Shown piece by piece: positions 1 through 64,000 of a DNA stretch of 64,000 nt. Both the position numbers and the translations under genes were made by a program. The notes beneath the pieces are model-generated. The model worked only from the letters and a program-made list of their open reading frames with translations, had not been told where the DNA came from and searched no databases. The DNA comes from Burkholderia pseudomultivorans (lineage in GTDB: Bacteria; Pseudomonadota; Gammaproteobacteria; Burkholderiales; Burkholderiaceae). The DNA lies in assembly GCF_001718415.1 (NCBI RefSeq), contig NZ_CP013378.1, positions 310,001 through 374,000 of the forward strand, given 5' to 3'. Numbering within the stretch: position 1 is the first letter of the stretch; the number at the start of each line of letters is the position of its first letter.

Positions 1-602
1 ACGGCGAGCAGCTCGACGGCGTGATGAACGCGGTCGACTTCATCGAGCAGGTGCGGCAGGCGGATGCGCTGGAGAACGTGCCGGTCGGGCGGCGCGTGGT
101 CGTGATCGGCGGCGGCAATACGGCCGTCGATGCGGCCGTGCAGAGCCGCAAGCTCGGCGCCGAGCGCGTGACGATGGTGTACCGCCGCGGCGTGGAGACG
201 ATGAGCGCGACCTGGGCCGAGCGCGAGTTCGCGCAGAAGCAGGGCGTCACGCTCGTCACGCACGCGAAGCCGGTGCGACTGAGCGGCGACGGCACGCAGG
301 TGACGGGCGTCGAGTTCGAGCGCGCGTCGGGCGAGCGTTTCACCATCGACGCGGACATGGTGCTGAAGGCGATCGGCCAGACGCTCGTGCCGGACGGTGT
401 CGCCGCCGCGCTGCTGACGGCCGACGGCGCACGCATCGCGGTCGATGCCGACGGGCGCACTGCGCTGCCCGACGTATGGGCCGGCGGCGACTGCGCGGCG
501 AGCGGCGGCGTCGACCTCACGGTGCAGGCCGTGCAGGACGGCAAGCGCGCGGCCGCGTCGATCGACGCGGCGCTCGCGCAGCGCGACGCGAAGGCGGCCT
601 GA
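1..602 (+). CDS. preT: NAD-dependent dihydropyrimidine dehydrogenase subunit PreT, C-terminal part (5' end outside window)
   Basis: Reading frame 3 is open from the window edge to the TGA at 600-602. This is the C-terminal ~200 residues of the flavoprotein subunit that passes electrons from NAD(P)H to PreA for reduction of uracil and thymine. The pyridine-nucleotide binding loop VVVIGGGNTAVDAA and a late FAD-contact motif (DVWAGGDCAASGG, followed by a helix ending in DGKRAAASID) are visible. preA follows after 58 nt, and the permease and dihydropyrimidinase come after that, which is the usual reductive pyrimidine catabolism order. The glutamate-synthase small-subunit family shares this fold, but the neighbour decides the assignment. 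The start lies upstream of the window. Confidence 0.9.
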   Translation, partial: GEQLDGVMNAVDFIEQVRQADALENVPVGRRVVVIGGGNTAVDAAVQSRKLGAERVTMVYRRGVETMSATWAEREFAQKQGVTLVTHAKPVRLSGDGTQVTGVEFERASGERFTIDADMVLKAIGQTLVPDGVAAALLTADGARIAVDADGRTALPDVWAGGDCAASGGVDLTVQAVQDGKRAAASIDAALAQRDAKAA

Positions 603-660
603 GCGCGACATCGCACATGCACGTACCGACTTGAACGACCCCATTCTCACGGAGCCGAAC

Positions 661-1977
661 ATGGCCGACCTTCGCTGCAGCATCGCGGGCATCACTTCGC
701 CGAATCCCTTCTGGCTGGCCTCCGCGCCGCCGACCGACAAAGCCTACAACGTCAACCGCGCGTTCGAGGCGGGCTGGGGCGGCGTCGTCTGGAAGACGCT
801 CGGGCTCGACCCGCACGTCGTCAACGTCAGCTCGCGCTATGGCGCCGTACAGTGGAACGGCCAGCGCATCGCGGGGCTGAACAACATCGAGCTGATCACC
901 GATCGCCCGCTCGACGTGAACCTGCGCGAGATCGCACAGGTGAAGCGCGACTGGCCCGACCGCGCGCTGATCGTGTCGCTGATGGTGCCGTGCAACGAGC
1001 GCGACTGGAAATGGATCCTGCCGCTCGTCGAGGACACCGGCGCCGATGCGGTCGAACTGAACTTCGGCTGCCCGCACGGCATGAGCGAGCGCGGCATGGG
1101 CGCGGCCGTCGGACAGGTGCCCGAGTACGTCGAGATGGTCACGCGCTGGGTCAAGGAAGGCACGAAGCTGCCGTGCCTCGTGAAGCTGACGCCGAACATC
1201 AGCGACATCCGCATGGGTTCGCGCGCCGCCTACAAGGGCGGCGCGGACGGCGTGTCGCTGATCAACACGATCAATTCGATCGTCGCGGTCGATCTCGATC
1301 ACATGGCGCCGATGCCGACGGTCGACGGCAAGGGCACGCACGGCGGCTATTGCGGGCCGGCGGTCAAGCCGATCGCGCTGAACATGGTCGCGGAGATCGC
1401 GCGCGATCCGGAAACGCCGAACCTGCCGATCTCCGGCATCGGCGGCATCTCGAACTGGCGCGACGCGGCCGAGTTCATCGTGCTCGGCGCCGGCAGTGTG
1501 CAGGTATGCACCGCGGCGATGCATTACGGCTTCCGCATCGTGTCGGACATGGTGGACGGGCTGTCGAACTGGATGGACGACAAGGGCTACGCGACGCTCG
1601 ACGACGTGCGCGGCCGTGCGGTGCCGAACGTCACGGACTGGAAGTACCTGAACCTCCAGTACGACATCAAGGCGCGCATCGACCAGGACCGCTGCATCCA
1701 GTGCGGGCTGTGCCATATCGCCTGCGAGGACACGTCGCATCAGGCCATCACGCGCGAGAAGGACGGCGTGCGGCACTTCGAGGTGGTGGACGCGGAGTGC
1801 GTCGGGTGCAATTTGTGCATGCATGTCTGTCCGGTCGAGCAATGCATCACGATGGAGCGCGTCGACTCGGGCGGCTACGCGAACTGGACCACGCATCCGA
1901 ACAATCCGGCGCGCGTCGACGCGGGCGCTGCATCCGCGGATGCCGCCCGACCCGAGCCGCACGTGAAGGCAGCCTGA
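661..1977 (+). CDS. preA: NAD-dependent dihydropyrimidine dehydrogenase subunit PreA
   Basis: 438-residue cytoplasmic catalytic subunit that reduces uracil/thymine to dihydropyrimidines with electrons from PreT. An N-terminal FMN-binding dihydroorotate-dehydrogenase-like barrel carries ELNFGCPHGMSERGMG and the phosphate loop ISGIGGISNW. Two C-terminal [4Fe-4S] ferredoxin motifs follow: CIQCGLCHIAC and CVGCNLCMHVCPVEQC. The ATG at 661 is chosen over an upstream in-frame extension because MADLRCSIAGITSPNPFWLASAPP is the family N-terminus. It lies 58 nt after preT and about 90 nt before the permease, so it is probably one operon. The length matches the family. Confidence 0.95.
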   Translation: MADLRCSIAGITSPNPFWLASAPPTDKAYNVNRAFEAGWGGVVWKTLGLDPHVVNVSSRYGAVQWNGQRIAGLNNIELITDRPLDVNLREIAQVKRDWPDRALIVSLMVPCNERDWKWILPLVEDTGADAVELNFGCPHGMSERGMGAAVGQVPEYVEMVTRWVKEGTKLPCLVKLTPNISDIRMGSRAAYKGGADGVSLINTINSIVAVDLDHMAPMPTVDGKGTHGGYCGPAVKPIALNMVAEIARDPETPNLPISGIGGISNWRDAAEFIVLGAGSVQVCTAAMHYGFRIVSDMVDGLSNWMDDKGYATLDDVRGRAVPNVTDWKYLNLQYDIKARIDQDRCIQCGLCHIACEDTSHQAITREKDGVRHFEVVDAECVGCNLCMHVCPVEQCITMERVDSGGYANWTTHPNNPARVDAGAASADAARPEPHVKAA

Positions 1978-2070
1978 CCGGCGTCCGGCGCGCGCCAGCG
2001 CGCGCCGTTTTCGATCTCGTCGGCCGGCATCGCACGATGCCGGCGCGGACGTTTCCGTGGAGTGCCCTCG

Positions 2071-5089
<3,019 letters not shown>

Positions 5090-5116
5090 CCGGCCGCGGC
5101 GCGCGCGGCCGCACGT

Positions 5117-6229
5117 TCAGTGCGGTTCGTTCGCGTCGCGGATCGGGATCACGGTGCGCGCGCCGCACTGGCGCAGCAGGTCGCGCAGTTCGTTGATGAC
5201 CGGAAACACCTCGTGGTTCCAGTCGGCGCCCTGCCGGTCGTGCGCTTCCTGCTCGCGCTCGACGATCCAGCGGTCCTCGCGGAAGATGCGCTCGGTGAAC
5301 CAGACCAGCAGCGGCCATGCGAGATCGAGCGCGAACGGCATGCCGGGCTTGCGGATCGACAGCAGCCCGAACGTGCGGTTGGTGCGCTGCGCCGCGTCGA
5401 GCGGCACGTAGACGATCCACAGGTCCATCACGAGCGTGCCTTCGCTCGAACGGATCTGCAGCGTCTGATACGGGTAGCCGGTGCGCACCGTCATCACGCT
5501 CTTGTTGGCCTGGCCGCCGGGCTTCCCGCTCGAACCGAACACGAGCGCCTCGCCGACCGGCTGCTTGCCTTCCATTCGCGCGAACGTGTAGTCGACCTCG
5601 ACCCAGTCGTCGCCGCGCCGCCGGCCGACCGAGCGCGCGCGCATCTGTCCCATCTGCTTGCGATGCAGGAACTGATGGTTCATGTCCATCAGGTTCTCGT
5701 GCATGAACGAGTAGTGGCACTTGACCTCGCGGCCGAAGCGGCGCGTCTTGTACGCGCGGTCGTCCGCGGATGCGAGCGCGGGGAACGGACGTTCGTCGGC
5801 GCGCGTCGCGTCGCCGGGGAACACGAAGATCAGCCCGTGCGCCTCCCGGCACGGATACGCGCGCACGCCGTTCGGCAAGCGTTCGCGGCCGAGATAGGGC
5901 ACGTCGACGCAGCGGCCGCTGGCGCAATCGTAGGTCCAGCCGTGATAGCAGCAGCGCAGCGTCTCGCCGGACACGACGCCCGCATGCAACGGCACCTGAC
6001 GATGGGCGCAACGATCCTCGAGCGCGTGCACGGCGCCCGATTCGGTGCGCACGAGCACGATCGGCTCGCCGGCGAAGCGCACGCCGAGCGTCTTGCCGCG
6101 CCGCAGTTCGCGCGACCAGGCGAGCGGATACCAGTGATCGGGGTGGATCGGGACGCGGCGCAGGTCGCGCACCAGCGCGCCGCCGGACGATTCGAGCGGG
6201 GTGTTGTCGGACAAAGGCACTGCGTGCAT
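5117..6229 (-). CDS. Rieske [2Fe-2S] ring-hydroxylating oxygenase, terminal oxygenase subunit
   Basis: 370 residues. The Rieske motif is C74-A-H76 ... C93-C-Y-H96 (CAHRQ and CCYHGWTY). The mononuclear-iron site appears to be D-M-N-H-Q-F-L-H near residues 180-190 (HENLMDMNHQFLHRKQ). The protein is of the vanillate-demethylase/phthalate-dioxygenase type, so it would need a separate reductase, and none lies adjacent. The start is set at the Met of MHAVPLSDNT because GGAAGGAGG precedes it by a normal spacing; the longer open frame to 6316 has no such site. It is convergent with the dihydropyrimidinase gene. The substrate is unknown. Confidence 0.85.
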   Translation of the reverse strand: MHAVPLSDNTPLESSGGALVRDLRRVPIHPDHWYPLAWSRELRRGKTLGVRFAGEPIVLVRTESGAVHALEDRCAHRQVPLHAGVVSGETLRCCYHGWTYDCASGRCVDVPYLGRERLPNGVRAYPCREAHGLIFVFPGDATRADERPFPALASADDRAYKTRRFGREVKCHYSFMHENLMDMNHQFLHRKQMGQMRARSVGRRRGDDWVEVDYTFARMEGKQPVGEALVFGSSGKPGGQANKSVMTVRTGYPYQTLQIRSSEGTLVMDLWIVYVPLDAAQRTNRTFGLLSIRKPGMPFALDLAWPLLVWFTERIFREDRWIVEREQEAHDRQGADWNHEVFPVINELRDLLRQCGARTVIPIRDANEPH

Positions 6230-6406
6230 GCGTGACGCCTCCTTCCTGGACGGGAGTTCGATCGCCGCGTGAAGCGACGGTGATCTGATGCAGTCTACGC
6301 GAAGTTGCGCGGCCAAGCCGGACGGATGCGGGTTTGCCCGGCGCGGCGGCCGGGGTTTCGTTGATCTCGCGCAGGCGGGGCGGGCCGCGCCGTCCCGCCG
6401 CGCGGC

Positions 6407-7150
6407 TTACAGGCCGGTGCTGCGCCACAGCACCGCGTTGGCGCGATATAGCGCCGGAAACCGCTGCTGCAGTGCGGCGACCTTCGGCAGGTCGTTGTAC
6501 GCGATGTACGGCGCGTCGGGGTGCAGTTCGAGATAGTTCTGGTGATAGGCCTCGGCCGGATAGAAGCCCTTGAACGTCTCGACGCGCGTGACGACCGGCG
6601 CCGGAAACACGTGCGCGTGGTCGAGCTGTGCGACGTACGCGGTCGCGACGGCCCGCTGCTGCGCGGTGGTCGGAAAGATCGCCGACCGGTACTGCGCGCC
6701 TTCGTCCGGGCCCTGGCGGTTCAGCTCGGTCGGATCGTGCGCGACCGAGAAGAAGATCTGCAGCAGCCGGCCGTACGTGACCTGCGTCGGGTCGTAGACG
6801 ATGCGGACCGATTCCGCATGGCCGGTCAGCCCCGTGCCGACCAGCATGTAGTGCGCGGTTTCGGACGCGCCGCCCGTATAGCCGGCGGTGACCTGCTTCA
6901 CGCCCTTCACGTGCTCGAACACGCCCTGCACGCCCCAGAAGCAGCCGCCGGCGAGTACGGCCGTCTCGTCGTGCGACGCGCCGGGCGTTTCGTCGAGTGC
7001 CGGCGCGGGCACGGTGCGCATCGGTTCGGCGGAATGGACAGCGTGCATCAGGCCGAAGACGGCCGCGGCCGCGGCGGCGAGCGCGCCGATGCGGCGCAGC
7101 ATCGGCGCCCGGCGCGCGGGCGCCGCGTCGCGGGTGGAGGTCGGGTTCAT
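6407..7150 (-). CDS. msrA: Peptide-methionine (S)-S-oxide reductase MsrA, exported or membrane-anchored
   Basis: 247 residues. The catalytic GGCFWGVQGVFEHVKGV (about residues 70-86) is the MsrA active site; YTGG and the HAESVRIVYDP region also fit. A basic N-terminus followed by an Ala-rich hydrophobic segment (about residues 19-37) suggests a signal peptide or anchor, so it would repair methionine sulfoxide in periplasmic proteins. GGAG precedes the ATG. It is transcribed after the DipZ-like gene and msrB, which suggests that DipZ supplies its electrons. Confidence 0.93.
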   Translation of the reverse strand: MNPTSTRDAAPARRAPMLRRIGALAAAAAAVFGLMHAVHSAEPMRTVPAPALDETPGASHDETAVLAGGCFWGVQGVFEHVKGVKQVTAGYTGGASETAHYMLVGTGLTGHAESVRIVYDPTQVTYGRLLQIFFSVAHDPTELNRQGPDEGAQYRSAIFPTTAQQRAVATAYVAQLDHAHVFPAPVVTRVETFKGFYPAEAYHQNYLELHPDAPYIAYNDLPKVAALQQRFPALYRANAVLWRSTGL

Positions 7151-7210
7151 CGTGTGCTCCTTCGGTTGAACGGATGGGAAGGGGGAAACCGTCGCGCTTG
7201 GCCCAGGCGC

Positions 7211-9106
7211 TTAGCCGAACGTGAACGCGTACGCATCCACGCCGGGATCGAGAAACTCGATCGCGAACGTGCGGTCGGCGATCGCGCCGGGCTGCCGGAC
7301 CAGTTGATACAGGCGCTGGCCGCTCACGGTGCCGTAGCCCCGTGCGTCGGTGTCGCTGCCGTGCGCATCGCCGGGCGCCGCGCCGTCGAGCGTCACGCGA
7401 AAGCGCACGGGCTTGCCGTTCGCGCCGGGGCCGAGCACGAGGTGCAGGTCGCGCGCATGGAAGCGGTAGACGATCTTCCCGGCCGGCGCGGCGAGCGTCG
7501 CGCGCTCGGCGCCGACCTGCCACGTGCCGGCCAGCCCCCAGTCGTTGAGATCGGGGTGCGCCGGCGCGTCGTAGCGGTGCGACGCGTCGCGCACGACGCC
7601 GCCCGGCGACGCGAAGTCCTCCGCGCGCGCATAGCCGACATAGGTCTCGGGCGAGCGCACGTCGGCGCTGTCGGCCGCCGCGAGCGCGCCTTGTGCGGGC
7701 GCGCCGGCCAGCCCGAGCGGTACGTTCAGCGCGTCCGGATGGCCTGCTTCCGCGAGCAGCGACTGGATCGCGCGCTCCGACTCCGCGTATTCGCCTTCGC
7801 CGAAATGATGGCGACGGATGCGCCCCTGGGCGTCGACGAAATAGTGCGCGGGCCAGTATTGGTTGCCGAATGCGCGCCAGATCGCATAGCCGTTGTCGAT
7901 CGCGACCGGGTAGTCGATACCGAGGTCGTGAACGGCCTTCTTCACGTTGCCGAGATCGCGCTCGAACGCGAATTCGGGGGCGTGCACGCCGATCACGACG
8001 AGCCCGTAACGCGCATACTTGCGCGCCCAGGCGTTCGTGTACGGCAGCGTGCGCAGGCAGTTGATGCACGAATAGGTCCAGAAGTCGACGAGGACCACCT
8101 TGCCGCGCAGGCCGGCCGCGGTGAGCGGCGGCGAGTTCAGCCATTGCACCGCGCCGTCGAGCGACGGCAGCGTGCCTTCGACCGGCAGCGCGGCCGGCGC
8201 GTGCGTCGCCGAGGTTGCGTCGGCGGCGCGCATCATCGCGCCGCCGGCCATGGCGCCGCCGTTGGACGGTGCGGCATCGCCGGTTGCCGCCATCATCGCG
8301 CCGTGCGAATCGTCGCCGGCGGGACTGGGCGTTGCCGGACCGCTTGCAGGGGCGGCCGCTGCAGCCTGCGTACCGGACGCGTGTGCGCCGAGCCGCTCGA
8401 CGAGCTTCGCTTCGAGGCCGCCCGTCGTGACGGTCGACAACTGCGCGAGCGCGCCGGTGTCGAGGCCGAGCGCGATCGCGCCGACGCCGGCCAGCAGCGC
8501 CGCGCCGATCGCGCGACGGATCCATTCGCCGGCGCCGAGCGAGCGCTTCATCGCGGCGAACACCTTGCCGCCGATCACGAGCGCGATGCCGAGCGACGTC
8601 GCCGCGCCCGCCGCATACGCGACCAGCAGCAGCGTCGTGCCGACGCTCGCGCCGCGCAGCGCGGCGCCGGTCAGCACGAGCCCGAGGATCGGGCCGGCGC
8701 ACGGCGCCCACAGCAGGCCGGTTGCGACGCCGAGCAGCAGCGACGACGCGGGGCCGGCCGGCCGGCCGTCACGCTGCGCGAGCCCGGTGAGCCGGTTGCC
8801 GGCGGCGACGAGCGGGCGCGTCAGGTGTTCCGCGAAGCGAGGCATCAGCAGGGTCAGGCCGAATACCGCGAGCAGTACGATGGCGGCCCAGCGGCCGGCC
8901 TGATTGGCCTGTGCGACCCAGCCGCCGCCGACGGCGGCGAGCGTCGCGATGACGGCGAACGTGAGCGCCATGCCGACCAGCAGCGGCAGGCCGGTGCGCA
9001 CGAACGGCTGATCGGCGCGCGCGAACACGAAGGGCAGCACGGGCAGGATGCACGGGCTCAGGATCGTGAGCACGCCGCCGAGATAGGCGAGGACGATGAG
9101 CAGCAT
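7211..9106 (-). CDS. DipZ-like fusion: CcdA/DsbD-type membrane domain, thioredoxin domain and C-terminal carbohydrate-binding-like domain
   Basis: 631 residues. The N-terminal ~230 residues form a CcdA/DsbD-like helical bundle with the paired cysteines in LSPCILPVLPF and WAPCAGPILGL. A low-complexity Ala/Met/Gly-rich linker (about 260-310) follows. Next comes a TlpA/thioredoxin-like domain with the redox pair in YSCINCLRTLPY. The last ~150 residues resemble the beta-sandwich tail seen in mycobacterial DipZ. The predicted role is moving electrons from cytoplasmic thioredoxin to periplasmic thiols. Lying between msrA and msrB, it is a likely reductant for those enzymes. GGAG lies 8 nt before the ATG. 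Confidence 0.88.
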   Translation of the reverse strand: MLLIVLAYLGGVLTILSPCILPVLPFVFARADQPFVRTGLPLLVGMALTFAVIATLAAVGGGWVAQANQAGRWAAIVLLAVFGLTLLMPRFAEHLTRPLVAAGNRLTGLAQRDGRPAGPASSLLLGVATGLLWAPCAGPILGLVLTGAALRGASVGTTLLLVAYAAGAATSLGIALVIGGKVFAAMKRSLGAGEWIRRAIGAALLAGVGAIALGLDTGALAQLSTVTTGGLEAKLVERLGAHASGTQAAAAAPASGPATPSPAGDDSHGAMMAATGDAAPSNGGAMAGGAMMRAADATSATHAPAALPVEGTLPSLDGAVQWLNSPPLTAAGLRGKVVLVDFWTYSCINCLRTLPYTNAWARKYARYGLVVIGVHAPEFAFERDLGNVKKAVHDLGIDYPVAIDNGYAIWRAFGNQYWPAHYFVDAQGRIRRHHFGEGEYAESERAIQSLLAEAGHPDALNVPLGLAGAPAQGALAAADSADVRSPETYVGYARAEDFASPGGVVRDASHRYDAPAHPDLNDWGLAGTWQVGAERATLAAPAGKIVYRFHARDLHLVLGPGANGKPVRFRVTLDGAAPGDAHGSDTDARGYGTVSGQRLYQLVRQPGAIADRTFAIEFLDPGVDAYAFTFG

Positions 9107-9143
9107 GATGCGGTCTCCAGTCGGTCGGGAGTGCGGGGCCGGC

Positions 9144-9659
9144 TCAGGTGGCCGCCGGGTGGAAGGCGAGCGCGAGGCCGTTCATGCAGTAGCGCAGGCC
9201 GGTGGGCGGCGGGCCGTCGTCGAACACGTGGCCGAGATGGCCGCCGCAGCGACGGCAGTGCACCTCGGTGCGCAGCATCCCGAACGACGCGTCGGTTTGG
9301 GTCGCGACCGCGTGGTCGAGCGGCTTCCAGAAGCTCGGCCAGCCGGTGTGGCTGTCGAACTTGGTGCTCGACGAGAACAGCGCGAGATCGCAGCCGGCGC
9401 ACGCGAAGGTGCCGCGCCGGTGCTCGTCGTTCAGCGCGCTGCTGTACGGCGGCTCGGTGCCGGCGTCGCGCAGGATCGTGTACTGCGCGGGCGTGAGGCG
9501 GCGGCGCCAGTCGGCGTCGCTGCGGGTGATTTCGAAGCCGCCGGCGGGCGGCGCGGCGAATGCGCGGCCGACCAGTGCGCGGCGGGCGCTCGACGACAGC
9601 GTCGCGAGCGCGGCAAGGCCGGTCGCGCCGGCGAACAGCAGGTGTCTGCGAGTGGGCAT
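9144..9659 (-). CDS. msrB: Peptide-methionine (R)-S-oxide reductase MsrB with export signal
   Basis: 171 residues. Zinc cysteines lie in CAGCDLALF and CRRCGGHLGH. HTGWPSFWKPL is the MsrB signature, and the catalytic cysteine is in LRYCMNGLAL. The N-terminus MPTRRHLLFAGATGLAALATL is a Tat-like or Sec-like signal. It is the first gene of the minus-strand msrB-dipZ-msrA set, which together would cover both sulfoxide epimers plus the electron supply outside the cytoplasm. The DipZ start lies 37 nt downstream of its stop. Confidence 0.93.
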   Translation of the reverse strand: MPTRRHLLFAGATGLAALATLSSSARRALVGRAFAAPPAGGFEITRSDADWRRRLTPAQYTILRDAGTEPPYSSALNDEHRRGTFACAGCDLALFSSSTKFDSHTGWPSFWKPLDHAVATQTDASFGMLRTEVHCRRCGGHLGHVFDDGPPPTGLRYCMNGLALAFHPAAT

Positions 9660-9959
9660 GGCGGGCTCCTGGATGCGGGTCCTGAAAACATGCGCACAGA
9701 GTAGGGAGGGGGCGGTGTCGAAGTCCTCACGGAAAGTTAAATAAATTGTGATTATTTTCCGGGTGATCCGGCCAAGTCCGACGAAATCCGTCTGAGCCGC
9801 GTCGGATAAGGGTTTGCGGGGAATCGGTGGTCCGCCAAATTCCGCGGAAATCCCGCACGAGCCGCAACTTTTTAGTGTCTTTTTAGTGTTCGTGGCGTGG
9901 GGTAGGCTCTGCTGAGGATGCGCGGGCCGATCGGATCACGATATCGATGGAGGGCGATC
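9660..9959. other. Intergenic region between msrB and the integrase: likely island boundary with a tandem 11-bp repeat
   Basis: Holds the divergent promoters of msrB and the integrase and, presumably, one attachment site. CTTTTTAGTGT occurs twice in direct tandem (9868-9878 and 9879-9889), just upstream of the integrase, the place expected for integrase or excisionase arm sites. I found no tRNA here, although this integrase type often uses tRNA 3' ends. I could not find the matching att copy at the far end. Confidence 0.4.
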
Positions 9960-11327
9960 ATGGGGGCATTGACGGTCAGGCAAATCGAAGCTGCGAAGGC
10001 GACCGGAAAGCGGTATTTCCTGTCGGATGGGCGTGGACTGTTCCTGCGCGTGGGGCCGGCCGGCGGGAAATCTTGGTTTGTTCGCGTCAGTATCAATGGC
10101 AAGCAATGCGATAAGCCGCTCGGCAAGACGTGGGCGCGCTCGACGACCGATGCGCAGTTATCGCTAGAGGATGCGCGCGCAGCGGCTGCGACGATTCGTT
10201 CACACGCGCGCGACGGCGTGGACTACCTCGAAGCGAAGAAGCGTGAACGCCAGGCCAAGGTTGAACAAGCGGTGACGGCGGACCTCACATTCGGCGACTT
10301 ATTCGATGCGTGGTTCGCGACGGTCAACAAGAAGCGCGGCAAGAAAGGCCGAAAGGATGGCGGTAAGTCGCTTCGAGCTGCGATGGAAAAGCATGTGCTG
10401 CCGACTCTTCGTGCTCACCGGATCGCAGGCGTGTTTGCGTCGAACGTTCTGCCGCTGCTTACCGCGATTTCCGATGTGGGATACAACCGCCAAGCGGTCG
10501 AGATGCTGATAACCATCCAACAAATGATTCGATGGGGCGAGCGTAATCAGCCGTGGAAGCGCTTGTTGATCGATTGCGATGTGCTTGCGCTTGCAAAAGA
10601 GGATGTTGTTTCAGGCGATTACGATCCGGTGCGTGGCAACGAACGCGATCGGACGCTTACGGACGACGAAATCTGCATGCTCGGTGAACTGATTCCGGCC
10701 GCTCGGCTTCCATGCTCCATTGCGTCAGCGGTATGGGTGATGCTCGCTTGCGGAACGCGCGTCGGCGAAACAGTCCTGACGCGATGGACCGATCTTGACT
10801 TCAAGGCACGGACGTGGACCATCCCAAAGGAACACACGAAGTCGAACACGGCGATCACAATTCACCTTTCCGATTTCGTCCTCGCGCAGTTTGCGGCGCA
10901 GCAGGTCGTGCGCGCCGGCGTGCCGGAGGGCGACGCACGGCGCGATTATGTGTTCCCGTCGGAAAAGGGTAAGCTGCCGCACGTCAGCATCCATACGACC
11001 TGCGGGGCTATCCGTAATCGGCAACGCCCAAAGGATGCGCCGACCGAGGGTCGCACGAGGGCAACCGATGCGCTCGCTGTCCCGGGGGGGCAATGGAAAT
11101 GTCACGACTTGCGTCGGACGTGCGCAACGATGATGCAATCGCTGGGCATTCCGGAAAGCATCGTGCATCGATGTCTGAACCACGCACGAAACGATCCGCT
11201 TGATCGGATCTATCTGCAGTTCGATTATGACGCGCAGATGCGTGACGCATGGCGGCGATGGGGTGACCGCCTTTCGGTATTGCTTGGCACGGATACGGAA
11301 AACGTACGTTTTCTGTTCGCGTCGTAA
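9960..11327 (+). CDS. Tyrosine-type site-specific integrase (P4-like, DUF4102 N-terminus)
   Basis: 455 residues. The N-terminal ~85 residues (LTVRQIEAAKATGKRYFLSDGRGLFLRV region) are the DUF4102/Arm-binding domain of island integrases. The catalytic domain shows Arg in CGTRVGETVLTRW, HDLRRT (H-x-x-R), and a C-terminal nucleophile Tyr in LDRIYLQFDY. The ATG at 9960 has GGAGGG six bases upstream and is preferred to the ATG at 9918. It would catalyse integration and excision of the island that begins here. No excisionase is recognisable. Confidence 0.92.
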   Translation: MGALTVRQIEAAKATGKRYFLSDGRGLFLRVGPAGGKSWFVRVSINGKQCDKPLGKTWARSTTDAQLSLEDARAAAATIRSHARDGVDYLEAKKRERQAKVEQAVTADLTFGDLFDAWFATVNKKRGKKGRKDGGKSLRAAMEKHVLPTLRAHRIAGVFASNVLPLLTAISDVGYNRQAVEMLITIQQMIRWGERNQPWKRLLIDCDVLALAKEDVVSGDYDPVRGNERDRTLTDDEICMLGELIPAARLPCSIASAVWVMLACGTRVGETVLTRWTDLDFKARTWTIPKEHTKSNTAITIHLSDFVLAQFAAQQVVRAGVPEGDARRDYVFPSEKGKLPHVSIHTTCGAIRNRQRPKDAPTEGRTRATDALAVPGGQWKCHDLRRTCATMMQSLGIPESIVHRCLNHARNDPLDRIYLQFDYDAQMRDAWRRWGDRLSVLLGTDTENVRFLFAS

Positions 11328-11367
11328 TTAGAGCGGGCCTACCTCCGGAGAGAGAAGGGGGAAAGAT

Positions 11368-11399
11368 GTAACCCTGATAATACGACTTATCAGGGTTAC
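11368..11399. repeat. Perfect 13-bp inverted repeat downstream of the integrase
   Basis: Arms GTAACCCTGATAA (11368-11380) and TTATCAGGGTTAC (11387-11399) flank the loop TACGAC. It starts 40 nt after the integrase stop and could end integrase transcription, but no T-run follows. A recombinase or protein-binding site is equally possible. Confidence 0.6.
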
Positions 11400-11592
11400 G
11401 ATGTGCGGAATCAAGAGATCACGTCAGAATCTGACGACCGATTCTGATGCCCCCTGTGCGCAAGTGGGAGCGCCGCGCTCGTCCCGGTGATGGCGGAGGC
11501 GCATCAGCGTTTCGATTGCGGCAGTGCGTTGCCCCGGCGTCGATCGATGCGGTAGGGTAGACGGCGCCTTCTTCGAACGAGGTTGACTCAGG

Positions 11593-11868
11593 AATAAGCA
11601 GGAACTCATTGATGCTGTCGCAGCCGACACTGGCCTGAGCAAGAGTACAGCCGGCGAGGCGATCCAGGCCGTACTGGACGTGATCACACGTGTTGTCAGC
11701 GACGGCGGCAGCGTGCAACTCGTCGGATTCGGCTCGTTCTCGCAAGGGCAACGTGCAGCACGGACCGGTAGAAATCCGACGACGGGTGCTGAGATAGCGA
11801 TCGCCGCAGCGACGACAGTGAAGTTCAGTGCCGGGAAGGCTTTCAAAGACGCCGTGAACGCGTCTTGA
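11593..11868 (+). pseudogene. HU-family DNA-binding protein gene with lost start codon (copy 1)
   Basis: From 11593 the frame reads [35 protein letters not shown] and continues through [26 protein letters not shown] to the stop at 11868, a complete 91-residue HU-like protein. The codon before Asn is AGG (11590-11592) where copy 2 at 13940 has ATG, and an in-frame TGA lies at 11584. No ATG/GTG/TTG start remains upstream; the first usable one is a GTG at 11680, which would make only the 62-residue C-terminal half. The rest is undamaged, so start loss looks recent or is a sequencing error. Confidence 0.75.
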
Positions 11869-11993
11869 GTGCTGGCTCCGAAGTCCGCAAGCCTATCGCT
11901 TGGAGCATGCAGACGTCTGCACGATTGCGGTCGACCGGCGATCAGATGTTGACGTCGCGCTGTGGAGTTGACCCTGTAATCCCGGACACAGCG

Positions 11994-12881
11994 TCACACT
12001 AAGGTTGCTGAATCCATTGAGCGCCGGAACTCGCGAGGCGAGCGGTACTTCAGCGCGCTATGGGGATGCTTCTCGTTGTAATGCTCGAACGCGATGGCCA
12101 AGTTGCGTGCAGCAGTCGCTGCGTCCGGCTTTGGCATGAAGGCAACGTAGTCGCGCTTCATTGTCTTCACGAAGCTCTCGGCCATCCCGTTACTTTGCGG
12201 GCTGCACACCGGCGTGGTCAATGGCTTCAGGCCGATGGCCGCTGCAAACCGGCGCGTATCATCGGCCGTATAGCCCGAACCGTTGTCGCTCAGCCACTCG
12301 ATTTCGGACGGGGTATGCAGTTCGTTGCCAAACCGATTTTCCACTGCAGCCAGCATCACGTCGCGCACGATGTCGCCGCTGTGACCTGCTGTCGTGGCTG
12401 CCCAGCTCATCGCCTCTCGGTCGCAGCAATCCAGCGCAAACGTCACCCGCAGCGGCTCGCCGTTGTCGCAGCGGAACTCGAAGCCGTCCGAGCACCATCG
12501 CTGATTGCTGCGCGCGACGGCCACCTTGCCATCGTGCCGACGTTGCGGCCGAGGCGGTGCTGGACGCCGTTGCATCAGCAGACCGTGAGTGCGCATGATG
12601 CGATAGATGCGCTTCGCATTGAACGGCACCTGTCCGGCAGCAATGCGTTCATTGCGCAGCGAGCCCCACACCCGGCGATAGCCATAGCTGGGCAAATCGC
12701 CGACGACTCGGCGGATTTCCTCGACCACGCTCGCATCGTCCGTCTGCCGCGATTGACGGCCATCGCGCCACGTCGCCGGACGCGACAGTCGTGCCGATAC
12801 GTTCGAGCGCGACACGCCGAGAACTTCACAAACCAGTTTCACTGGTCGTCCTCCGGCAGCGAGGGCGAGTGCGCTATCCAT
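11994..12881 (-). CDS. IS2-group transposase OrfB (DDE integrase)
   Basis: 295 residues, starting [26 protein letters not shown] and matching IS2 InsD along its length. DDE residues are visible: D in [10 protein letters not shown] in [10 protein letters not shown] in GMAESFVKT. In this family OrfB is mainly made as an OrfAB fusion by -1 frameshifting. A run of seven A on the coding strand (T at 12881-12887) lies at the OrfA/OrfB overlap and is a suitable slippery site. Confidence 0.93.
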
Positions 12882-13204
12882 TTTTTTGCCCGGCCGTACT
12901 CGACTGCTTCGCGGAGAATCTCGTTCTCCATGGTCTTCTTGCCGAGCATCCGTTGCAGCTCGCGAATCTGCTTGAGCGCGTCGGCCAGCTCTGAGGCCGG
13001 AACCACTTCCTCGCCAGCCTTGACCGCTGACAGGCTCCCATCCTGGTACAGCTTGCGCCAGTGGAACAGCTGGTTCGGGTTCACGCCGTGCTGCCGCGCG
13101 ACCATCGAAACCGACTTCCCTGGTTCGAAACTCTCGCGAACCATCGCCAGCTTTTGCTCCGCCGTCCAGCGCCGCCGGCGCTCCGGGCCCGTCAACACTT
13201 CCAT
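12839..13204 (-). CDS. IS2-group OrfA (helix-turn-helix transposase subunit)
   Basis: 121 residues from [17 protein letters not shown]. It has an N-terminal HTH ([21 protein letters not shown]...LFHWRKLY) and a C-terminal leucine-zipper-like segment ([28 protein letters not shown]), as in IS2 InsC. AGGAAG precedes the ATG at 13204. It overlaps orfB by 43 nt at the A7 slippery run. Confidence 0.9.
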
Positions 13205-13285
13205 CACTTCCTGCCTGGTGTTAGTCAAAAACACAGTCTTATGCCTACCCGCTAGTTTAAGTGAGAGGCTATGTCCGGTGTTTCA

Positions 13286-13939
13286 AGGGGCTGCTCCACG
13301 CTGGATCACCGAGTTGTCGATGACGGGGGCGCGTGCACGACGTTGAGATGCGGGCGAAATTGATCGCTCAGCTTGTTGTTGATACGTATCAACATCCAAC
13401 TCGGCTCATCGAATTGTTGGGTTGAGAGGGGACGACAGGGGATTTCGCGTCGTTGATATCGCGTTAGTCAGCCGCCGGGAGTGAAGGGGAACATAGTAAG
13501 GGCTATGTTACCCTTCATTTCGGGACATCGGGCGAACGCTCTAGGCTCGTGGGGCTCACAAGACTAAAGTTGCGTCTGGGCCCGGCTGCCGGTGGCGGGC
13601 AGAGCGGAGGCGGGAGACGCGGCACGAACCGACGCCGTAGTCCGCGCAGGTCGGCCGGGCAGATTCGGCCGGAGAAACAGTCACGTTGTGCGATACCGGA
13701 AGCCGGACCACGTAGTCAGCGCGAGTGATGACGCTCGCACCGGCCCGCTAGTTGTGTGAGCGCTGACCGGGCGGAAAACGTTCGCGATTGCTCTTGGCGA
13801 GCGTGGCTGCGACAGGCGTAAGCCGGAGTTCATCGGTGGGCTGCCCGCCGCAGGCGTTGGTGGGGCGGAGGCCAGCGATTTGCGTGTGTGCAGCGGGATG
13901 AGGTAGGGTGCAGCTTTGATTTTGTTGCCAAGGCTGTTC
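13286..13939. other. 654-bp island region without a recognisable gene; contains two palindromes
   Basis: No open frame here resembles a known protein. TGTTGATACGTATCAACA at 13377-13394 is a perfect 18-bp palindrome. At 13483-13516 is a hairpin with arms GAAGGGGAACATAG and CTATGTTACCCTTC (one mismatch) around TAAGGG. The stretch just before 13940 is the likely promoter region of the HU-nuclease pair. Confidence 0.5.
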
Positions 13940-14218
13940 ATGAACAAGCAAGAACTCATTGACGCGGTCGCAACGGGCGCGGGCGTCAGCAAAACCGACG
14001 CGAGCAAAACCGTCCAGGCGGTTCTGGACGCGATCACGGACGCGGTGAGTCGCGGCGAATCGGTACAGCTGATCGGTTTCGGCGCGTTTTCGCAGGGGCA
14101 GCGCGCTGCCCGCACGGGACGTAATCCGACGACGGGCGCGGAGATTGCCATCCCGGCCGCGAATACTGTGAAGTTCACCGCCGGCAAGGCCTTCAAGGAC
14201 GGGGTGAACGCACTGTGA
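13940..14218 (+). CDS. HU-family DNA-binding protein (copy 2, intact)
   Basis: 92 residues, [28 protein letters not shown]..., with the HU arm [24 protein letters not shown] and the C-terminal [14 protein letters not shown]. It is a dimeric DNA-bending nucleoid protein. An upstream in-frame extension (from 13916) is discarded because MNKQELI is the standard start. The stop codon overlaps the GTG start of the nuclease gene (GTGA), so the two are probably translated together. A damaged paralogue lies at 11593. Confidence 0.92.
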
Positions 14219-15369
14219 GGCAGCGTGAGGTCGGGCAGGCCGCTTATGCGGGACTGCACCGTGAAATTGCTGATGTAGTCGCGTCGGCGCGCGAAGCGAC
14301 GGCTCGCACGGTGAACGCCCTGATGACGGCGACCTATTGGGAGATCGGGCGACGAATCGTTGAGTTCGAGCAGGGCGGGGAGGGACGGGCCGCTTATGGC
14401 GAGGCGGTGATCCGCCGTTTGGGCGCCGATCTGTCAGAGCGATTCGGTCGCGGCTTCGGATGGCGCAATCTCGCACAGATGCGCGCCTTTTACTTGACGT
14501 GGCCCGCGGATCGGATTGTGCAGACATTGTCTGCACAATCCACGCCCGCCCAGATTGTCCCGACAGCGTCTGCAAAATCAACCAAGGCGGCGGTGAAGGC
14601 GCCGCCGGGCGTGGCGTTCGAGCTGAATGCTATCGCTCAGGCTTTTCCGTTGCCCTGGTCCGCTTACGTTCGCCTCCTCGCGGTGAAAACGCAAGCTGCT
14701 CGCGACTTTTACGAGGCTGAAGCGCTGCGTGAGGGCTGGTCTGTGCGGCAGCTTGACCGCCAGATCAGCAGTCAGCTCTATGAGCGGCTGGTGCTGTCAC
14801 GCAACAAGGCGTCCTTGCTGGGAAAGGCGGCTGTAGCGCAACCCGGCGATCTTCTCTCGCCTGAAGAAGCGATCCGCGATCCGTTTGTCCTCGAATTTCT
14901 TGACATGAAGGACGAATATTCGGAGTCGGATCTCGAAGCGGCCTTGATTCAGCACTTGGCGGATTTTCTCCTCGAGCTCGGCGATGACTTTGCGTTCATA
15001 GGTCGGCAGCGGCGTCTACGGATCGATGACACCTGGTTTCGAGTCGATCTCGTGTTTTTTCACCGGCGCTTGCGATGCCTGCTCATTATCGATTTGAAGG
15101 TCGGGCGCTTCAGCTATGCGGACGCGGGGCAGATGCATCTCTACCTCAACTACGCGCGCGAACATTGGATGAAGCCCGGCGAAAACCCCCCGGTTGGCTT
15201 GATTCTGTGTGCTGAAAAAGGCGCGGCCGAGGCGCATTATGCACTCGACAACTTACCGAACAAGATACTCGCAGCGGAGTATCAGACGGTCCTCCCGGAT
15301 GAGGCCACATTCGCGCGAGAATTGGAACGTACCAGGATCGAACTGGAGCGCCGGGGCCGCAAGGCGTGA
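14215..15369 (+). CDS. YhcG/DUF1016-family PDDEXK nuclease domain protein
   Basis: 384 residues from the GTG overlapping the HU stop. The N-terminal DUF1016 domain ([32 protein letters not shown] ... [17 protein letters not shown]) is followed by a variable linker and the C-terminal PDDEXK-like core [35 protein letters not shown], with Asp and D-L-K acids. The ending [23 protein letters not shown] is typical of the family. It is thought to cut DNA or act with restriction/mobile systems; the precise role is unsettled. The linker at 14514-14540 is encoded by a perfect palindrome. Coupling to HU is unusual and suggests a two-gene module. Confidence 0.85.
14514..14540. repeat. 27-bp perfect palindrome inside the nuclease gene, with a degenerate second copy
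   Basis: Arms GATTGTGCAGACA (14514-14526) and TGTCTGCACAATC (14528-14540) surround a single T. A degraded version follows at about 14553-14579. They encode the linker repeats [10 protein letters not shown] and [10 protein letters not shown] of the DUF1016 protein. It could be an operator, a target of the protein itself, or an expandable linker repeat. Confidence 0.7.
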
Positions 15370-15472
15370 CTTCCCGTCCGAGGTTTCGAGGTGCTTAAAT
15401 ACGCGCGGATGGGCGAATACGATGGAGCGGTCGCCCGGTAAAATTTGATGTTGCTGGCACGGCAATCAAGCT

Positions 15473-15901
15473 ATGCGAAAACACTCAACCGTGCGCCGAC
15501 GGCCGCTGACGAAGGCGCAACTACTACCTCTTCCGGTTGACCAGGTCCGTCGTCTTTCTCTCGAGCACCACCTCGCACTTGCACTGCTTTGCGGCGGCAG
15601 TGGTGATATTGAGTCGATCGCCACGCTGTCCAATATGCTCGCGCTCGCGTTCTATTTGCGTTCCGACGGAGAAGCGGAACTATATCGCTCCACGGACTTC
15701 GCACTCAACCAATGCATTGCGCGGGCAGAGCGGGGTGGCAAGTGGACTTTTACAGACGCGGAGCGGACTGCACTCGAAGCGTTGCTTCGTGTTCATGATA
15801 AGCAACTTGCTGCGTTGCCGGTCCATCGCTATCTTGAAGCGCTGGAGCAGGTGCAGCATGTTGGCACGCCCTCCTTTAACTTGCCGTTCGAATCGGACTG
15901 A
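15473..15901 (+). CDS. Hypothetical protein, island cargo
   Basis: 142 residues, MRKHSTVRRRPLTKAQLLPLPVDQVRRLSLEHHLALALLC..., soluble, mostly helical in appearance, with a basic N-terminus. No domain or motif is recognised and there are no cysteine clusters or membrane segments. It lies 103 nt after the nuclease gene in the same direction and may be the last gene of the island. Similar short proteins occur around Burkholderia islands, but I cannot assign a function. Confidence 0.6.
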   Translation: MRKHSTVRRRPLTKAQLLPLPVDQVRRLSLEHHLALALLCGGSGDIESIATLSNMLALAFYLRSDGEAELYRSTDFALNQCIARAERGGKWTFTDAERTALEALLRVHDKQLAALPVHRYLEALEQVQHVGTPSFNLPFESD

Positions 15902-16361
15902 TGCTGAACGTTTTCTGCCTGTCGTGGCGAATACGCCGGCGGTTGATGTGCACGGATAAATCTGTGAGTTGGCGCAGCCAATGCGTGAACCGTGTGTGGA
16001 CCTCGTAGTCGATAGTTTCTACGTAGAAACTCTAGGAAGCGAGTCACGGCGTGTGTAGTTGCATCGTCAAAGGGCACCGCGAGGTCCTTTGTCGAAGTGG
16101 TTCTGTTCCATGGCGGGATCTGGCGGACTGAAGCTCGAAGGTGCCAGCGGGCCGCACGGCACCGCTCGAAATTCGACATCCGGCCAGTTGTCGCCGGCGA
16201 TGGCGAGAGACGGCTACCGGCCAGTTCCGGCCATTCGACTAAACTCGTGAGGATCGTCGTGCTTCCCGAAGCGGACGTTCAAGGCTGCGGGTATTCGGCC
16301 CTCCTCAGAAGTAACACGGGAATGGATGCTGCGGGGCAGTACAGACATAAGCGGAATGCCG
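15902..16361. other. 460-bp gene-poor stretch, probable island end; one 18-bp palindrome
   Basis: No supported gene. AGTTTCTACGTAGAAACT at 16014-16031 is a perfect palindrome with the same TACGTA core as the one at 13377. CCGGCCAGTT occurs twice (16180-16189, 16217-16226). The island must end in or near here because the light/stress cluster follows, but no copy of the sequence upstream of the integrase was found. Confidence 0.4.
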
Positions 16362-16571
16362 CTACCACCAGCACCACGACAATTCGCCCGAACAAATTTC
16401 GCCGACAGCGAAAATATTTGACTCTTGCGAGAAGGCGCCGTCGCCGAGCTCGGTGACGAGCCGTCGCCCTTGTGTCGTGTGCAACCAGCCGATCCCGGCA
16501 ACACTCACGGAGATTGCCGCAGCGACCCACGCGATCACGTGGGTCGATCGCACCGCCGTCAGCCCGTACAT
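16362..16571 (-). CDS. Possible small membrane protein or truncated gene start
   Basis: 69 residues, MYGLTAVRSTHVIAWVAAAISVSVAGIGWLHTTQGRR..., with one clear hydrophobic helix near residues 11-30. Its ATG overlaps the last 13 nt of the globin-like lipoprotein gene, as in a translationally coupled operon. The sequence after residue ~38 looks non-native, so this may be the 5' end of a longer membrane gene cut at the island junction. No homology is recognised and no clear ribosome site is seen. Confidence 0.3.
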   Translation of the reverse strand: MYGLTAVRSTHVIAWVAAAISVSVAGIGWLHTTQGRRLVTELGDGAFSQESNIFAVGEICSGELSWCWW

Positions 16572-17248
16572 GATGTTGCAACCGTCGGGGGAAGATACAC
16601 CGGGCCGCCGGGTGTGGCGCTGATGATGGTATTACGCAGGTTGAAGAGGGTGGGTACCGCACTGAACTGGAATTTTGTGCCGACCGGGATGCCGGCCGAG
16701 TTTTTCTCGGTGAGCGTGTACGTTCCATTTGTCGTCGACGTCAGTGCGGCAAAGTCCGCGGCCGAGAGCTTGCTTTGCAGCGTCGCGACGAGATCCACCA
16801 TGAACTGATCGAACACGCAGCCCGGAACGCCGACGTCGTTATGGGCCGTCGTCATGTCCTGGCACATCTCCGGCTGGGCGTCGATGTCTCCGGCCACCTT
16901 GACGGGACCAGGGTAGGTGTACGGACCGCCGAGGAGCGCTTCGAACTGCAGCGTGAGACAGGCTTCAAGCCGTGCTGGCGTGTCATGGGCTGCACTGCTG
17001 TGGCTCGCATTACCTGTTACAGCCGCAAAATAGGGCGCTTCGACCGGGTCCGCCAGAAGGCCTGCGACAGCCGCATTGACCACGCCGGCCACCACGCCGC
17101 GGGCCGCCGAATCACCGCCAAGCGCGGTCCAGATGGCCAGATTCTCCGGATGTTGCGCCGCCACGGGCGCAATGTCGTCTCCGCCTCCGCAAGCGCTGAG
17201 CGCGAACGGCGCCGCTGCGGCAACGACGATACCGATGAAAAGCTTCAT
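16559..17248 (-). CDS. Lipoprotein with truncated-haemoglobin-like (group 1) domain
   Basis: 229 residues. A signal peptide ends in the lipobox ALSAC (Cys near residue 19), so it should be lipid-anchored in the periplasm. Residues ~40-150 follow the group-1 truncated-globin pattern: ALGGDSAARGVVAGVV, LADPVEAPYF, RLEACLTLQFEALLGGPYTYPG, then MTTAHNDVGV with a likely haem-binding His, and FDQFMVDLVATLQSKL. An extra ~60-residue C-terminal tail has no recognised fold. The start has GGAGAC upstream. An ECF-type promoter at 17328-17356 drives it, divergent from the fasciclin gene. A role in oxygen, NO or ROS handling is inference. Confidence 0.7.
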   Translation of the reverse strand: MKLFIGIVVAAAAPFALSACGGGDDIAPVAAQHPENLAIWTALGGDSAARGVVAGVVNAAVAGLLADPVEAPYFAAVTGNASHSSAAHDTPARLEACLTLQFEALLGGPYTYPGPVKVAGDIDAQPEMCQDMTTAHNDVGVPGCVFDQFMVDLVATLQSKLSAADFAALTSTTNGTYTLTEKNSAGIPVGTKFQFSAVPTLFNLRNTIISATPGGPVYLPPTVATSCTG

Positions 17249-17327
17249 GAGTTGTCTCCTCTGAATGCCATCGCGACGCCATTTCCCGAGGTGGGACGCC
17301 AAGCACCTTGGCTGGATGACATTTGCA

Positions 17328-17356
17328 GATACGGCGGCGGAGCGCGAACGGATGCA
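17328..17356 (-). promoter_or_regulatory. Putative ECF-sigma promoter of the globin-like lipoprotein gene
   Basis: Read on the minus strand: TGCATCCG (17356-17349), 15-nt spacer, CGTATC (17333-17328). This exact layout recurs at six other places between 17 and 39 kb. It would place transcription start about 70 nt before the 17248 start codon. Confidence 0.75.
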
Positions 17357-17439
17357 GTGGCGATTGAAGACGGGCACGGTTGTCGACACCGTTGCCATTC
17401 CGTGGATCGAGGATCTGTCCGCGATGAAGTGTTCAACCG

Positions 17440-17468
17440 TGCATCCGCTGCACGGTTGGTCTCGTATC
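17440..17468 (+). promoter_or_regulatory. Putative ECF-sigma promoter of the fasciclin gene, overlapped by an inverted repeat
   Basis: TGCATCCG (17440-17447), 15-nt spacer, CGTATC (17463-17468), about 40 nt upstream of the start at 17514. The -35 lies inside a perfect 9-bp inverted repeat, AACCGTGCA (17435-17443) and TGCACGGTT (17449-17457), which could be an operator. Confidence 0.75.
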
Positions 17469-17513
17469 TCCGATTGCTTCCAGTCAACGGCGGCAATCTT
17501 TCGGAGAACGAAA

Positions 17514-18098
17514 ATGAAATCTTGCGGCAAAGCAAAACTGGGTGGTGCGGCGCTCGCCCTCGCATTTGCAACGTGCATCTACGCGCCGGCCACCGAGGCC
17601 GGATCCATGTCGATGGAGCAGACCGTCGAGGTGGGTGGCGCTGCGATGTACCCGTCGAGGAACATCATCGAAAACGCGGTGAATTCTCACGATCACACGA
17701 CCCTGGTCGCGGCGGTCAAGGCGGGTGGGCTGGTCGACACATTGTCGAGCAAGGGGCCCTTCACGGTATTTGCACCGACCAACGACGCATTCGCCGCGTT
17801 GCCGGCCGGCACGGTGCAAACATTGTTGAAGCCGGAGAACAAGGCGATGCTCGTCAAGGTGTTGACGTATCACGTCGTATCCGGACGACTCACGGCGTTC
17901 GACCTTGCCAGGGCGGTCGAGCAAGGTGGCGGCAAGGCGACACTGAAGACGGTCGAAGGCGATTCCCTGATCGTCAGCCGTGGCGCGAACGGGCTGGCCG
18001 TGACCGACGACAAGGGCAATGTCGCGCACGTCACGATCGGCGATGTCATGCAGTCCAATGGCGTGATTCACGTGGTCGACTCCGTGCTGATGCCCTGA
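17514..18098 (+). CDS. Secreted fasciclin (FAS1) domain protein
   Basis: 194 residues. A cleavable signal peptide (CGKAKLGGAALALAFATCIYAPATEAG) precedes one FAS1 domain with the conserved LVAAVKAGGLVDTLSSKGPFTVFAPTNDAFAALPAG, YHVVSGRL and a terminal NGVIHVVDSVLMP. GGAGA lies before the ATG at 17514; an upstream frame extension to 17265 is not used. Bacterial FAS1 proteins of this size are periplasmic or secreted, and some are induced by singlet oxygen or ECF sigma factors. The putative ECF promoter at 17440 and the divergent globin-like lipoprotein support the same role here. Confidence 0.88.
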   Translation: MKSCGKAKLGGAALALAFATCIYAPATEAGSMSMEQTVEVGGAAMYPSRNIIENAVNSHDHTTLVAAVKAGGLVDTLSSKGPFTVFAPTNDAFAALPAGTVQTLLKPENKAMLVKVLTYHVVSGRLTAFDLARAVEQGGGKATLKTVEGDSLIVSRGANGLAVTDDKGNVAHVTIGDVMQSNGVIHVVDSVLMP

Positions 18099-18261
18099 TG
18101 CCTCAGCCTGTATCGGGAGGAAGGCGTGATGTGCGGAAGCAGGCCGTGCGCGATTGCACATCACGTCGCCCCCGGTGTGTCGTCGGGGCGCCCCGTCGCA
18201 CGGTCGAGCCCCAACGTTCCGATCGGCAATTCGTGATTCGATTCCGGCTAGCGATCGAAGG

Positions 18262-19782
18262 TCACTTCATTTGGCTCTGTGTATTCAGGATCTCTACCGA
18301 ACTGAGGGCTCGCGCGCGTGCAACCTGGTGATCCACGATCGGGAAGGGATAACTTGCGCCGAGCGCGATGGATGCTTCCCGCAGCGCTTCAGCGGAAGCG
18401 GTCCATGGGCTGTGGAGTGTTTCGGCGGGGAGTGCAGACAGTTCGGGCACCCACCGCCGCGTGTATTCGCCGCTCGAGTCGAACTTTTCCCCCTGCAGGA
18501 CAGGATTGAAGATTCGAAAATACGGGGCCGCGTCGGCGCCGCTTCCTGACACCCATTGCCACCCGGCGGGATTGCTTGCCTCGTCCGCGTCAACCAGCGT
18601 ATCCCAGAACCATGCTTCGCCCTCGCGCCAGTCGATCAGCAAATGCTTTGTGAGAAATGATGCTGTCACCATGCGCACGCGGTTGTGCATCCAGCCTGTG
18701 TGCCAAAGCTCGCGCATGCCGGCGTCGACCAGCGGGTATCCGGTTTTCCCCCTTTGCCACGCGCGAAGCGCCTTGGCGTCGGTACGCCACGGCATGGCGT
18801 CAAACTGACGCCGAAAATTGAACTGATGAAGGGGTTCGCAGTGGTAGAGAAGGTAATACGAGAATTCTCTCCATCCGAGTTCACTGAAGAACTTGTTCAA
18901 TGACTCATTTTTGGCATCGTCAATGCGAACAACTCGCCTGCTTCGCATTGCGTCTACCGCTGATAACGTCGCGTACCACACCTGCCGGGCCGAGATATTT
19001 CCGAAGCGAAGATACGGAGAAAGCCGGCTCGTCGCTCGAGTGGCCGGAAAATCCCGAGCGCCGGCATAGTCGGAAAACGAGTTTTCAATGAAGGCCTCGA
19101 GTTGATGCCCGGCCGCTTCCTCGCCGCATCGCCAGGTCGCTCGCAAGCCCTCCGCCCAATCCGGCGTCGAGGGCTGCAGTGCAAGTTCGGAAAGCGTACT
19201 GACGTGTGCGCTGACGTTTCTGGAGACGGGAAAGAACGTGATCCGGGCGGGCGCCGGCAGCGGGCATGGCGGGAAAAAGTTATCGCGGCGAGCGGCTCTC
19301 CAGTACGCGCTGAATACCTGGAACGGCAAGCCTTCGCGCGTGGCCACCGTCCAGGGTTCCCGCAAGAGATGGCCGTTGAATGTCGACACGTCGATGCCGC
19401 GCCCGATCAGGTCTTTCTTGATCGATGCATCCATTTCCGTTTGCGCTTTCGAGTAGCGGCGATTCCAGAAAACCATTGCCGCCCGGGTCTCGACGGCGAG
19501 GCTCCTGATGGCTTCATGTTCGTTACCGCGAAGCACGAGCAGCGAGCCGCCGAGAGCGGAAAGCGAGTCGTCGAGTTTTTTCAATGACTCGTGCAGCCAC
19601 CACTTTTGCGCGCCCCCCATGGCGCGCCCGAGCTTCGGGGCAGGGTCGTAGACGTAGACGCAAGCAACAGGATGGCCGGTACTGACCGCATGAGAGAGCG
19701 CGGGATTGTCGCTGAGTCGTTGGTCATCCCGAAACCATACGATAACGGGGCGGGATTCATGCGGCAATTCGGTGCGTGTCAT
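18262..19782 (-). CDS. phrB: Deoxyribodipyrimidine (CPD) photolyase, class I
   Basis: 506 residues. The N-terminal antenna-binding Rossmann domain starts VIVWFRDDQRLSDNPALSHA. The FAD/DNA-binding C-terminal half carries RLSPYLRFGNISARQVW, LGWREFSYYLLYH, GYPLVDAGMRELWHTGWMHNRVRM and DADEASNPAGWQWVSGSG, which are photolyase signatures. It repairs cyclobutane pyrimidine dimers using blue light. It lies 74 nt downstream of the DUF2878 gene, probably in one transcript from the ECF promoter at 20667-20695. Confidence 0.95.
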   Translation of the reverse strand: MTRTELPHESRPVIVWFRDDQRLSDNPALSHAVSTGHPVACVYVYDPAPKLGRAMGGAQKWWLHESLKKLDDSLSALGGSLLVLRGNEHEAIRSLAVETRAAMVFWNRRYSKAQTEMDASIKKDLIGRGIDVSTFNGHLLREPWTVATREGLPFQVFSAYWRAARRDNFFPPCPLPAPARITFFPVSRNVSAHVSTLSELALQPSTPDWAEGLRATWRCGEEAAGHQLEAFIENSFSDYAGARDFPATRATSRLSPYLRFGNISARQVWYATLSAVDAMRSRRVVRIDDAKNESLNKFFSELGWREFSYYLLYHCEPLHQFNFRRQFDAMPWRTDAKALRAWQRGKTGYPLVDAGMRELWHTGWMHNRVRMVTASFLTKHLLIDWREGEAWFWDTLVDADEASNPAGWQWVSGSGADAAPYFRIFNPVLQGEKFDSSGEYTRRWVPELSALPAETLHSPWTASAEALREASIALGASYPFPIVDHQVARARALSSVEILNTQSQMK

Positions 19783-19856
19783 GTGTGGTGCCTGAGAAGG
19801 TATGTTGGCAATTTGAACGGGATCGGAGATAAAGCCGGCTTGCGTCGCTTCCGGCT

Positions 19857-20474
19857 CTATCCGGCGCGGGCGTCATTCATGTCGCCTGCGCCGATTGGCG
19901 GAGGAGAAGGGCGCGTTACGCCATCCCAATGGCTTGCAATCGCAAGCGCGGCCGGCAAGATGAACGCCCAGCCGGTTGCGAGAACGACGAGCGCTGCAGC
20001 CGGATCTTTGAAATGAACGGCCCCCAGCGCCGCACCTGCGCGAAAGGACGCGGGGCCGGCGAACGCGCCGACGAGCGCCGAGACGAGCGGTCGCGCCCGA
20101 AGCCAGGGCAGCAAGGTGTTGAGTTGAATCGCGAACAGCGCCCACAGCCCCGCGAGCCAGTACGGCGCTGTACCTTTGAGAAAAACGCCGTTCGGGTACA
20201 CGAGCAGGCCGGAATGTGCAACGGCGCTGTCCCACAACCATCCGGACACCGTGACCGTGATGACGATCCGCGCCTCGGATGCGGGCCGACGCGCGAAGAG
20301 AAGATGGCCGGTTGTCGCGATCAGCGCATAGGTGACGCCCCACGCCGCGTGATGCGATGCGGCAGTCATCACGCATACCAGCCATCCTGTCTGGGTCGTC
20401 GCGAGATAGATGCACACGCGAGCGGCGCCGGACTTTTTCGTGCTCGACGTCGGTTGATTCGGCGCGCTTCTCAT
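19857..20474 (-). CDS. DUF2878-family integral membrane protein
   Basis: About 205 residues from MRSAPNQPTSSTK. It has several hydrophobic helices and DUF2878-like features: GWLVCVM, GWLWDSAVAHSGLLVYP, APYWLAGLWALFAIQLNTLLPWL and GAFAGPASFRAGAALGAV. The function of the family is unknown; it often sits next to photolyase genes. The start is uncertain: the frame is open to 20579 and no strong ribosome site marks 20474. It is the first gene downstream of the ECF promoter at 20667-20695. Confidence 0.75.
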   Translation of the reverse strand: MRSAPNQPTSSTKKSGAARVCIYLATTQTGWLVCVMTAASHHAAWGVTYALIATTGHLLFARRPASEARIVITVTVSGWLWDSAVAHSGLLVYPNGVFLKGTAPYWLAGLWALFAIQLNTLLPWLRARPLVSALVGAFAGPASFRAGAALGAVHFKDPAAALVVLATGWAFILPAALAIASHWDGVTRPSPPPIGAGDMNDARAG

Positions 20475-20666
20475 GATCGTTCGCGGCGGATCGGTAACGG
20501 CATGCTCGCCGTGCCGCCATGTCGACGTTGCATCTCGGGGAAAGTGGCAGGTAGAACGTTCATGGCAGACGGCTCTCACTATCGTCGACGAGCGGACTCA
20601 CCACCGGACGATTGCTTGGCAGCGAGCGACCGTCGGCATTCCGCGTTGATTCACCTATCCACTCCA

Positions 20667-20695
20667 CATACGACTCTCCGCTGCGCACGGATGCA
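20667..20695 (-). promoter_or_regulatory. Putative ECF-sigma promoter of the DUF2878-photolyase operon
   Basis: On the minus strand: TGCATCCG (20695-20688), 15-nt spacer, CGTATG (20672-20667). It points toward DUF2878 and phrB, leaving a leader of roughly 190 nt. It is divergent from the promoter at 20750-20778. Confidence 0.75.
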
Positions 20696-20749
20696 CTTGC
20701 GCAGGGAAGATCTGGATGCCGTCAAGGGGCGCGGCTGCCCCGCGATGCA

Positions 20750-20778
20750 TGCATCCGCTTGCGCGCAATCGCCGTAAA
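20750..20778 (+). promoter_or_regulatory. Putative ECF-sigma promoter of the alpha/beta-hydrolase lipoprotein gene
   Basis: TGCATCCG (20750-20757), 15-nt spacer, CGTAAA (20773-20778), about 45 nt before the start codon at 20830. It shares the intergenic region with the oppositely directed promoter at 20667-20695. Confidence 0.72.
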
Positions 20779-20829
20779 CCACAAACCAGGCGGCGGATGC
20801 GGCCGGAATCGTCAGGAATGGGGATATCC

Positions 20830-21789
20830 ATGAACATGAAAGCCGGACTCGTCGTCCTGTCGGTGCTGCTCGCGGCCGGTCTCCTCTCCGCGTGCAGCCC
20901 GGTGCGGCTCCTGAATGCGCTGACGCCGAGCTACACGTTCAGTCTTTTCGCAGGTATCCCGTACGGATCCGGCGAACGCCAGGTGCTCGACGTCTACTTG
21001 CCCACGCGCGTCTTGCATCACTGGCCGGCCGATGCGAGTGCGGGCGCCCCTGTGGTCGTGTTCCTTTACGGCGGAAGCTGGCAGTCCGGCGAGCGCAAGG
21101 ACTATCTGTTCGTGGGCGAGGCGCTCGCGTCGAGGGGCTTTGTTGCCGTCTTGCCCGACTACAGGACGTATCCGGCGACCACCTTTCCCGGTTTCGTCGA
21201 CGATGCGGCGCAGGCGGTGGCGTGGGCACGCGAGCACGCGGTTGCGTTCGGCGGCGATCCACATCGCCTGTTTCTGATGGGGCACTCTGCCGGCGCACAG
21301 ATTGCCGCGTTGCTTGCGACCGACGGCCGCTATCTGGCGGCACAGGAGATGCGCAAGAGCGATATCGCCGGCGTGATCGGCCTGGCCGGGGCTTACGATT
21401 TCCTGCCGCTGCGCGACGCGACGCTTGAAAGGATCTTCCCGGAGGAAGCGCGCGCCGGGAGCCAGCCCATTCGATTCATCCAGGGTACGGAGCCGCCGAT
21501 GTGGCTGGCCGTCGCGGAAAACGACACGGTGGTCGAGCCCGGCAACACGACCCGCTTCGCGCGCGCGCTGCAAGACAAGGGCGATACCGTCGTGGTCATG
21601 CGTTACAGGAACGTGAGCCATGCATCGATCGTCGGTGTGCTGGGCGCGCCGTTGCGAGGCTTGGCGCCAGTGCTCGACGATCTCTCCGCGTTCGTGGATC
21701 GCGTCGCGAATGCGTCGAATGCCGGCGCCACGAGCAGGCAGCCAACATCGCCTGCCGCCGTGGCTCGTTCTTCCGTTGCGGCTCGGTGA
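20830..21789 (+). CDS. Alpha/beta-hydrolase (carboxylesterase-like) lipoprotein
   Basis: 319 residues. A signal sequence ends in the lipobox LLSAC (about residue 19). The esterase core shows VVFLYGGSW (oxyanion region), nucleophile loop GHSAGAQIA, acid in VAENDTVVEPG and His in NVSHASIVG, so the catalytic triad is complete. It is predicted to be a periplasmic or outer-membrane-anchored carboxylesterase of the BD-FAE/arylformamidase-like group with unknown substrate. In-frame ATGs at 20818, 20830 and 20836 are close together; 20830 is chosen as a compromise. The ECF promoter at 20750 suggests stress induction with the photolyase. Confidence 0.82.
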   Translation: MNMKAGLVVLSVLLAAGLLSACSPVRLLNALTPSYTFSLFAGIPYGSGERQVLDVYLPTRVLHHWPADASAGAPVVVFLYGGSWQSGERKDYLFVGEALASRGFVAVLPDYRTYPATTFPGFVDDAAQAVAWAREHAVAFGGDPHRLFLMGHSAGAQIAALLATDGRYLAAQEMRKSDIAGVIGLAGAYDFLPLRDATLERIFPEEARAGSQPIRFIQGTEPPMWLAVAENDTVVEPGNTTRFARALQDKGDTVVVMRYRNVSHASIVGVLGAPLRGLAPVLDDLSAFVDRVANASNAGATSRQPTSPAAVARSSVAAR

Positions 21790-21874
21790 TCGAGGCAAGC
21801 GCCGCATTGCGCGCGAAACAGCATCGCCACCTGCCGTCGTGGGCAGGTCGGAGCAGCCGGCGGCGCGTGCCGCG

Positions 21875-22846
21875 CTACAGCGCCTTCAGTTCCGGCGTCG
21901 TCCCGCCCAATCCCTCTTCGCGAAGAATGACGGCAAGCGCCGTCTCGAGCAATTCGGCCGCCCGGTTCGCTGCGTCTCCAAGGTGGCGGTGCAGCAGCGC
22001 ATCGGCCGGCGATCGAGACACGCATTCGTCGCTGTATCGCTCGAACGCACTGAGCTGCATGATCAATTCGGAGAGATGACGCGGACACTCGCATTTGACG
22101 GTGGTGGACAGGCCGCTGAGCGACGCGAGCGTCGCCTCGTCGAAGCGTCGCCGCGTGCGCAGCCAGAGCCCGCGATCCGCGTCATTCGATTGGCGCGACT
22201 TGACGACGGCTTGCGCCAGTTTCGAAATGATCGATATCGGGTTGGTCTGGCCTTCCGTCGACCGGAACAGCTCGAACCCCGACAGACGCGCCAGCTCGAC
22301 CGCCTCTGCCGTGCCGAACCCGTATACGACGGCCACGGCGTGCGCGTTGAGCTGTTGCGCCACGGCAGCGAGCTGCGAAACGACATCCTCATGGAGCGAC
22401 GTGGTCGTCGCGATGAGGGCATCGACTGACGTACCCGCATGCGCGCTCGTGTCGTCGAGCGAGTCGATTCGCGCGGCGATCCGGATTCCCATTCGCTCTA
22501 TCGCGGATTCCGGAATCGAAAGCGCGCCGACGACCGCGAGGCTCACACTTGCCTCGTGAAACACCGGGTCACGCGTATTCGTCAACGACAACGCCTCGAG
22601 TTCCTCGCGGCTCAGGCTGGCGATCGAGCCGATCGCGTGGCCCTGATTGACGAGCGTTTTCAGCAATCGAATTCGCTGGACGTCGTCGTCCGAGTACAGC
22701 CGTTGTCCGGACGGCGTTTTGGGCGGCGCAACCACGCCATAGCGCCTTTCCCAGATTCTCAGCGTGGCTGCCGGCATGCGCGCCAGGCGCGCGGCCTCGC
22801 CGCTGCGATAGCGATGGGGCGTATCGCGATCCTTGCGAGGGGGCAT
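21875..22846 (-). CDS. MerR-family regulator, LitR-like without a visible B12-binding motif
   Basis: 323 residues. The N-terminal MerR helix-turn-helix YRSGEAARLARMPAATLRIWERRYGVVAPPKTPSGQRLYSDDDVQRI is canonical. The middle domain (LAVVGALSIPESAIERMG ... VDALIATTTSLHEDVV ... AHAVAVVYGFGTAEAVELARLSGFELF) has the layout of the LitR/CarH sensor region, but I see no cobalamin E/D-x-H-x-x-G motif. A C-terminal KCECPRHLSEL segment gives paired cysteines plus His. Class II LitR proteins of pseudomonads similarly lack B12 and act in light responses with a separate photoreceptor. It is divergent from the FeS photolyase gene and has a 46-bp promoter block shared with the paralogue at 29068. Confidence 0.82.
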   Translation of the reverse strand: MPPRKDRDTPHRYRSGEAARLARMPAATLRIWERRYGVVAPPKTPSGQRLYSDDDVQRIRLLKTLVNQGHAIGSIASLSREELEALSLTNTRDPVFHEASVSLAVVGALSIPESAIERMGIRIAARIDSLDDTSAHAGTSVDALIATTTSLHEDVVSQLAAVAQQLNAHAVAVVYGFGTAEAVELARLSGFELFRSTEGQTNPISIISKLAQAVVKSRQSNDADRGLWLRTRRRFDEATLASLSGLSTTVKCECPRHLSELIMQLSAFERYSDECVSRSPADALLHRHLGDAANRAAELLETALAVILREEGLGGTTPELKAL

Positions 22847-22881
22847 CGTTGCTCTCCTGAAGTTGACGTACCGTTGTCTCA

Positions 22882-22927
22882 GGATTGTACGCAGTTTGCG
22901 TGAAATACGAAGCAGGAAAGTGATTCA
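22882..22927 (-). promoter_or_regulatory. Promoter block of the LitR-like gene, conserved upstream of its paralogue
   Basis: This 46-bp segment aligns without gaps to 29918-29963 (33 of 46 identical by my count). On the minus strand it starts TGAATCACTTT and ends with a -10-like TACAAT (22889-22884) about 38 nt upstream of the start codon. The shared sequence suggests self- or cross-regulation by a LitR-like protein. Confidence 0.6.
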
Positions 22928-23120
22928 ATATGCGGATTTTCGTCCGAAAAGGTGGTTCGCGAAGCGCGAGCCGGCTAAAATGCTTGGAAGCGGTACGGCT
23001 CGGTGTTGCGAGGTCGGTCAGGACGCGCGCGGTGCCGCGCGTACGGAGGGGCAAGGTGTTTCGTTCGACGCGCGGGTGTCTCGACAACCCAGGCGGCGAT
23101 CATCAATCGCGAAGCGTCCC

Positions 23121-24650
23121 ATGAAGACTTTAAGGCTTGTCCTCGGCGATCAGCTGGACCCGAATCATCATTGGTTTTCCGATGTCCGGGCCGAAACGAT
23201 CTACGTGCTGATGGAAGTTCGGCAGGAAACCGACTACACGCTCCATCACGCTCAGAAGCTGATTGCGATCTTTGCGGCGATGCGCCGCTTCGCGAGGCTG
23301 TTGCGCGATGCGGGCCATCGCGTGCACTACATCGAGATCGACGACCCGCTCAATCGTCAGGCCATTCCCGCCAACCTGGACAGTGTCGCCGAGCTTCACG
23401 GCGCGGCGTGCATCGAGTATCTGCTGCCGGACGAATGGCGGGTCGACCAGCAGCTGAGCGCCTATGCGGCAGCGGCGAGCGTGCCGGTTCGCGCGGTCGA
23501 TACCGGTCATTTCCATACGACGCGCGACGAGGTCGCGCAAGTGCTCGGAGCGGGCCGATCATGGATCATGGATCGCTTCTACCGGAGCATGCGCGTGCGG
23601 CATCGCGTCTTGCTCGACGGGGAAGGGCGGCCTGCAGGCGGGCAGTGGAACTACGATGCCGAGAACCGCCAGGCGTGGTCCGGCTCGCCCGCGGAACCGG
23701 CCGACTGGCGTCCGCATCACGATCATCGCGCGCTGTGGCAACAGATCGTTGCGGCGGGCGTGCGCAGCTTCGGGGAGCCGTCGGCCGGCGACTTCCGCTG
23801 GCCCGTCGATCGCGCCGAAGCGCTCGCCTGCCTCGACGCCTTCATCCGGGATGCGCTACCGTTTTTCGGGCAGTTCCAGGACGCGATGCACGGGAGCGCG
23901 CGGCGCCTGTTCCACTCGATGCTGTCGTTCGCGCTCAATGTGAAAATGTTGAATCCGCGCGAAGTCGTCGCGCGGGCCGAGCACGCGTATCGCAGCGGCG
24001 CGGCGCCGCTTGCCGCCGTCGAAGGGTTCATCCGGCAGATACTGGGCTGGCGCGAGTTCGTGCGCGGCGTGTACTGGGCACGCATGCCGGGCTATGAAAA
24101 CAGCAACGCGTTCGGTCATCGCCGCCCGTTGCCGCCTTGGTTCTGGGATGGCCGCACGCGCATGGCCTGCATGTCGCACGCGCTGCGGCAGTCGCTCGAA
24201 GACGCGCATGCGCACCACATCCTGCGGCTGATGGTGATCGGCAACTTTGCGCTGCTGGCCGGGCTGGATCCGCACGAGGTGCATGAGTGGTACCTCGGTG
24301 TCTATATCGATGCGTTCGAATGGGTCGAGATGCCGAACACGCTCGGGATGAGTCAATACGCCGACGGCGGGGCAATGGCGACCAAGCCCTACGTTTCCAG
24401 CGCCGCGTACATCCATCGGATGAGCAATTACTGCAAGGGCTGCGCGTACGACCGCAATGCGCGAACCGGCGCGCGCGCATGCCCGTTCAACGCGCTGTAC
24501 TGGGACTTTTTCGACCGGCACCGCGGCGCGCTGCAGCACAACAACCGGCTCGGGATGGTCTATCGGCAGCTCGCGCGCTTTGATGACGCGGCGCTCGAAG
24601 CGATTCGCCTGCAGGCTGACAGCGTGGTGCGGAATCTCGAATCGCTGTAG
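23121..24650 (+). CDS. Iron-sulfur cryptochrome/photolyase (FeS-BCP, CryB/PhrB (6-4) type)
   Basis: 509 residues from MKTLRLVLGDQLDPNHHWF, the standard start for this family of photolyase-related proteins. The C-terminal half carries WREFVRGVYW, NTLGMSQYADGG and KPYVSSAAYIHRMSNYCKGCAYD, and ends with ACPFNALYWDFF. The cysteines in MACMSH, YCKGC and ACPF match the four-cysteine [4Fe-4S] pattern. Relatives repair (6-4) photoproducts or act as blue-light regulators. It is divergent from the LitR-like gene across 274 bp. The upstream frame back to 22833 is not part of the gene. Confidence 0.92.
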   Translation: MKTLRLVLGDQLDPNHHWFSDVRAETIYVLMEVRQETDYTLHHAQKLIAIFAAMRRFARLLRDAGHRVHYIEIDDPLNRQAIPANLDSVAELHGAACIEYLLPDEWRVDQQLSAYAAAASVPVRAVDTGHFHTTRDEVAQVLGAGRSWIMDRFYRSMRVRHRVLLDGEGRPAGGQWNYDAENRQAWSGSPAEPADWRPHHDHRALWQQIVAAGVRSFGEPSAGDFRWPVDRAEALACLDAFIRDALPFFGQFQDAMHGSARRLFHSMLSFALNVKMLNPREVVARAEHAYRSGAAPLAAVEGFIRQILGWREFVRGVYWARMPGYENSNAFGHRRPLPPWFWDGRTRMACMSHALRQSLEDAHAHHILRLMVIGNFALLAGLDPHEVHEWYLGVYIDAFEWVEMPNTLGMSQYADGGAMATKPYVSSAAYIHRMSNYCKGCAYDRNARTGARACPFNALYWDFFDRHRGALQHNNRLGMVYRQLARFDDAALEAIRLQADSVVRNLESL

Positions 24651-24676
24651 GCCGTTCCGTCATCGGCCGCCGCCGT

Positions 24677-25690
24677 TCAGTGCGTGATCAGGGTGTCGGC
24701 CACCGCGCCGCCGAGGTCGGTGCCGCTGAGCCACGCGCCTTCGATCTTGCCGCCGCCCAGCCAGTCGCCGCACAGTCCGATGCGCGGGCCAGCCCGCCAC
24801 GCAAAGCGGCCGGGAGTCGCGACAGACGACGGCGCCGGCTCGGCATAGCGCCAGCGATGGGCGGTTGCCGTGTCGGCGGTGGCGCCCACGATGTCCCGAA
24901 AGGCGTCCAGCAGCGTGCGCGTTATCTGCTCGGGCGGCGCCTCCAGATGAGCCTGGCTCCAGTCGGGTGTCGCGTGCAGCACCCACGTGCTCGCGCCGGT
25001 GCGCCCGGGCTTGGACGTGTCATGGGCGATCCAGCCAAGCGGACCGGAATTGACGAATGCGGCGTCGAATCCCGGGTTCGGCAAATGGCCGCACTGCGCC
25101 ATCACGGCCCAGGCCGGGCGCATCCCGGTACGCTGGGCAATCACCGCGAGACCCGGTTCGGCGCGCTGCAGGAGCGGGACGGCCTGCGGCGCCGGAACCG
25201 CGACGATGACGACGTCGTGACGCGCGTCCAGCGCACGATGCTCGGACGAGATCAGTCGCCAGCCATGTTCGTCTCGCATCAACCCCGTGATCGTCGTCTC
25301 GGGCACCGTTTCGATTCCGGCCGACAGATGGCGCGCCGGCGCAGTCATGCCCGGCACGCCGACAAATCGCTGAGCTGGCGCGAGCAGTGCCCGCGGCCAG
25401 CGTGAGCCGATCGATGCGACGCGCGCGGCCCACGGGGCGGCAGCGCCGCCGGCGACCCATCGCGATATTTCGGCGACGAATGCCGGATGTTGCGCGGTGA
25501 AATACTGCGCGCCGTGATCGGCCTGCCAGCCGTCCGCGCGGCGCGTGCTCATGCGCCCGCCCACGCCACGGCTTTTCTCGTACACCGTCACTCGGTGGCC
25601 CGCATCGGAGAGGACGCGTGCGCAGGCCAGTCCGGCGATTCCCGCGCCGACGATCGCGATGTTGGCGGGCGAATCGGAAAATGAAGTCAT
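24677..25690 (-). CDS. NAD(P)/FAD-dependent oxidoreductase (RenS-like flavoprotein)
   Basis: 337 residues. The N-terminal dinucleotide-binding IAIVGAGIAGLACARVLSDAGHRVTVYEKSRGVGGRMSTRR binds FAD. WQADHGAQYFTAQHP and the C-terminal GLCGDWLGGGKIEGAWLSG fit the amine-oxidase-like RenS family. The substrate is unknown. Relatives accompany photolyases in proteobacterial light-stress loci. It is divergent from the SDR gene over a repeat-rich intergenic region, and its 3' end converges with the FeS photolyase gene 26 nt away. Confidence 0.85.
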   Translation of the reverse strand: MTSFSDSPANIAIVGAGIAGLACARVLSDAGHRVTVYEKSRGVGGRMSTRRADGWQADHGAQYFTAQHPAFVAEISRWVAGGAAAPWAARVASIGSRWPRALLAPAQRFVGVPGMTAPARHLSAGIETVPETTITGLMRDEHGWRLISSEHRALDARHDVVIVAVPAPQAVPLLQRAEPGLAVIAQRTGMRPAWAVMAQCGHLPNPGFDAAFVNSGPLGWIAHDTSKPGRTGASTWVLHATPDWSQAHLEAPPEQITRTLLDAFRDIVGATADTATAHRWRYAEPAPSSVATPGRFAWRAGPRIGLCGDWLGGGKIEGAWLSGTDLGGAVADTLITH

Positions 25691-25986
25691 CTGATTCGTC
25701 TTAAAAAATGCAGAAAATTGCGCTAATTCTTAGCGCTCATAGTGAATTCTATGTCACGATCGGGCATATGAAGCCGATATTTGTGACATGTGACACGTGG
25801 ATTTTGAGTCGTTAAGTCATCATGAGTCGTTATATCGCTTCATCCTGCCGGGAATCGGCATAGAATAGAAACTGTGAACAAACGGCATGTCGCGGCCCGG
25901 CTGCGCATCGTGCGGCGGTCGTCGAGCGCCGCGCGCGCAGGAGCCGGAGTCCCCGCGCGGGAAGGGTGCTTGCAACAGGAGTCGTC
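25691..25986. promoter_or_regulatory. Divergent regulatory region between the flavoprotein and SDR genes, rich in short repeats
   Basis: AT-rich compared with its surroundings. GCGCTAA-TTC-TTAGCGC (25720-25736) is a perfect inverted repeat. TGTGACA occurs in tandem (25782-25795), with a reverse ATGTCAC at 25751-25757. TGAGTCGTTA occurs at 25805-25814 and 25823-25832, an 18-bp period. CATAGAAT hexamer-like -10 candidates face both ways. There is no perfect ECF box; TTCATCCT at about 25848 is only a weak resemblance. These look like operators for a regulator encoded nearby. Confidence 0.55.
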
Positions 25987-26739
25987 ATGGCTTTTGTCTG
26001 GATTTGCGGGGCAACGGGAGCCGTCGGCAGCGCACTTGCGCGCCGGCTGGACGCCAAGGGCGTTTCAGTGGTGCTCACAGCCCGACACGCTGATAGTCTC
26101 GGCGCCCTTGCCGACACGATGTCGCGCGAGCGTGTGGTCGTTGCGCCCGCCGACGCGACTGATGCGGCGGCGCTCGATCGGGCGCTCGAGGCAGGCGTCG
26201 AGCGATTCGGTGTGCCGGACGGGCTTGCGCATTGCATCGGCTCGATCGTCGTCAAGCCGATGCATTCGACTTCGGATTCCGAACTGCATGACGCGTTCGC
26301 GGCGAATTACTTTTCGGCATGGAACGCATTGCGCGCGTTCGTCCGCATGTTGCTCGCCGCTCAGGCCGGGGGCAGTGCGGTGCTGTTCGGCAGTGTCGCG
26401 TCGAGAACCGGGTTCCCGAACCATGAAGCCATCGCCAGCGCGAAAGCCGCGGTTGGCGCGCTCGCGCAGGTGGCGGCCGCCACCTACGCGGCGCGCGGGA
26501 TTCGCGTCAACTGCATTCATCCCGGCCTGATCGTCTCGGCGATGTCCGCGCGTCTGACGAGTGCGCCGCAGGTCGCGAAGCGCCTCGCGGACGCCAATCC
26601 GCTCGGACGACTCGGCGTCGGCGACGATCCCGCCGCGCTTGCGGCGTTCCTGTTGAGCGCCGATGCGTCATGGGTGACCGGCCAGCAGTTCGGCGTCGAT
26701 GGCGGCCAGGGTGCGCTGATCGTCTCGCCGAGGTCGTGA
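25987..26739 (+). CDS. SDR-family protein lacking the catalytic tyrosine
   Basis: 250 residues. A Rossmann start with CGATGAVGSALARRLDAKG, Ser in FGSVASRTG and IRVNCIHPG mark a short-chain dehydrogenase/reductase. At the active-site position the usual Y-x-x-x-K reads I-A-S-A-K (NHEAIASAK), so the tyrosine is missing while lysine is kept; a group of SDRs shares this NHEAIA pattern. CAGGAG lies before the ATG at 25987. It overlaps nothing and is followed 2 nt later by the DUF3429 gene, so the two are co-transcribed. The reaction is unknown. Confidence 0.85.
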   Translation: MAFVWICGATGAVGSALARRLDAKGVSVVLTARHADSLGALADTMSRERVVVAPADATDAAALDRALEAGVERFGVPDGLAHCIGSIVVKPMHSTSDSELHDAFAANYFSAWNALRAFVRMLLAAQAGGSAVLFGSVASRTGFPNHEAIASAKAAVGALAQVAAATYAARGIRVNCIHPGLIVSAMSARLTSAPQVAKRLADANPLGRLGVGDDPAALAAFLLSADASWVTGQQFGVDGGQGALIVSPRS

Positions 26740-26741
26740 TC

Positions 26742-27193
26742 ATGCGTGCGGCGCTGCATCGCTACCGCGTTCCCGCAGCGTTGGCGCTGGCCGGCCTGGC
26801 GCCGTTCGTCGCGCTGTCGTGGCTGAGTGTCCACGCGTCGGCTGCCAATGACGATTACGTGCACGCGCTGCTGAACTACGCCGCGTGTATCGCGTCGTTC
26901 GTCGGGGCCGTGCATTGGGGTGTCGCGCTGCGCGCATCCGAGTCGCCGCCCCGCCAGCGCATTCTTTACGGATGGAGCGTGATCCCCGCATTGATGGCGT
27001 GGGCCGTGCTCATGTGCCGGGCATCGGCGCGCGGCTCACGGCAATGGCGATCGTGCTTGTCGCCTGCGCGGCCGTCGACGGCGTGCTGTGGAGAAAGGAT
27101 TTCGTTCCGGCTTGGTATTTCGCGTTGCGGTGCCTGTTGACGAGTGTGGCAAGTCTCTCGCTGCTGGCCGCCGCGCCTTCGATGAACGGTTGA
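26742..27193 (+). pseudogene. DUF3429 membrane protein gene with a frameshift
   Basis: The ATG at 26742 starts MRAALHRYRVPAALALAGLAPFVAL..., with helices through VGAVHWGVAL and GWSVIPALMAWAVLM, all DUF3429 features. At about 27012 the expected sequence moves to another frame, continuing PGIGARLTAMAIVLVACAAVDGVLWRKDFVPAWYFALRCLLTSVASLSL and ending at 27193. One missing base explains it. In the original frame translation ends at 27140 with unrelated residues. It is either a true mutation or a sequencing error. It lies 2 nt after the SDR gene. Confidence 0.75.
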
Positions 27194-27320
27194 TCCGAAT
27201 CCCTCCGGGGCGACGTCCTGAACAGCTCGCCGACCCGAGTGCCGGAGCATCGAATTCGGGGGGGCATCACGATGAAATATCGCAGGCCCGCGGCGGCGAT
27301 GCTGTCGCCTCTCCATCGAG

Positions 27321-27419
27321 TCAGCGGCGCGCTGCCGCCGCCGCTGCAAATGCCGATTCAACGGCGCGCGGTTCGACTCGCGCAGCGCGATCGAACCGCG
27401 AGGTGATTCGCGCGCTCAT
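27321..27419 (-). pseudogene. Eroded anti-sigma factor gene (start only)
   Basis: An ATG overlaps the stop of the ECF sigma gene (ATGA), exactly as the intact anti-sigma gene does at 38139. Only 32 codons follow (MSARITSRFDRAARVEPRAVES...), with no anti-sigma features. I read it as the remnant of a deleted partner, though a chance ORF is possible. Confidence 0.4.
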
Positions 27420-28120
27420 TGCTCGAGATACACCTTGAGTCGCATCAGGCTGCGGCGAATCCAGCTCTTCATCGTGCCGAGCGGCACCTGCATGCGTTCG
27501 GCCAGCTCCGCGTACGACGCGCCGCCATGAAACGCTTCCCGCAGCACATAGGCCTGCCGTTCGCCCAGATGCGCGAGCCCGCGCTCCAGACGCAGGCGCT
27601 CCTGGCTCGCCTGCGCGCCGAGATCGGGCGTCGGGTTTTCGTCGGGGATCGACATCGCCAGTTCGTCGTCGAGCGGAACCTCGCGGTGCTGCCTGATCCG
27701 GTCGATGGTCCGATTGCGTGCGAGCGTCATCAGCCATGTCATCGCCGTGCCGCGTCCGGCGTCGAATGAATCGGCGCGACGCCACGCCGTCGTGAACACG
27801 TCCTGAAGCAGGTCTTCCGCTTCGTGGCGGTCGCGGATCATCCGGACGATCACGCCGTACAGCCGCGCCGCCGTCGATCGATACAACTGCGCGAACGCGT
27901 GCTCGTCGCCGGCGGCGACGCGAGACAGCAATTGGTCGAGTTCCGCATGCGCGTCGGGTGCTTCGTCGGGCTGAACGACCGCATCGGCGGTGAATTCGGT
28001 TCTGCCGCCCGGGCGCGACCTCCCGCGGGACGCGTCCCGGCGTTGCTGCCTGCCTGAATGCAGCTTCGTCGATCGACCCTTGCCGGACGACGGGCGGAGC
28101 GAATCGTGCGAGCAGTTCAT
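27416..28120 (-). CDS. ECF RNA polymerase sigma factor, SigK/ECF19-like (first of two)
   Basis: 234 residues from MNCSHDSLRPSSG with GGAG upstream. Region 2 reads HAFAQLYRSTAARLYGVIVRMIRDRHEAEDLLQDVFTTAWRR...MTWLMTLARNRTIDRIRQHR. Region 4 reads RQAYVLREAFHGGASYAELAERMQVPLGTMKSWIRRSLMRLKVYLEQ. It is strongly similar to the second ECF factor at 38136. It starts 116 nt after the folE stop in the same direction. Its anti-sigma position holds only a 32-codon remnant, so activity may be controlled transcriptionally through the LitR-like locus. Confidence 0.9.
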   Translation of the reverse strand: MNCSHDSLRPSSGKGRSTKLHSGRQQRRDASRGRSRPGGRTEFTADAVVQPDEAPDAHAELDQLLSRVAAGDEHAFAQLYRSTAARLYGVIVRMIRDRHEAEDLLQDVFTTAWRRADSFDAGRGTAMTWLMTLARNRTIDRIRQHREVPLDDELAMSIPDENPTPDLGAQASQERLRLERGLAHLGERQAYVLREAFHGGASYAELAERMQVPLGTMKSWIRRSLMRLKVYLEQ

Positions 28121-28236
28121 CGGGAACTCCGTATGGCTTTGCGCTTCGCGCTGTTGCGCGCCCGCGGTGACGAGCGGGCGCGGCTCATGGCCGGGCACGG
28201 TGCCATCGCATTCGTCGCGAATGCCTGTCGCGCGCA

Positions 28237-28968
28237 TTACGCATTCTTTCCGGACAACAAGGCGAGAAACTCTCGGCGAAGCGATGCGTCCGCGAGAAAT
28301 TTCCCGCGCATCACGCTGTTGGTCATTTTTGCCTGGTCGTCCTTGGTGCCGCGCCAATGCATGCAGAAGTGCTCGGCCTCGAGTACGACGGCAAGGCCGT
28401 CGGGCGAGATGCGCGATTCGAGGAGATCGGCGATCTGCTTGACCGCTTCTTCCTGGATCTGCGGGCGCGTCATGACCCAGTTCACGAGCCTTCCGTACTT
28501 CGACAGGCCGATCAGATTCGACGCGGCGCTCGGCAGCACGCCGATCCAGATGCGACCCATGATCGGGCAGAGATGATGCGAGCAGGCGCTGCGCACGCGC
28601 AGCGGCCCGACGATCAGCAACTCGTCCAGCCGCTCGACGTTCGGGAATTCGGTGACGGACGGCGCCGCGTCGTAGCGGCCCGCGAACACTTCGCGGATGA
28701 ACATCTTCGCGACGCGCCGCGAGGTCTCCCGGGTGTTGTGGTCGTTGTCGACATCGATCACGAGCGAGCGCAGCACCGCTTCCATTCCCTGCGCAACTTC
28801 GTTCTGCAACGCATCGAGTTCGCCGTCGCGCAGGTGCGCGGCGATGTTGTCGTTCGCATGGAAGCGCGCGCCCGCGTTCTCGAGCCGACGACGGATGATG
28901 TGCGACAGAGGAATGCCCTCGTCGATCGCGGTCAAGGTGTGTTCGGGAGCGTCGATCAGATTGCCCAT
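28237..28968 (-). CDS. folE: GTP cyclohydrolase I
   Basis: 243 residues. Zinc ligands are Cys in RSACSHHLCPIMG and Cys in AEHFCMHWRG; SKYGRLVNWVMTRPQIQEE and the HNTRETSRRVAKMF region are family features. It converts GTP to dihydroneopterin triphosphate, the first step to folate and tetrahydrobiopterin-like pterins. In a photolyase cluster it may supply the pterin (MTHF-type) antenna for photolyases or meet stress demand; that link is inference. It is transcribed with the upstream LitR-like paralogue and downstream ECF sigma gene. Confidence 0.93.
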   Translation of the reverse strand: MGNLIDAPEHTLTAIDEGIPLSHIIRRRLENAGARFHANDNIAAHLRDGELDALQNEVAQGMEAVLRSLVIDVDNDHNTRETSRRVAKMFIREVFAGRYDAAPSVTEFPNVERLDELLIVGPLRVRSACSHHLCPIMGRIWIGVLPSAASNLIGLSKYGRLVNWVMTRPQIQEEAVKQIADLLESRISPDGLAVVLEAEHFCMHWRGTKDDQAKMTNSVMRGKFLADASLRREFLALLSGKNA

Positions 28969-29067
28969 GTCGGTTCGTTTCTCGAGGTTAGGGGGTCATG
29001 CGATGGATCGCGACAGAGGCGATGATTTGCCTGTGTTTCTTGGATAAAAACCGGGCGAACGCCGCCG

Positions 29068-29883
29068 CTATTTCGACGACGCGCCGACCGGGCGGCGCTC
29101 ACCTGGCGTGCGCGGGCGTGCATGGCGGCCCGGCAGCGTCACCGGAGATCCGGTCCTGATCGCGCACGACGGACCCATTGGCGTTGCCGGGGCCCAGCCG
29201 CCGGCGTCCCGGCGGAACCGCAACATCGGGTCGTTCGCAGTCGGCTTCGCCGCGAGCATGACGGCGGCGGACTGTTGCAACCTGGCCAGGACGAACGCGT
29301 GGTCGACGCGGCCGCCGACCGAGTGAAACAGGTGGAACCCTGCAAGGCGGATCAACGCGAGCGCCTGCACGCTGCCGTACTCATAGATGATCGCGGCCGC
29401 GCGGACACGGCGCGCCTGTGCCAGCGACACGAATTGAATCGCCAGATTCATCTGCAACGACGAGACCTCGGCGATCAGGGCGTCGACAGCCGGGCCCGGC
29501 TGCCGTAGCGCCCGCGGCACCGACTCGACGCGCTCGCTGACGTGCAGGCCGGCCTGCTCGATCGTTTCGTCGGATGCAGTCAGGACGCCCGTGACGAGTA
29601 GCGTGGGACACACGCGAGCCGCGACGGTATGCGATCGCCGTTCGGGCAGTGCGCCGTGCAGGCCGGCGCTTGCACACCGGTCGGTCACCAGCGGCGAGCG
29701 GCGCCGGCAGCGTTGGCCGCGCTGCTGCGCGGCGACCCGCAAGCGCGATGCAATCGGCCGGTCGAGCGCCGCACCGGCGTGGTGTAACGGGTTGCGTGCC
29801 GGGGCGACGGACACGCGCGCCATCCATGAAGCCGGACACGCCGGAAACCGGCGCGGCTTGATGTCGTGATTGCGTGTTGGCAC
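29068..29883 (-). CDS. LitR-like paralogue lacking a recognisable DNA-binding domain
   Basis: 271 residues from a GTG at 29883 with GGGAGG upstream; the longer frame to 29964 would start before the conserved promoter. Residues ~95-205 (PTLLVTGVLTASDETIEQAGLHVSERVESV ... VDALIAEVSSLQMNLAIQFVSLAQARRVRAAAIIYEYGSVQALALIRLAGFHLF) align well with the sensor domain of the regulator at 21875. The N-terminal part is Arg/Ala-rich and shows no MerR helix-turn-helix, and the C-terminal paired-cysteine segment is absent. It may be an antirepressor-like partner or a decaying copy. Confidence 0.6.
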   Translation of the reverse strand: MPTRNHDIKPRRFPACPASWMARVSVAPARNPLHHAGAALDRPIASRLRVAAQQRGQRCRRRSPLVTDRCASAGLHGALPERRSHTVAARVCPTLLVTGVLTASDETIEQAGLHVSERVESVPRALRQPGPAVDALIAEVSSLQMNLAIQFVSLAQARRVRAAAIIYEYGSVQALALIRLAGFHLFHSVGGRVDHAFVLARLQQSAAVMLAAKPTANDPMLRFRRDAGGWAPATPMGPSCAIRTGSPVTLPGRHARPRTPGERRPVGASSK

Positions 29884-30708
29884 GGGGCCTCCCTCGGTCG
29901 ATTCATGCGTCACAGCTGGATTGTATGCAAATTTTCCGGAAAGTGAAGCGGAAAAGTGATTCACATAACAATTTGTCCCGGATTATTTTGAGTCATTTGA
30001 CGCGACGGTGCTGTAAGGTTGCGTTGCGAGCACGAGAGTCCTCATTTGTGCAAGGGAATTTCGTGTTGGCGTGGCGTATGAAACGATTTCCGGGGTCAAT
30101 GGGGTGGCGGTTAATTTGTGCCATGACGGGCCAGAAAGTACGCCGGAAGGCGCGCGATTTCGATGTATGCATCGACCGTGTCGCACATTTGCGTGTCGAT
30201 ACGGCGAGATCCGGCCCGCGGCCGTTCCCGCAAAGCGTCGTGCAGTTGAAACGGGGCGGAGTGAGCCGCTTATAGGGAACCAGACGGCCACGGGGAAGGG
30301 GGAGGACTGCCCTGACGAGCGCGTCTGTGCGCGCACCGGCGCCGATCGATCCGGATTGCCCAAAACAGGCGCGAGCATTCCGTCTCGGATCGAAGCGCCA
30401 ACCGGGTCCGCGCGCTGCTCGCGACCGGCTCGTCAACGCGAAGTCACCAACGTGCAGCGTTTGGCTTCATGCGGGAGCGCGGCCGCCGATTTCGACGGCA
30501 ACGCTCCGAGCAATATCGGACTTCGTCCCAGGCGGCTTTCCATTTCTTTCTCCAGCTGAAAGGCAAGCCGCAGGTCTCGCATGTCTTCTCAGGCAAGTGC
30601 ATCTTGTTGACCATGGCGAATCACGCGTCGAGAAGGATCCTGGCGAACTGTCCGGTCGAGCGGCGCTGCCGGCGTCGATACACCGGACCATCGCCGCTCA
30701 CCGTCGAA
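29884..30708. other. 825-bp region without a supported gene, upstream of the LitR-like paralogue
   Basis: The first 80 bp hold the promoter block at 29918-29963. The following ~450 bp are AT-richer than the surroundings and contain only short overlapping frames on both strands with no recognisable protein. The last part abuts the stop of the chalcone-isomerase-like gene. I see no RNA gene or strong terminator. Confidence 0.5.
29918..29963 (-). promoter_or_regulatory. Promoter block of the LitR-like paralogue, conserved with 22882-22927
   Basis: Same 46-bp block as upstream of the other LitR-like gene, in the same orientation relative to the gene. The -10-like TACAAT is at 29925-29920, about 37 nt from the GTG at 29883. 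It would drive the paralogue, folE and sigma gene. Confidence 0.6.
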
Positions 30709-31242
30709 TCAGCGTGCATCGTCGCCCAGCAACTGACGGCGCAACGACTTTGCCCGCGTGCGCGGGTCGAGCCAGATCGAGAAGAATGCGCGCGCGAACG
30801 CCGGGTCGGTCACGTCGGCCGTGAGGCGGCCGTTGGTGTAGAAGCGTGCGCCGCGCTCGGGCACATACACACCGCACAGCACGTCGCCGCGCGATACGTC
30901 GGTGAACGCCCGTTCGATATCGCGGCGCCATGCTTCGAGCGTCGCCGCCGGCAACGGTGCGGGTGCGAGTCGCTCGATCTCGTCCATGCCCGTCGAGACT
31001 AGCCGCTCGCCTTTCACGTCGTGACGGTAGGCAAGCGACAACGCAAACGGCGTGTCGAACGCGCCCGGCGGCCGGGGCGCCCACAGCTGGGCGTCGTACA
31101 GACAGATGCCCAGGATGCAGAACCGGCCGGATCCGATCAGTCGCGCCGACGCGATGTCGTCGACGCAGCTCGCGCCGGCGAACAAGGGTGCAGCCAGCGC
31201 CGCGGCCGCGACTGCGGCGAGCATCGCAAGCCTGCGCCGCAT
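30709..31242 (-). CDS. Exported chalcone-isomerase-like protein
   Basis: 177 residues with an Ala-rich signal peptide (MRRRLAMLAAVAAAALAAPLFAGA). The mature part has features of the bacterial chalcone-isomerase-like family: LIGSGRFCILGICLYDAQLWAP, ALSLAYRHDVKGERLV, GDVLCGVYVPERGARFYTNG and FFSIWLDPRT. These proteins share the fold of plant chalcone and fatty-acid-binding CHI proteins and may bind fatty acids. The start codon lies 1 nt after the stop of the Cfa-like gene, so it is the last gene of that operon. Confidence 0.85.
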   Translation of the reverse strand: MRRRLAMLAAVAAAALAAPLFAGASCVDDIASARLIGSGRFCILGICLYDAQLWAPRPPGAFDTPFALSLAYRHDVKGERLVSTGMDEIERLAPAPLPAATLEAWRRDIERAFTDVSRGDVLCGVYVPERGARFYTNGRLTADVTDPAFARAFFSIWLDPRTRAKSLRRQLLGDDAR

Positions 31243-31243
31243 G

Positions 31244-32461
31244 TCAGCCGCCCGACGACACGATGAAATGCATCACGTCGGTCCGCCGCTCGACAAATCC
31301 CGCTTCGCAATAGGCGAGGTAGAGGCGCCAGGTGCGAATGAACGTCTCGTCGAACCGTTGCGCACGCACCGAGTCGATGCGCGCCTCGAACGCGGCCCGC
31401 CAGGTGCGCAGCGTGCGCGCGTAGTCGTCGCCGAACGCGAGCACCGGTTCGGCGGCCAGGCCGGCCCGCCGCGCGGCATCGACGAAACGCTCCGGGCTCG
31501 GCAGCATCCCGCCGGGAAAGATGAACTCGCGAATGAAGTCGCTTGACGTGCGGTACGCGTCGAATAGCGGCTCGATGATCGTGATCGATTGAATCAGCGC
31601 GCGAGCACCGGGCTTCAGGCGCTGCCTGAGCGTGTCGAAGTACACCGGCCAGAATGTTTCGCCCACGGCCTCGAACATCTCGATCGACACGATCGCGTCG
31701 TATTGGCCGTCGACGTCCCGATAGTCGCGCAATTCGAGCGTGACGCGATCGGACAGCCCGTCGCGCGCCATGCGCTCGCGGGCCAGCGCGTATTGCGCCT
31801 GCGAGACGGTGACGCCATGCACGCGGATGCCTTGCCGCGCGGCATGCGCGGCGAACCCGCCCCAGCCGCAGCCGATCTCGAGCACGTGCATGCCGGCGCG
31901 CAGGCCGAGCGAATCGACGATGCGCTGATACTTCGCCGTTTGCGCGTCGGCGAGCGAACGCTGCGCGTCGCCGTCGAAGCATGCGCTCGAATACGTCCAC
32001 GTGTCGTCGAGCCACAATCCGTAAAAGTCGTTGCCGAGATCATAGTGCGCGTGGATGTTGCGGCGGCTGCCGGCCCGCGTATTCATCCTCAGCCGGTGAC
32101 GCAGCGCGTACCAGAGGCGTGCCAGGCGGCCGCCGGTCACCGTCTTCGCGATCACCGGCTGGTTGCGGATCGCGAGGCGCAGCAGCGCGACGAGTTCGGG
32201 CGTCTCGATCCAGCCGGCGCGATACGCTTCCGCGAATCCGATGTCGCCCGCGCGCAGGATCGCACGGCACGCCCGCCAGTCGCGGACCTGCAGCGTCGCG
32301 GCCGGCTGGCGGTGCGGATCGCCGAACACATGCTGCGCGCCTTCGGGCGTCACGAGCGTCAGGTGACCGTCGTTGATTTGCCGGAGCAGCGCGATGAACA
32401 ACCGGGCCGAGAGCGGCATCGCCGGTTGCGAGGCGGAAGACAGCAGGCGCAGCAAGGTCAT
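31244..32461 (-). CDS. Cyclopropane-fatty-acyl-phospholipid synthase-like SAM methyltransferase (first of two)
   Basis: 405 residues from MTLLRLLSSAS. Cfa features are IHAHYDLGNDFYGLWLDDTWTYSSACF, the SAM motif VLEIGCGWGGFAAHAA and SIEMFEAVGETFWPVYF. It should methylate double bonds of membrane acyl chains (cyclopropane or branched methyl products). The start overlaps the DUF1365 stop by ATGA. With the adjacent flavin oxidase and DUF1365 it matches lipid-modification operons of light- and singlet-oxygen-stressed proteobacteria. Confidence 0.92.
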   Translation of the reverse strand: MTLLRLLSSASQPAMPLSARLFIALLRQINDGHLTLVTPEGAQHVFGDPHRQPAATLQVRDWRACRAILRAGDIGFAEAYRAGWIETPELVALLRLAIRNQPVIAKTVTGGRLARLWYALRHRLRMNTRAGSRRNIHAHYDLGNDFYGLWLDDTWTYSSACFDGDAQRSLADAQTAKYQRIVDSLGLRAGMHVLEIGCGWGGFAAHAARQGIRVHGVTVSQAQYALARERMARDGLSDRVTLELRDYRDVDGQYDAIVSIEMFEAVGETFWPVYFDTLRQRLKPGARALIQSITIIEPLFDAYRTSSDFIREFIFPGGMLPSPERFVDAARRAGLAAEPVLAFGDDYARTLRTWRAAFEARIDSVRAQRFDETFIRTWRLYLAYCEAGFVERRTDVMHFIVSSGG

Positions 32462-33312
32462 GGGCGAGCCTCGTGATCGGACATCGCCGAGCGGCCGTGT
32501 GGCGACGCGCCCGGCGAACGGGACAATGGCGAATCGGCAGCGGCGGAACGGCCGGGGGGCGTCTTGCCGTGGAACGGCACGCGCGCGAGCCACAGCCGCA
32601 GCGCTTGCCAATGAATGCGAATGACGACGTTGATCGCGTTCAGCGGCTGCCGGGCCAGCGCGCGCCATGCGCGTGCCGCCGTCAGCGGCGCGGACCGCAT
32701 GCCGATTGCCGTGCGCAGCAGCAGACCGTCGTCGTCGCGATAGTCGATTGCCACGCTCAGATGGTCGCCGCACTGACGCACGCGAAACGCGTAATCGCCG
32801 ACGATGTCGCAAAACGGCGAGACATGAAACGTCTTGCGGCAGACGAGCACGGTGTCGGCGTCGATCGGTGCGTGACGCATCGCACTCAGCAGGTAGCCGT
32901 GGTGCGCACCGAACGTGTTGCGCACATCGGCGTACAGCGCGCGCAGCCGGCCCGCGCGGTCGTAGCAGTACCAGAAGCTCACCGGATTGAATGCGTAGCC
33001 GAAGACGCGCGGGATCGTCTGCAGCCAGATCGGGCCGTCGGCGGGAATGCCGGCGCGCGCGAGGACATCGCGCATCCACGGGCCGAGCGCGCGGCCGTCG
33101 CGCGGGCCGTAGTCGCGGGAAGCGAGCGCAAGCGGGGCCCGGCGATCGATGCCGAACCAGCCGACGTCGATCTCGTCCAGCCGCTCGACGTCGCAGCAGA
33201 CCTGGAATATCGGGTACGCGAACGCATGGCGCACCGGCCGCAGCCGTTCATGCATCACGGTGCCGACGAGCAGCCGGGCGGCCATGCCGTCGCGGGCAAA
33301 GGGCGCGTTCAT
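32458..33312 (-). CDS. DUF1365 domain protein
   Basis: 284 residues, MNAPFARDGMAARLLVGTVMHERLRPVRHAFAYPIFQVCCDVERL..., with FGYAFNPVSFWYCYDRAGRLRALYADVRNTFG and KTFHVSPFCDIVGDYAFRV, the hallmarks of DUF1365. The molecular function is unknown; the family is nearly always between an FAD amine-oxidase-like gene and a Cfa-like gene, as here. ATGA overlaps with both neighbours show tight translational coupling. Confidence 0.9.
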   Translation of the reverse strand: MNAPFARDGMAARLLVGTVMHERLRPVRHAFAYPIFQVCCDVERLDEIDVGWFGIDRRAPLALASRDYGPRDGRALGPWMRDVLARAGIPADGPIWLQTIPRVFGYAFNPVSFWYCYDRAGRLRALYADVRNTFGAHHGYLLSAMRHAPIDADTVLVCRKTFHVSPFCDIVGDYAFRVRQCGDHLSVAIDYRDDDGLLLRTAIGMRSAPLTAARAWRALARQPLNAINVVIRIHWQALRLWLARVPFHGKTPPGRSAAADSPLSRSPGASPHGRSAMSDHEARP

Positions 33313-34613
33313 GGGCGAGCCCAGGACGGCGCGATGCCGAAGCTGCGGGCGACGCGCAACGCCGATTTCAGTCCATCCTCATGGAACCCGTAGCCCGTCC
33401 ACGCTCCCGCAAACCACGTATTGCGCCGCCCTTGCAGCATCGGCAGGCGATGCTGCGCATCCACGGCCGCGAGATCGAGCAGCGGGTGTTCGTAATCGTA
33501 GCGGCCGAGCTGGGTGTCGGGCGCGGGCTCGTCGACCGGATTCAACGTGACGACGACCGGCGAGCGGAACGGCAACGGCTGCAACTGGTTGAGCAGGTAG
33601 CTCACGCACACCGGCGATTCGCCGCCCGTGCGCCTCGGCCGGCCGCCCAGGTAGTTCCATGCCGACCACACGCGCCGTCGGCGCGGCAGCAACGCGGTAT
33701 CGGTATGAAGCACCGCGACGTTGTGCTGGTAACGCACGGCGCCGAGCACGTCGCGCTCGGCCTTGCTCGCATCCGCGAGCAGCCGCAGGCTGGTCGGCGC
33801 ATGGCACGCGAGCACGATCGCGTCGAAACGCTCGTGACCGGCCGTATCGGTCGCCACCGTCACGCCCGCGTCGTCGCGCCGTATCGCGCGGACCGGCGTA
33901 TTCACGCGCACGTCGTCGAGCGTCGCGGCGATGCGCTCGACGTACTGCCGCGCGCCGCCCGCGACGGTGCGCCAGGTCGGCCGGTTGTTGACCTGCAACA
34001 ACGCGTGATTCAGGCAGAAGCGCAGGAATGTCGCCGCCGGAAACCGCAGGATGTCGTTGGCCGCGCTCGACCAGATGGCGGCCGCCATCGGCAGCAGGTA
34101 GTGATGCTGGAACGATGCGCCGTAACCGCCGGCCGTGAGCAGTTCCCCGACCGAAAGACGCTGCCGGCTCGCCGATTCGAGGTGATCTTGCGCGGACGCG
34201 TTGAAGCGCAGGATGTCGCGCAACATGCCGAGAAAGGTCGGCGAGAACAGGTTGCGGCGTTGTGCGAACACCGTGTTCAGGTTGCTGCCGGCCCATTCGA
34301 GCCGGCCGCCGTCGACCGAAACCGAAAACGACATGTCGGTCGAATGGGCGGCCACGCCCAGTTCGTCGAACAGCGCGATCAGGTTCGGATAGGTCCGGTC
34401 GTTGAACACGAGGAATCCCGTGTCGACGGGGTGGCGTGCGCCGTCGAGGTCGACGTCGACCGTGTGCGTGTGACCGCCGAGATAGTCGGCGGCCTCGAAC
34501 AGCGTCACACGGTGACGGCGGGCCAGCAAGTACGCGCTGGCCAGGCCCGCGATGCCGGCGCCGACGACGGCAATCCGCCGGCCGGGCAGCGACATTCTAA
34601 GTTCCGGGTGCAT
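33309..34613 (-). CDS. FAD-dependent amine-oxidase-like protein (fatty-acid desaturase/oxidase candidate)
   Basis: 434 residues. The FAD-binding start RIAVVGAGIAGLASAYLLARRHRVTLFEAADYLGGHTHTVDVD, DTGFLVFNDRTYPNLIALFDELG and a C-terminal FAGAWTGYGFHEDGLKSALRVA place it in the NAD(P)/FAD amine-oxidase family. In Rhodobacter a flavoprotein of this kind next to a Cfa-like methyltransferase desaturates methylated fatty acids. Start 34613 is chosen (GGAG 10 nt upstream); MSLPGRR at 34595 is possible. It is the first gene of a four-gene operon under the ECF promoter at 34667-34695. Confidence 0.88.
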   Translation of the reverse strand: MHPELRMSLPGRRIAVVGAGIAGLASAYLLARRHRVTLFEAADYLGGHTHTVDVDLDGARHPVDTGFLVFNDRTYPNLIALFDELGVAAHSTDMSFSVSVDGGRLEWAGSNLNTVFAQRRNLFSPTFLGMLRDILRFNASAQDHLESASRQRLSVGELLTAGGYGASFQHHYLLPMAAAIWSSAANDILRFPAATFLRFCLNHALLQVNNRPTWRTVAGGARQYVERIAATLDDVRVNTPVRAIRRDDAGVTVATDTAGHERFDAIVLACHAPTSLRLLADASKAERDVLGAVRYQHNVAVLHTDTALLPRRRRVWSAWNYLGGRPRRTGGESPVCVSYLLNQLQPLPFRSPVVVTLNPVDEPAPDTQLGRYDYEHPLLDLAAVDAQHRLPMLQGRRNTWFAGAWTGYGFHEDGLKSALRVARSFGIAPSWARP

Positions 34614-34666
34614 CGCGAATGGTCTCCGTCAGTCACAAGTGCAGGTTCGGGAATCACATGTGCTCA

Positions 34667-34695
34667 TATACGTCGCACCGCACGCGGCGGATGCA
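34667..34695 (-). promoter_or_regulatory. Putative ECF-sigma promoter of the FAD oxidase-DUF1365-Cfa-CHI operon
   Basis: On the minus strand: TGCATCCG (34695-34688), 15-nt spacer, CGTATA (34672-34667). It lies in the 92-bp gap between the lipocalin and the FAD oxidase gene, with a leader of about 47 nt. Confidence 0.75.
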
Positions 34696-34705
34696 GGCGC
34701 GGTTG

Positions 34706-35326
34706 TCATTCGCGATCGCCGGGCGACGCGAAGCCCGGCTTGCCGATCTGGTCGGGTGTTTGCGGCACCCGCCTGAAGCGCGACGTGTCGTAACCCATCG
34801 CATCGAGCCGGGCGAGCAGCGAGCGATAGGTGGCCTCGTCCATCGTCGGCTCGCGCGAGAAGATCCAGCCGAGCGTCTTGCCCGGGTAGCCGAGGATCGT
34901 GTACCGGTAGTCGGGGTCGACGTAGAGCGTCAGTTGCGTGACATACACCGGCCAGAACAGCCGCACGCGCCATTCGCCGCCGCCGCTGCCGGGCTTGACG
35001 GCGTCGACGAACCGGTAGTGCTTCTCGGGCTGGTCGAAGCCGCCTTTGCGGCCGACGAATGCGTCGTCGATCCGGCCGTCGTCGCGCAGGCGCCACTCGG
35101 CCCGGCTGCCGACGAAGCGGCGTTCCGCGAAATACGGGATGTTCGCGATCACGTACCAGCGGCCCATGTAGCGCGGCAGGTCGACGGGTACGGTCGACAG
35201 CGGGACGGCGGCGCGCGGATTCGGGTTCGGCGGGCTGCCCGAGCACCCGGCGGCCCCGATCGCGAGCGCCGTCACGACCGTGACGGCGATGCGGCGGACG
35301 ACCCGGTATGAGATTTCGGCCCTCAT
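34706..35326 (-). CDS. Lipocalin-family lipoprotein (first of two)
   Basis: 206 residues. The signal peptide ends at the lipobox GAAGC (near residue 27). Lipocalin motifs follow: [21 protein letters not shown] (G-x-W), then ...[46 protein letters not shown], as in Blc-like proteins. It is probably an outer-membrane-anchored carrier or storage protein for (modified) fatty acids or lysophospholipids. Its ATG overlaps the stop of the upstream Cfa-like gene. Confidence 0.9.
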
Positions 35327-36423
35327 GCGAGAACCCGGCGCTTGTCGAACAGATAGTGGGCGACGCCCCATTCCTGCCCGTCGGCATAGCCGAACAGCTC
35401 GGCGACCGCCATGTAGAACATCCGCCAGCGCTGGAACCAGATGCGGGCGTCGGCGCCGTAGACCGTCTCGAAAATCGGCATGATCCGGGGGCGCGCCGCA
35501 TCGAGCGACGCGAGCCACTGATTGGCCGTGCGGGCGTAGTGAGTCCCGTCGAGCCACCATTGGCGGGCGATGCGCACGTCGTCCTGGAACCGCAGCAGCA
35601 GGTCGGCCGACGGCATCGTCCCGCCCGTGAAGAAATGGCGCGACATCCAGTCGGTGTCGTCGTGCACCGCGAAGTGATAGGCGAGCAGCTTGTGCGCGAA
35701 GATGTGCACGAAGAGCTTGCCGTCGTCGTGCATCCAGCGCGCGATTTTGGCGAGCAGTTGCCCGTAGTTCTTCATGTGCTCGAACATCTCGATCGAGAGC
35801 ACGCGGTCGAAACCGGCATCCTCGGGATCGAAGTCGAACTCCACCACGTTGCCGGTCACGATGCGCAGATTCGTCAGCCCGCGCTGCGCCGCGCACCGCT
35901 CGATGAAGTGGCGTTGACCGTGCGAATTCGACAGGCCGACGATCTGCGCGGCCGGGTAGCGCTCGGCGAGCCAGAGCGACAGCGAACCCCAGCCGCATCC
36001 GAGGTCGAGAATGCGCTGGCCGTCCTCCAGCCTGGCGCGCTGCGCGTACAACGCCAGCATGGCTTCTTCTGCTTGCGACAGCGTTTCGTCGCCGCACGGG
36101 TAATAGCCGCACGAATATTTGAGCCGCGGGCCGAGATGGGCCTCGAAGAAGCTGCCGGGCACTTCGTAATGCTGCGTGTTCGCCGCGAGCGTTTCGATTG
36201 CGATCGGGCTCGCGCCCAGTTCACGCACCAGCGTGTCGTAGGCCGCCGCGCGCCGTTCGCCGTCATACGCGTGTTCGTCGCGCAGGCGTTGCTGCATGAG
36301 CGAGCGCATGCCGGCCCGGATCAGCCGGTCCGGCAGCCAGCCGCGCTCGCAGCAGCGGATCAGCCAGGCGTCGTTGGGTGCCGCCGCCGAGGCCGGCGAC
36401 GGTTGCGAGGTGGTAGCGGTCAT
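35323..36423 (-). CDS. Cfa-like SAM-dependent methyltransferase (second of two)
   Basis: 366 residues. [38 protein letters not shown] is the substrate-side motif, [17 protein letters not shown] is the SAM loop, and [15 protein letters not shown] follows. It differs from the first copy in its short N-terminal part and its C-terminus ([26 protein letters not shown] ending), so it is a separate subfamily rather than a duplicate. ATGA overlaps bind it to DUF1295 upstream and lipocalin downstream. Confidence 0.9.
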
Positions 36424-37253
36424 GATCGCGTGCTCCGGTCTTCAGGGTGATCGGATCGAGTGGGGGAAGGGCCGGGCGCCGGCCTCGGAGGCCACGGAAC
36501 GATGGCGCTGGTCGTGCGCATGTACTCGCGGTAGCCCGGCCGGCTTTGCACCAGACGCGCTTCGAGCAGCGGCAAGCCGGATACCTTGAGCAGCAGCCAT
36601 GCCATCAGGAGTGGCGGGAACAGCGTCAGCCAGCCCCACGGCATGCCGATCGCCAGCGCCGTGTAGGCGAGCCAGTGCACGCACTCGAAAAAATAGTTGG
36701 GGTGCCGCGAATAGCGCCACCAGCCGGCGCGACAGACCTGGCCGCCGTGGTCGGGATCCGCGAGAAACCGCTTGAGTTGCCGGTCGGAGGCCGTCTCTCC
36801 GGCGACGGCGGCGATCCAGATCGCCACTGCCGCGGCAATCGCGAACCGGGACGGGGTTGCCGCGCTGTATGCGGGGATAAAGAACGCGATGGACAGCAGC
36901 ATCGAGATCAGCGCCTGCAACTGGAACAGCCAGAACATGTTGCGCGGCGCGGCGTCGCCCCACTGCAGGCGGAACTGTCGATAGCGCGGGTCTTCCGGCT
37001 GCCCGCTGTTGCGCCGCCACAGGTGCCGCGCGAGTCGCAGCCCCCAGATGCCGCCGCCCGCGGCGACGAGCGCACGATTCAATTCCGGGCCGGTCGCCAG
37101 CGCGGCGACGAACACGGCGACGCCGCCGAGCGTCGCGGCCCAGACCGGATCGATCATCCCGGCGTTCCGGGAATGCAATTGGGTAATCCACACCGTCGTG
37201 AAGGACAGGATCAGTCCGACGAAGGCGAGGAGGGCAACGACGACGGCGGGCAT
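36420..37253 (-). CDS. DUF1295 (steroid-5-alpha-reductase-like) membrane protein
   Basis: 277 residues with about seven hydrophobic segments. The C-terminal domain has [25 protein letters not shown] and a late [20 protein letters not shown], typical of DUF1295/SRD5A-like proteins that reduce or methylate lipophilic substrates with NADPH or SAM. It is the first gene of the DUF1295-Cfa-lipocalin operon and starts about 20 nt after the ECF promoter at 37280-37308. Confidence 0.88.
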
Positions 37254-37279
37254 ACGGGCTCCGAGGGCGCGATACCCTT

Positions 37280-37308
37280 TATACGGAGCCGGCGACCGAT
37301 CGGATGCA
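37280..37308 (-). promoter_or_regulatory. Putative ECF-sigma promoter of the DUF1295-Cfa-lipocalin operon
   Basis: On the minus strand: TGCATCCG (37308-37301), 15-nt spacer, CGTATA (37285-37280). It lies in the 151-bp gap downstream of the anti-sigma gene. Confidence 0.75.
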
Positions 37309-37404
37309 GACGAATGCGACGAGATGCGTGATCTCGTCTAGAGAGACGGCAGCGGGCGGCACGCCGCCGCGCTTTACGTTTGCGGGTCGAGCGCGTTGCG
37401 CGCG

Positions 37405-38139
37405 TCAAGTGGTGTGCATCGCGCCGGTGGCGAGCACCGGCCCGGTGGGTTGGCCGCTCGGCGAGCCGCCGTGAGGCTCGAGCGATACGGCGAGCACCGC
37501 GCGTGCATCGAGTCGCGCGACGATCGCTTGCGGCAGCGTCATCGACGCCGGTGTGTTCGACGCGAATACGCCGAGCGAGATCGGCTTCGCATTCGGCGGA
37601 ATCAGCCAGAGCTCCGTCGAGCGGTCCGCAGCGACCGGTGGCGTGTTCGCGGGCACCACGACCATCCGGGCACGCCGCAAGTCGACCGTGGCGGTCCACC
37701 GTGCGACGCCATCCGCTTGTGCCAGCGTGGCCGCCATGTAGTGGCTGTCGTCGGCAGCGGGGCGCGGCGGCGCTTCGCCCACCCGGATCACGTTGACCGT
37801 GAGCAGCCCGAGCGCCGCCACGCTCGCGCCCATGCCGACCCAGCGCCACAGTTTCAGGTTGTTCCACCATCCGTCGGATGGCGCAGCGCTGCGCGGGCGC
37901 GGCGGCGGGATGAAGCCCAGTTGGTGCTGGATCCTCGTCCAGGTTCTCGCGGGCGGGTCGACGGGCGTGACGTCGTCCGCGAGCGGGGCGAGGTGGCGCT
38001 GCCAGCGCTCGAGCGTGGCTTGCAACGCCGGGTCGCGCGCGGCGGACTGCTCCAGCTCGCGGCGCGCGTCTGCGTCGAGCACGCCGAGGGCGTATTCGGC
38101 GCAGCGCAATTCGGGATCGTGATCGGCCGGCGTATTCAT
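37405..38139 (-). CDS. Anti-sigma factor, RskA-like
   Basis: 244 residues from MNTPADHDPELRCAEYALGVLDADARRELE, an anti-sigma N-terminal domain. One membrane helix follows near residues 100-120 (LWRWVGMGASVAALGLLTVNVI), then a periplasmic RskA C-terminal domain ending AVSLEPHGGSPSGQPTGPVLATGAM. It should hold the adjacent ECF factor at the membrane until an envelope signal triggers release. ATG overlaps the sigma stop (ATGA); a start 12 nt upstream is less likely. Confidence 0.9.
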   Translation of the reverse strand: MNTPADHDPELRCAEYALGVLDADARRELEQSAARDPALQATLERWQRHLAPLADDVTPVDPPARTWTRIQHQLGFIPPPRPRSAAPSDGWWNNLKLWRWVGMGASVAALGLLTVNVIRVGEAPPRPAADDSHYMAATLAQADGVARWTATVDLRRARMVVVPANTPPVAADRSTELWLIPPNAKPISLGVFASNTPASMTLPQAIVARLDARAVLAVSLEPHGGSPSGQPTGPVLATGAMHTT

Positions 38140-38747
38140 TGCTCCAGACACACCTTCAGCTGCATCAGGCTGCGCCGGATCCAGCTCTTCATGGTTCCGA
38201 GCGGCACACGCAGTCGCGCTGCCAGCTCACTGTAGGTCGCGCCGCTGAAGAAGGCCTCGCGCACCGCGCGGCCCTGCTGCGGATCGAGTTGCGCGAGGCA
38301 TCGCTCGAGGCGCAGGCGCTCCTGCGAGGCCTCCGCCAGCGCGGCGGGCGTCGGATCTTCGGCGGGAAGCTCCAGCGCCTGTTCGTCGTCGAGTTGCGCG
38401 TCGCGATGCTGCCGCAAGCGGTCGATCGTCTTGTTGCGCGCCAGCGTGATCAGCCACGTCATCGCGCCGCCGCGCGCCGGGTCGAACGCGTCGATACGTC
38501 GCCATGCGGTCGTGTAGACCTCCTGGAGGAGATCCTCGGCTTCCCCGTGATCGTGAAGCATGCGCACGATTGTCCCGAACACCCGCGACGCGGTCAGCCG
38601 GTACAGCTCCGCGAAAGCCGCCTGGTCGCCGGTTGCTGCCTGAAGCATCACCCGGTTCAGATGTTCGCGGCGAGCGACATCCGCATCGGCATCGCGCGAA
38701 GAGGCTGACTGATCGAAGCCGCTGGCACCGCCTGGCGTGTTGCTCAT
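38136..38747 (-). CDS. ECF RNA polymerase sigma factor, SigK/ECF19-like (second of two)
   Basis: 203 residues from MSNTPGGASGFDQ. Region 2: AFAELYRLTASRVFGTIVRMLHDHGEAEDLLQEVYTTAWRRIDAF...MTWLITLARNKTIDRLRQHRD. Region 4: GRAVREAFFSGATYSELAARLRVPLGTMKSWIRRSLMQLKVCLEQ. It pairs with the RskA-like anti-sigma by ATGA overlap. The promoter at 38885-38913 has the same boxes as those of the neighbouring operons, which fits autoregulation of the sigma factor that reads them. Start uncertain: the frame is open further upstream. Confidence 0.92.
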   Translation of the reverse strand: MSNTPGGASGFDQSASSRDADADVARREHLNRVMLQAATGDQAAFAELYRLTASRVFGTIVRMLHDHGEAEDLLQEVYTTAWRRIDAFDPARGGAMTWLITLARNKTIDRLRQHRDAQLDDEQALELPAEDPTPAALAEASQERLRLERCLAQLDPQQGRAVREAFFSGATYSELAARLRVPLGTMKSWIRRSLMQLKVCLEQ

Positions 38748-38884
38748 GCGAAGTGGATGGCGCGGACCGCCATGATGTGAATGTCGAGCGAAATATAGCA
38801 TTCCCGGATGCATGTGATCGAACGATCGGCGGCGCGCCCGCTGCACGTTGTGCAGCGCGACGCCCGCCGTGATCTCCTCAACCA

Positions 38885-38913
38885 GATACGAGCGACGCGT
38901 CCGCGCGGATGCA
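38885..38913 (-). promoter_or_regulatory. Putative ECF-sigma promoter of the sigma/anti-sigma pair (autoregulation)
   Basis: On the minus strand: TGCATCCG (38913-38906), 15-nt spacer, CGTATC (38890-38885). It is about 130 nt upstream of the sigma start codon and divergent from the second lipocalin gene. Confidence 0.75.
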
Positions 38914-38997
38914 GGCAGCCGCAACGTGCGGCGAAGGCGGCCGACTACCGTCGGTTGCGTGCACAATGAGCGGGTTTCGTGTCTGGAGAGTCATTCA

Positions 38998-39567
38998 ATG
39001 AAGCGAAGTATCGTGGGCCGGCCGCTGTGGGCGGCAGGCGTGATCGTGGCGGGCGCCGCCCTGGTGCTGGCGGGATGTGCCGGCCTCGCCGGCGGGCCCA
39101 GCGGGAATGCACACGTTCCGCAACCCGCGAAATCCGTCGATCTCGATCGCTACGTCGGCAGATGGTACGAGTTCGCGCGGTACGAAAACCGCTTCGAGCG
39201 CGGATGCGACGGCGTGACGGCCGACTATGCGAAGCGGGAAGACGGTCTCGTCGGTGTGCGCAATACCTGCCGCGAAGGCGGCCCGGACGGCCGCGCTCGA
39301 AGCGCCGACGGGCGCGCAAGGATCGTGGCCGACAGCGGCGGCGCAAAGCTGAAAGTGTCGTTCTTCGGGCCGTTCTTCTTCGGCGATTACTGGGTGCTCG
39401 ATCGCGCCGACGACTACGCATGGTCGATCGTCGGTGAACCGTCGGGGCGGTTCCTGTGGATCCTGACGCGCGATGCGAAGCCTTCCGCTGAACAGGCCGC
39501 GGCGCTCGTCGAACGGGTGCGGGCGCTCGGTTACGACACGACGATGTTGCGGCGCACTGCGCATTAG
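38998..39567 (+). CDS. Lipocalin-family lipoprotein (second of two)
   Basis: 189 residues from MKRSIVGRPLWAAGVIVAG, with a lipobox in LVLAGC (near residue 26). The lipocalin motif DLDRYVGRWYEFARYENRFERGCDGVTADYAKREDG and the ending GRFLWILTRDAKPSAEQAAALVERVRALGYDTTMLRR closely follow Blc. GGAGAG precedes the ATG. It is divergent from the ECF sigma gene. A role in holding or moving stress-modified lipids is inferred from the cluster. Confidence 0.9.
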   Translation: MKRSIVGRPLWAAGVIVAGAALVLAGCAGLAGGPSGNAHVPQPAKSVDLDRYVGRWYEFARYENRFERGCDGVTADYAKREDGLVGVRNTCREGGPDGRARSADGRARIVADSGGAKLKVSFFGPFFFGDYWVLDRADDYAWSIVGEPSGRFLWILTRDAKPSAEQAAALVERVRALGYDTTMLRRTAH

Positions 39568-39728
39568 GACGACCGCACGCAGCACGAGTGCACGGCGCCG
39601 TCGGGCCGGGCGCAACGCCGAGCGCCGCGTATGCGCGCGGCTGTGGCCGACGGCGGCGGCGAAAGGCGGGATGACGCCCTTTGGTCTACGGTCGCCGAAC
39701 GCGAAAGCCGGTTGGTTGCCTCCGGCCG

Positions 39729-40781
39729 TTAACTGCTCGCCCGGATAATCAGTTGGCACGACATCGGTCGCTGACTTTTGCGAAGCGTGTCGAACGCCGG
39801 CGGATCCTCCTGCAGAAGCTGGAAGATCCGCTCGGCCGCCGTGACGCCGATTTCACGCGCGGGAGGCCGCACGGTCGTCAATCCCGGCGTCAGCATCTCC
39901 GCCATCGGATAGTCGCCGAAGCCGACGATCGCACATTGCTCCGGTACGCGAATGCCCGCGCCGGGCGCGGACAGCAGCGCACCGAACGCGAGGTTGTCGT
40001 TCGCGAAGATGATCGCGTCGGCCGTGCGGCGGGCGGAACACAGCGCGAGCAGCGCCTCGCGTCCTGCGTGCATCGGCTGCGCTTCGGTCGGTGCAAACAC
40101 GATCGGCTCGCGCCCATGCTCGCGCATGATCTCGGTATAACCATCGCACCGCTCGCGCGCGCTTGCGTCGCCTGCCGCGCTGTTCAGCGCGAACGCGATG
40201 CGTCGATAGCCGCGTTCCACCAGATGACGCGCCGCGATGCGTCCGGCTTCCTGGTGCACGAAGCCGATCTGCAGCGGTCTGCGCCGTGGCTGGAAGTCCC
40301 ACGTTTCGAGCACGGGCACCTGCGTCTGTTCGATCAGTTCCTCGGTGCCCGGGGAATGGAAGTGCGACGTGAGCACGAGCGCCGCCGGCGACCACCCGAG
40401 CAATCCACGCACCGCGTTCTCCTCGAGATCCGTCGAGAAATAGCTCGATGCGAGCAGCAACTGGTAACCGTGTGCCGTGACCTCGTCGCTGAAGCTCTGG
40501 ATCGTGTTCGCAAAGATGGGCCCCGAGATGTTCGGAATGACCATGCCGATGACACGGCTGCGCGCCGAAGCGAGCCCGCCGGCGACGAGATTCGGCACGT
40601 AGCCGAGTTCAGCGACCGCATCGGCGATTCGCTCGCGCAGCGGCGCGGACAACCGCGCCGGATCCTGGAAATAGCGCGACACGCTGATCTGCGACACGCC
40701 GACGTGCTCGGCCACGTCGCGCAGGGTCAGGCGTCCCGACGTGCGGCGGGGACGCGCATCGCTTTTAGTCGAATCGGACAT
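39729..40781 (-). CDS. LacI-family transcriptional regulator (GntR-repressor-like)
   Basis: 350 residues from MSDSTKSDARPRRTSGR. The HTH LTLRDVAEHVGVSQISVSRYFQDPARLSAPLRERIADAVAELGYVPNLVA is typical LacI, followed by a periplasmic-binding-protein-like effector domain (VIGMVIPNISGPIFANTIQSFSDEV). The layout is close to the E. coli gluconate repressor. An almost ideal LacI operator lies 60 bp upstream (40842-40853), between this gene and the divergent monooxygenase, so it probably controls both. The effector is unknown. Confidence 0.9.
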   Translation of the reverse strand: MSDSTKSDARPRRTSGRLTLRDVAEHVGVSQISVSRYFQDPARLSAPLRERIADAVAELGYVPNLVAGGLASARSRVIGMVIPNISGPIFANTIQSFSDEVTAHGYQLLLASSYFSTDLEENAVRGLLGWSPAALVLTSHFHSPGTEELIEQTQVPVLETWDFQPRRRPLQIGFVHQEAGRIAARHLVERGYRRIAFALNSAAGDASARERCDGYTEIMREHGREPIVFAPTEAQPMHAGREALLALCSARRTADAIIFANDNLAFGALLSAPGAGIRVPEQCAIVGFGDYPMAEMLTPGLTTVRPPAREIGVTAAERIFQLLQEDPPAFDTLRKSQRPMSCQLIIRASS

Positions 40782-40841
40782 ATGTTCCGCTGATTTCGTT
40801 ATTTGACGCGGCAAATGCGCCACGGGAAACTGCCTGTCAAT

Positions 40842-40853
40842 GTTAGCGCTAAC
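40842..40853. promoter_or_regulatory. LacI-type operator
   Basis: GTTAGCGCTAAC is a perfect 12-bp palindrome with the central CG step of LacI/GalR operators, in the divergent region between the LacI gene and the FMN monooxygenase gene. Confidence 0.7.
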
Positions 40854-40924
40854 CAGGCGCGGTCGCCAGCACGAAACGATGCGCGGCCCGGTGGTGAGGC
40901 GCTGCTTTCGCGACAGGATATCGG

Positions 40925-42247
40925 ATGACGACAGCTTCCCGCCTCATGCACCTTGGGGCCTTTCTGATGGAAACCGGACACCATGCAGCCGCGTGGCGGC
41001 ATCCGGACGTGCAGGCCGGTGGCGGCACGGATTTTCGTACGTATGCGGCGCTGGCGAGCACGGCGGAACGCGCGTGCTTCGACGCGATTTTCATCGCGGA
41101 CAGTGTGGCCGCGAACGTGGGTGACGGCGCCGCGCGATCGGCCCGTTCCGACCGGCTCGATCCGCTGACGCTACTGCCTGCGCTCGCGGCGGTCACGGAG
41201 CGCATCGGCCTGATCGCCACGGCGACGACGACCTACAACGAGCCGTATCACATCGCGCGCAAGTTTGCGTCGCTCGACCACATCAGCGGCGGGCGGGCCG
41301 GCTGGAATCTCGTGACGTCCGACAACGCGGCGGAGGCGCGCAACTTCGGCCGCGCCGAACACGTCGGTCACGACGAGCGCTATGCGCGCGCCCGGGAATT
41401 CCATCGCGTCGTGACGGGCCTGTGGGACAGCTGGGCCGACGACAGCTTCGTGCGCGACAAGGCGAGCGGCGTGTACTACGACGCGTCCACGCTGCGCGTG
41501 CTCGATCATCGCGGCCCGCATTTCGCCGTGGCGGGCCCGCTCAACGTGCCGCGCCCGGTGCAGGGATGGCCCGTCGTCGTGCAGGCGGGCTCGTCGGAGG
41601 CGGGGCGCGACCTCGCCGCGCAGACGGCCGACGTCGTGTTCACCGCGCACGCACGGCTGGATGCCGCGCAGGCGTTCTACCGCGACATGAAGGCGCGCGC
41701 GGTTGCGGCGGGCCGCGCGCCGGGCGACGTGAAGATCATGCCGGGCCTGTCGGTCGTCGTCGCGCGTACCGACGACGAGGCGCGCGACCGGATCGACGCG
41801 CTGCAGGCGCTCGTCGATCCGGTCGCGGGCGTCGCGATGCTGGCGCGGATGCTCGGCAACTTCGACCTGTCCGGCTATCCGCTCGACGGTCCGTTGCCCG
41901 ACTTGCCGCTCACGGACAGCGGCCAGCGCAGCCGCCAGGCGCTCCTGAGCGCGCTGGCCGGCGACGAGCGCCTGACGATCCGCGAACTGGTGCTGCGCAT
42001 CGCGGCCGGACGCGGGCACGTGACGGTGGTCGGCAGTGCGACAACCGTGGCCGACCTGATGCAGACGTGGTTCGAGCGCGACGCGGCCGACGGCTTCAAC
42101 GTGATGCCGGCCGAACTGCCGGGCGGCCTCGATGCGTTCTGTTCGCTCGTCGTGCCCGAGTTGCAGCGGCGCGGGCTGTTCCGCACGGCCTACACCGGCT
42201 CCACGTTGCGCGAGCATCTTGGGCTGCCGCGACCGGTGCGGGCGTAG
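40925..42247 (+). CDS. NtaA/SnaA/DmoA-family FMN-dependent monooxygenase
   Basis: 440 residues of the luciferase-like bacterial monooxygenase fold. RLMHLGAFLMETGHHAAAWRHPDVQAGGGTDFRTYAALASTAERACFDAIFIAD, NEPYHIARKFASLDHISGGRAGWNLVTS and QAGSSEAGRDLAAQTADVVFT are typical of the nitrilotriacetate/dimethylsulfide monooxygenase group. It needs a separate FMN reductase. The following SsuA-like binding protein suggests an organosulfur substrate. It is controlled by the divergent LacI protein, by position. Confidence 0.88.
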   Translation: MTTASRLMHLGAFLMETGHHAAAWRHPDVQAGGGTDFRTYAALASTAERACFDAIFIADSVAANVGDGAARSARSDRLDPLTLLPALAAVTERIGLIATATTTYNEPYHIARKFASLDHISGGRAGWNLVTSDNAAEARNFGRAEHVGHDERYARAREFHRVVTGLWDSWADDSFVRDKASGVYYDASTLRVLDHRGPHFAVAGPLNVPRPVQGWPVVVQAGSSEAGRDLAAQTADVVFTAHARLDAAQAFYRDMKARAVAAGRAPGDVKIMPGLSVVVARTDDEARDRIDALQALVDPVAGVAMLARMLGNFDLSGYPLDGPLPDLPLTDSGQRSRQALLSALAGDERLTIRELVLRIAAGRGHVTVVGSATTVADLMQTWFERDAADGFNVMPAELPGGLDAFCSLVVPELQRRGLFRTAYTGSTLREHLGLPRPVRA

Positions 42248-42294
42248 CGCACACATGCGTCCCGTCGAATCCATCCGATAAGGAACCTCCGATC

Positions 42295-43266
42295 ATGAAG
42301 TTTTCCCGACGTTCGTTTCTCCGCACCGCACAGGCCGCAGCCGTGGCCGCGTTCGCTGCGCCATTCGCCGGCGGCGCGCAGGCCGACACCGGCCGCACGT
42401 TGCGCATCGGCTACCAGAAGGGCACGCCGCTCACGCTGCTGAAGGCGCAGCGCTCGCTCGACAAGCCGCTCGCCGCGCGCGGCTTCGACATCGCATGGAC
42501 CGAATTCCCGGCCGGGCCGCCGCTGCTCGAGGCGATGAATGCCGGCTCGATCGACCTCGGCTATACGGGCTCGCCGCCGCCGATCTTCGCGCAGGCGGCG
42601 GGCAGCCGGATCGTCTACCTGGCGGCCGAACCCGCCGGCCCGCACAACGAGGCCATCATCGTGCTCGACGGCTCGCCGCTCAAATCGGTCGCCGACCTGA
42701 AAGGGCGGACGGTGGCATTCGCCCGCGGGTCGAGTTCGAACTACCTGATCGTCGCCGCGCTCGAAAAAGCCGGCCTGAGCTATGCGGACATCAAGCCCGC
42801 CTTCTTGTCGCCCGCCGACGCACGCGCGGCCTTCGAAGGCGGCAAGGTCGACGCATGGGTCATCTGGGATCCGTATCTCGCGGTCGTCCAGCAGACGCTC
42901 GGCGTGCGCACGATCGCCGACTATGCGTCGGGCATCGTGCAGCCGTACAGCTTCTTTCTCGGTGCGCCGGATTTCGCGAAGGCCCACCCCGAGGTGTTGT
43001 CGGATGTGCTGTCGGCGGTCGCGCGCGGCGACGCGTGGACGGCCGCTCATCGCAGCGACGCCGCGCAGTTGATTGCTCGCGAGATCGGCGTGCCGCAGCC
43101 TGTCGTCGAGCGCTATCTCGCACGATCCGCATTCGGGCTGCTGCCCGTCAATTCGACCGTGCTCGGCGCGCAGCAACGCGTTGCGGATACCTTCCGTCGA
43201 GCGAACATCATTCCGCGTGCGATCCAGGTCGCCGACATTGCACACACGGTTTCCTTCACCCGCTGA
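42295..43266 (+). CDS. ABC transporter substrate-binding protein, SsuA/aliphatic-sulfonate type
   Basis: 323 residues. A Tat-like signal (MKFSRRSFLRTAQAAAVAAFAAPFAGGAQA) is followed by the SsuA fold: LRIGYQKGTPLTLLKAQ, WTEFPAGPPLLEAMNAGSIDLGYTGSPPPIFAQAAG and GKVDAWVIWDPYLAVVQ. AAGGA precedes the ATG. It binds sulfonates or related compounds in the periplasm. The permease and ATPase genes expected downstream are missing because a porin fragment and transposon follow. Confidence 0.9.
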   Translation: MKFSRRSFLRTAQAAAVAAFAAPFAGGAQADTGRTLRIGYQKGTPLTLLKAQRSLDKPLAARGFDIAWTEFPAGPPLLEAMNAGSIDLGYTGSPPPIFAQAAGSRIVYLAAEPAGPHNEAIIVLDGSPLKSVADLKGRTVAFARGSSSNYLIVAALEKAGLSYADIKPAFLSPADARAAFEGGKVDAWVIWDPYLAVVQQTLGVRTIADYASGIVQPYSFFLGAPDFAKAHPEVLSDVLSAVARGDAWTAAHRSDAAQLIAREIGVPQPVVERYLARSAFGLLPVNSTVLGAQQRVADTFRRANIIPRAIQVADIAHTVSFTR

Positions 43267-43299
43267 CTCGATACTCCACTCGCTCGCAGAGCCGCTGTC

Positions 43300-43541
43300 A
43301 TGAACCGACTCGCTTTCCGTACCGCCACCATCCGTCCCGTTCGCCGCGCCGCCGCATTGCGCTGGCGCCTTCGCTTCACGCCCCGGCTGAAAACCGGGCT
43401 GCGCGCGGCGGGTGCCGTCGCGCTCGCGTGCGCCAGCCACACCGGGCACGCGCAGTCGACGCTGGTCATGTACGGCATCGTCGATGCAGCCGTGCAGTAC
43501 GGCCGCTTCAACAGCACGACCGGAACGACCGCGTCGGCGGC
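43300..43541 (+). pseudogene. Gram-negative porin gene, 5' fragment cut by the transposon
   Basis: About 80 codons: a long basic signal region ending ACASHTGHAQ, then STLVMYGIVDAAVQYGRFNSTTGTTAS, the first strand of a Burkholderia OmpC-like trimeric porin. Native sequence ends at 43541, where the transposon end TGTTGAAG begins, and translation stops soon after at 43566. The remaining ~300 residues are not on the other side of the element, so they were lost. Confidence 0.8.
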
Positions 43542-43763
43542 TGTTGAAGCCCTTAAAAACTGCTAATCGTGTCCATAGATTACGCTAATGTAAGACACGG
43601 CCACGGCCCCGCGAGATAAGGCATTGCTGCCGTCTCGCGCGTCTTTTCATGCGTTGCGTTTTGGCAACGCGCGCACGATCCGATGTCCGTTTATTTTGCT
43701 AACGCGTTCTACCTGTCCTTTAATTCCGCTAACGCGTCTGACGAGGCTCGGTTAGGAGCGGCA

Positions 43764-45392
43764 ATGACGGTTTCCGAGGAAGCAGTTAGCAGAGCGGAAA
43801 AAGTAGCAGATGTCCTCCGGCCATTGGGGCGAGGACCGCTTTCGAAGAAGCGCGCGGTTTTGGCTGCCAATCTGCTCGGCGTCCACTGGACTACTGTTTA
43901 TCGTCTGCGGCGGAAATTTCTGGCAAACCCGGTAGCGAGCGCGGTCATCCCGAAACGACGAGGCCCATCTGAGAGCAGCCATCGATTGGGAGGGGCCGTT
44001 GATGCAGTGATTGACGAAGTAGTGCACGTCTGGCTGCCCACTCAACGACATTTGGCGCATCCTGCAACCGATCTCGTGCTGGAGGTTCGACGCAGATGTC
44101 AGCTTGCCGGACTGCAACCACCAGGCCGAACCACCATAGGCCGGCGGTGGGCTCAGCATCGCGAGGCAGACGCCCTGCAGCGCGCGGCCCTTCCCAGCGC
44201 GCTGGCAGCGCCAGGTTCACTTGTCGCAAAGTATCCTCTGGAAATCGTTCAGGTCGACCATACCCAGGCGGACGTCGTTTTGGTTAGCGAACACGACAGA
44301 CAGGTGATTGGCCGCCCGTGGCTGACTATCGCTCTGGACGTTGCAACCAGGTGCGTGTTGAGTTTTTACGTTGGCATGGAGCGTCCGGGAGCGGCTACCG
44401 TTGGTTTGCTGCTGACCAGGGCGGCACTGCCCAAAGGCCCCTGGCTCGCGAAGATCGAGGCGGACGCAGAGTGGCCAATGCGTGGGATTCCGAGCGTTCT
44501 ACATCTGGACAACGCTGCCGAGTTCAAGAGCAGGGCGCTTCGCAGTGGATGTCGGGAATACGGTATCCACCTGATGTATCGTCCAGTCGGGCGGCCTCAT
44601 TTTGGCGGCCATATTGAGCGCCTGAACCGCACCCTGATGGAGCGTGTCCGGGGCTTACCGGGGGCGACTGGATCGTCTCCCAAAGGACGGAAGGCGCGAG
44701 AGTCTGAAAAGACGGCCTCGTTGACGCTTCGAGAATTCGAGCAATGGCTCGCGATCGAGATCGCCAGACGCTACCACCACGTTCCGCATCGCGGGCTGCT
44801 TGGAGCGACGCCAGCTGACACGTGGCGGATGCTTGCCCTTAGCCTTGATTCGCGGCAGCTTCCCGCTTCCAGCGACGCTGAGCTCAGGTTCCTGATTCGG
44901 TTTTTGCCTGTAGTGCAGAGGAAAATCCAGGCTGACGGACTGACGCTCTTCCATGTTCGTTATTGGCATCCGATTTTCGTCGCCTGGCGCCAGACGCGGC
45001 GGGCGGTCACCGTTCGGTATCATCCGGAGGACCTCTCGCGGGTTTTTGTGACAGCAGGGAGCGGCAACTACCTCGAAGTCCGTTACGCAGACATGCGGCG
45101 GCCGGCAATTTCTCTTTTTGAACACCGGGCAGCGTTGCATTCCATTAGGTTGGAAGGACAACAAACTGTTTCTGAGTCGCTGATCTTCAGGACAATAGAA
45201 GAGCAACGGCATGTAATTTCCAGAGCCAAACAGACAACGGCCCGTGCACGTCGACGGTCACGCAAAAAGATCGTCCCATTGGAAGAGTTGCGCGACAGGA
45301 TTGTCCCGTACAGGCATGACTTGAAGGAGCAGGAGGCTGAGGCGGTCGACTACGCGACGCCAGTTCAGGCCTTCGATGTGGAGCAATGGTGA
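43764..45392 (+). CDS. tniA: TniA transposase (DDE, Mu C-terminal type; TnsB-like)
   Basis: 542 residues from MTVSEEAVSRAEK with GGAG upstream; the frame extends into the end repeats but that part is unlikely to be coding. It has an N-terminal HTH region (VLAANLLGVHWTTVYRLRRKF) and a DDE core with D in VQVDHTQADVV, D in LHLDNAAEFKS and E in GGHIERLNRTLMERV, then a Mu-type beta-barrel C-terminal part. It carries out strand transfer with TniB and TniQ. Confidence 0.92.
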   Translation: MTVSEEAVSRAEKVADVLRPLGRGPLSKKRAVLAANLLGVHWTTVYRLRRKFLANPVASAVIPKRRGPSESSHRLGGAVDAVIDEVVHVWLPTQRHLAHPATDLVLEVRRRCQLAGLQPPGRTTIGRRWAQHREADALQRAALPSALAAPGSLVAKYPLEIVQVDHTQADVVLVSEHDRQVIGRPWLTIALDVATRCVLSFYVGMERPGAATVGLLLTRAALPKGPWLAKIEADAEWPMRGIPSVLHLDNAAEFKSRALRSGCREYGIHLMYRPVGRPHFGGHIERLNRTLMERVRGLPGATGSSPKGRKARESEKTASLTLREFEQWLAIEIARRYHHVPHRGLLGATPADTWRMLALSLDSRQLPASSDAELRFLIRFLPVVQRKIQADGLTLFHVRYWHPIFVAWRQTRRAVTVRYHPEDLSRVFVTAGSGNYLEVRYADMRRPAISLFEHRAALHSIRLEGQQTVSESLIFRTIEEQRHVISRAKQTTARARRRSRKKIVPLEELRDRIVPYRHDLKEQEAEAVDYATPVQAFDVEQW

Positions 45393-45400
45393 GGTGAAAC

Positions 45401-46270
45401 ATGAAGGGTGGGGCACTTGCGCATCTGCTACCGGCCGCCAGACAGCAAGCCGAGTTAGGGAACGACGAACGAATCCTTGGACTTCTTCGAGACCGCTGGA
45501 TCGACTATCCCCGCGCGACGCAAGCCCTGCAGCAACTTGAGCGCCTCTTTGAGACGCCCCGCCGAGAGCGTATGCCGTGCCTGCTGTTGCACGGTGATTC
45601 AAATATTGGCAAGACGAAAATTACGGCCAAATTTCGCCGCGCACATCCAAGCGAGTTTGACGAGAAAAGCGGGGTCGAACGTTGTCCGGTCGTCGCGATG
45701 CAGATGCCACCGACCCCTGATCAGCATCGATTCTATTCAGGCTTACTGGTCGAGCTAGGTGCTCCGCACAATGCCGCTTCCGGCTTGGCGGCCCTTGAAC
45801 GTTTAGCTCGCGAGATTCTCAGGCGGATGTCACCGCGCATGCTGGTCGTGGATGAGGTGCATCACCTACTTGCGGGCTCTTATCGCGAGCAGCGCGCGTC
45901 GCTGAACCTGCTGAAATTTCTGGCTAACGACCTTCAGATCAGCATGGTTCTGGTCGGCACCCGCGACGCGGTGCTGGCGCTTCAAACCGATACCCAGATG
46001 ATTAGTCGGTATGTGCCGTTCGAAATACCACGGTGGCGGGAGAGCGATGGTCTACGGCGGCTTCTCGCGGCCTTCGAACGCGTGCTGCCACTGCGCAAGC
46101 CATCGGATCTCGCACGACGCGAGATCGTTCAGTTTGTTCTGAGCGCGAGCGGCGGACTTACCGGTGAGATATCCACGTTGCTGAACAATGCCGCCGAGCT
46201 ATCAATTCGCAACGGCGACGAATTTATCGACATTACGCATCTCGAGCATGTCTGCCGAGTCGAGCAGTAA
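45401..46270 (+). CDS. tniB: TniB ATP-binding transposition regulator (TnsC-like AAA+)
   Basis: 289 residues. Walker A is LLLHGDSNIGKT, Walker B is MLVVDEVHH, and LVGTRDAV and SRYVPFEIPRW are TniB signatures. It forms ATP-dependent filaments that link target choice to TniA. It starts 8 nt after the tniA stop and its end overlaps the tniQ start by 23 nt. Confidence 0.92.
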   Translation: MKGGALAHLLPAARQQAELGNDERILGLLRDRWIDYPRATQALQQLERLFETPRRERMPCLLLHGDSNIGKTKITAKFRRAHPSEFDEKSGVERCPVVAMQMPPTPDQHRFYSGLLVELGAPHNAASGLAALERLAREILRRMSPRMLVVDEVHHLLAGSYREQRASLNLLKFLANDLQISMVLVGTRDAVLALQTDTQMISRYVPFEIPRWRESDGLRRLLAAFERVLPLRKPSDLARREIVQFVLSASGGLTGEISTLLNNAAELSIRNGDEFIDITHLEHVCRVEQ

Positions 46271-46775
46271 CATCGTTCCATGGCCGATTGCCCCCAGGCC
46301 CTTCTACGAGGAGGCCTTTGGTGGCTGGTTAGGCCGTGTCGCGACGCGATATCAGGTGAGCGTTGCGATGCTGTGGCAGATGAGCTCGAGCGAGGCGCTG
46401 CCCTCGCTTGGGACTGCTGGATGGATTCTTTTTCCTCCGATTTCTCAGCCAGCGCTTCAACGATTCTCAACGCTCGCACGCCTTGATGAAGACAGATTGA
46501 GGCACATCCAGACGCCATCGGCCTGGCTCTTCAACTGGAGCTGCGTGCCGTACTGCTTCAGATGCCTCGTGCTGAACGACGCGGACGTTTCAGTGCCTCG
46601 CTGGAAACGTGAGTGGCTCGATCCGACAGCCGAATTCTGTAGCGTGCATCACACGGTTTTGGAAACAGTCCCCGCCTCTGTATTTCGGCTGTCGGGTCAC
46701 TTTGCTGCCGCGCTGCGCGCGATTAGCCGTTATCGCGAGAAACGAGCGTTCAAGGACCGCAGATGGCTGCGGTAG
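46248..46775 (+). CDS. tniQ: Short TniQ-family protein
   Basis: 175 residues from MSAESSSNIVPWPIAPRPFYEEAFGGWLGRVATRYQ, the TniQ N-terminal motif. A zinc-finger-like C-x2-C (YCFRCL) and C-x2-H (FCSVHH) follow, then the protein ends. TniQ of Tn5053/Tn402 is more than twice as long, while TniQ of type V-K CRISPR transposons is about this size. The stop lies directly before the right-end repeats, so the short form looks native rather than broken. Confidence 0.85.
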   Translation: MSAESSSNIVPWPIAPRPFYEEAFGGWLGRVATRYQVSVAMLWQMSSSEALPSLGTAGWILFPPISQPALQRFSTLARLDEDRLRHIQTPSAWLFNWSCVPYCFRCLVLNDADVSVPRWKREWLDPTAEFCSVHHTVLETVPASVFRLSGHFAAALRAISRYREKRAFKDRRWLR

Positions 46776-46839
46776 CAGAATTAACGGACACGATTAGCGT
46801 TGCAGCGGACGCCATTAGCACAAACTTCGAACTTCAACA

Positions 46840-47032
46840 TCAGCATCGGCGAGTCGATCTGGTTGCGAAAAGCGCCGCCGGCATAGTTGGGCGAGCGCAG
46901 GATGCGCGCGAGGCGCTCGCCCTGCGGGAGTGCACCGAACAACGGATGCTGCAGACAGGCAACTGCACCGATTGCACCGAGCAGGACGATGCCGGCACAG
47001 ACCTTGAGTACGCGTAGGTAGAGTCTTTTCAT
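46840..47032 (-). pseudogene. MBL-fold hydrolase gene, 5' fragment cut by the transposon
   Basis: From the start at 47032: MKRLYLRVLKVCAGIVLLGAIGAVACLQHPLFGALPQGERLARILRSPNYAGGAFRNQIDSPML, ending at the transposon terminus. The membrane-anchor start plus FG-LPQGERLARI-SPNY-GG-F-N pattern is that of UlaG-like MBL-fold proteins; the metal-binding region is lost. It is unrelated to the porin fragment on the other side of the element. Confidence 0.7.
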
Positions 47033-47166
47033 CAAGACCGCTGGTTTCGTGTATGGGTCGCGAAAGCACGCATCACGCAGATACCGCGCGGCAATTCACG
47101 CGAAATTGGTTGGCGCGAGCGCGTGCTGGCATACTGGATCCGAGTGTCCCGATGGCCGGAAACGGG

Positions 47167-48351
47167 CTATTTCCTCGGCTGCAGTCGTGTACCGTTACCG
47201 ACGATCACCGCGGAAAGCACGAGCAGTGTGGTCCCCCCGACGAGCGTCGCCGCGATCGATACATGATCGAGCAGGATCCCGCCGAATTCCGCGCCGACCA
47301 TGATCGACAGTTGGATTGCCGCTACCATCAGGCCGCCGCCGCTTTCGGGTTCGTCCTTGACGCCTTGCGTCAGCCACGTCGACCATGCAACCGGAATGGC
47401 TGAGTTCACTGTGCCCCACGCGATCATCGCGAGGGCGACCGCCCACAGCAGGTGGCCGACCGACAGCATGCCGACTGTCACGGCACCCAGTGCGAGCGGC
47501 AGGATCATGAGCAGGAAATACAGGCGTTTGGCAATCAATGCGCTCGCACCGTATGTTCCCACAAAGCCCGCAAGCCCGAGGCCCAGCAACAGCATCGACA
47601 GTTGGGGTACGTCAACGTGCGTGTACGACTCGAGAAAGGGGCGAAGGTACGTGAAAATCGCGAATGCGCCGCCGAAGGTCAACATGACCGCTAGCATCCC
47701 GAATGCCACGTTGGGTCGCTTGAGCAGGCCGATGACCTTGCCGACGGGATGACTGCCTTGGGCCGGCATCGAGGGGATGCTCGACCATAGCCAGATCATG
47801 TTGACGATAACGATGGGTGCGAGCGCCCAGAACACGCCGCGCCAGCCGATCATCCCGCCGACGTAGCTGCCGATGGGAGCGGCAAAGGCCGTAGCTACGG
47901 CATTACCCGTGAACAGTACGCCAAGCGCCTTCGGGATGGCTTGTTCCGGGACGAGGCGCATGATGGTCGCTGTTGCGAGCGACCAGAAGCCGCCGATCAC
48001 GACGCCGAGCAACGCGCGTGCGATCATCAGCATGGTGAAATCCCGCGCTTCGGCGATCAGTACCAGCGAGACCAGCATTAGTGCTGCCAGTGCGGTCAGC
48101 ACGTGCCGCCTGTCGAAGCGGCCGGTGACCGATGGAATCAGCAGGCTGGTCACCACGGCAAACAGCCCCGAGATCGAGATCGCCTGTCCTGCCATGCCGA
48201 CCGTTGCATGAAGGTCGCTTGCGATCGGCGTGAGCAAACTCACGGGCATGAATTCGGAGGCGATCAGCATCGCGGCGCACATCGCCATCGAGCCGACCGC
48301 GCTCCATATGTTTCGCCGCGTAGTTTGCGGCGGTGCTGCCAATGTCGACAT
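47167..48351 (-). CDS. MFS transporter, NepI/AraJ-like drug or nucleoside efflux type
   Basis: 394 residues from MSTLAAPPQTTRRN, with 12 hydrophobic helices and DHA1-type motifs: ASEFMPVSLLTPIASDLHATVGMAGQAIS, RFDRRHVLTALAALMLVSLVLIA and ARALLGVVIGGFWSLATATIMRLVP. AGGAA lies six bases before the ATG; longer upstream frames are not supported. The substrate is unknown. A 16-bp palindrome sits just upstream. Confidence 0.88.
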   Translation of the reverse strand: MSTLAAPPQTTRRNIWSAVGSMAMCAAMLIASEFMPVSLLTPIASDLHATVGMAGQAISISGLFAVVTSLLIPSVTGRFDRRHVLTALAALMLVSLVLIAEARDFTMLMIARALLGVVIGGFWSLATATIMRLVPEQAIPKALGVLFTGNAVATAFAAPIGSYVGGMIGWRGVFWALAPIVIVNMIWLWSSIPSMPAQGSHPVGKVIGLLKRPNVAFGMLAVMLTFGGAFAIFTYLRPFLESYTHVDVPQLSMLLLGLGLAGFVGTYGASALIAKRLYFLLMILPLALGAVTVGMLSVGHLLWAVALAMIAWGTVNSAIPVAWSTWLTQGVKDEPESGGGLMVAAIQLSIMVGAEFGGILLDHVSIAATLVGGTTLLVLSAVIVGNGTRLQPRK

Positions 48352-48854
48352 AGCGTTCCTCATGGGTTCGCGCGAACCCCAACGGGAACGCGCGAACTGT
48401 TGAAAGCGCACGGCAATGGTTCGCCGCTGCGCCTTGCAGTAGGAGGCCCGTCGGAAGGGCCATCGAGGTAGGGGGTGGTCGTTGTCCAGTGCTGGACATA
48501 AGCAGCACGGAGCCGCGCAGCATCTCGCCGGAATGCGCGAGCCGTCAGAAAGAGGATGTACCGAACGACGACCGAGCATGAACGAGGCGATAAGCCTTCA
48601 TGCCGTCAGGCCTCCATTAGACCGTGATGCGCGGGACCGATAAAGGCCGCTGGAGCGATTGGACTGATGAGCGTGCCTCATCAATTGTGGTCGTGGAGCG
48701 TTTGGTCGCGGTGCACTGAGTACGTTCGACCGCACCGCCCGGCAGCATTACTGGCTGCAAACGCGCCACACGCTGTCTTGCCAGCGTGCGGCAGCGTCGA
48801 CATTGGCGGTGGCGTCGGGCCTCAAGCGATGTTACAAGACGCAGCGGCGCGATA
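48352..48854. other. 503-bp intergenic region with a 16-bp palindrome near the MFS start
   Basis: GGGTTCGCGCGAACCC at 48364-48379 is a perfect palindrome in the MFS leader, 13 nt from the start codon, followed by a similar GAACGCGCGAACT. It could be the operator of a TetR-like or other repressor. No gene is recognisable in the rest. Confidence 0.5.
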
Positions 48855-49880
48855 TTACAGATTACCGCGGAAGAATGCAGTCAGCTTGTCGAACGGGATC
48901 AGGTTGACGCGATCGTAAAGATCCACGTGCCCCGCGCCCGGCACGACAACCAATTCCTTCGGCTGGCCGGCAAGACGATAGGCCTCCTCGCTGAATTCCC
49001 GCGAGTGAGCGTTTTCGCCGGTGATGAAGAGCATCGGGCGAGGTGAGATCGTCTCGATGTCGTTGAACGGGTAGAAGTTCATGAACTTGACATTGCTGGT
49101 CAGCGTCGGGTGTGTCGTGTGTTCCGGTGACGACCGCTTCGGCGTGTACTCGCCGCGCGGTGTGCGATAGAAGTCGAAGAATTCCCGCTGAATTGCAGGC
49201 GTGTCGTCCTTCAGTTGATGCACGGTTCCGCTCGTGTACTGGATTTGACCGCCCGAAAACTCGACATCGCGCTGCTCGGCCGCCGCGGCAATGATCTGCT
49301 TACGTTGTTCGAGCGTTTGCCCGTGCCGCAGCCCGTTGCGGTTCGCGGCGCCCATGTCGTACATGCTGACCGTCGCGATCGCCTTCATGCGCGGATCGAT
49401 CTTGGCTGCGCTGATGACGAAACTTCCACTGCCGCAGATGCCGAGCACGCCGATCCGGCTTCTGTCGACGAATGGTCGGGTGCCCAGAAAATCCACCGCT
49501 GCGCTGAAGTCTTCCGCATAGATGTCGGGCGAGACGGCATTGCGAGGTTGTCCGTCGCTTTCACCCCAGAACGATAGGTCCAGCGACAACGTGACGAAGC
49601 CTTGCTCGGCTAGCTTTTGTGCATACAGATTCGCACTTTGCTCCTTCACGGCACCCATTGGATGACCGACGATGATTGCCGGATGCTTCTGATTTCGGTC
49701 CAGGTTCTTGGGGACGAAGAGATTGCCGACGACGTTCATCCTGTACTGGTTGGAGAATTTGACCTTCTGGGCAATCACGCGATCGCTATGATAAAAGTTG
49801 TCGGCGCCGGCGGACATGTCGGCAGCCGTCGCGGAAAATGAGGTGATAAGAAATCCGAATAATATGAGGATCTTTCTCAT
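48855..49880 (-). CDS. Secreted alpha/beta hydrolase (dienelactone hydrolase-like)
   Basis: 341 residues from MRKILILFGFLITSFSATAA, a clean signal peptide. The hydrolase core reads HPAIIVGHPMGAVKEQSANLYAQKLAEQGF, with the nucleophile elbow replaced by GICGSGSF (Cys/Ser-type as in dienelactone-hydrolase relatives), acid in ITGENAHS and His in VPGAGHVDLYD. It is exported, with unknown substrate. The LysR gene at 50311 is upstream in the same direction. Confidence 0.85.
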   Translation of the reverse strand: MRKILILFGFLITSFSATAADMSAGADNFYHSDRVIAQKVKFSNQYRMNVVGNLFVPKNLDRNQKHPAIIVGHPMGAVKEQSANLYAQKLAEQGFVTLSLDLSFWGESDGQPRNAVSPDIYAEDFSAAVDFLGTRPFVDRSRIGVLGICGSGSFVISAAKIDPRMKAIATVSMYDMGAANRNGLRHGQTLEQRKQIIAAAAEQRDVEFSGGQIQYTSGTVHQLKDDTPAIQREFFDFYRTPRGEYTPKRSSPEHTTHPTLTSNVKFMNFYPFNDIETISPRPMLFITGENAHSREFSEEAYRLAGQPKELVVVPGAGHVDLYDRVNLIPFDKLTAFFRGNL

Positions 49881-50310
49881 TGGGCATTCCTTCGATTGCC
49901 AGTTGATCAGGGGTGCGAATGAGCCGGCTGCCACGGGTGGCGATCGTCGGCGTCGAATCTGCAACGAGCGGGTCGCGCAAAGGAAGGGCGATCATCGTTG
50001 CAATATCGACTCACATGATACTGAAAGGAATGTAATTAATTGCACCGGAAGGCGTGATTGAAGCCATGAGTAGCGTTCATGAACCCATTCGGGGATGAGA
50101 GCTGGCACATGTGAGGCAACGGGCAGTGCCGGCGGTGCGTCACCGGGGCCGCCGTGAAGCCTTCTGCTTCGGCTGCGGCGCGGAAATCGGGCGCTTCACG
50201 CGCGCTGCCACGATCAGTACTCCCGCTCGTACCGCTCCAGCTCGCGGCCGACGGATCGGGGTGAGTGTCATTCGAACGACGGTTTCGCCGCCATACCGGC
50301 AAGGCCGGCA
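49881..50310. other. 430-bp intergenic region, nothing recognisable
   Basis: It holds the promoter of the hydrolase gene and the 3' side of the LysR gene. Short frames on both strands show no similarity to known proteins, and no repeat or RNA is evident. Confidence 0.5.
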
Positions 50311-51204
50311 TTAGTGCCGATATTTCAATGCATCGATTACGACCGAGAACGCCCGGGATGCTTGCCGGCGGCTTGGGTAGTACGCGTGATAGCCGGGAAA
50401 CGCCGGACACCAGTCCTTGAGGACGCTTTGCAACTCACCGCGATCGAGATAGGGGCGCACGGCGTCTTCGGGCAGAAAGGCGAGACCGAAGCCGTCCACC
50501 GCGGCTTGCAGCATCTGCTGCTGAGTGTTGAACGTCAATTGACCGTTCACGCGCGCCTGGATCTCCCGCTTCCCCTTCTTCAGTTCCCACGCGTATACAC
50601 CTTTCGTGGTCGTGAGTCGCAATGTCACGCAGTCGTGGTTGAGCAGGTCTTCGGGTGACTTGGGCAGTGACTTGCCCTCGAGATACGAGGGCGCGCCGAC
50701 GACGGCCATAGGGATATCAGGGCTGATGCGTACCGCGATCATGTCTTTTGCAACCTGATCTCCGAACCGGATTCCGATGTCGTAGCGGTCTTCGACAATG
50801 TTCGCGAGCCCGTAGTCGACCGTCAGTTCCAGTCGAATATCCGGATACTCGCGCAGGACGTTCGTCAGTTTGGGCCAGACGATGGAATCGATTGCATGAT
50901 CTGTGGCCGTAATCCTGACCACGCCGGCGGGCTTGTCGCGGAAATCGGACAGGGAAGCCAGTTTTGCCTCGATTTCCTCGATACGAGGCGCGGCGGTGTT
51001 CAGGAGTTCCTCTCCCGCGTCGGTTGTCGACACGCTCCGCGTCGTGCGCGTAAGTAGACGAACACCCAGGCGGGCCTCGAGGTCCCGAATCGTGTGACTG
51101 AGCGCGGACTGGGACACGCCGAGTTTCGCTGCCGCGCGCGTGAAGCTTCGTTCTCGCGCCACGGCGAGAAACACGAGAAGGTCATTGAAGTTCTCTCGAG
51201 CCAT
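50311..51204 (-). CDS. LysR-family transcriptional regulator
   Basis: 297 residues. The N-terminal HTH NDLLVFLAVARERSFTRAAAKLGVSQSALSHTIRDLEARLGVRLLTRTTRSVSTTDAGEELL is canonical, followed by a LysR substrate domain (GVVRITATDHAIDSIVWPKL). The family type is that of regulators paired with small oxidoreductase or hydrolase genes. It probably regulates the downstream hydrolase or the MFS gene. The inducer is unknown. Confidence 0.92.
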   Translation of the reverse strand: MARENFNDLLVFLAVARERSFTRAAAKLGVSQSALSHTIRDLEARLGVRLLTRTTRSVSTTDAGEELLNTAAPRIEEIEAKLASLSDFRDKPAGVVRITATDHAIDSIVWPKLTNVLREYPDIRLELTVDYGLANIVEDRYDIGIRFGDQVAKDMIAVRISPDIPMAVVGAPSYLEGKSLPKSPEDLLNHDCVTLRLTTTKGVYAWELKKGKREIQARVNGQLTFNTQQQMLQAAVDGFGLAFLPEDAVRPYLDRGELQSVLKDWCPAFPGYHAYYPSRRQASRAFSVVIDALKYRH

Positions 51205-51565
51205 CCGGTATTACCCCTATAGAAGGGTTGGAATCCTAGCACCGAAGCGACGGAGTGCCGTCATTGATTCATGAGCCATATTAATAGGTTCTAGTAGGAT
51301 TGGCCGCTTAATCGAAGCAACGGCAAACCGTACACTTCATGCTCGCTGGTCGATACCGTGCCGCGCGCATTCGACCTTGATCATAATTAAAACGCGGCTC
51401 AGAAGGACACACATCGTGTGGAGACGTCGTACTTGCCGAACGGTTTCGCTGACTGACGCGAAATCACGATGAGCGATCAAGCAACGACGGTGCCGGGAGC
51501 GGCATCACGTCGTTTCGCTGGCGCGCATTCGGCAAGTCTCTATTCGTCTTTCTGGAGTGAACAAC
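51205..51565. other. 361-bp intergenic region between LysR and the DUF4148 gene
   Basis: Divergent promoter region, locally AT-rich around 51270-51400. No open frame of note, repeat or RNA is evident. Confidence 0.45.
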
Positions 51566-51832
51566 ATGAAATTCAGCCATCGTCTTCTCATTGCCACCCT
51601 TGCCATTTCCAGCCCGTTGCTGGCATCTGCGCAATCCGCCACCCCGGGCCTTACGCGCGAGCAGGTTCGCAACGAAATGATCCAGTACAAGGCGGCTGGC
51701 TTCAACCCTGCGCGCGCCAACCCCGGCACGTGGGTCAACGATGCGCAGGCCGCGTCGGCCAAGGTTGCGAGCGCACGCAATTCGGCGAACCCGCAACTCG
51801 CGGAGAACGGTTCGTCGTCGCAGTGCAATTGA
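51566..51832 (+). CDS. DUF4148 small exported protein
   Basis: 88 residues from MKFSHRLLIATLAISSPLLASAQ (signal peptide). The mature part GLTREQVRNEMIQYKAAGFNPARANPGTWVNDAQAASAKVA is the DUF4148 motif common in Burkholderia periplasmic proteins of unknown function. GGAG eight bases upstream supports the ATG at 51566 over the GTG at 51557. Confidence 0.88.
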   Translation: MKFSHRLLIATLAISSPLLASAQSATPGLTREQVRNEMIQYKAAGFNPARANPGTWVNDAQAASAKVASARNSANPQLAENGSSSQCN

Positions 51833-51922
51833 CCGAGCCGACTGCCGCCGGATGGCGCGGACAGCCGGAAGCCGAGGTCGCGACGTATTCCGTCGAACTT
51901 GCAACGTCGCTCGGATGAGCAC

Positions 51923-52223
51923 ATGGATAGCGTTGACGTTGAAGTATTGACGGCAGCACTGGATTGGTGGCGCACAGCTACGTTGGCGCAATCGGTTCGC
52001 GTATGAACTGCACCCGGCGACGGAGCGTCTAGGATTGTTCGCCCTCGTTGCTGATCAGATAGCGCGACTGCACTTGCCCGTCGGCTTGCACATCGGTGCG
52101 CAGACGCCGCCGGAAGTAGCCGTGGCAATCATCGCGGAAATGACCGCGATTCGCCGCGATGTGCCCGTGCTGCAAAGCCGTGCGAAGCGCAGGGCTGCAC
52201 GACGCGTCCGCGACTCGGCATAG
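51923..52223 (+). pseudogene. xdhC-like gene relic with large internal deletion
   Basis: The ATG at 51923 begins MDSVDVEVLTAALDWWRTATLAQSV, the XdhC N-terminus, then stops. In another frame from about 52035, LFALVADQIARLHLPVGLHIGAQTPPEVAVAIIAEMTAIRRD is the XdhC C-terminus, ending at 52223. The central ~200 residues are gone. XdhC proteins insert the molybdenum cofactor into xanthine-dehydrogenase-like enzymes; the truncated large subunit of such an enzyme lies at 57427. Confidence 0.65.
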
Positions 52224-52410
52224 GACCTATGCATCTGCGCGATGCTGTGCCCGATTCACTGTCTGTCTGATCCCGTCCGGCATCGCCGATTGCTCACCGA
52301 TCGGGGCCGCGAGGGGCAGTGCGGATTGACGCATGCGGGAATCGCACGCATTGTATTGCGCTGCAGTATTGCGATTTCCCGCACCAGGCTATCGGTCAAA
52401 GAGGCATTTC

Positions 52411-53361
52411 TTGGAACTTCGGCAGCTTCGCTATTTCGTCCGTGTTGTCGAATGCGGCAGCATGGGCCGTGCTGCGTTGGAGTTGGACGTGGTGACGTCC
52501 ACGCTGAGCCAGCAGATCAGTCGGCTGGAAAGCGAACTGTCGGTCCGTCTTCTGAAGCGGACGAAAACCGGAATTCAGCCCACTAATGCCGGCCTTGCGT
52601 TCTGGCATCAGGCGCAACTGGTGCTGCGCCACGCAGATGATGCGGCCAGTGCGGCGAAGACGGGGCGGCTTGCTGGCCAGGTCACCGTCGGGCTCGCGCC
52701 GAGCACGTCGGGGGTTGTCGCGCTACCGTTCATTCGTGCAATGCGCGCACGGTATCCGGACATCAACTTGCGGGTCGTCGAGAATCTGTCCGGAAACCTC
52801 GAGTCGATGCTCATCGCCCGGCAGATCGACCTCGCAATCCTGTTCGGCAGTTCTGCCGGCCAGCGATTCAGTGCCGTGCCGCTTCTGGACGAGCGGCTAT
52901 TTGCGATATCGTCCACCACGCAGACGTTGCCGTCCGACATCAAGGGCCTATCCGTTCGCGAACTCGCCGCCTATCCGCTCGTGCTCCCAAGCGACAGTCA
53001 CGGCCTGCGCATGCTCGTCAACGCGGCCTTCACCAAAGCGAATCGCCAGATGAACGTCGTCGCCGAGATCGATGGTCTGGCAACGCTGATGGAGGCCGTG
53101 GGCGCCGGTCTCGGCGTGACGATTCAGCCCGGCGCTGCATTGGCTCGATGTGACGCTACGACTTTCAGCGTCGTGCCGATTCAGAGTGCCCACCTGACTC
53201 GGCTCAACCAGCTTGCGAGTCTGTGTGACGATGAACTGTCCCCACCTGGGCTCGCCGCGCGCGTGGTTCTCCTCGATGTCGCACGTGAGCTCGTGATGAG
53301 CGGAAAATGGACGGGCGCAACGCTCGTCGATCCGGAAGCCGGCGGTCTTCAATTTTCGTGA
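52411..53361 (+). CDS. LysR-family regulator, probable regulator of tcuAB
   Basis: 316 residues from a TTG start with AGAGG six bases upstream, giving the standard opening (M)ELRQLRYFVRVVECGSMGRAALELDVVTSTLSQQISRLESELSVRLLKR. The longer ATG form at 52333 adds an unlikely tail. The effector domain follows (GQVTVGLAPSTSGVVALPFIRAM). It lies 81 nt upstream of tcuA in the same direction; in Salmonella the LysR protein TcuR adjoins tcuABC. Confidence 0.88.
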   Translation: MELRQLRYFVRVVECGSMGRAALELDVVTSTLSQQISRLESELSVRLLKRTKTGIQPTNAGLAFWHQAQLVLRHADDAASAAKTGRLAGQVTVGLAPSTSGVVALPFIRAMRARYPDINLRVVENLSGNLESMLIARQIDLAILFGSSAGQRFSAVPLLDERLFAISSTTQTLPSDIKGLSVRELAAYPLVLPSDSHGLRMLVNAAFTKANRQMNVVAEIDGLATLMEAVGAGLGVTIQPGAALARCDATTFSVVPIQSAHLTRLNQLASLCDDELSPPGLAARVVLLDVARELVMSGKWTGATLVDPEAGGLQFS

Positions 53362-53442
53362 ACACGTCTTCGCCGCGCGCTGCTGTCCGCTATTCCAGGT
53401 GTCACCTACACTGCCCGGGACAATCACGGGAACGAGGTGGTG

Positions 53443-54855
53443 ATGCTGGACGTACTGGTAATAGGAGGCGGTAACGCGGCGCTATGCGCGGCGCTGATGG
53501 CACGGGAAGCCGGTGCATCTGTGCTGATGCTGGAAGCAGCGCCGCGCGAATGGCGCGGCGGAAATTCGTCGCACACTCGCAACCTGCGCTGCATGCACGA
53601 CGCGCCGCAAGATGTGCTCGTTGATGCGTATCCGGAAAGCGAATACTTCGACGACCTGATGAAGGTGACGGGCGGATTGACGGACGAGCGGCTCGCAAGG
53701 ATCGCGATACGCGCGTCATCGAACTGTCGGGACTGGATGCGCAGGCACGGAGTCCGATTTCAGCCGCCGCTGTCGGGCGCATTGCATGTTGCCCGGACCA
53801 ATGCATTTTTCATGGGCGGCGGGAAGGCACTGGTCAACGCATACTATCGAAGCGCAGAGGCACTTGGGGTGAGCGTGCGCTATGACGCGCCGGTCGACGC
53901 GATCGAGATCAAGGACGGGCGTTTCGTTGCGGCACGGGTGCGCGGAGAACGCATCGAGGCCCGAGCGTGCGTGCTGGCGGCGGGTGGCTTCGAGTCGAAT
54001 CGTGAGTGGCTGCGAGAAGCATGGGGCGAGGTCAACGGGGAATGGGTCGCTGACAATTTCCTCATCCGCGGAACGCGCTTCAACGAAGGCGTCGTGCTCA
54101 AGTACATGATCGAGGCCGGTGCCGACGCAATCGGCGATCCGTCGCAATCGCACTGTGTCGCGATCGATGCCCGCGCGCCGCTTTACGATGGCGGAATATG
54201 TACGCGCGTCGACTGCGTTTCCCTCGGTGTCGTGCTGAACCGCAATGCAGAGCGGTTCTACGATGAGGGCGAGGACTTCTGGCCGAAGCGATACGCGATC
54301 TGGGGGCGCCTTGTCGCTTTCCAGCCAGGTCAGATCGCCTACTCGATCATCGATTCGAAAGCCGTCGGACGCTTCATGCCGCCCGTATTTCCGGGAGTCC
54401 GTGCGGGGTCGCTCGCCGAGCTGGCACGAGCGACGGGTTTGAACGAGCAGAGTTTCGTCAATACGATCGAGGCGTACAACGCTGCGTGCCGCCCGGGCAC
54501 GTTCAATCATGCCGTGCTCGACGACTGCCGGACCGACGGTCTCACGCCGCCCAAAACGCACTGGGCCCAGCCGATCGACAAACCACCGTTTTATGCGTAT
54601 GCGCTGCGTCCCGGCATCACGTTCACGTATCTCGGCCTGAAAACCAACGAACATGCGGCCGTGCACTTCGGTGGAAAGCCGTCGCCGAACCTGTTCGTCG
54701 CCGGAGAAATGATGGCAGGAAACGTCCTCGGAAAGGGCTATACGGCCGGTATCGGCATGGCGATCGGCACGGCGTTTGGCCGCATTGCCGGTGTCGAGGC
54801 GGCACGTGCCGCCCAACGAATCAATGAAAAGGAAACCGATCATGCAGTCGCTTGA
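53443..54855 (+). CDS. tcuA: FAD-dependent tricarballylate dehydrogenase TcuA
   Basis: 470 residues. FAD-binding [46 protein letters not shown], and a fumarate-reductase-like C-terminus with [35 protein letters not shown] match TcuA. It oxidises tricarballylate (or a similar tricarboxylate) to cis-aconitate, passing electrons to TcuB. The ATG at 53443 is set by GAGG five bases upstream. Its end overlaps the tcuB start by 14 nt. Confidence 0.92.
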
Positions 54856-56014
54856 AGCGCTTGCTCGCGAGGCGAACGCGCTCGCGGAGACTCCCCCGGC
54901 CACGGTGCGTGGCGTCCTTCTGTCGGACGGCGAACGCGAGGTCAGTCGAATCATGCAGATCTGCAATGCGTGTCGCTATTGCGAAGGATTCTGTGCCGTT
55001 TTCCCGGCGATGACGCGCCGCCTCGAATTCGGGCGTGCCGACATTCATCTTCTCGCCAATCTCTGTCACAACTGCGGCGCCTGCCTTCATTCGTGTCAGT
55101 ATGCTCCGCCGCATGAATTCGCGGTCAACGTACCGCGCGCCATGGCAGAGGTACGCGTGAGCACCTATACGGAATACGCATGGCCGCCGGCATTGGGGGC
55201 TCTCTACAAGCGAAACGGGATGACGCTCGCCGTGGCGCTGGCTGCCGGACTGACGGCGTTTTTGATGCTGGCGGGGCGAGGCGCACGATCGGCTGCCGAT
55301 ATTGCCGGATCCAATTTCTACGCGATTTTTCCGCACAACTTCCTTGCGATCGTGTTCGGTGCCGTTTTCCTATTTTCGGCGCTGGCACTTGGGATCGGCG
55401 TGCGACGCTTCTGGCGCAACGAGGATCCGGGTGACGCGTCAATCGATGCCGCATTGGAGGCGACGAAGAGCGTGTTGACGCTTCGATATCTCGGAGGCGG
55501 TCACGGCGACGGCTGCAATAACGACGACGACGCCTTCTCGCTTCTCCGTCGACGGTTCCATCACCTGACGTTCTACGGGTTCCTGCTGTGTTTCGCGTCG
55601 ACCTGCGTGGCCACGCTGTATCACTACGCGTTCCATCTCGAGGCGCCGTACGATTATGCGAGCTTGCCGGTTGTGCTTGGTACGGTCGGTGGCGTGAGCC
55701 TGCTTGTCGGCACCTGTGGGCTCCTGTGGCTTAACATCAGGCGCCACCCGCTTCATGGCGCCCCGGCCCAGAAGCCGATGGACCGCGGATTTGTCCTGCT
55801 CCTGATCCTGACCGCCGCTTCCGGGCTTGCACTTCTTGCACTGCGTAGCACGAATCTGATGCCAACGCTGCTGGCCGTTCACCTCGGGATCGTGATGGCG
55901 CTGTTCGCGACACTGCCCTACGGCAAGTTTGCGCACGGGATCTATCGTTCCGCGGCGCTCCTGAAATGGGCAATCGAGAAGCGCCGGCCGTCGACGTTGC
56001 TCGTCGAGGAGTAA
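54842..56014 (+). CDS. tcuB: Tricarballylate utilisation protein TcuB (FeS/haem membrane protein)
   Basis: 390 residues from [14 protein letters not shown]. Two [4Fe-4S] motifs, [15 protein letters not shown] and [16 protein letters not shown], are followed by about six membrane helices with histidines ([19 protein letters not shown]) for haem b. It reoxidises TcuA and passes electrons to the quinone pool. No TcuC transporter of the MHS type follows; a convergent YfcJ-like MFS gene is nearby. Confidence 0.92.
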
Positions 56015-56155
56015 CCAGGTCGGCGAACGCACGGCCGTCGATGCGCCGCGCGGTGTGGGTCTGTGATTGGCGGTCACGATGGACGCAAAGCCCTGCGTCT
56101 GTCGGCGATTGCCGTAACGGATCCCGGCACCGCGATGCCGGGGTCTGGAGCTACG

Positions 56156-57343
56156 TTAACGACGACCGGCTGCCCTCATTAGCGCGACAGACACGCCGGC
56201 GGATCCGCATGCGATCATTGCTGCGACGAGAAACACCATGCGCAGGCCGGCCCAGTGTGCGAGCAGCCCGAGCGCGGGGCTCGCGATTCCCAACGCGAGA
56301 TCGAGGAATGCCGTATAGGCGCCCATCGCGAGCCCGCGATTCTGCGGGGGAACGCGGTGAACGGCTTCGACGCCTAGCGCGGGATACACGAGCGAATAAC
56401 CTATGCCGGTCATTGCCGCGCCGAGCAGTGCCGGTGCAGAGCCGGTCGCCGCCCAGATGAGTGCCTGTCCGGCGGCTTCGATCAGCACGAAGATGAGCGC
56501 GACCTTGCCGCCCCCCAATTTGTCGGGAAGATGGCCGAATACGACGCGCGCGGCGATGAACGAGATCGCGAAAACGGTAAAAGACAGCCATGCTGGCTGC
56601 CAGCCTTGCTCGACGAACAGCAGCGAAACGAAGGCCATGATCGAGCCGAAGCCGATGCTGCTCATCGCGAGGCCGATTCCCGGTGCAGCGACAGCGCGGA
56701 TGACCTTCGTCATCGACGGGCCGCTTCGTGACAGCGGGGCGATCGCATTCATCGGCAGCACCAGCGTCAAGGTGGCGAGCGGCATCAGCACGGTCGCGAA
56801 TGCGATGGCCGAAAATCCGTACTTCGCATACAGCACAGTGCCGAGCGGTGCGCCGAGGGCAAAAGCGGCATACATCGCCATCCCGATCCATGCGATGACT
56901 TTGCCGGAAATGCTGGCGTGGACACGCGCCAACCCCCAACTCAATGCGCCGGTGATGATGAAGCTCTCAGCGGCGCCCAGAACTGCGCGGCCGACGATCA
57001 GGATGGTCACCGATACGAGCGGCATCGACGCGACGACGAGCGATGACAAGTAAATGAGGCCGGCCACCGAGGCTGATGCCATGCCGACGATCACGGCGAG
57101 TTTCGCTCCCGATTTGTCGGCGAAGTGGCCGGCCCAGACGCGTGAGAACAGCGAGGCGGCGAACTGGCTACCGGTCACCAGACCGACGAAGAACGTGCCG
57201 AGTTTCAGGTCGTCGTGCACGTGAAGCGGCAACACCGGCAGCGCAATGCCGATGATCAGGAATGCGACGAGCACGACCGCCATCAGCGGTGCGAGTGCCG
57301 ATACCGTGCGCTGGTTCGGGATGGTCGAGGATGGAGTTGTCAT
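56156..57343 (-). CDS. MFS transporter, YfcJ/YhhS-like
   Basis: 395 residues with 12 helices. IGIALPVLPLHVHDDLKLGTFFVGLVTGSQFAASLFSRVWAGHFADKSGAKLAV and GRAVLGAAESFIITGALSWGLARV closely follow YfcJ-type transporters, whose members are annotated as arabinose/drug efflux proteins. It converges on tcuAB. Whether it moves tricarballylate is speculation; it is not the TcuC family. Confidence 0.88.
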   Translation of the reverse strand: MTTPSSTIPNQRTVSALAPLMAVVLVAFLIIGIALPVLPLHVHDDLKLGTFFVGLVTGSQFAASLFSRVWAGHFADKSGAKLAVIVGMASASVAGLIYLSSLVVASMPLVSVTILIVGRAVLGAAESFIITGALSWGLARVHASISGKVIAWIGMAMYAAFALGAPLGTVLYAKYGFSAIAFATVLMPLATLTLVLPMNAIAPLSRSGPSMTKVIRAVAAPGIGLAMSSIGFGSIMAFVSLLFVEQGWQPAWLSFTVFAISFIAARVVFGHLPDKLGGGKVALIFVLIEAAGQALIWAATGSAPALLGAAMTGIGYSLVYPALGVEAVHRVPPQNRGLAMGAYTAFLDLALGIASPALGLLAHWAGLRMVFLVAAMIACGSAGVSVALMRAAGRR

Positions 57344-57426
57344 TGCAGAAGGAATGTCTGATCGGGCGGATACGATCGCGGTGGACGGAGTCGGCGATGT
57401 GAACGCCGACGGGGGCGATGCGAGGA

Positions 57427-58715
57427 TTACGTCCAGCTCAGGTCATTGAGTCGGTAGGGCATCGATCTCAATCGTTTGCCGGTGGCGGCGAACAGTGCAT
57501 TGCCGAGCGCCGCGGCCACCGGGCCCATCGGCGATTCGCCGACCCATGCCATGCGCGGGTGACCGGAGACGCCACCAAAATGGACGCTGATGCGCTTCGG
57601 TGCATCGCCTATTCGCATCATCGGATAGTTGTGGAAGTTGCTCTCGACGACTTTCCCGTTCGCAACCGTGATCTGCTCGTTGAGAGCCGAATTCAGCGCA
57701 AAGATGGACCCGCCTTCCATCTGGGACACGAGCCCGTCCGGATAGCCGACATGCCCGGGATCGAATGCGATGTCGACGGAATCGACCCGGACGTCGCCGT
57801 CGCGGGTCACCTCGACGGTGACGATTGCCGCGACGGTCGTGCCGGCCTCGGGCTTGCCGCTCATGCCGTAGTTTGCGATTGCGATGCCTTGGCCCCACCC
57901 CTTCGGCAAAGCGCGGCCCCAGTGTGCCTTGTCCGCCACCTCGGTCAGACACCGGACCCATCCGGGGTCGGGCCATCTCGAGTAAAGCTTGAGCCGGTAT
58001 GCTAGAGGATCGATGCCTGCGACATGCGCACATTCGTCGACGAACGTTTCGATGAACGTTGCGTGAGCGTTGTATCCAGGTCCTCGGTAAGAGCCTGTCA
58101 GCACATGAAGTGGCACGGTGCTCGATTCGACCAGTACATGGTCGACGATACCGGCGCTCAGCGGGCCGTCGTGCAGGTAGTTCGTAAAGAAATCGGGCGC
58201 GCCGGCGGCGCGGGCATGGAATGCGACAGGCATGCCGTCCGCATCGAGCGCGGCGCGGAGCCGGACGGATTCGATCGACCTGTAGCGCCCTTGGCGCATG
58301 GTCTCCTCGCGTGACCAGATGACTTTTACCGGACGCCCTGGATAACGCTTTGCGACGGCGACCACCATGCGCACGTCGTTGCCGGTGACGCGTCGGCCGA
58401 ACCCGCCGCCCACATAGGTTTGGTGGAAGTAGACCTTGTCCGGCGACAGGCCAGCCTCCTGGGCGGCGACGATGTGTGCCTGCTGCGCCTGTTGCGACGG
58501 ATGCCACACATCCACGCGTTCGGCCGTGACCAGTGCCGTACCGTTGAGCGGCTCCATGGCCGCGTGTTCCGCAAACGGCGCGTGGTACTCCGCCTCGACG
58601 ATGGTGCCGGATGACGTAAGGACTTCCGCGGCATTCCCGCGTTTGAGCAGGATCCTGTCGCCTGCGCGCTCGACGGCGCCTCGACACGCGGCGGTGATCT
58701 GTTCATGCGTCTTCC
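57427..58715 (-). pseudogene. Molybdenum hydroxylase large subunit (IorB-like), 3' part cut by IS66
   Basis: About 430 codons of the C-terminal molybdopterin-binding part of an isoquinoline-oxidoreductase/aldehyde-dehydrogenase beta subunit: VEAEYHAPFAEHAAMEPLNGTALV, TYVGGGFGRRVTGNDVRMVVAVAK, LTGSYRGPGYNAHATFIETFVDECAHVAGIDPLAYRLKL and AWVGESPMGPVAAALGNALFAATGKRLR. The N-terminal ~300 residues are missing and not found beyond the IS66. The small [2Fe-2S] subunit is also absent, so the enzyme is dead. Confidence 0.85.
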
Positions 58716-58802
58716 GTAAGCCGTCAATAAACGACGCCCTACCAATGGTAGGCAGAAGGTCAGATGCTAAGTGTCCGCGTGGACACATGCACTCAGACCG
58801 TG

Positions 58803-59306
58803 ATGACAGAGAAACAGGACCTTCGAAGCAGACTGGTGATTGGCCGCAGACGGGATGGCCGGCGGGAATTTGATGAAGATGCCGTGCGGGAGCTGGTCGA
58901 GTTTTGCCTGAGGCCGGGGGTATCGATCGCCCGGGCGGCCATGGACCATGACGTTAATCCGAACCAGTTGCGTCGCTGGATCTCGCGCCATCAGCAGCAT
59001 ACGCTGCAAACACCAATGAGACCAGACCCGCTGGTGATAGACGGCGTATCGATCGACATCCCAGGCTCAGCGCGTCGTGTTCCGGTGAGTGAAGCGCAGG
59101 CATTTGTCCCTGTCGTCACCGCGCCATCGACAGTGCCTGCCGTTTCCCCTGTACTGCCACCGGACACGTCGTTGATGGCGCTCTCGTTACATGTGCGCCT
59201 GTCGAATGGTGTCGAATTTGATCTTGGCGAGGCGAGCGTCGACGAGCTGGCCACGGTGATCCAGATGCTCGGGAGGCTGCAGTGTTCCGGTTCGACGAAG
59301 GGCTGA
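58803..59306 (+). CDS. tnpA: IS66 TnpA (OrfA)
   Basis: 167 residues from MTEKQDLRSRLVIGRRRDGRREFDEDAVRELVEFCLRPGVSIARAAMDHDVNPNQLRRWISRHQ, the IS66 OrfA HTH protein. The C-terminal part VRLSNGVEFDLGEASVDELATVIQMLGRLQC is typical. Its end overlaps tnpB by 25 nt. Confidence 0.88.
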   Translation: MTEKQDLRSRLVIGRRRDGRREFDEDAVRELVEFCLRPGVSIARAAMDHDVNPNQLRRWISRHQQHTLQTPMRPDPLVIDGVSIDIPGSARRVPVSEAQAFVPVVTAPSTVPAVSPVLPPDTSLMALSLHVRLSNGVEFDLGEASVDELATVIQMLGRLQCSGSTKG

Positions 59307-59632
59307 AGGTCTACCTGCATCGCGATCCGGTCGACTTCCGCATGGGCATCAACGGGCTGTCGATCCTGGTCGAACAGGCGATGCGCCTGAACCCAATGAC
59401 CTCAGCGCTGTTCGTCTTCGGCAATCGCCGTCGCGATCGCATCAAGATTCTCGGCTGGGGCGGCAACGGCTTCTGGTTGCTGCTCAAGCGACTCGAAGCC
59501 GATCGCTTCATCTGGCCGAACGGAAGCGACACGATCACGCTCAACGCCGAGCAGTTGCACTGGCTGCTCGACGGAATCGACCTGACAGTGATCCAGAAGC
59601 ATCCCCAGCGATATTACGCGCGGATGAGCTGA
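59282..59632 (+). CDS. tnpB: IS66 TnpB (OrfB)
   Basis: 116 residues: MFRFDEGLKVYLHRDPVDFRMGINGLSILVEQAM ... LFVFGNRRRDRIKILGWGGNGFWLLLKRLEADRFIWP, the highly conserved IS66 OrfB. It is an accessory protein needed with TnpA for full transposition. Confidence 0.95.
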   Translation: MFRFDEGLKVYLHRDPVDFRMGINGLSILVEQAMRLNPMTSALFVFGNRRRDRIKILGWGGNGFWLLLKRLEADRFIWPNGSDTITLNAEQLHWLLDGIDLTVIQKHPQRYYARMS

Positions 59633-59663
59633 ACACTACGCAGGTGGCATGGTCTAATCGGCC

Positions 59664-61229
59664 ATGCCGAATAGCCCCGTCATGTTGAGCGCGGAGGAGT
59701 ACGAAGCGCTGATTGCCGCGATCGCCGAACGCGATGCGCTGCGCGGTGAGCTTCGACTCGTGACGGCCCAGCGCGATCTGGCCGAAGAGAAGCTGCGGGC
59801 CTACAAGCACGAACTGTTCGGTGCCTCTAGCGAGGCGCGCCATGCCGACCAACTCGGCCTGTTCAACGAAGCTGAAGCATTGGCCACCACTACCGATGCG
59901 CCCGCGCGCGAGGACGCGCCCGGCACGTCTGTCGCCGCCCACACGCGAGGCAAGCGCGGACGCAAACCACTCGATCCGAACTTGCCGCGCGACGTCGTGC
60001 GGCACGAACTACCCTAGTCTGAACGATTCTGCGCGCACGACGGCTATGCCCTCGTGGAGATCGGCGTCGAGACGAGCGAACAGCTTGACGTGATTCCCGA
60101 GCAGGTCCGCGTCGTTCAGCACCAGCGCGTCAAGTACGCGTGCCCGTGCTGTGATCTCGGCATCAAGGTCACGCCGGCGCCAGCGCGTATCATCCCGCGC
60201 GGGTTGCTCACGGAATCCGCGCTGGCGTGGATCATCACTGGCAAGTACCAGTACGGTATGCCGCTGTATCGCCAAGCCACGCTGCTGCGTCGCTTCGGCG
60301 GCGACATCTCGTCCAACACGCTGGCCGCCAGCGTGGTGCGGGTGGGACTGGCCACGCAGCCGGTGATCAACCTGATGCGCGACGCGCTGCTCGAATCGGA
60401 CCTGATCTACGGCGACGAGACAACGTTCCAAGTGCTGAAGGAGCCAGGACGCAGGCCGCAGGCGAAGAGTTACCTGTGGGCGCAGGTCAACGGCTCGGGG
60501 CCACCAGTACGGATGTTCTCGTACTCGCCGGGGCGCGGCGCCCAGCATGCGCAGAAACTCTATGCTGGCGTGCAGCCTGGCACCGTGCTGATGACTGACG
60601 GGTACGAGCTCTACAACGGAATCGCCCACGATCACCAGCTCGTGCATCTCGGATGCTGGGCACACGTGCGCCGCGGCTTCATCAAGGCCGAGGAGTCGGT
60701 GCCGAAGGCGGCACGCTCGCCGGATCTGCTGGCCACGCGCTTCGTCGTGCTGATCGGCAAGCTGTTCGCGGCCGAGGCGCGCAGCGCGAAGTGGAAGTCT
60801 GAACGTCGGCAAGGACTGCGCGCTCGGTACAGCGCCCGCGTGCTCGCCATCATCGAGCGCATGCTGGTCGAGCATCTGCCGGGCGTCGTGCCGTCGAGTC
60901 TGCTCGGCAAGGCATTGCAGTACATGAGCGGACAGTGGCCCAAGCTGGTCCGATACGTCGGTAACGGCAACTGGCCGATCTCGAACAACCTGTGCGAGAA
61001 CGCGATCCGGCCGTTCGTCGTCGGCCGCAAGGGCTGGCTGTTCTCCGATACTGTCGCTGGCGCGCAGGCCAGCGCCAACCTGTACTCCCTCGTCGAGACG
61101 TGCAAGGCGAACGGCGTCGAGCCGTATCGCTATCTGGTCTGGCTGTTCACCAGGTTGCCGCTCGCCGCAACCGCCGACGACTATGCCGCCCTCATGCCAT
61201 GGAGCATGCCTGCCACTCCCAACCTCTGA
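59664..61229 (+). pseudogene. tnpC: IS66 TnpC transposase interrupted by an in-frame amber codon
   Basis: The frame starts MPNSPVMLSAEEYEALIAAIAERDALRGELRLV and runs to RHELP, where TAG lies at 60015-60017 (codon 118). The same frame continues SERFCAHDGYALVEIGVETSEQLDVIPEQVRVVQHQRVKYACPCC to the stop at 61229, so a single base change (probably GAG to TAG) broke a 521-residue protein. DDE residues lie in IYGDETTF, LMTDGYELYNG and NNLCENAIRPFVVGRKGW. A restart at GTG/ATG near 60054 would lack the N-terminal coiled coil. Confidence 0.85.
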
Positions 61230-61470
61230 TGGGCGTCGTTAAAAGACCGCATACAATCTATCAGCGGGCCAGCGGAGGCAGTGACAACTTTGCATCAGTG
61301 AACGGCACGTTCGCGACTTCATCAAGTCCCAACCCGACCGTTCTTCGCCTCGGTGTGCGCACGTTGTTCTGAAGCGAGAGAGTGGCGCAAGGCGTTCGGG
61401 CCATTCAGACGAATGGGCCGCCAGGTTGCAATCATCGATGGCTACCGGCGCCCCGCATGATGCCTGACGG

Positions 61471-62433
61471 TTATGCTTCTTCGAACAGCTCGAAGGTATT
61501 TGCCTTCGATGTCTTGGACAGCCGTTCCGCCCCCAGCCACTTTCCACGCCTGAGAATGTCGTCCAAAAGTTTCTGGACGAGCTTTTGGCCTTCACGGACG
61601 GCCGGTGAATGAGACCTCGCGGTGTTCTCGCAGAGTGCCCAGGTCATGAACATCCCGCGAATAGGGCTCCAGGAAACTTCATCCTGGTAGCGCGAGTTAC
61701 CGCTCACCGCGCAGCAGGGCGTGATGGTATCGCAGATACCTTGTCGAGCAAGCTCTATCGAGAGGTTCATCGCGTCAATCTCGAATAGCGTCTTGAACTG
61801 AAGTCCTCTTCTTTCAAGCGAGTTTTCAATCTGGGCGCGGATGACATTTGGCTTGCCGGGTAGCGCGAGTTTCAGGTTCTCCAGGCGCGACAGTGGAACC
61901 GGCCTGTCCGGCCTAAGCTGCGTGCTGCTGTGCGATACGAGAATGAGCGGCTCACGCACCAAGGGAGTATGAACGTAGCCCTGCGGCGGGTTCCCTTCAA
62001 AAGGCACTATTGCCAGGTCGAGCATGCCGGAATGCATGACTTCGCGCAGTTCGTGGCTAGCACCCTCATGGATTCGCAATGACACACCGGGAAACTCCTG
62101 AACGAGCTGCGAGATGTAGGCGGATGTGAACATGTGCTGCCAGGACGGAGCGACGCCGATGGACAACTGGCCTGCCGCACGGTCCCCAACCTCTTCAACA
62201 AGCTTGGACAGCTGACGCAGGATTGGGCGCGCGCGCTCCAATAGCAGTGTTCCCGATTCGGTGAGTGTTACACCGCCTTGCGTGCGGGTGAACAACTTCG
62301 CGCGCATCTGATGCTCGAGCAAAGCAATATGCCGCGACATCGCCGGCTGTGACAGGCGAAGGTCGCTCGCCGCCTTGTTGATGCTGCCGAGCTCTGCGAC
62401 ACGCAAGAAATATTCGATAAGTCTGGAATCCAT
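61471..62433 (-). CDS. LysR-family transcriptional regulator
   Basis: 320 residues. HTH: LIEYFLRVAELGSINKAASDLRLSQPAMSRHIALLEHQMRAKLFTRTQGGVTLTESG. The effector domain follows (GQLSIGVAPSWQHMFTSAYISQLVQEFPGVSLRIHEG). It is divergent from mhpB and the HpaB-like gene over 384 bp, so it probably controls phenolic-acid degradation. The first 216 bp after the IS66 (61255-61470) hold nothing else recognisable. Confidence 0.92.
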   Translation of the reverse strand: MDSRLIEYFLRVAELGSINKAASDLRLSQPAMSRHIALLEHQMRAKLFTRTQGGVTLTESGTLLLERARPILRQLSKLVEEVGDRAAGQLSIGVAPSWQHMFTSAYISQLVQEFPGVSLRIHEGASHELREVMHSGMLDLAIVPFEGNPPQGYVHTPLVREPLILVSHSSTQLRPDRPVPLSRLENLKLALPGKPNVIRAQIENSLERRGLQFKTLFEIDAMNLSIELARQGICDTITPCCAVSGNSRYQDEVSWSPIRGMFMTWALCENTARSHSPAVREGQKLVQKLLDDILRRGKWLGAERLSKTSKANTFELFEEA

Positions 62434-62817
62434 TGTCTGCCTCCATTACGCCTTATTCGTTCAACACCGGCGCTTGTTATCGCATTTCGATTATAGCGTG
62501 ATTGCGGAGGCCAGCATCATGTCCGGGGGCGCGATGATGCTTTTCGGGTTGTGCGCAAGCCATTGAAAACAAAGATATTGGTAGGCGGAGCTCACCCGTC
62601 GAGCCATTAAAAGCGAGGGTTTGCACTGATATCAAGGAAGTGGATGTCTTTTATAGAGCATCCGCATTATCGGCATAACGGGCACGTCGCTACTATTTGA
62701 CCAGGGTCAAGCACTGGGAGCCGATAGGTGTTGCTGCAAGGAGTGGTTGAGCCGTTCCCGCAAGTCAGTCAAACCATGCCATCGCGCATGGAATCAAACA
62801 TACATAGGAGACAGACC
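62434..62817. promoter_or_regulatory. Divergent promoter region between LysR and mhpB
   Basis: 384 bp, AT-richer than the genes. LysR-type sites are expected but I cannot single out one with confidence. AGGAG at 62806-62810 is the mhpB ribosome site. Confidence 0.4.
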
Positions 62818-63699
62818 GTGCCACTGGCCGTGCTGAGCGCATCCCATACGCCTCTGATGAAAGACGGCGTCACCACGGATGATGTCCGCCTTGCTGTGAA
62901 ACTCGGTTTTCGCGAACTCGCCGAACGCGCTGAGCAGTTCGAGCCCGACCTCGTCATCCAGTTTGCGCCTGATCACTTCAACGGATTCTTCTACGACGTA
63001 ATGCCGAGTTTTTGCGTCGGCATTAACGCGTCGTCTGTTGGTGACTGGGGCACGTCCACCGGCGCGCTACCTGTTGCATCGACTGAAGCTCAGGAGTTGA
63101 GTGAATTCCTGGTTGAAGAAGGCTTCGATATCGCCGTGTCGTATCGCATGCAGGTCGACCACGGGTTCGTGCAAATCTGGGAAGAAATGTTCGGCGACTT
63201 TTCCCGATATCCAACCATCCCGATTTTCATCAACTGCGCTGCGCCGCCGCTTCCTACTTTCAGGCGCGCCCGGCTCCTTGGCGAGGCTGTGGGCCGTTGG
63301 GCCGCGGCGACAGGAAAGCGTGTGCTGTTCTCGGCATCGGGCGGCCTGTCTCACGACCCGCCCACGCCGAGCATCGCCACCTCCCCCGATGAGGTGAAGG
63401 AACGCCTCATTGACGGCCGCAACCCAACTGAGGAAATGCGCCACGTACGCGAGCAACGTGTCCTGACCGCAGGCGCCCTCGCGTATGCAGGCGAGCCGGG
63501 GATCTTGCCGGTGGATGCAGATTGGGACGCGACCTTCATCCAGCAGCTTCAGTCCGGAAACCTGTCGCAACTCGATGCGATGACGACGAAGGAGGTCCGC
63601 GAAAAAGCGGGCCGCGGCGGTCCGGAAGTTCTCGCCTGGGTTGCGGCCTTCGCCGCGCTTTCGGTCGACGGTGAATACAAGGCCGACCTCATTTACTAA
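62818..63699 (+). CDS. mhpB: MhpB-type extradiol dioxygenase (2,3-dihydroxyphenylpropionate 1,2-dioxygenase), apparently shortened by a premature TAA
   Basis: 293 residues from a GTG with AGGAG seven bases upstream. It is a class III (LigB-type) ring-cleavage enzyme with VLSASHTPLM, QFAPDHFNGFFYDVMPSFCVGI, MQVDHGFVQ and ASGGLSHDPP, carrying the iron-binding and catalytic His residues. It cleaves 3-(2,3-dihydroxyphenyl)propionate or a similar catechol. After the TAA (63697-63699) the same frame continues EAIQGWIAGMAMMFAQSKKPRA to 63768, which corresponds to the C-terminus of E. coli MhpB, so about 23 residues are missing. Confidence 0.88.
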   Translation: MPLAVLSASHTPLMKDGVTTDDVRLAVKLGFRELAERAEQFEPDLVIQFAPDHFNGFFYDVMPSFCVGINASSVGDWGTSTGALPVASTEAQELSEFLVEEGFDIAVSYRMQVDHGFVQIWEEMFGDFSRYPTIPIFINCAAPPLPTFRRARLLGEAVGRWAAATGKRVLFSASGGLSHDPPTPSIATSPDEVKERLIDGRNPTEEMRHVREQRVLTAGALAYAGEPGILPVDADWDATFIQQLQSGNLSQLDAMTTKEVREKAGRGGPEVLAWVAAFAALSVDGEYKADLIY

Positions 63700-63798
63700 G
63701 AAGCCATCCAGGGCTGGATTGCTGGCATGGCAATGATGTTCGCTCAATCGAAGAAACCGCGCGCATGAGCGCGCAGGTGCGAATACAGGAGATATGTC

Positions 63799-64000
63799 AT
63801 GAGTATCAGAACAGGAAAGCAGTTCATCGAGGGTCTTCGCAATCGTCCGCGAGACGTGTGGGTGCGCGGTGAGCGCGTGGAGGACGTAACGACTCATCCG
63901 GCATTCAAGGGCGCTGTCGAGCAGTTGGCGGCGCTCTATGACACGCAGCATGACCCGGAACTGCAGGACAAGGTCACCTACGTCGTGCCGGAGACCGGTG
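63799..64000 (+). CDS. 4-hydroxyphenylacetate 3-hydroxylase (HpaB)-family monooxygenase, N-terminal part (3' end outside window)
   Basis: The first 67 residues, MSIRTGKQFIEGLRNRPRDVWVRGERVEDVTTHPAFKGAVEQLAALYDTQHDPELQDKVTYVVPETG, match the start of HpaB/PvcC-type FADH2-dependent phenol hydroxylases. AGGAGA precedes the ATG. By position it would make the catechol that MhpB opens. Confidence 0.88.
   Translation, partial: MSIRTGKQFIEGLRNRPRDVWVRGERVEDVTTHPAFKGAVEQLAALYDTQHDPELQDKVTYVVPETG

Follow-up and report, generated by a model that had tools for sequence, protein, structure and literature searches.

Background

The closest described counterparts of the gene cluster analysed here are the SigK-RskA-fasciclin cassettes, which are already known and of which the Burkholderia cluster is a variant. 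The mycobacterial sigK locus also carries genes for DUF1295, CMAS, DUF1365 and FAD-oxidase proteins. In the published cassettes, as passages of two reports describe them, a SigK-like sigma factor with two cysteines goes together with RskA and with a fasciclin-family target that carries a sigma site (PMC7509140, PMC9861118). Excerpts of the latter report call the SigK-RskA stimulus obscure and record that M. kansasii fasciclin genes with putative SigK sites are light-induced (PMC9861118). Among the matches listed in the open-licence PMC literature, none dealt with this regulon in Burkholderia.

A rare box recurs within one gene cluster

The motif TGCATCCG-N15-CGTAW occurs in seven exact copies in the window (the whole 64-kb stretch of DNA that was analysed), all within 21.6 kb:

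17329..17356, minus strand: box 1, precedes the truncated-globin-like lipoprotein
17440..17467, plus strand: box 2, precedes the fasciclin protein
20668..20695, minus strand: box 3, precedes DUF2878-photolyase
20750..20777, plus strand: box 4, precedes the esterase lipoprotein
34668..34695, minus strand: box 5, precedes the FAD oxidase-DUF1365-CMAS-chalcone isomerase-like genes
37281..37308, minus strand: box 6, precedes the DUF1295-CMAS(-lipocalin) genes
38886..38913, minus strand: box 7, precedes ecfA-rskA (predicted autoregulation)

The original prediction had reported these seven copies, on these strands and with a spacer of exactly 15 nt, and all were recovered; the sites stood but the lengths did not, 29 nt having been given for a 28-nt pattern, and the corrected minus-strand boxes start one base later (17329, 20668, 34668, 37281 and 38886) and the plus-strand boxes end one base earlier (17467 and 20777). 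The rarity of the motif elsewhere was borne out by dinucleotide shuffles (n=100), which gave 0.01 expected copies per window and never seven, and by the complete genome of 7,956,789 bases, in which the exact box is found at these seven places only and the reversed-pattern control at none. With one mismatch allowed and the last W dropped, 45 places in the genome matched, of which 38 were additional to the seven boxes and dispersed; the control gave 27, so that weaker boxes in this genome are indistinguishable from noise; the looser TGCATCC-N16-CGTA has eight sites in the genome, the eighth at C2:3705150.

Two other candidates were rejected: a chance motif is ruled out by the shuffles together with the whole-genome count, and a plain repeat by the box copies differing in the spacer while the core stays conserved.

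Each of the seven boxes points at a start codon, as had been proposed, and the distances between box and gene start range from 27 to 138 nt. The accompanying claim that every copy is intergenic holds or fails with the choice of start, given that the longest frame crosses the box in four of the seven units (16559-17578, 17265-18098, 20716-21789 and 38136-38966). In both lipoproteins and in the fasciclin protein, a downstream ATG opens an apparent signal peptide/lipobox (judged by eye) and makes the preferable start; ecfA, the sigma gene, was taken to begin with the ATG at 38747. The genes behind the boxes are:

16559..17248, minus strand: lipoprotein with truncated-globin features (weak Pfam match plus a globin relative)
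17514..18098, plus strand: fasciclin (FAS1) protein (PF02469, 2.2e-34)
18262..19782, minus strand: DNA photolyase (PF03441/PF00875)
19857..20579, minus strand: DUF2878 membrane protein, start uncertain (PF11086)
20830..21789, plus strand: esterase lipoprotein (PF20434)
30709..31242, minus strand: chalcone isomerase-like protein (PF16036)
31244..32431, minus strand: CMAS-type lipid methyltransferase 1 (PF02353)
32458..33312, minus strand: DUF1365 protein (PF07103)
33309..34613, minus strand: FAD amine-oxidase-like protein (PF01593)
34706..35371, minus strand: second lipocalin-like lipoprotein (32% identity to the lipocalin at 38998, E 1.7e-20)
35323..36423, minus strand: CMAS-type lipid methyltransferase 2 (PF02353)
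36420..37253, minus strand: DUF1295 protein (PF06966)

The names given to the units in the original prediction were kept. The name "globin-like" is weak in Pfam (globin E 0.04, under the cut-off) but is backed by a relative at locus L135 (28% identity, tblastn E 3e-5), which matches Pfam Bac_globin at 7.7e-12; in the alignment, the Q-F, G-P, Y and D-M..A-H columns are invariant in all six sequences, four of which are near-identical.

A SigK-like sigma factor and its RskA-type anti-sigma factor

Behind box 7 lie two genes, a putative sigma-RskA pair of the SigK-like (ECF18/ECF19) kind:

38136..38747, minus strand: ECF-A, SigK-like sigma factor in which both cysteines of SigK are present (Pfam Sigma70_r2/r4; SigK 4nqw)
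37405..38151, minus strand: RskA-type anti-sigma factor (PF10099 RskA_C, 1.5e-22; NF052375 anti-sigma above cut-off)

The best solved relative of ECF-A is SigK 4nqw (3.3e-33). C150 and C200 of ECF-A align with the two cysteines at 4nqw chain positions 150 and 200, which would be SigK C133 and C183, assuming a 17-residue tag, and both cysteines are conserved in all 95 ECF-A-type sequences. Against the NCBIfam SigK model NF007228 (cut-off 226 bits), ECF-A scores 160.6 and ECF-B, the second sigma factor of the cluster, 148.5, both below the cut-off; judged by this model, the two proteins are SigK-like, not SigK. The RskA gene lies directly downstream of ecfA with overlapping frames (PF10099, 80.7 bits against a cut-off of 29.4); a ChrR-type anti-sigma factor was not found beside ECF-A, RskA_C being the sole Pfam family that the neighbour matches at 0.001. 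The putative autoregulatory promoter (box 7) and the promoter of the fasciclin target (box 2) appear to share one common site, in other species as well. In the mechanism that we propose, RskA would hold ECF-A at the membrane, an envelope or redox signal would free it, and the freed sigma factor would feed back on its own promoter.

Conservation of the box in relatives and across the genus

Conservation in relatives, a check proposed along with the original prediction, holds. Across 79 loci of ECF-A relatives, TGCATCC and CGTA at a spacing of 16 make up 121 sites in 72 loci, and the exact box is absent from 7 of the 79; the same pair gives 0-3 sites at each of the remaining 18 spacings between 8 and 26, as do two control patterns at any spacing. 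Behind the 119 sites with a downstream frame (median distance from box to gene, 38 nt) are 20 sigma, 18 DUF1295, 17 FAD oxidase, 15 fasciclin and 15 desaturase genes, one desaturase being confirmed by Pfam. A coding-overlap score flagged 58 of the 121 sites, but this score is crude, relying on stop-to-stop frames in GC-rich DNA, and is not trusted. At orthologous promoters, the core columns of the box vary in 3 of 77 cases and the spacer columns in 56 of 105.

Within the genus, at least two boxes are present in 20 of the 23 genomes with an ECF-A/ECF-B homologue versus 6 of the 42 without. The exact box is found in 24 of the 42 genomes that lack either sigma factor, with 30 matches. Inspection covered 19 loci, 17 of them from these sigma-less genomes and two from sigma-bearing ones. 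The 17 matches are mostly coding; one recurrent match is antisense inside a methyltransferase-like frame and another lies inside a frame resembling a RES protein (both named by eye). At L043 of G008 and L044 of G010, both sigma-less genomes, the match stands before a frame, not within it, and likewise at L058 of G028.

As a sequence-level prediction, the box is well supported as the promoter signature that goes with pairs of a SigK-like sigma factor and RskA, and the proposal that the sigma factor encoded at 38136 reads the boxes and its own promoter fits the fixed spacing and the recurrent families, the sigma gene included. The predicted link between ECF-A and the boxes is strong. The relatives' loci also agree with the earlier suggestion that photolyase, lipid enzymes and two surface proteins are joined by the boxes in one response. 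An operator, bound by a regulator whose gene lies close to the sigma gene, could be conserved and placed near gene starts, as the box is; it is at odds, however, with two dissimilar elements held at a single spacing in front of the sigma gene and several unrelated families, and with the sigma site before mpt83 in a sigK-rskA cassette, which portions of PMC7509140 describe as reporter-tested in Yersinia and mycobacteria, and we consider this explanation very improbable. In the promoter reading, the seven boxes would be -35/-10 promoters of the form TGCATCC-N16-CGTAT that constitute a local regulon of a SigK-like ECF sigma factor, and the 121-site signature would supply a sharp promoter consensus for beta- and gammaproteobacteria.

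A second sigma factor without the cysteines or an adjacent RskA

The cluster encodes another sigma factor, preceded by folE:

27416..28120, minus strand: ECF-B, cysteine-less SigK-like paralogue with no adjacent RskA, second sigma factor of the cluster
28237..28968, minus strand: folE, GTP cyclohydrolase I (PF01227), directly upstream of ecfB

The ecfB ATG lies 116 nt past the folE stop, and ecfB is apparently downstream of folE in one operon. Both ECF-B and the litR-type promoter element before the ECF-B genes had been overlooked in the original prediction. Among 104 distinct ECF-A/ECF-B sequences, 95 have both cysteines and an adjacent RskA, and the remaining nine, all ECF-B, have Gly/Tyr; no RskA match is present within 500 nt of ecfB in any of the nine species. 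SigK cysteines and full-length RskA likewise occur together in the systems covered by excerpts of PMC7509140. The ECF-B sequences form one clade with a stem of 0.47 changes per column, so that the loss of the cysteines and the absence of RskA represent one event, not nine. The nine species have one common syntenic cluster, and in eight of them an intact SigK-like/RskA pair lies near ecfB.

ECF-A and ECF-B are 91% identical in region 4.2 and 53% in region 4.1, and ECF-B keeps the promoter-reading helix; it is also under purifying selection (dN/dS 0.13-0.25 in seven pairs). Our confidence in a link between ECF-B and the boxes is moderate: this duplicate, devoid of the SigK redox cysteines and of an adjacent anti-sigma factor, would most likely recognise the same boxes whenever it is expressed. 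It is doubtful, in our estimate, that ECF-A alone reads the boxes, with ECF-B assigned to some other promoter or reduced to a weak relic and the boxes of genome G029 being remnants. The long ECF-B stem fits that account, as do the 14 of 23 sigma-bearing genus genomes that keep boxes with an RskA-linked sigma factor and no ECF-B, and ECF-B could be weak because an artificially cysteine-less SigK had minimal activity, according to a passage of PMC7509140. The purifying selection on ECF-B and the near-identity of region 4.2 speak against it, and so does G029, in which ECF-B is present, ECF-A and RskA were not found at the cut-offs used, and four boxes are kept in the cluster with spacers unlike those of relatives; in this one genome, the boxes may be too recent to have decayed.

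LitR, a shared promoter element and light

The features that connect ECF-B with LitR are:

21875..22846, minus strand: LitR, MerR-type regulator, class III-like (PF13411 and PF00376 only)
22909..22926, minus strand: shared element, litR promoter
29068..29883, minus strand: LitR-like protein with no detectable helix-turn-helix, first gene before folE-ecfB
29945..29962, minus strand: shared element, before the litR-like-folE-ecfB genes

LitR has the domain content of class III, namely, a MerR HTH and no detectable B12-binding domain (only MerR models match). The LitR-like protein is 29% identical to LitR residues 102-255 (E 1.3e-15) and matches no Pfam family at 0.001 (DUF7092 at E 3.5 only); its reading frame is open in all seven species read. 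In its own genome, the shared element occurs at exactly these two places, and all nine ECF-B species have it before litR and before the litR-like gene. It precedes litR in 10 of the 12 LitR genomes, the exceptions being G015 and G061; genus-wide, the litR element has 49 matches against 17 for the control, 28 of the 49 lying away from litR or folE. ECF-B is encoded in 9 of the 12 LitR genomes and in none of the 53 others. Of the 14 genomes with ECF-A and boxes but without ECF-B, 11 lack LitR, which suggests that light may matter for ECF-B alone.

The gene content points to light/stress as the stimulus of the regulon, with light and redox as the putative signals. LitR may bind the shared element; ECF-B would then be gated by its expression, being made with folE from a promoter that has an element in common with that of litR, and light, acting via a LitR-type regulator, would turn on the same regulon through ECF-B. 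The targets switched on would be DNA-repair, membrane-lipid and surface-protein genes. It seems unlikely that the regulon responds to envelope or redox stress alone and that LitR and the housekeeping sigma factor, following the Pseudomonas pattern, control the light genes independently. Such an arrangement is in line with the housekeeping type of the Pseudomonas LitR promoter tested, as given in a portion of PMC9758184, and with most box loci of relatives having no LitR match in the stretch examined, but photolyase genes here sit behind a box, as does a G015 gene block ending in folE, and ECF-B is confined to LitR genomes. We lean towards the model in which seven -35/-10 boxes are read by an RskA-gated ECF-A and, probably, a light-driven ECF-B, and hold it to be reasonably likely. 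The chances seem about even that one promoter set serves two independent inputs, envelope/redox stress via RskA/ECF-A and light via LitR/ECF-B, the latter a freed duplicate of a SigK-like factor.

Comparison with known systems

The SigK-RskA-MPT83/MPT70 systems (Mycobacterium; mpt83-sigK-rskA in Yersinia) have, in their partly quoted descriptions, the same two-cysteine sigma factor, RskA and fasciclin target. Unlike these, the present cluster has seven local promoters, added photolyase, esterase, globin-like and lipocalin genes, a second, cysteine-less sigma factor without RskA, and LitR. Nocardia SigK resembles ECF-B in the lack of cysteines and, in the relevant passages of PMC7509140, is naturally so and strongly active without RskA switching; it is, however, paired with a truncated, still inhibitory RskA, whereas ECF-B is a duplicate without RskA.

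The RpoE-ChrR (ECF11) singlet-oxygen regulon of Rhodobacter sphaeroides overlaps in photolyase, cyclopropane synthase, the fasciclin protein RSP_1409 and folE2, and R. capsulatus RpoE is reported to be closer to SigK (both from excerpts of PMC7074977). The anti-sigma factor of that regulon, however, is ChrR, and the one here is of the RskA type. LitR/CarH light regulons involve class II regulators in Pseudomonas and class III regulators in Burkholderia. Similarly to the present cluster, such regulons have a MerR-type LitR near photolyase, FAD oxidoreductase, furan-fatty-acid synthase, short-chain dehydrogenase and folE genes, although P. mendocina LitR directly represses a housekeeping promoter (both from parts of PMC9758184), and here the effector genes lie behind ECF boxes.

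With SigK-like promoters amid photolyase, folE and LitR, and an unleashed sigma factor seemingly tied to LitR, the Burkholderia cluster is a tractable place to ask if the older role of the SigK family is photo-oxidative stress. More generally, genes for photolyase, CMAS/FAD lipid enzymes and fasciclin proteins, along with folE, appear in overlapping sets under three different controls, one exerted by ChrR, one by LitR together with the housekeeping sigma factor, and one by RskA.

Distribution of the box in the genome

The pattern TGCATCCG-N15-CGTAW matches the window 7 times, compared with 0.01 matches expected from shuffles, which confirms the seven copies of the original prediction; no further match was found in the rest of the 7.96-Mb genome, and the reversed pattern gave 0 matches. 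When the spacing was left free (TGCATCC-Nx-CGTA, x = 10 to 22), 35 genome matches were detected (23 for the reversed pattern); 8 of these have a spacing of 16, including the seven boxes, and other spacings account for 0-4 each. Allowing one mismatch in the box adds 38 scattered places, compared with 27 in the control. The exact-box regulon is restricted to 21.6 kb. The boxes precede the following units, whose operon organization is predicted from strand and spacing:

box 1: lipoprotein with truncated-globin features
box 2: fasciclin protein
box 3: DUF2878 and photolyase
box 4: esterase lipoprotein
box 5: FAD amine-oxidase-like, DUF1365, CMAS methyltransferase and chalcone isomerase-like genes
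box 6: DUF1295, a second CMAS and a lipocalin-like lipoprotein
box 7: SigK-like sigma factor ECF-A (38136-38747, -) and its RskA-type anti-sigma factor (37405-38151, -)

That every copy is intergenic, as originally stated, depends on the choice of start: the longest open frame crosses the box in four units, and a later start is favored in three by an apparent signal peptide or lipobox. The lipoprotein at 16559-17248 (-) displays a truncated-haemoglobin-like pattern, including an invariant histidine (H135 of alignment A1), and is possibly a surface globin in a SigK-like regulon. A DUF3429 membrane protein gene (26670-27140, +) overlaps the end of a short-chain dehydrogenase gene. Just left of the cluster, 9918-15369 encodes a phage-type integrase, a transposase pair (HTH_Tnp_1 and rve), an HU-like protein and a YhcG/DUF1016 nuclease-like protein and is, judging by these predicted genes, a mobile-element landing site.

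Conservation of the box

The conservation in relatives that the original prediction named as a check is evident. A search of species genomes with ECF-A gave 448 confirmed stretches; the best 79 were used as loci, which total 1.5 Mb and represent Burkholderia, Paraburkholderia, Caballeronia, Pandoraea, Rhodanobacter and Dyella, among others. Among these best 79 of 448, RskA adjoins the sigma gene in 78, the exception being the locus (L111) of a second sigma factor, ECF-B, and TGCATCC/CGTA at spacing 16 occurs at 121 sites in 72 loci; any other spacing from 8 to 26, as well as two control patterns, gave 0 to 3 matches each, and the exact box was not found in 7 of the 79. Orthologous promoters were compared in seven sets, each from 3 to 9 species and with box columns 8 and 28 left out; the 11 core columns vary in 3/77 cases compared with 56/105 for spacer columns. 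The 119 sites with a downstream frame, at a median distance of 38 nt from the start, precede the sigma gene (20) or genes for DUF1295 (18), FAD oxidase (17), fasciclin (15), desaturase (15; the single member checked, in L098, matches PF00487 at 4.2e-22) and smaller families. Of the 121 sites, 58 were flagged by a coding-overlap score that is crude and unreliable, and an intergenic position is not claimed for the whole set. In many Rhodanobacteraceae loci (L098, L102, L103, L105 and others), the box precedes a fatty-acid desaturase gene, with FAD oxidase-DUF1365-CMAS downstream.

Within the genus, an ECF-A or ECF-B homologue (E at most 1e-30) is present in 23 genomes, each of which carries at least one exact box (84 total); 20 of them carry at least two. 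For the 42 genomes lacking such a homologue, the corresponding numbers are 24 and 6 (30 boxes total). Inspection of 17 of these 30 boxes showed that the two places that recur lie in coding sequence and that two boxes (L043 in G008, L044 in G010) lie ahead of a reading frame; the latter are either chance matches or sites of a different sigma factor.

A second sigma factor

ECF-B (27416-28120), a cysteine-less SigK-like paralogue, is 61% identical to ECF-A, and its gene lies 116 nt downstream of folE. In our alignment, ECF-A retains both paired cysteines of M. tuberculosis SigK (4nqw), numbered 133 and 183 (PMC7509140), an equivalence that assumes a 17-residue tag in the 4nqw chain. Both cysteines and an adjacent RskA are present for 95 of 104 distinct sequences; the other nine, all ECF-B, contain Gly and Tyr at these positions and lack an adjacent RskA. 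Because ECF-B forms a single clade inside Burkholderiaceae (support 100/100, stem 0.47), cysteine loss and RskA absence count as one event. With a dN/dS of 0.13-0.25 in seven pairs, ECF-B is under purifying selection. Region 4.2 of ECF factors reads the -35 element; here ECF-B is 91% identical to ECF-A (mean of 92% in 30 ECF-A relatives, L070-L099, two Burkholderia among them), and region 4.1 has drifted (53% versus 71% in the same relatives). PMC7509140 describes the co-occurrence of the SigK cysteines with full-length RskA, minimal activity of cysteine-substituted SigK, and a natural cysteine-less Nocardia SigK that is strongly active without RskA switching, with a neighboring RskA remnant that still inhibits.

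The genome G029 has one sigma match at E 1e-30, ECF-B, and no RskA at E 1e-15; the ecfA-rskA pair is absent between lipocalin and DUF1295. Boxes of the form TGCATCC-N16-CGTA are nevertheless present upstream of its DUF1295, FAD oxidase, esterase and DUF2878 genes; their spacers are unlike those of relatives, and the DUF1295 box has an A in place of the G at position 8. Conversely, ECF-A suffices for box retention, given that 14 genus genomes without ECF-B keep boxes along with an RskA-linked sigma factor. In G015, a box lies ahead of a block with lipocalin, FAD oxidase, DUF1365, CMAS, DUF2878 and folE, 1.2 Mb away from the sigma gene; in G028, a box lies at the LitR cluster, 1.0 Mb from the sigma gene. 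At the corresponding loci (L191 and L209), a LitR-type light cluster lies about 1 Mb from the sigma locus and has a box ahead of a gene block with lipocalin, CMAS and folE.

A proposed link to LitR

LitR (21875-22846) matches MerR models only, and its predicted domain content is as expected of class III LitR, a class found mainly in Burkholderia (PMC9758184). An element with 36 identities in 47 columns (TGAATCACTTTYCYGCTTC...TACAATCC; local score 42 versus at most 32 in 200 shuffles) is common to the litR promoter and that of the apparent litR-like-folE-ecfB operon. When up to two mismatches are allowed, its 18-nt core has exactly 2 matches in the genome (0 for the control). Across the genus, this relaxed search was noisier, with 49 matches in 34 of 65 genomes versus 17 matches for the control. 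Of the 49, 28 are not near litR or folE, and each of these 28 carries two mismatches. In all nine ECF-B species, litR and the litR-like gene are each preceded by one copy of the element; together with G028, this makes 10 of the 12 LitR genomes with the element before litR. In G015, the element is found by folE rather than litR, and in G061, none was found at litR. ECF-B is present in 9 of the 12 LitR genomes versus 0 of 53 others, an association rather than independent evidence because the nine species share one syntenic cluster.

The gene that stands first ahead of folE-ecfB (29068-29883, -) has an open frame in the seven ECF-B species in which it was read. Its LitR-like product, in which no helix-turn-helix domain was detected, may act as a co-sensor or antirepressor of LitR. 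Beyond the cluster lie a further litR-like copy, which has an element of its own, and two adjacent partial LitR matches (L195; G029 C12:61431-63700).

A two-arm model and its precedents

The core of the original prediction, that an ECF sigma factor reads the boxes and its own promoter, is supported, and the prediction is incomplete in that the second sigma factor was missing from it. Under the model proposed here from sequence comparison, ECF-A with RskA would form a classical arm, whereas ECF-B would be gated by its expression. The two sigma factors are expected to read the boxes alike, and box 7 before ecfA would provide positive feedback on ECF-A together with the brake on this factor. The main interest lies in the sigma duplicate apparently free of RskA and in what it may reveal about the signal of the SigK family. 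The two-arm combination was not found in the literature searched; part of it may be described in the primary paper on class III LitR. Precedents cover each half of the model: SigK-RskA-fasciclin cassettes are known (PMC7509140), and in M. kansasii, fasciclin genes with putative SigK sites are induced by light (PMC9861118); RpoE-ChrR controls an overlapping gene set (PMC7074977), LitR light clusters are known (PMC9758184), and the blue-light response of Vibrio cholerae is under joint MerR/ChrR control (PMC5241685).
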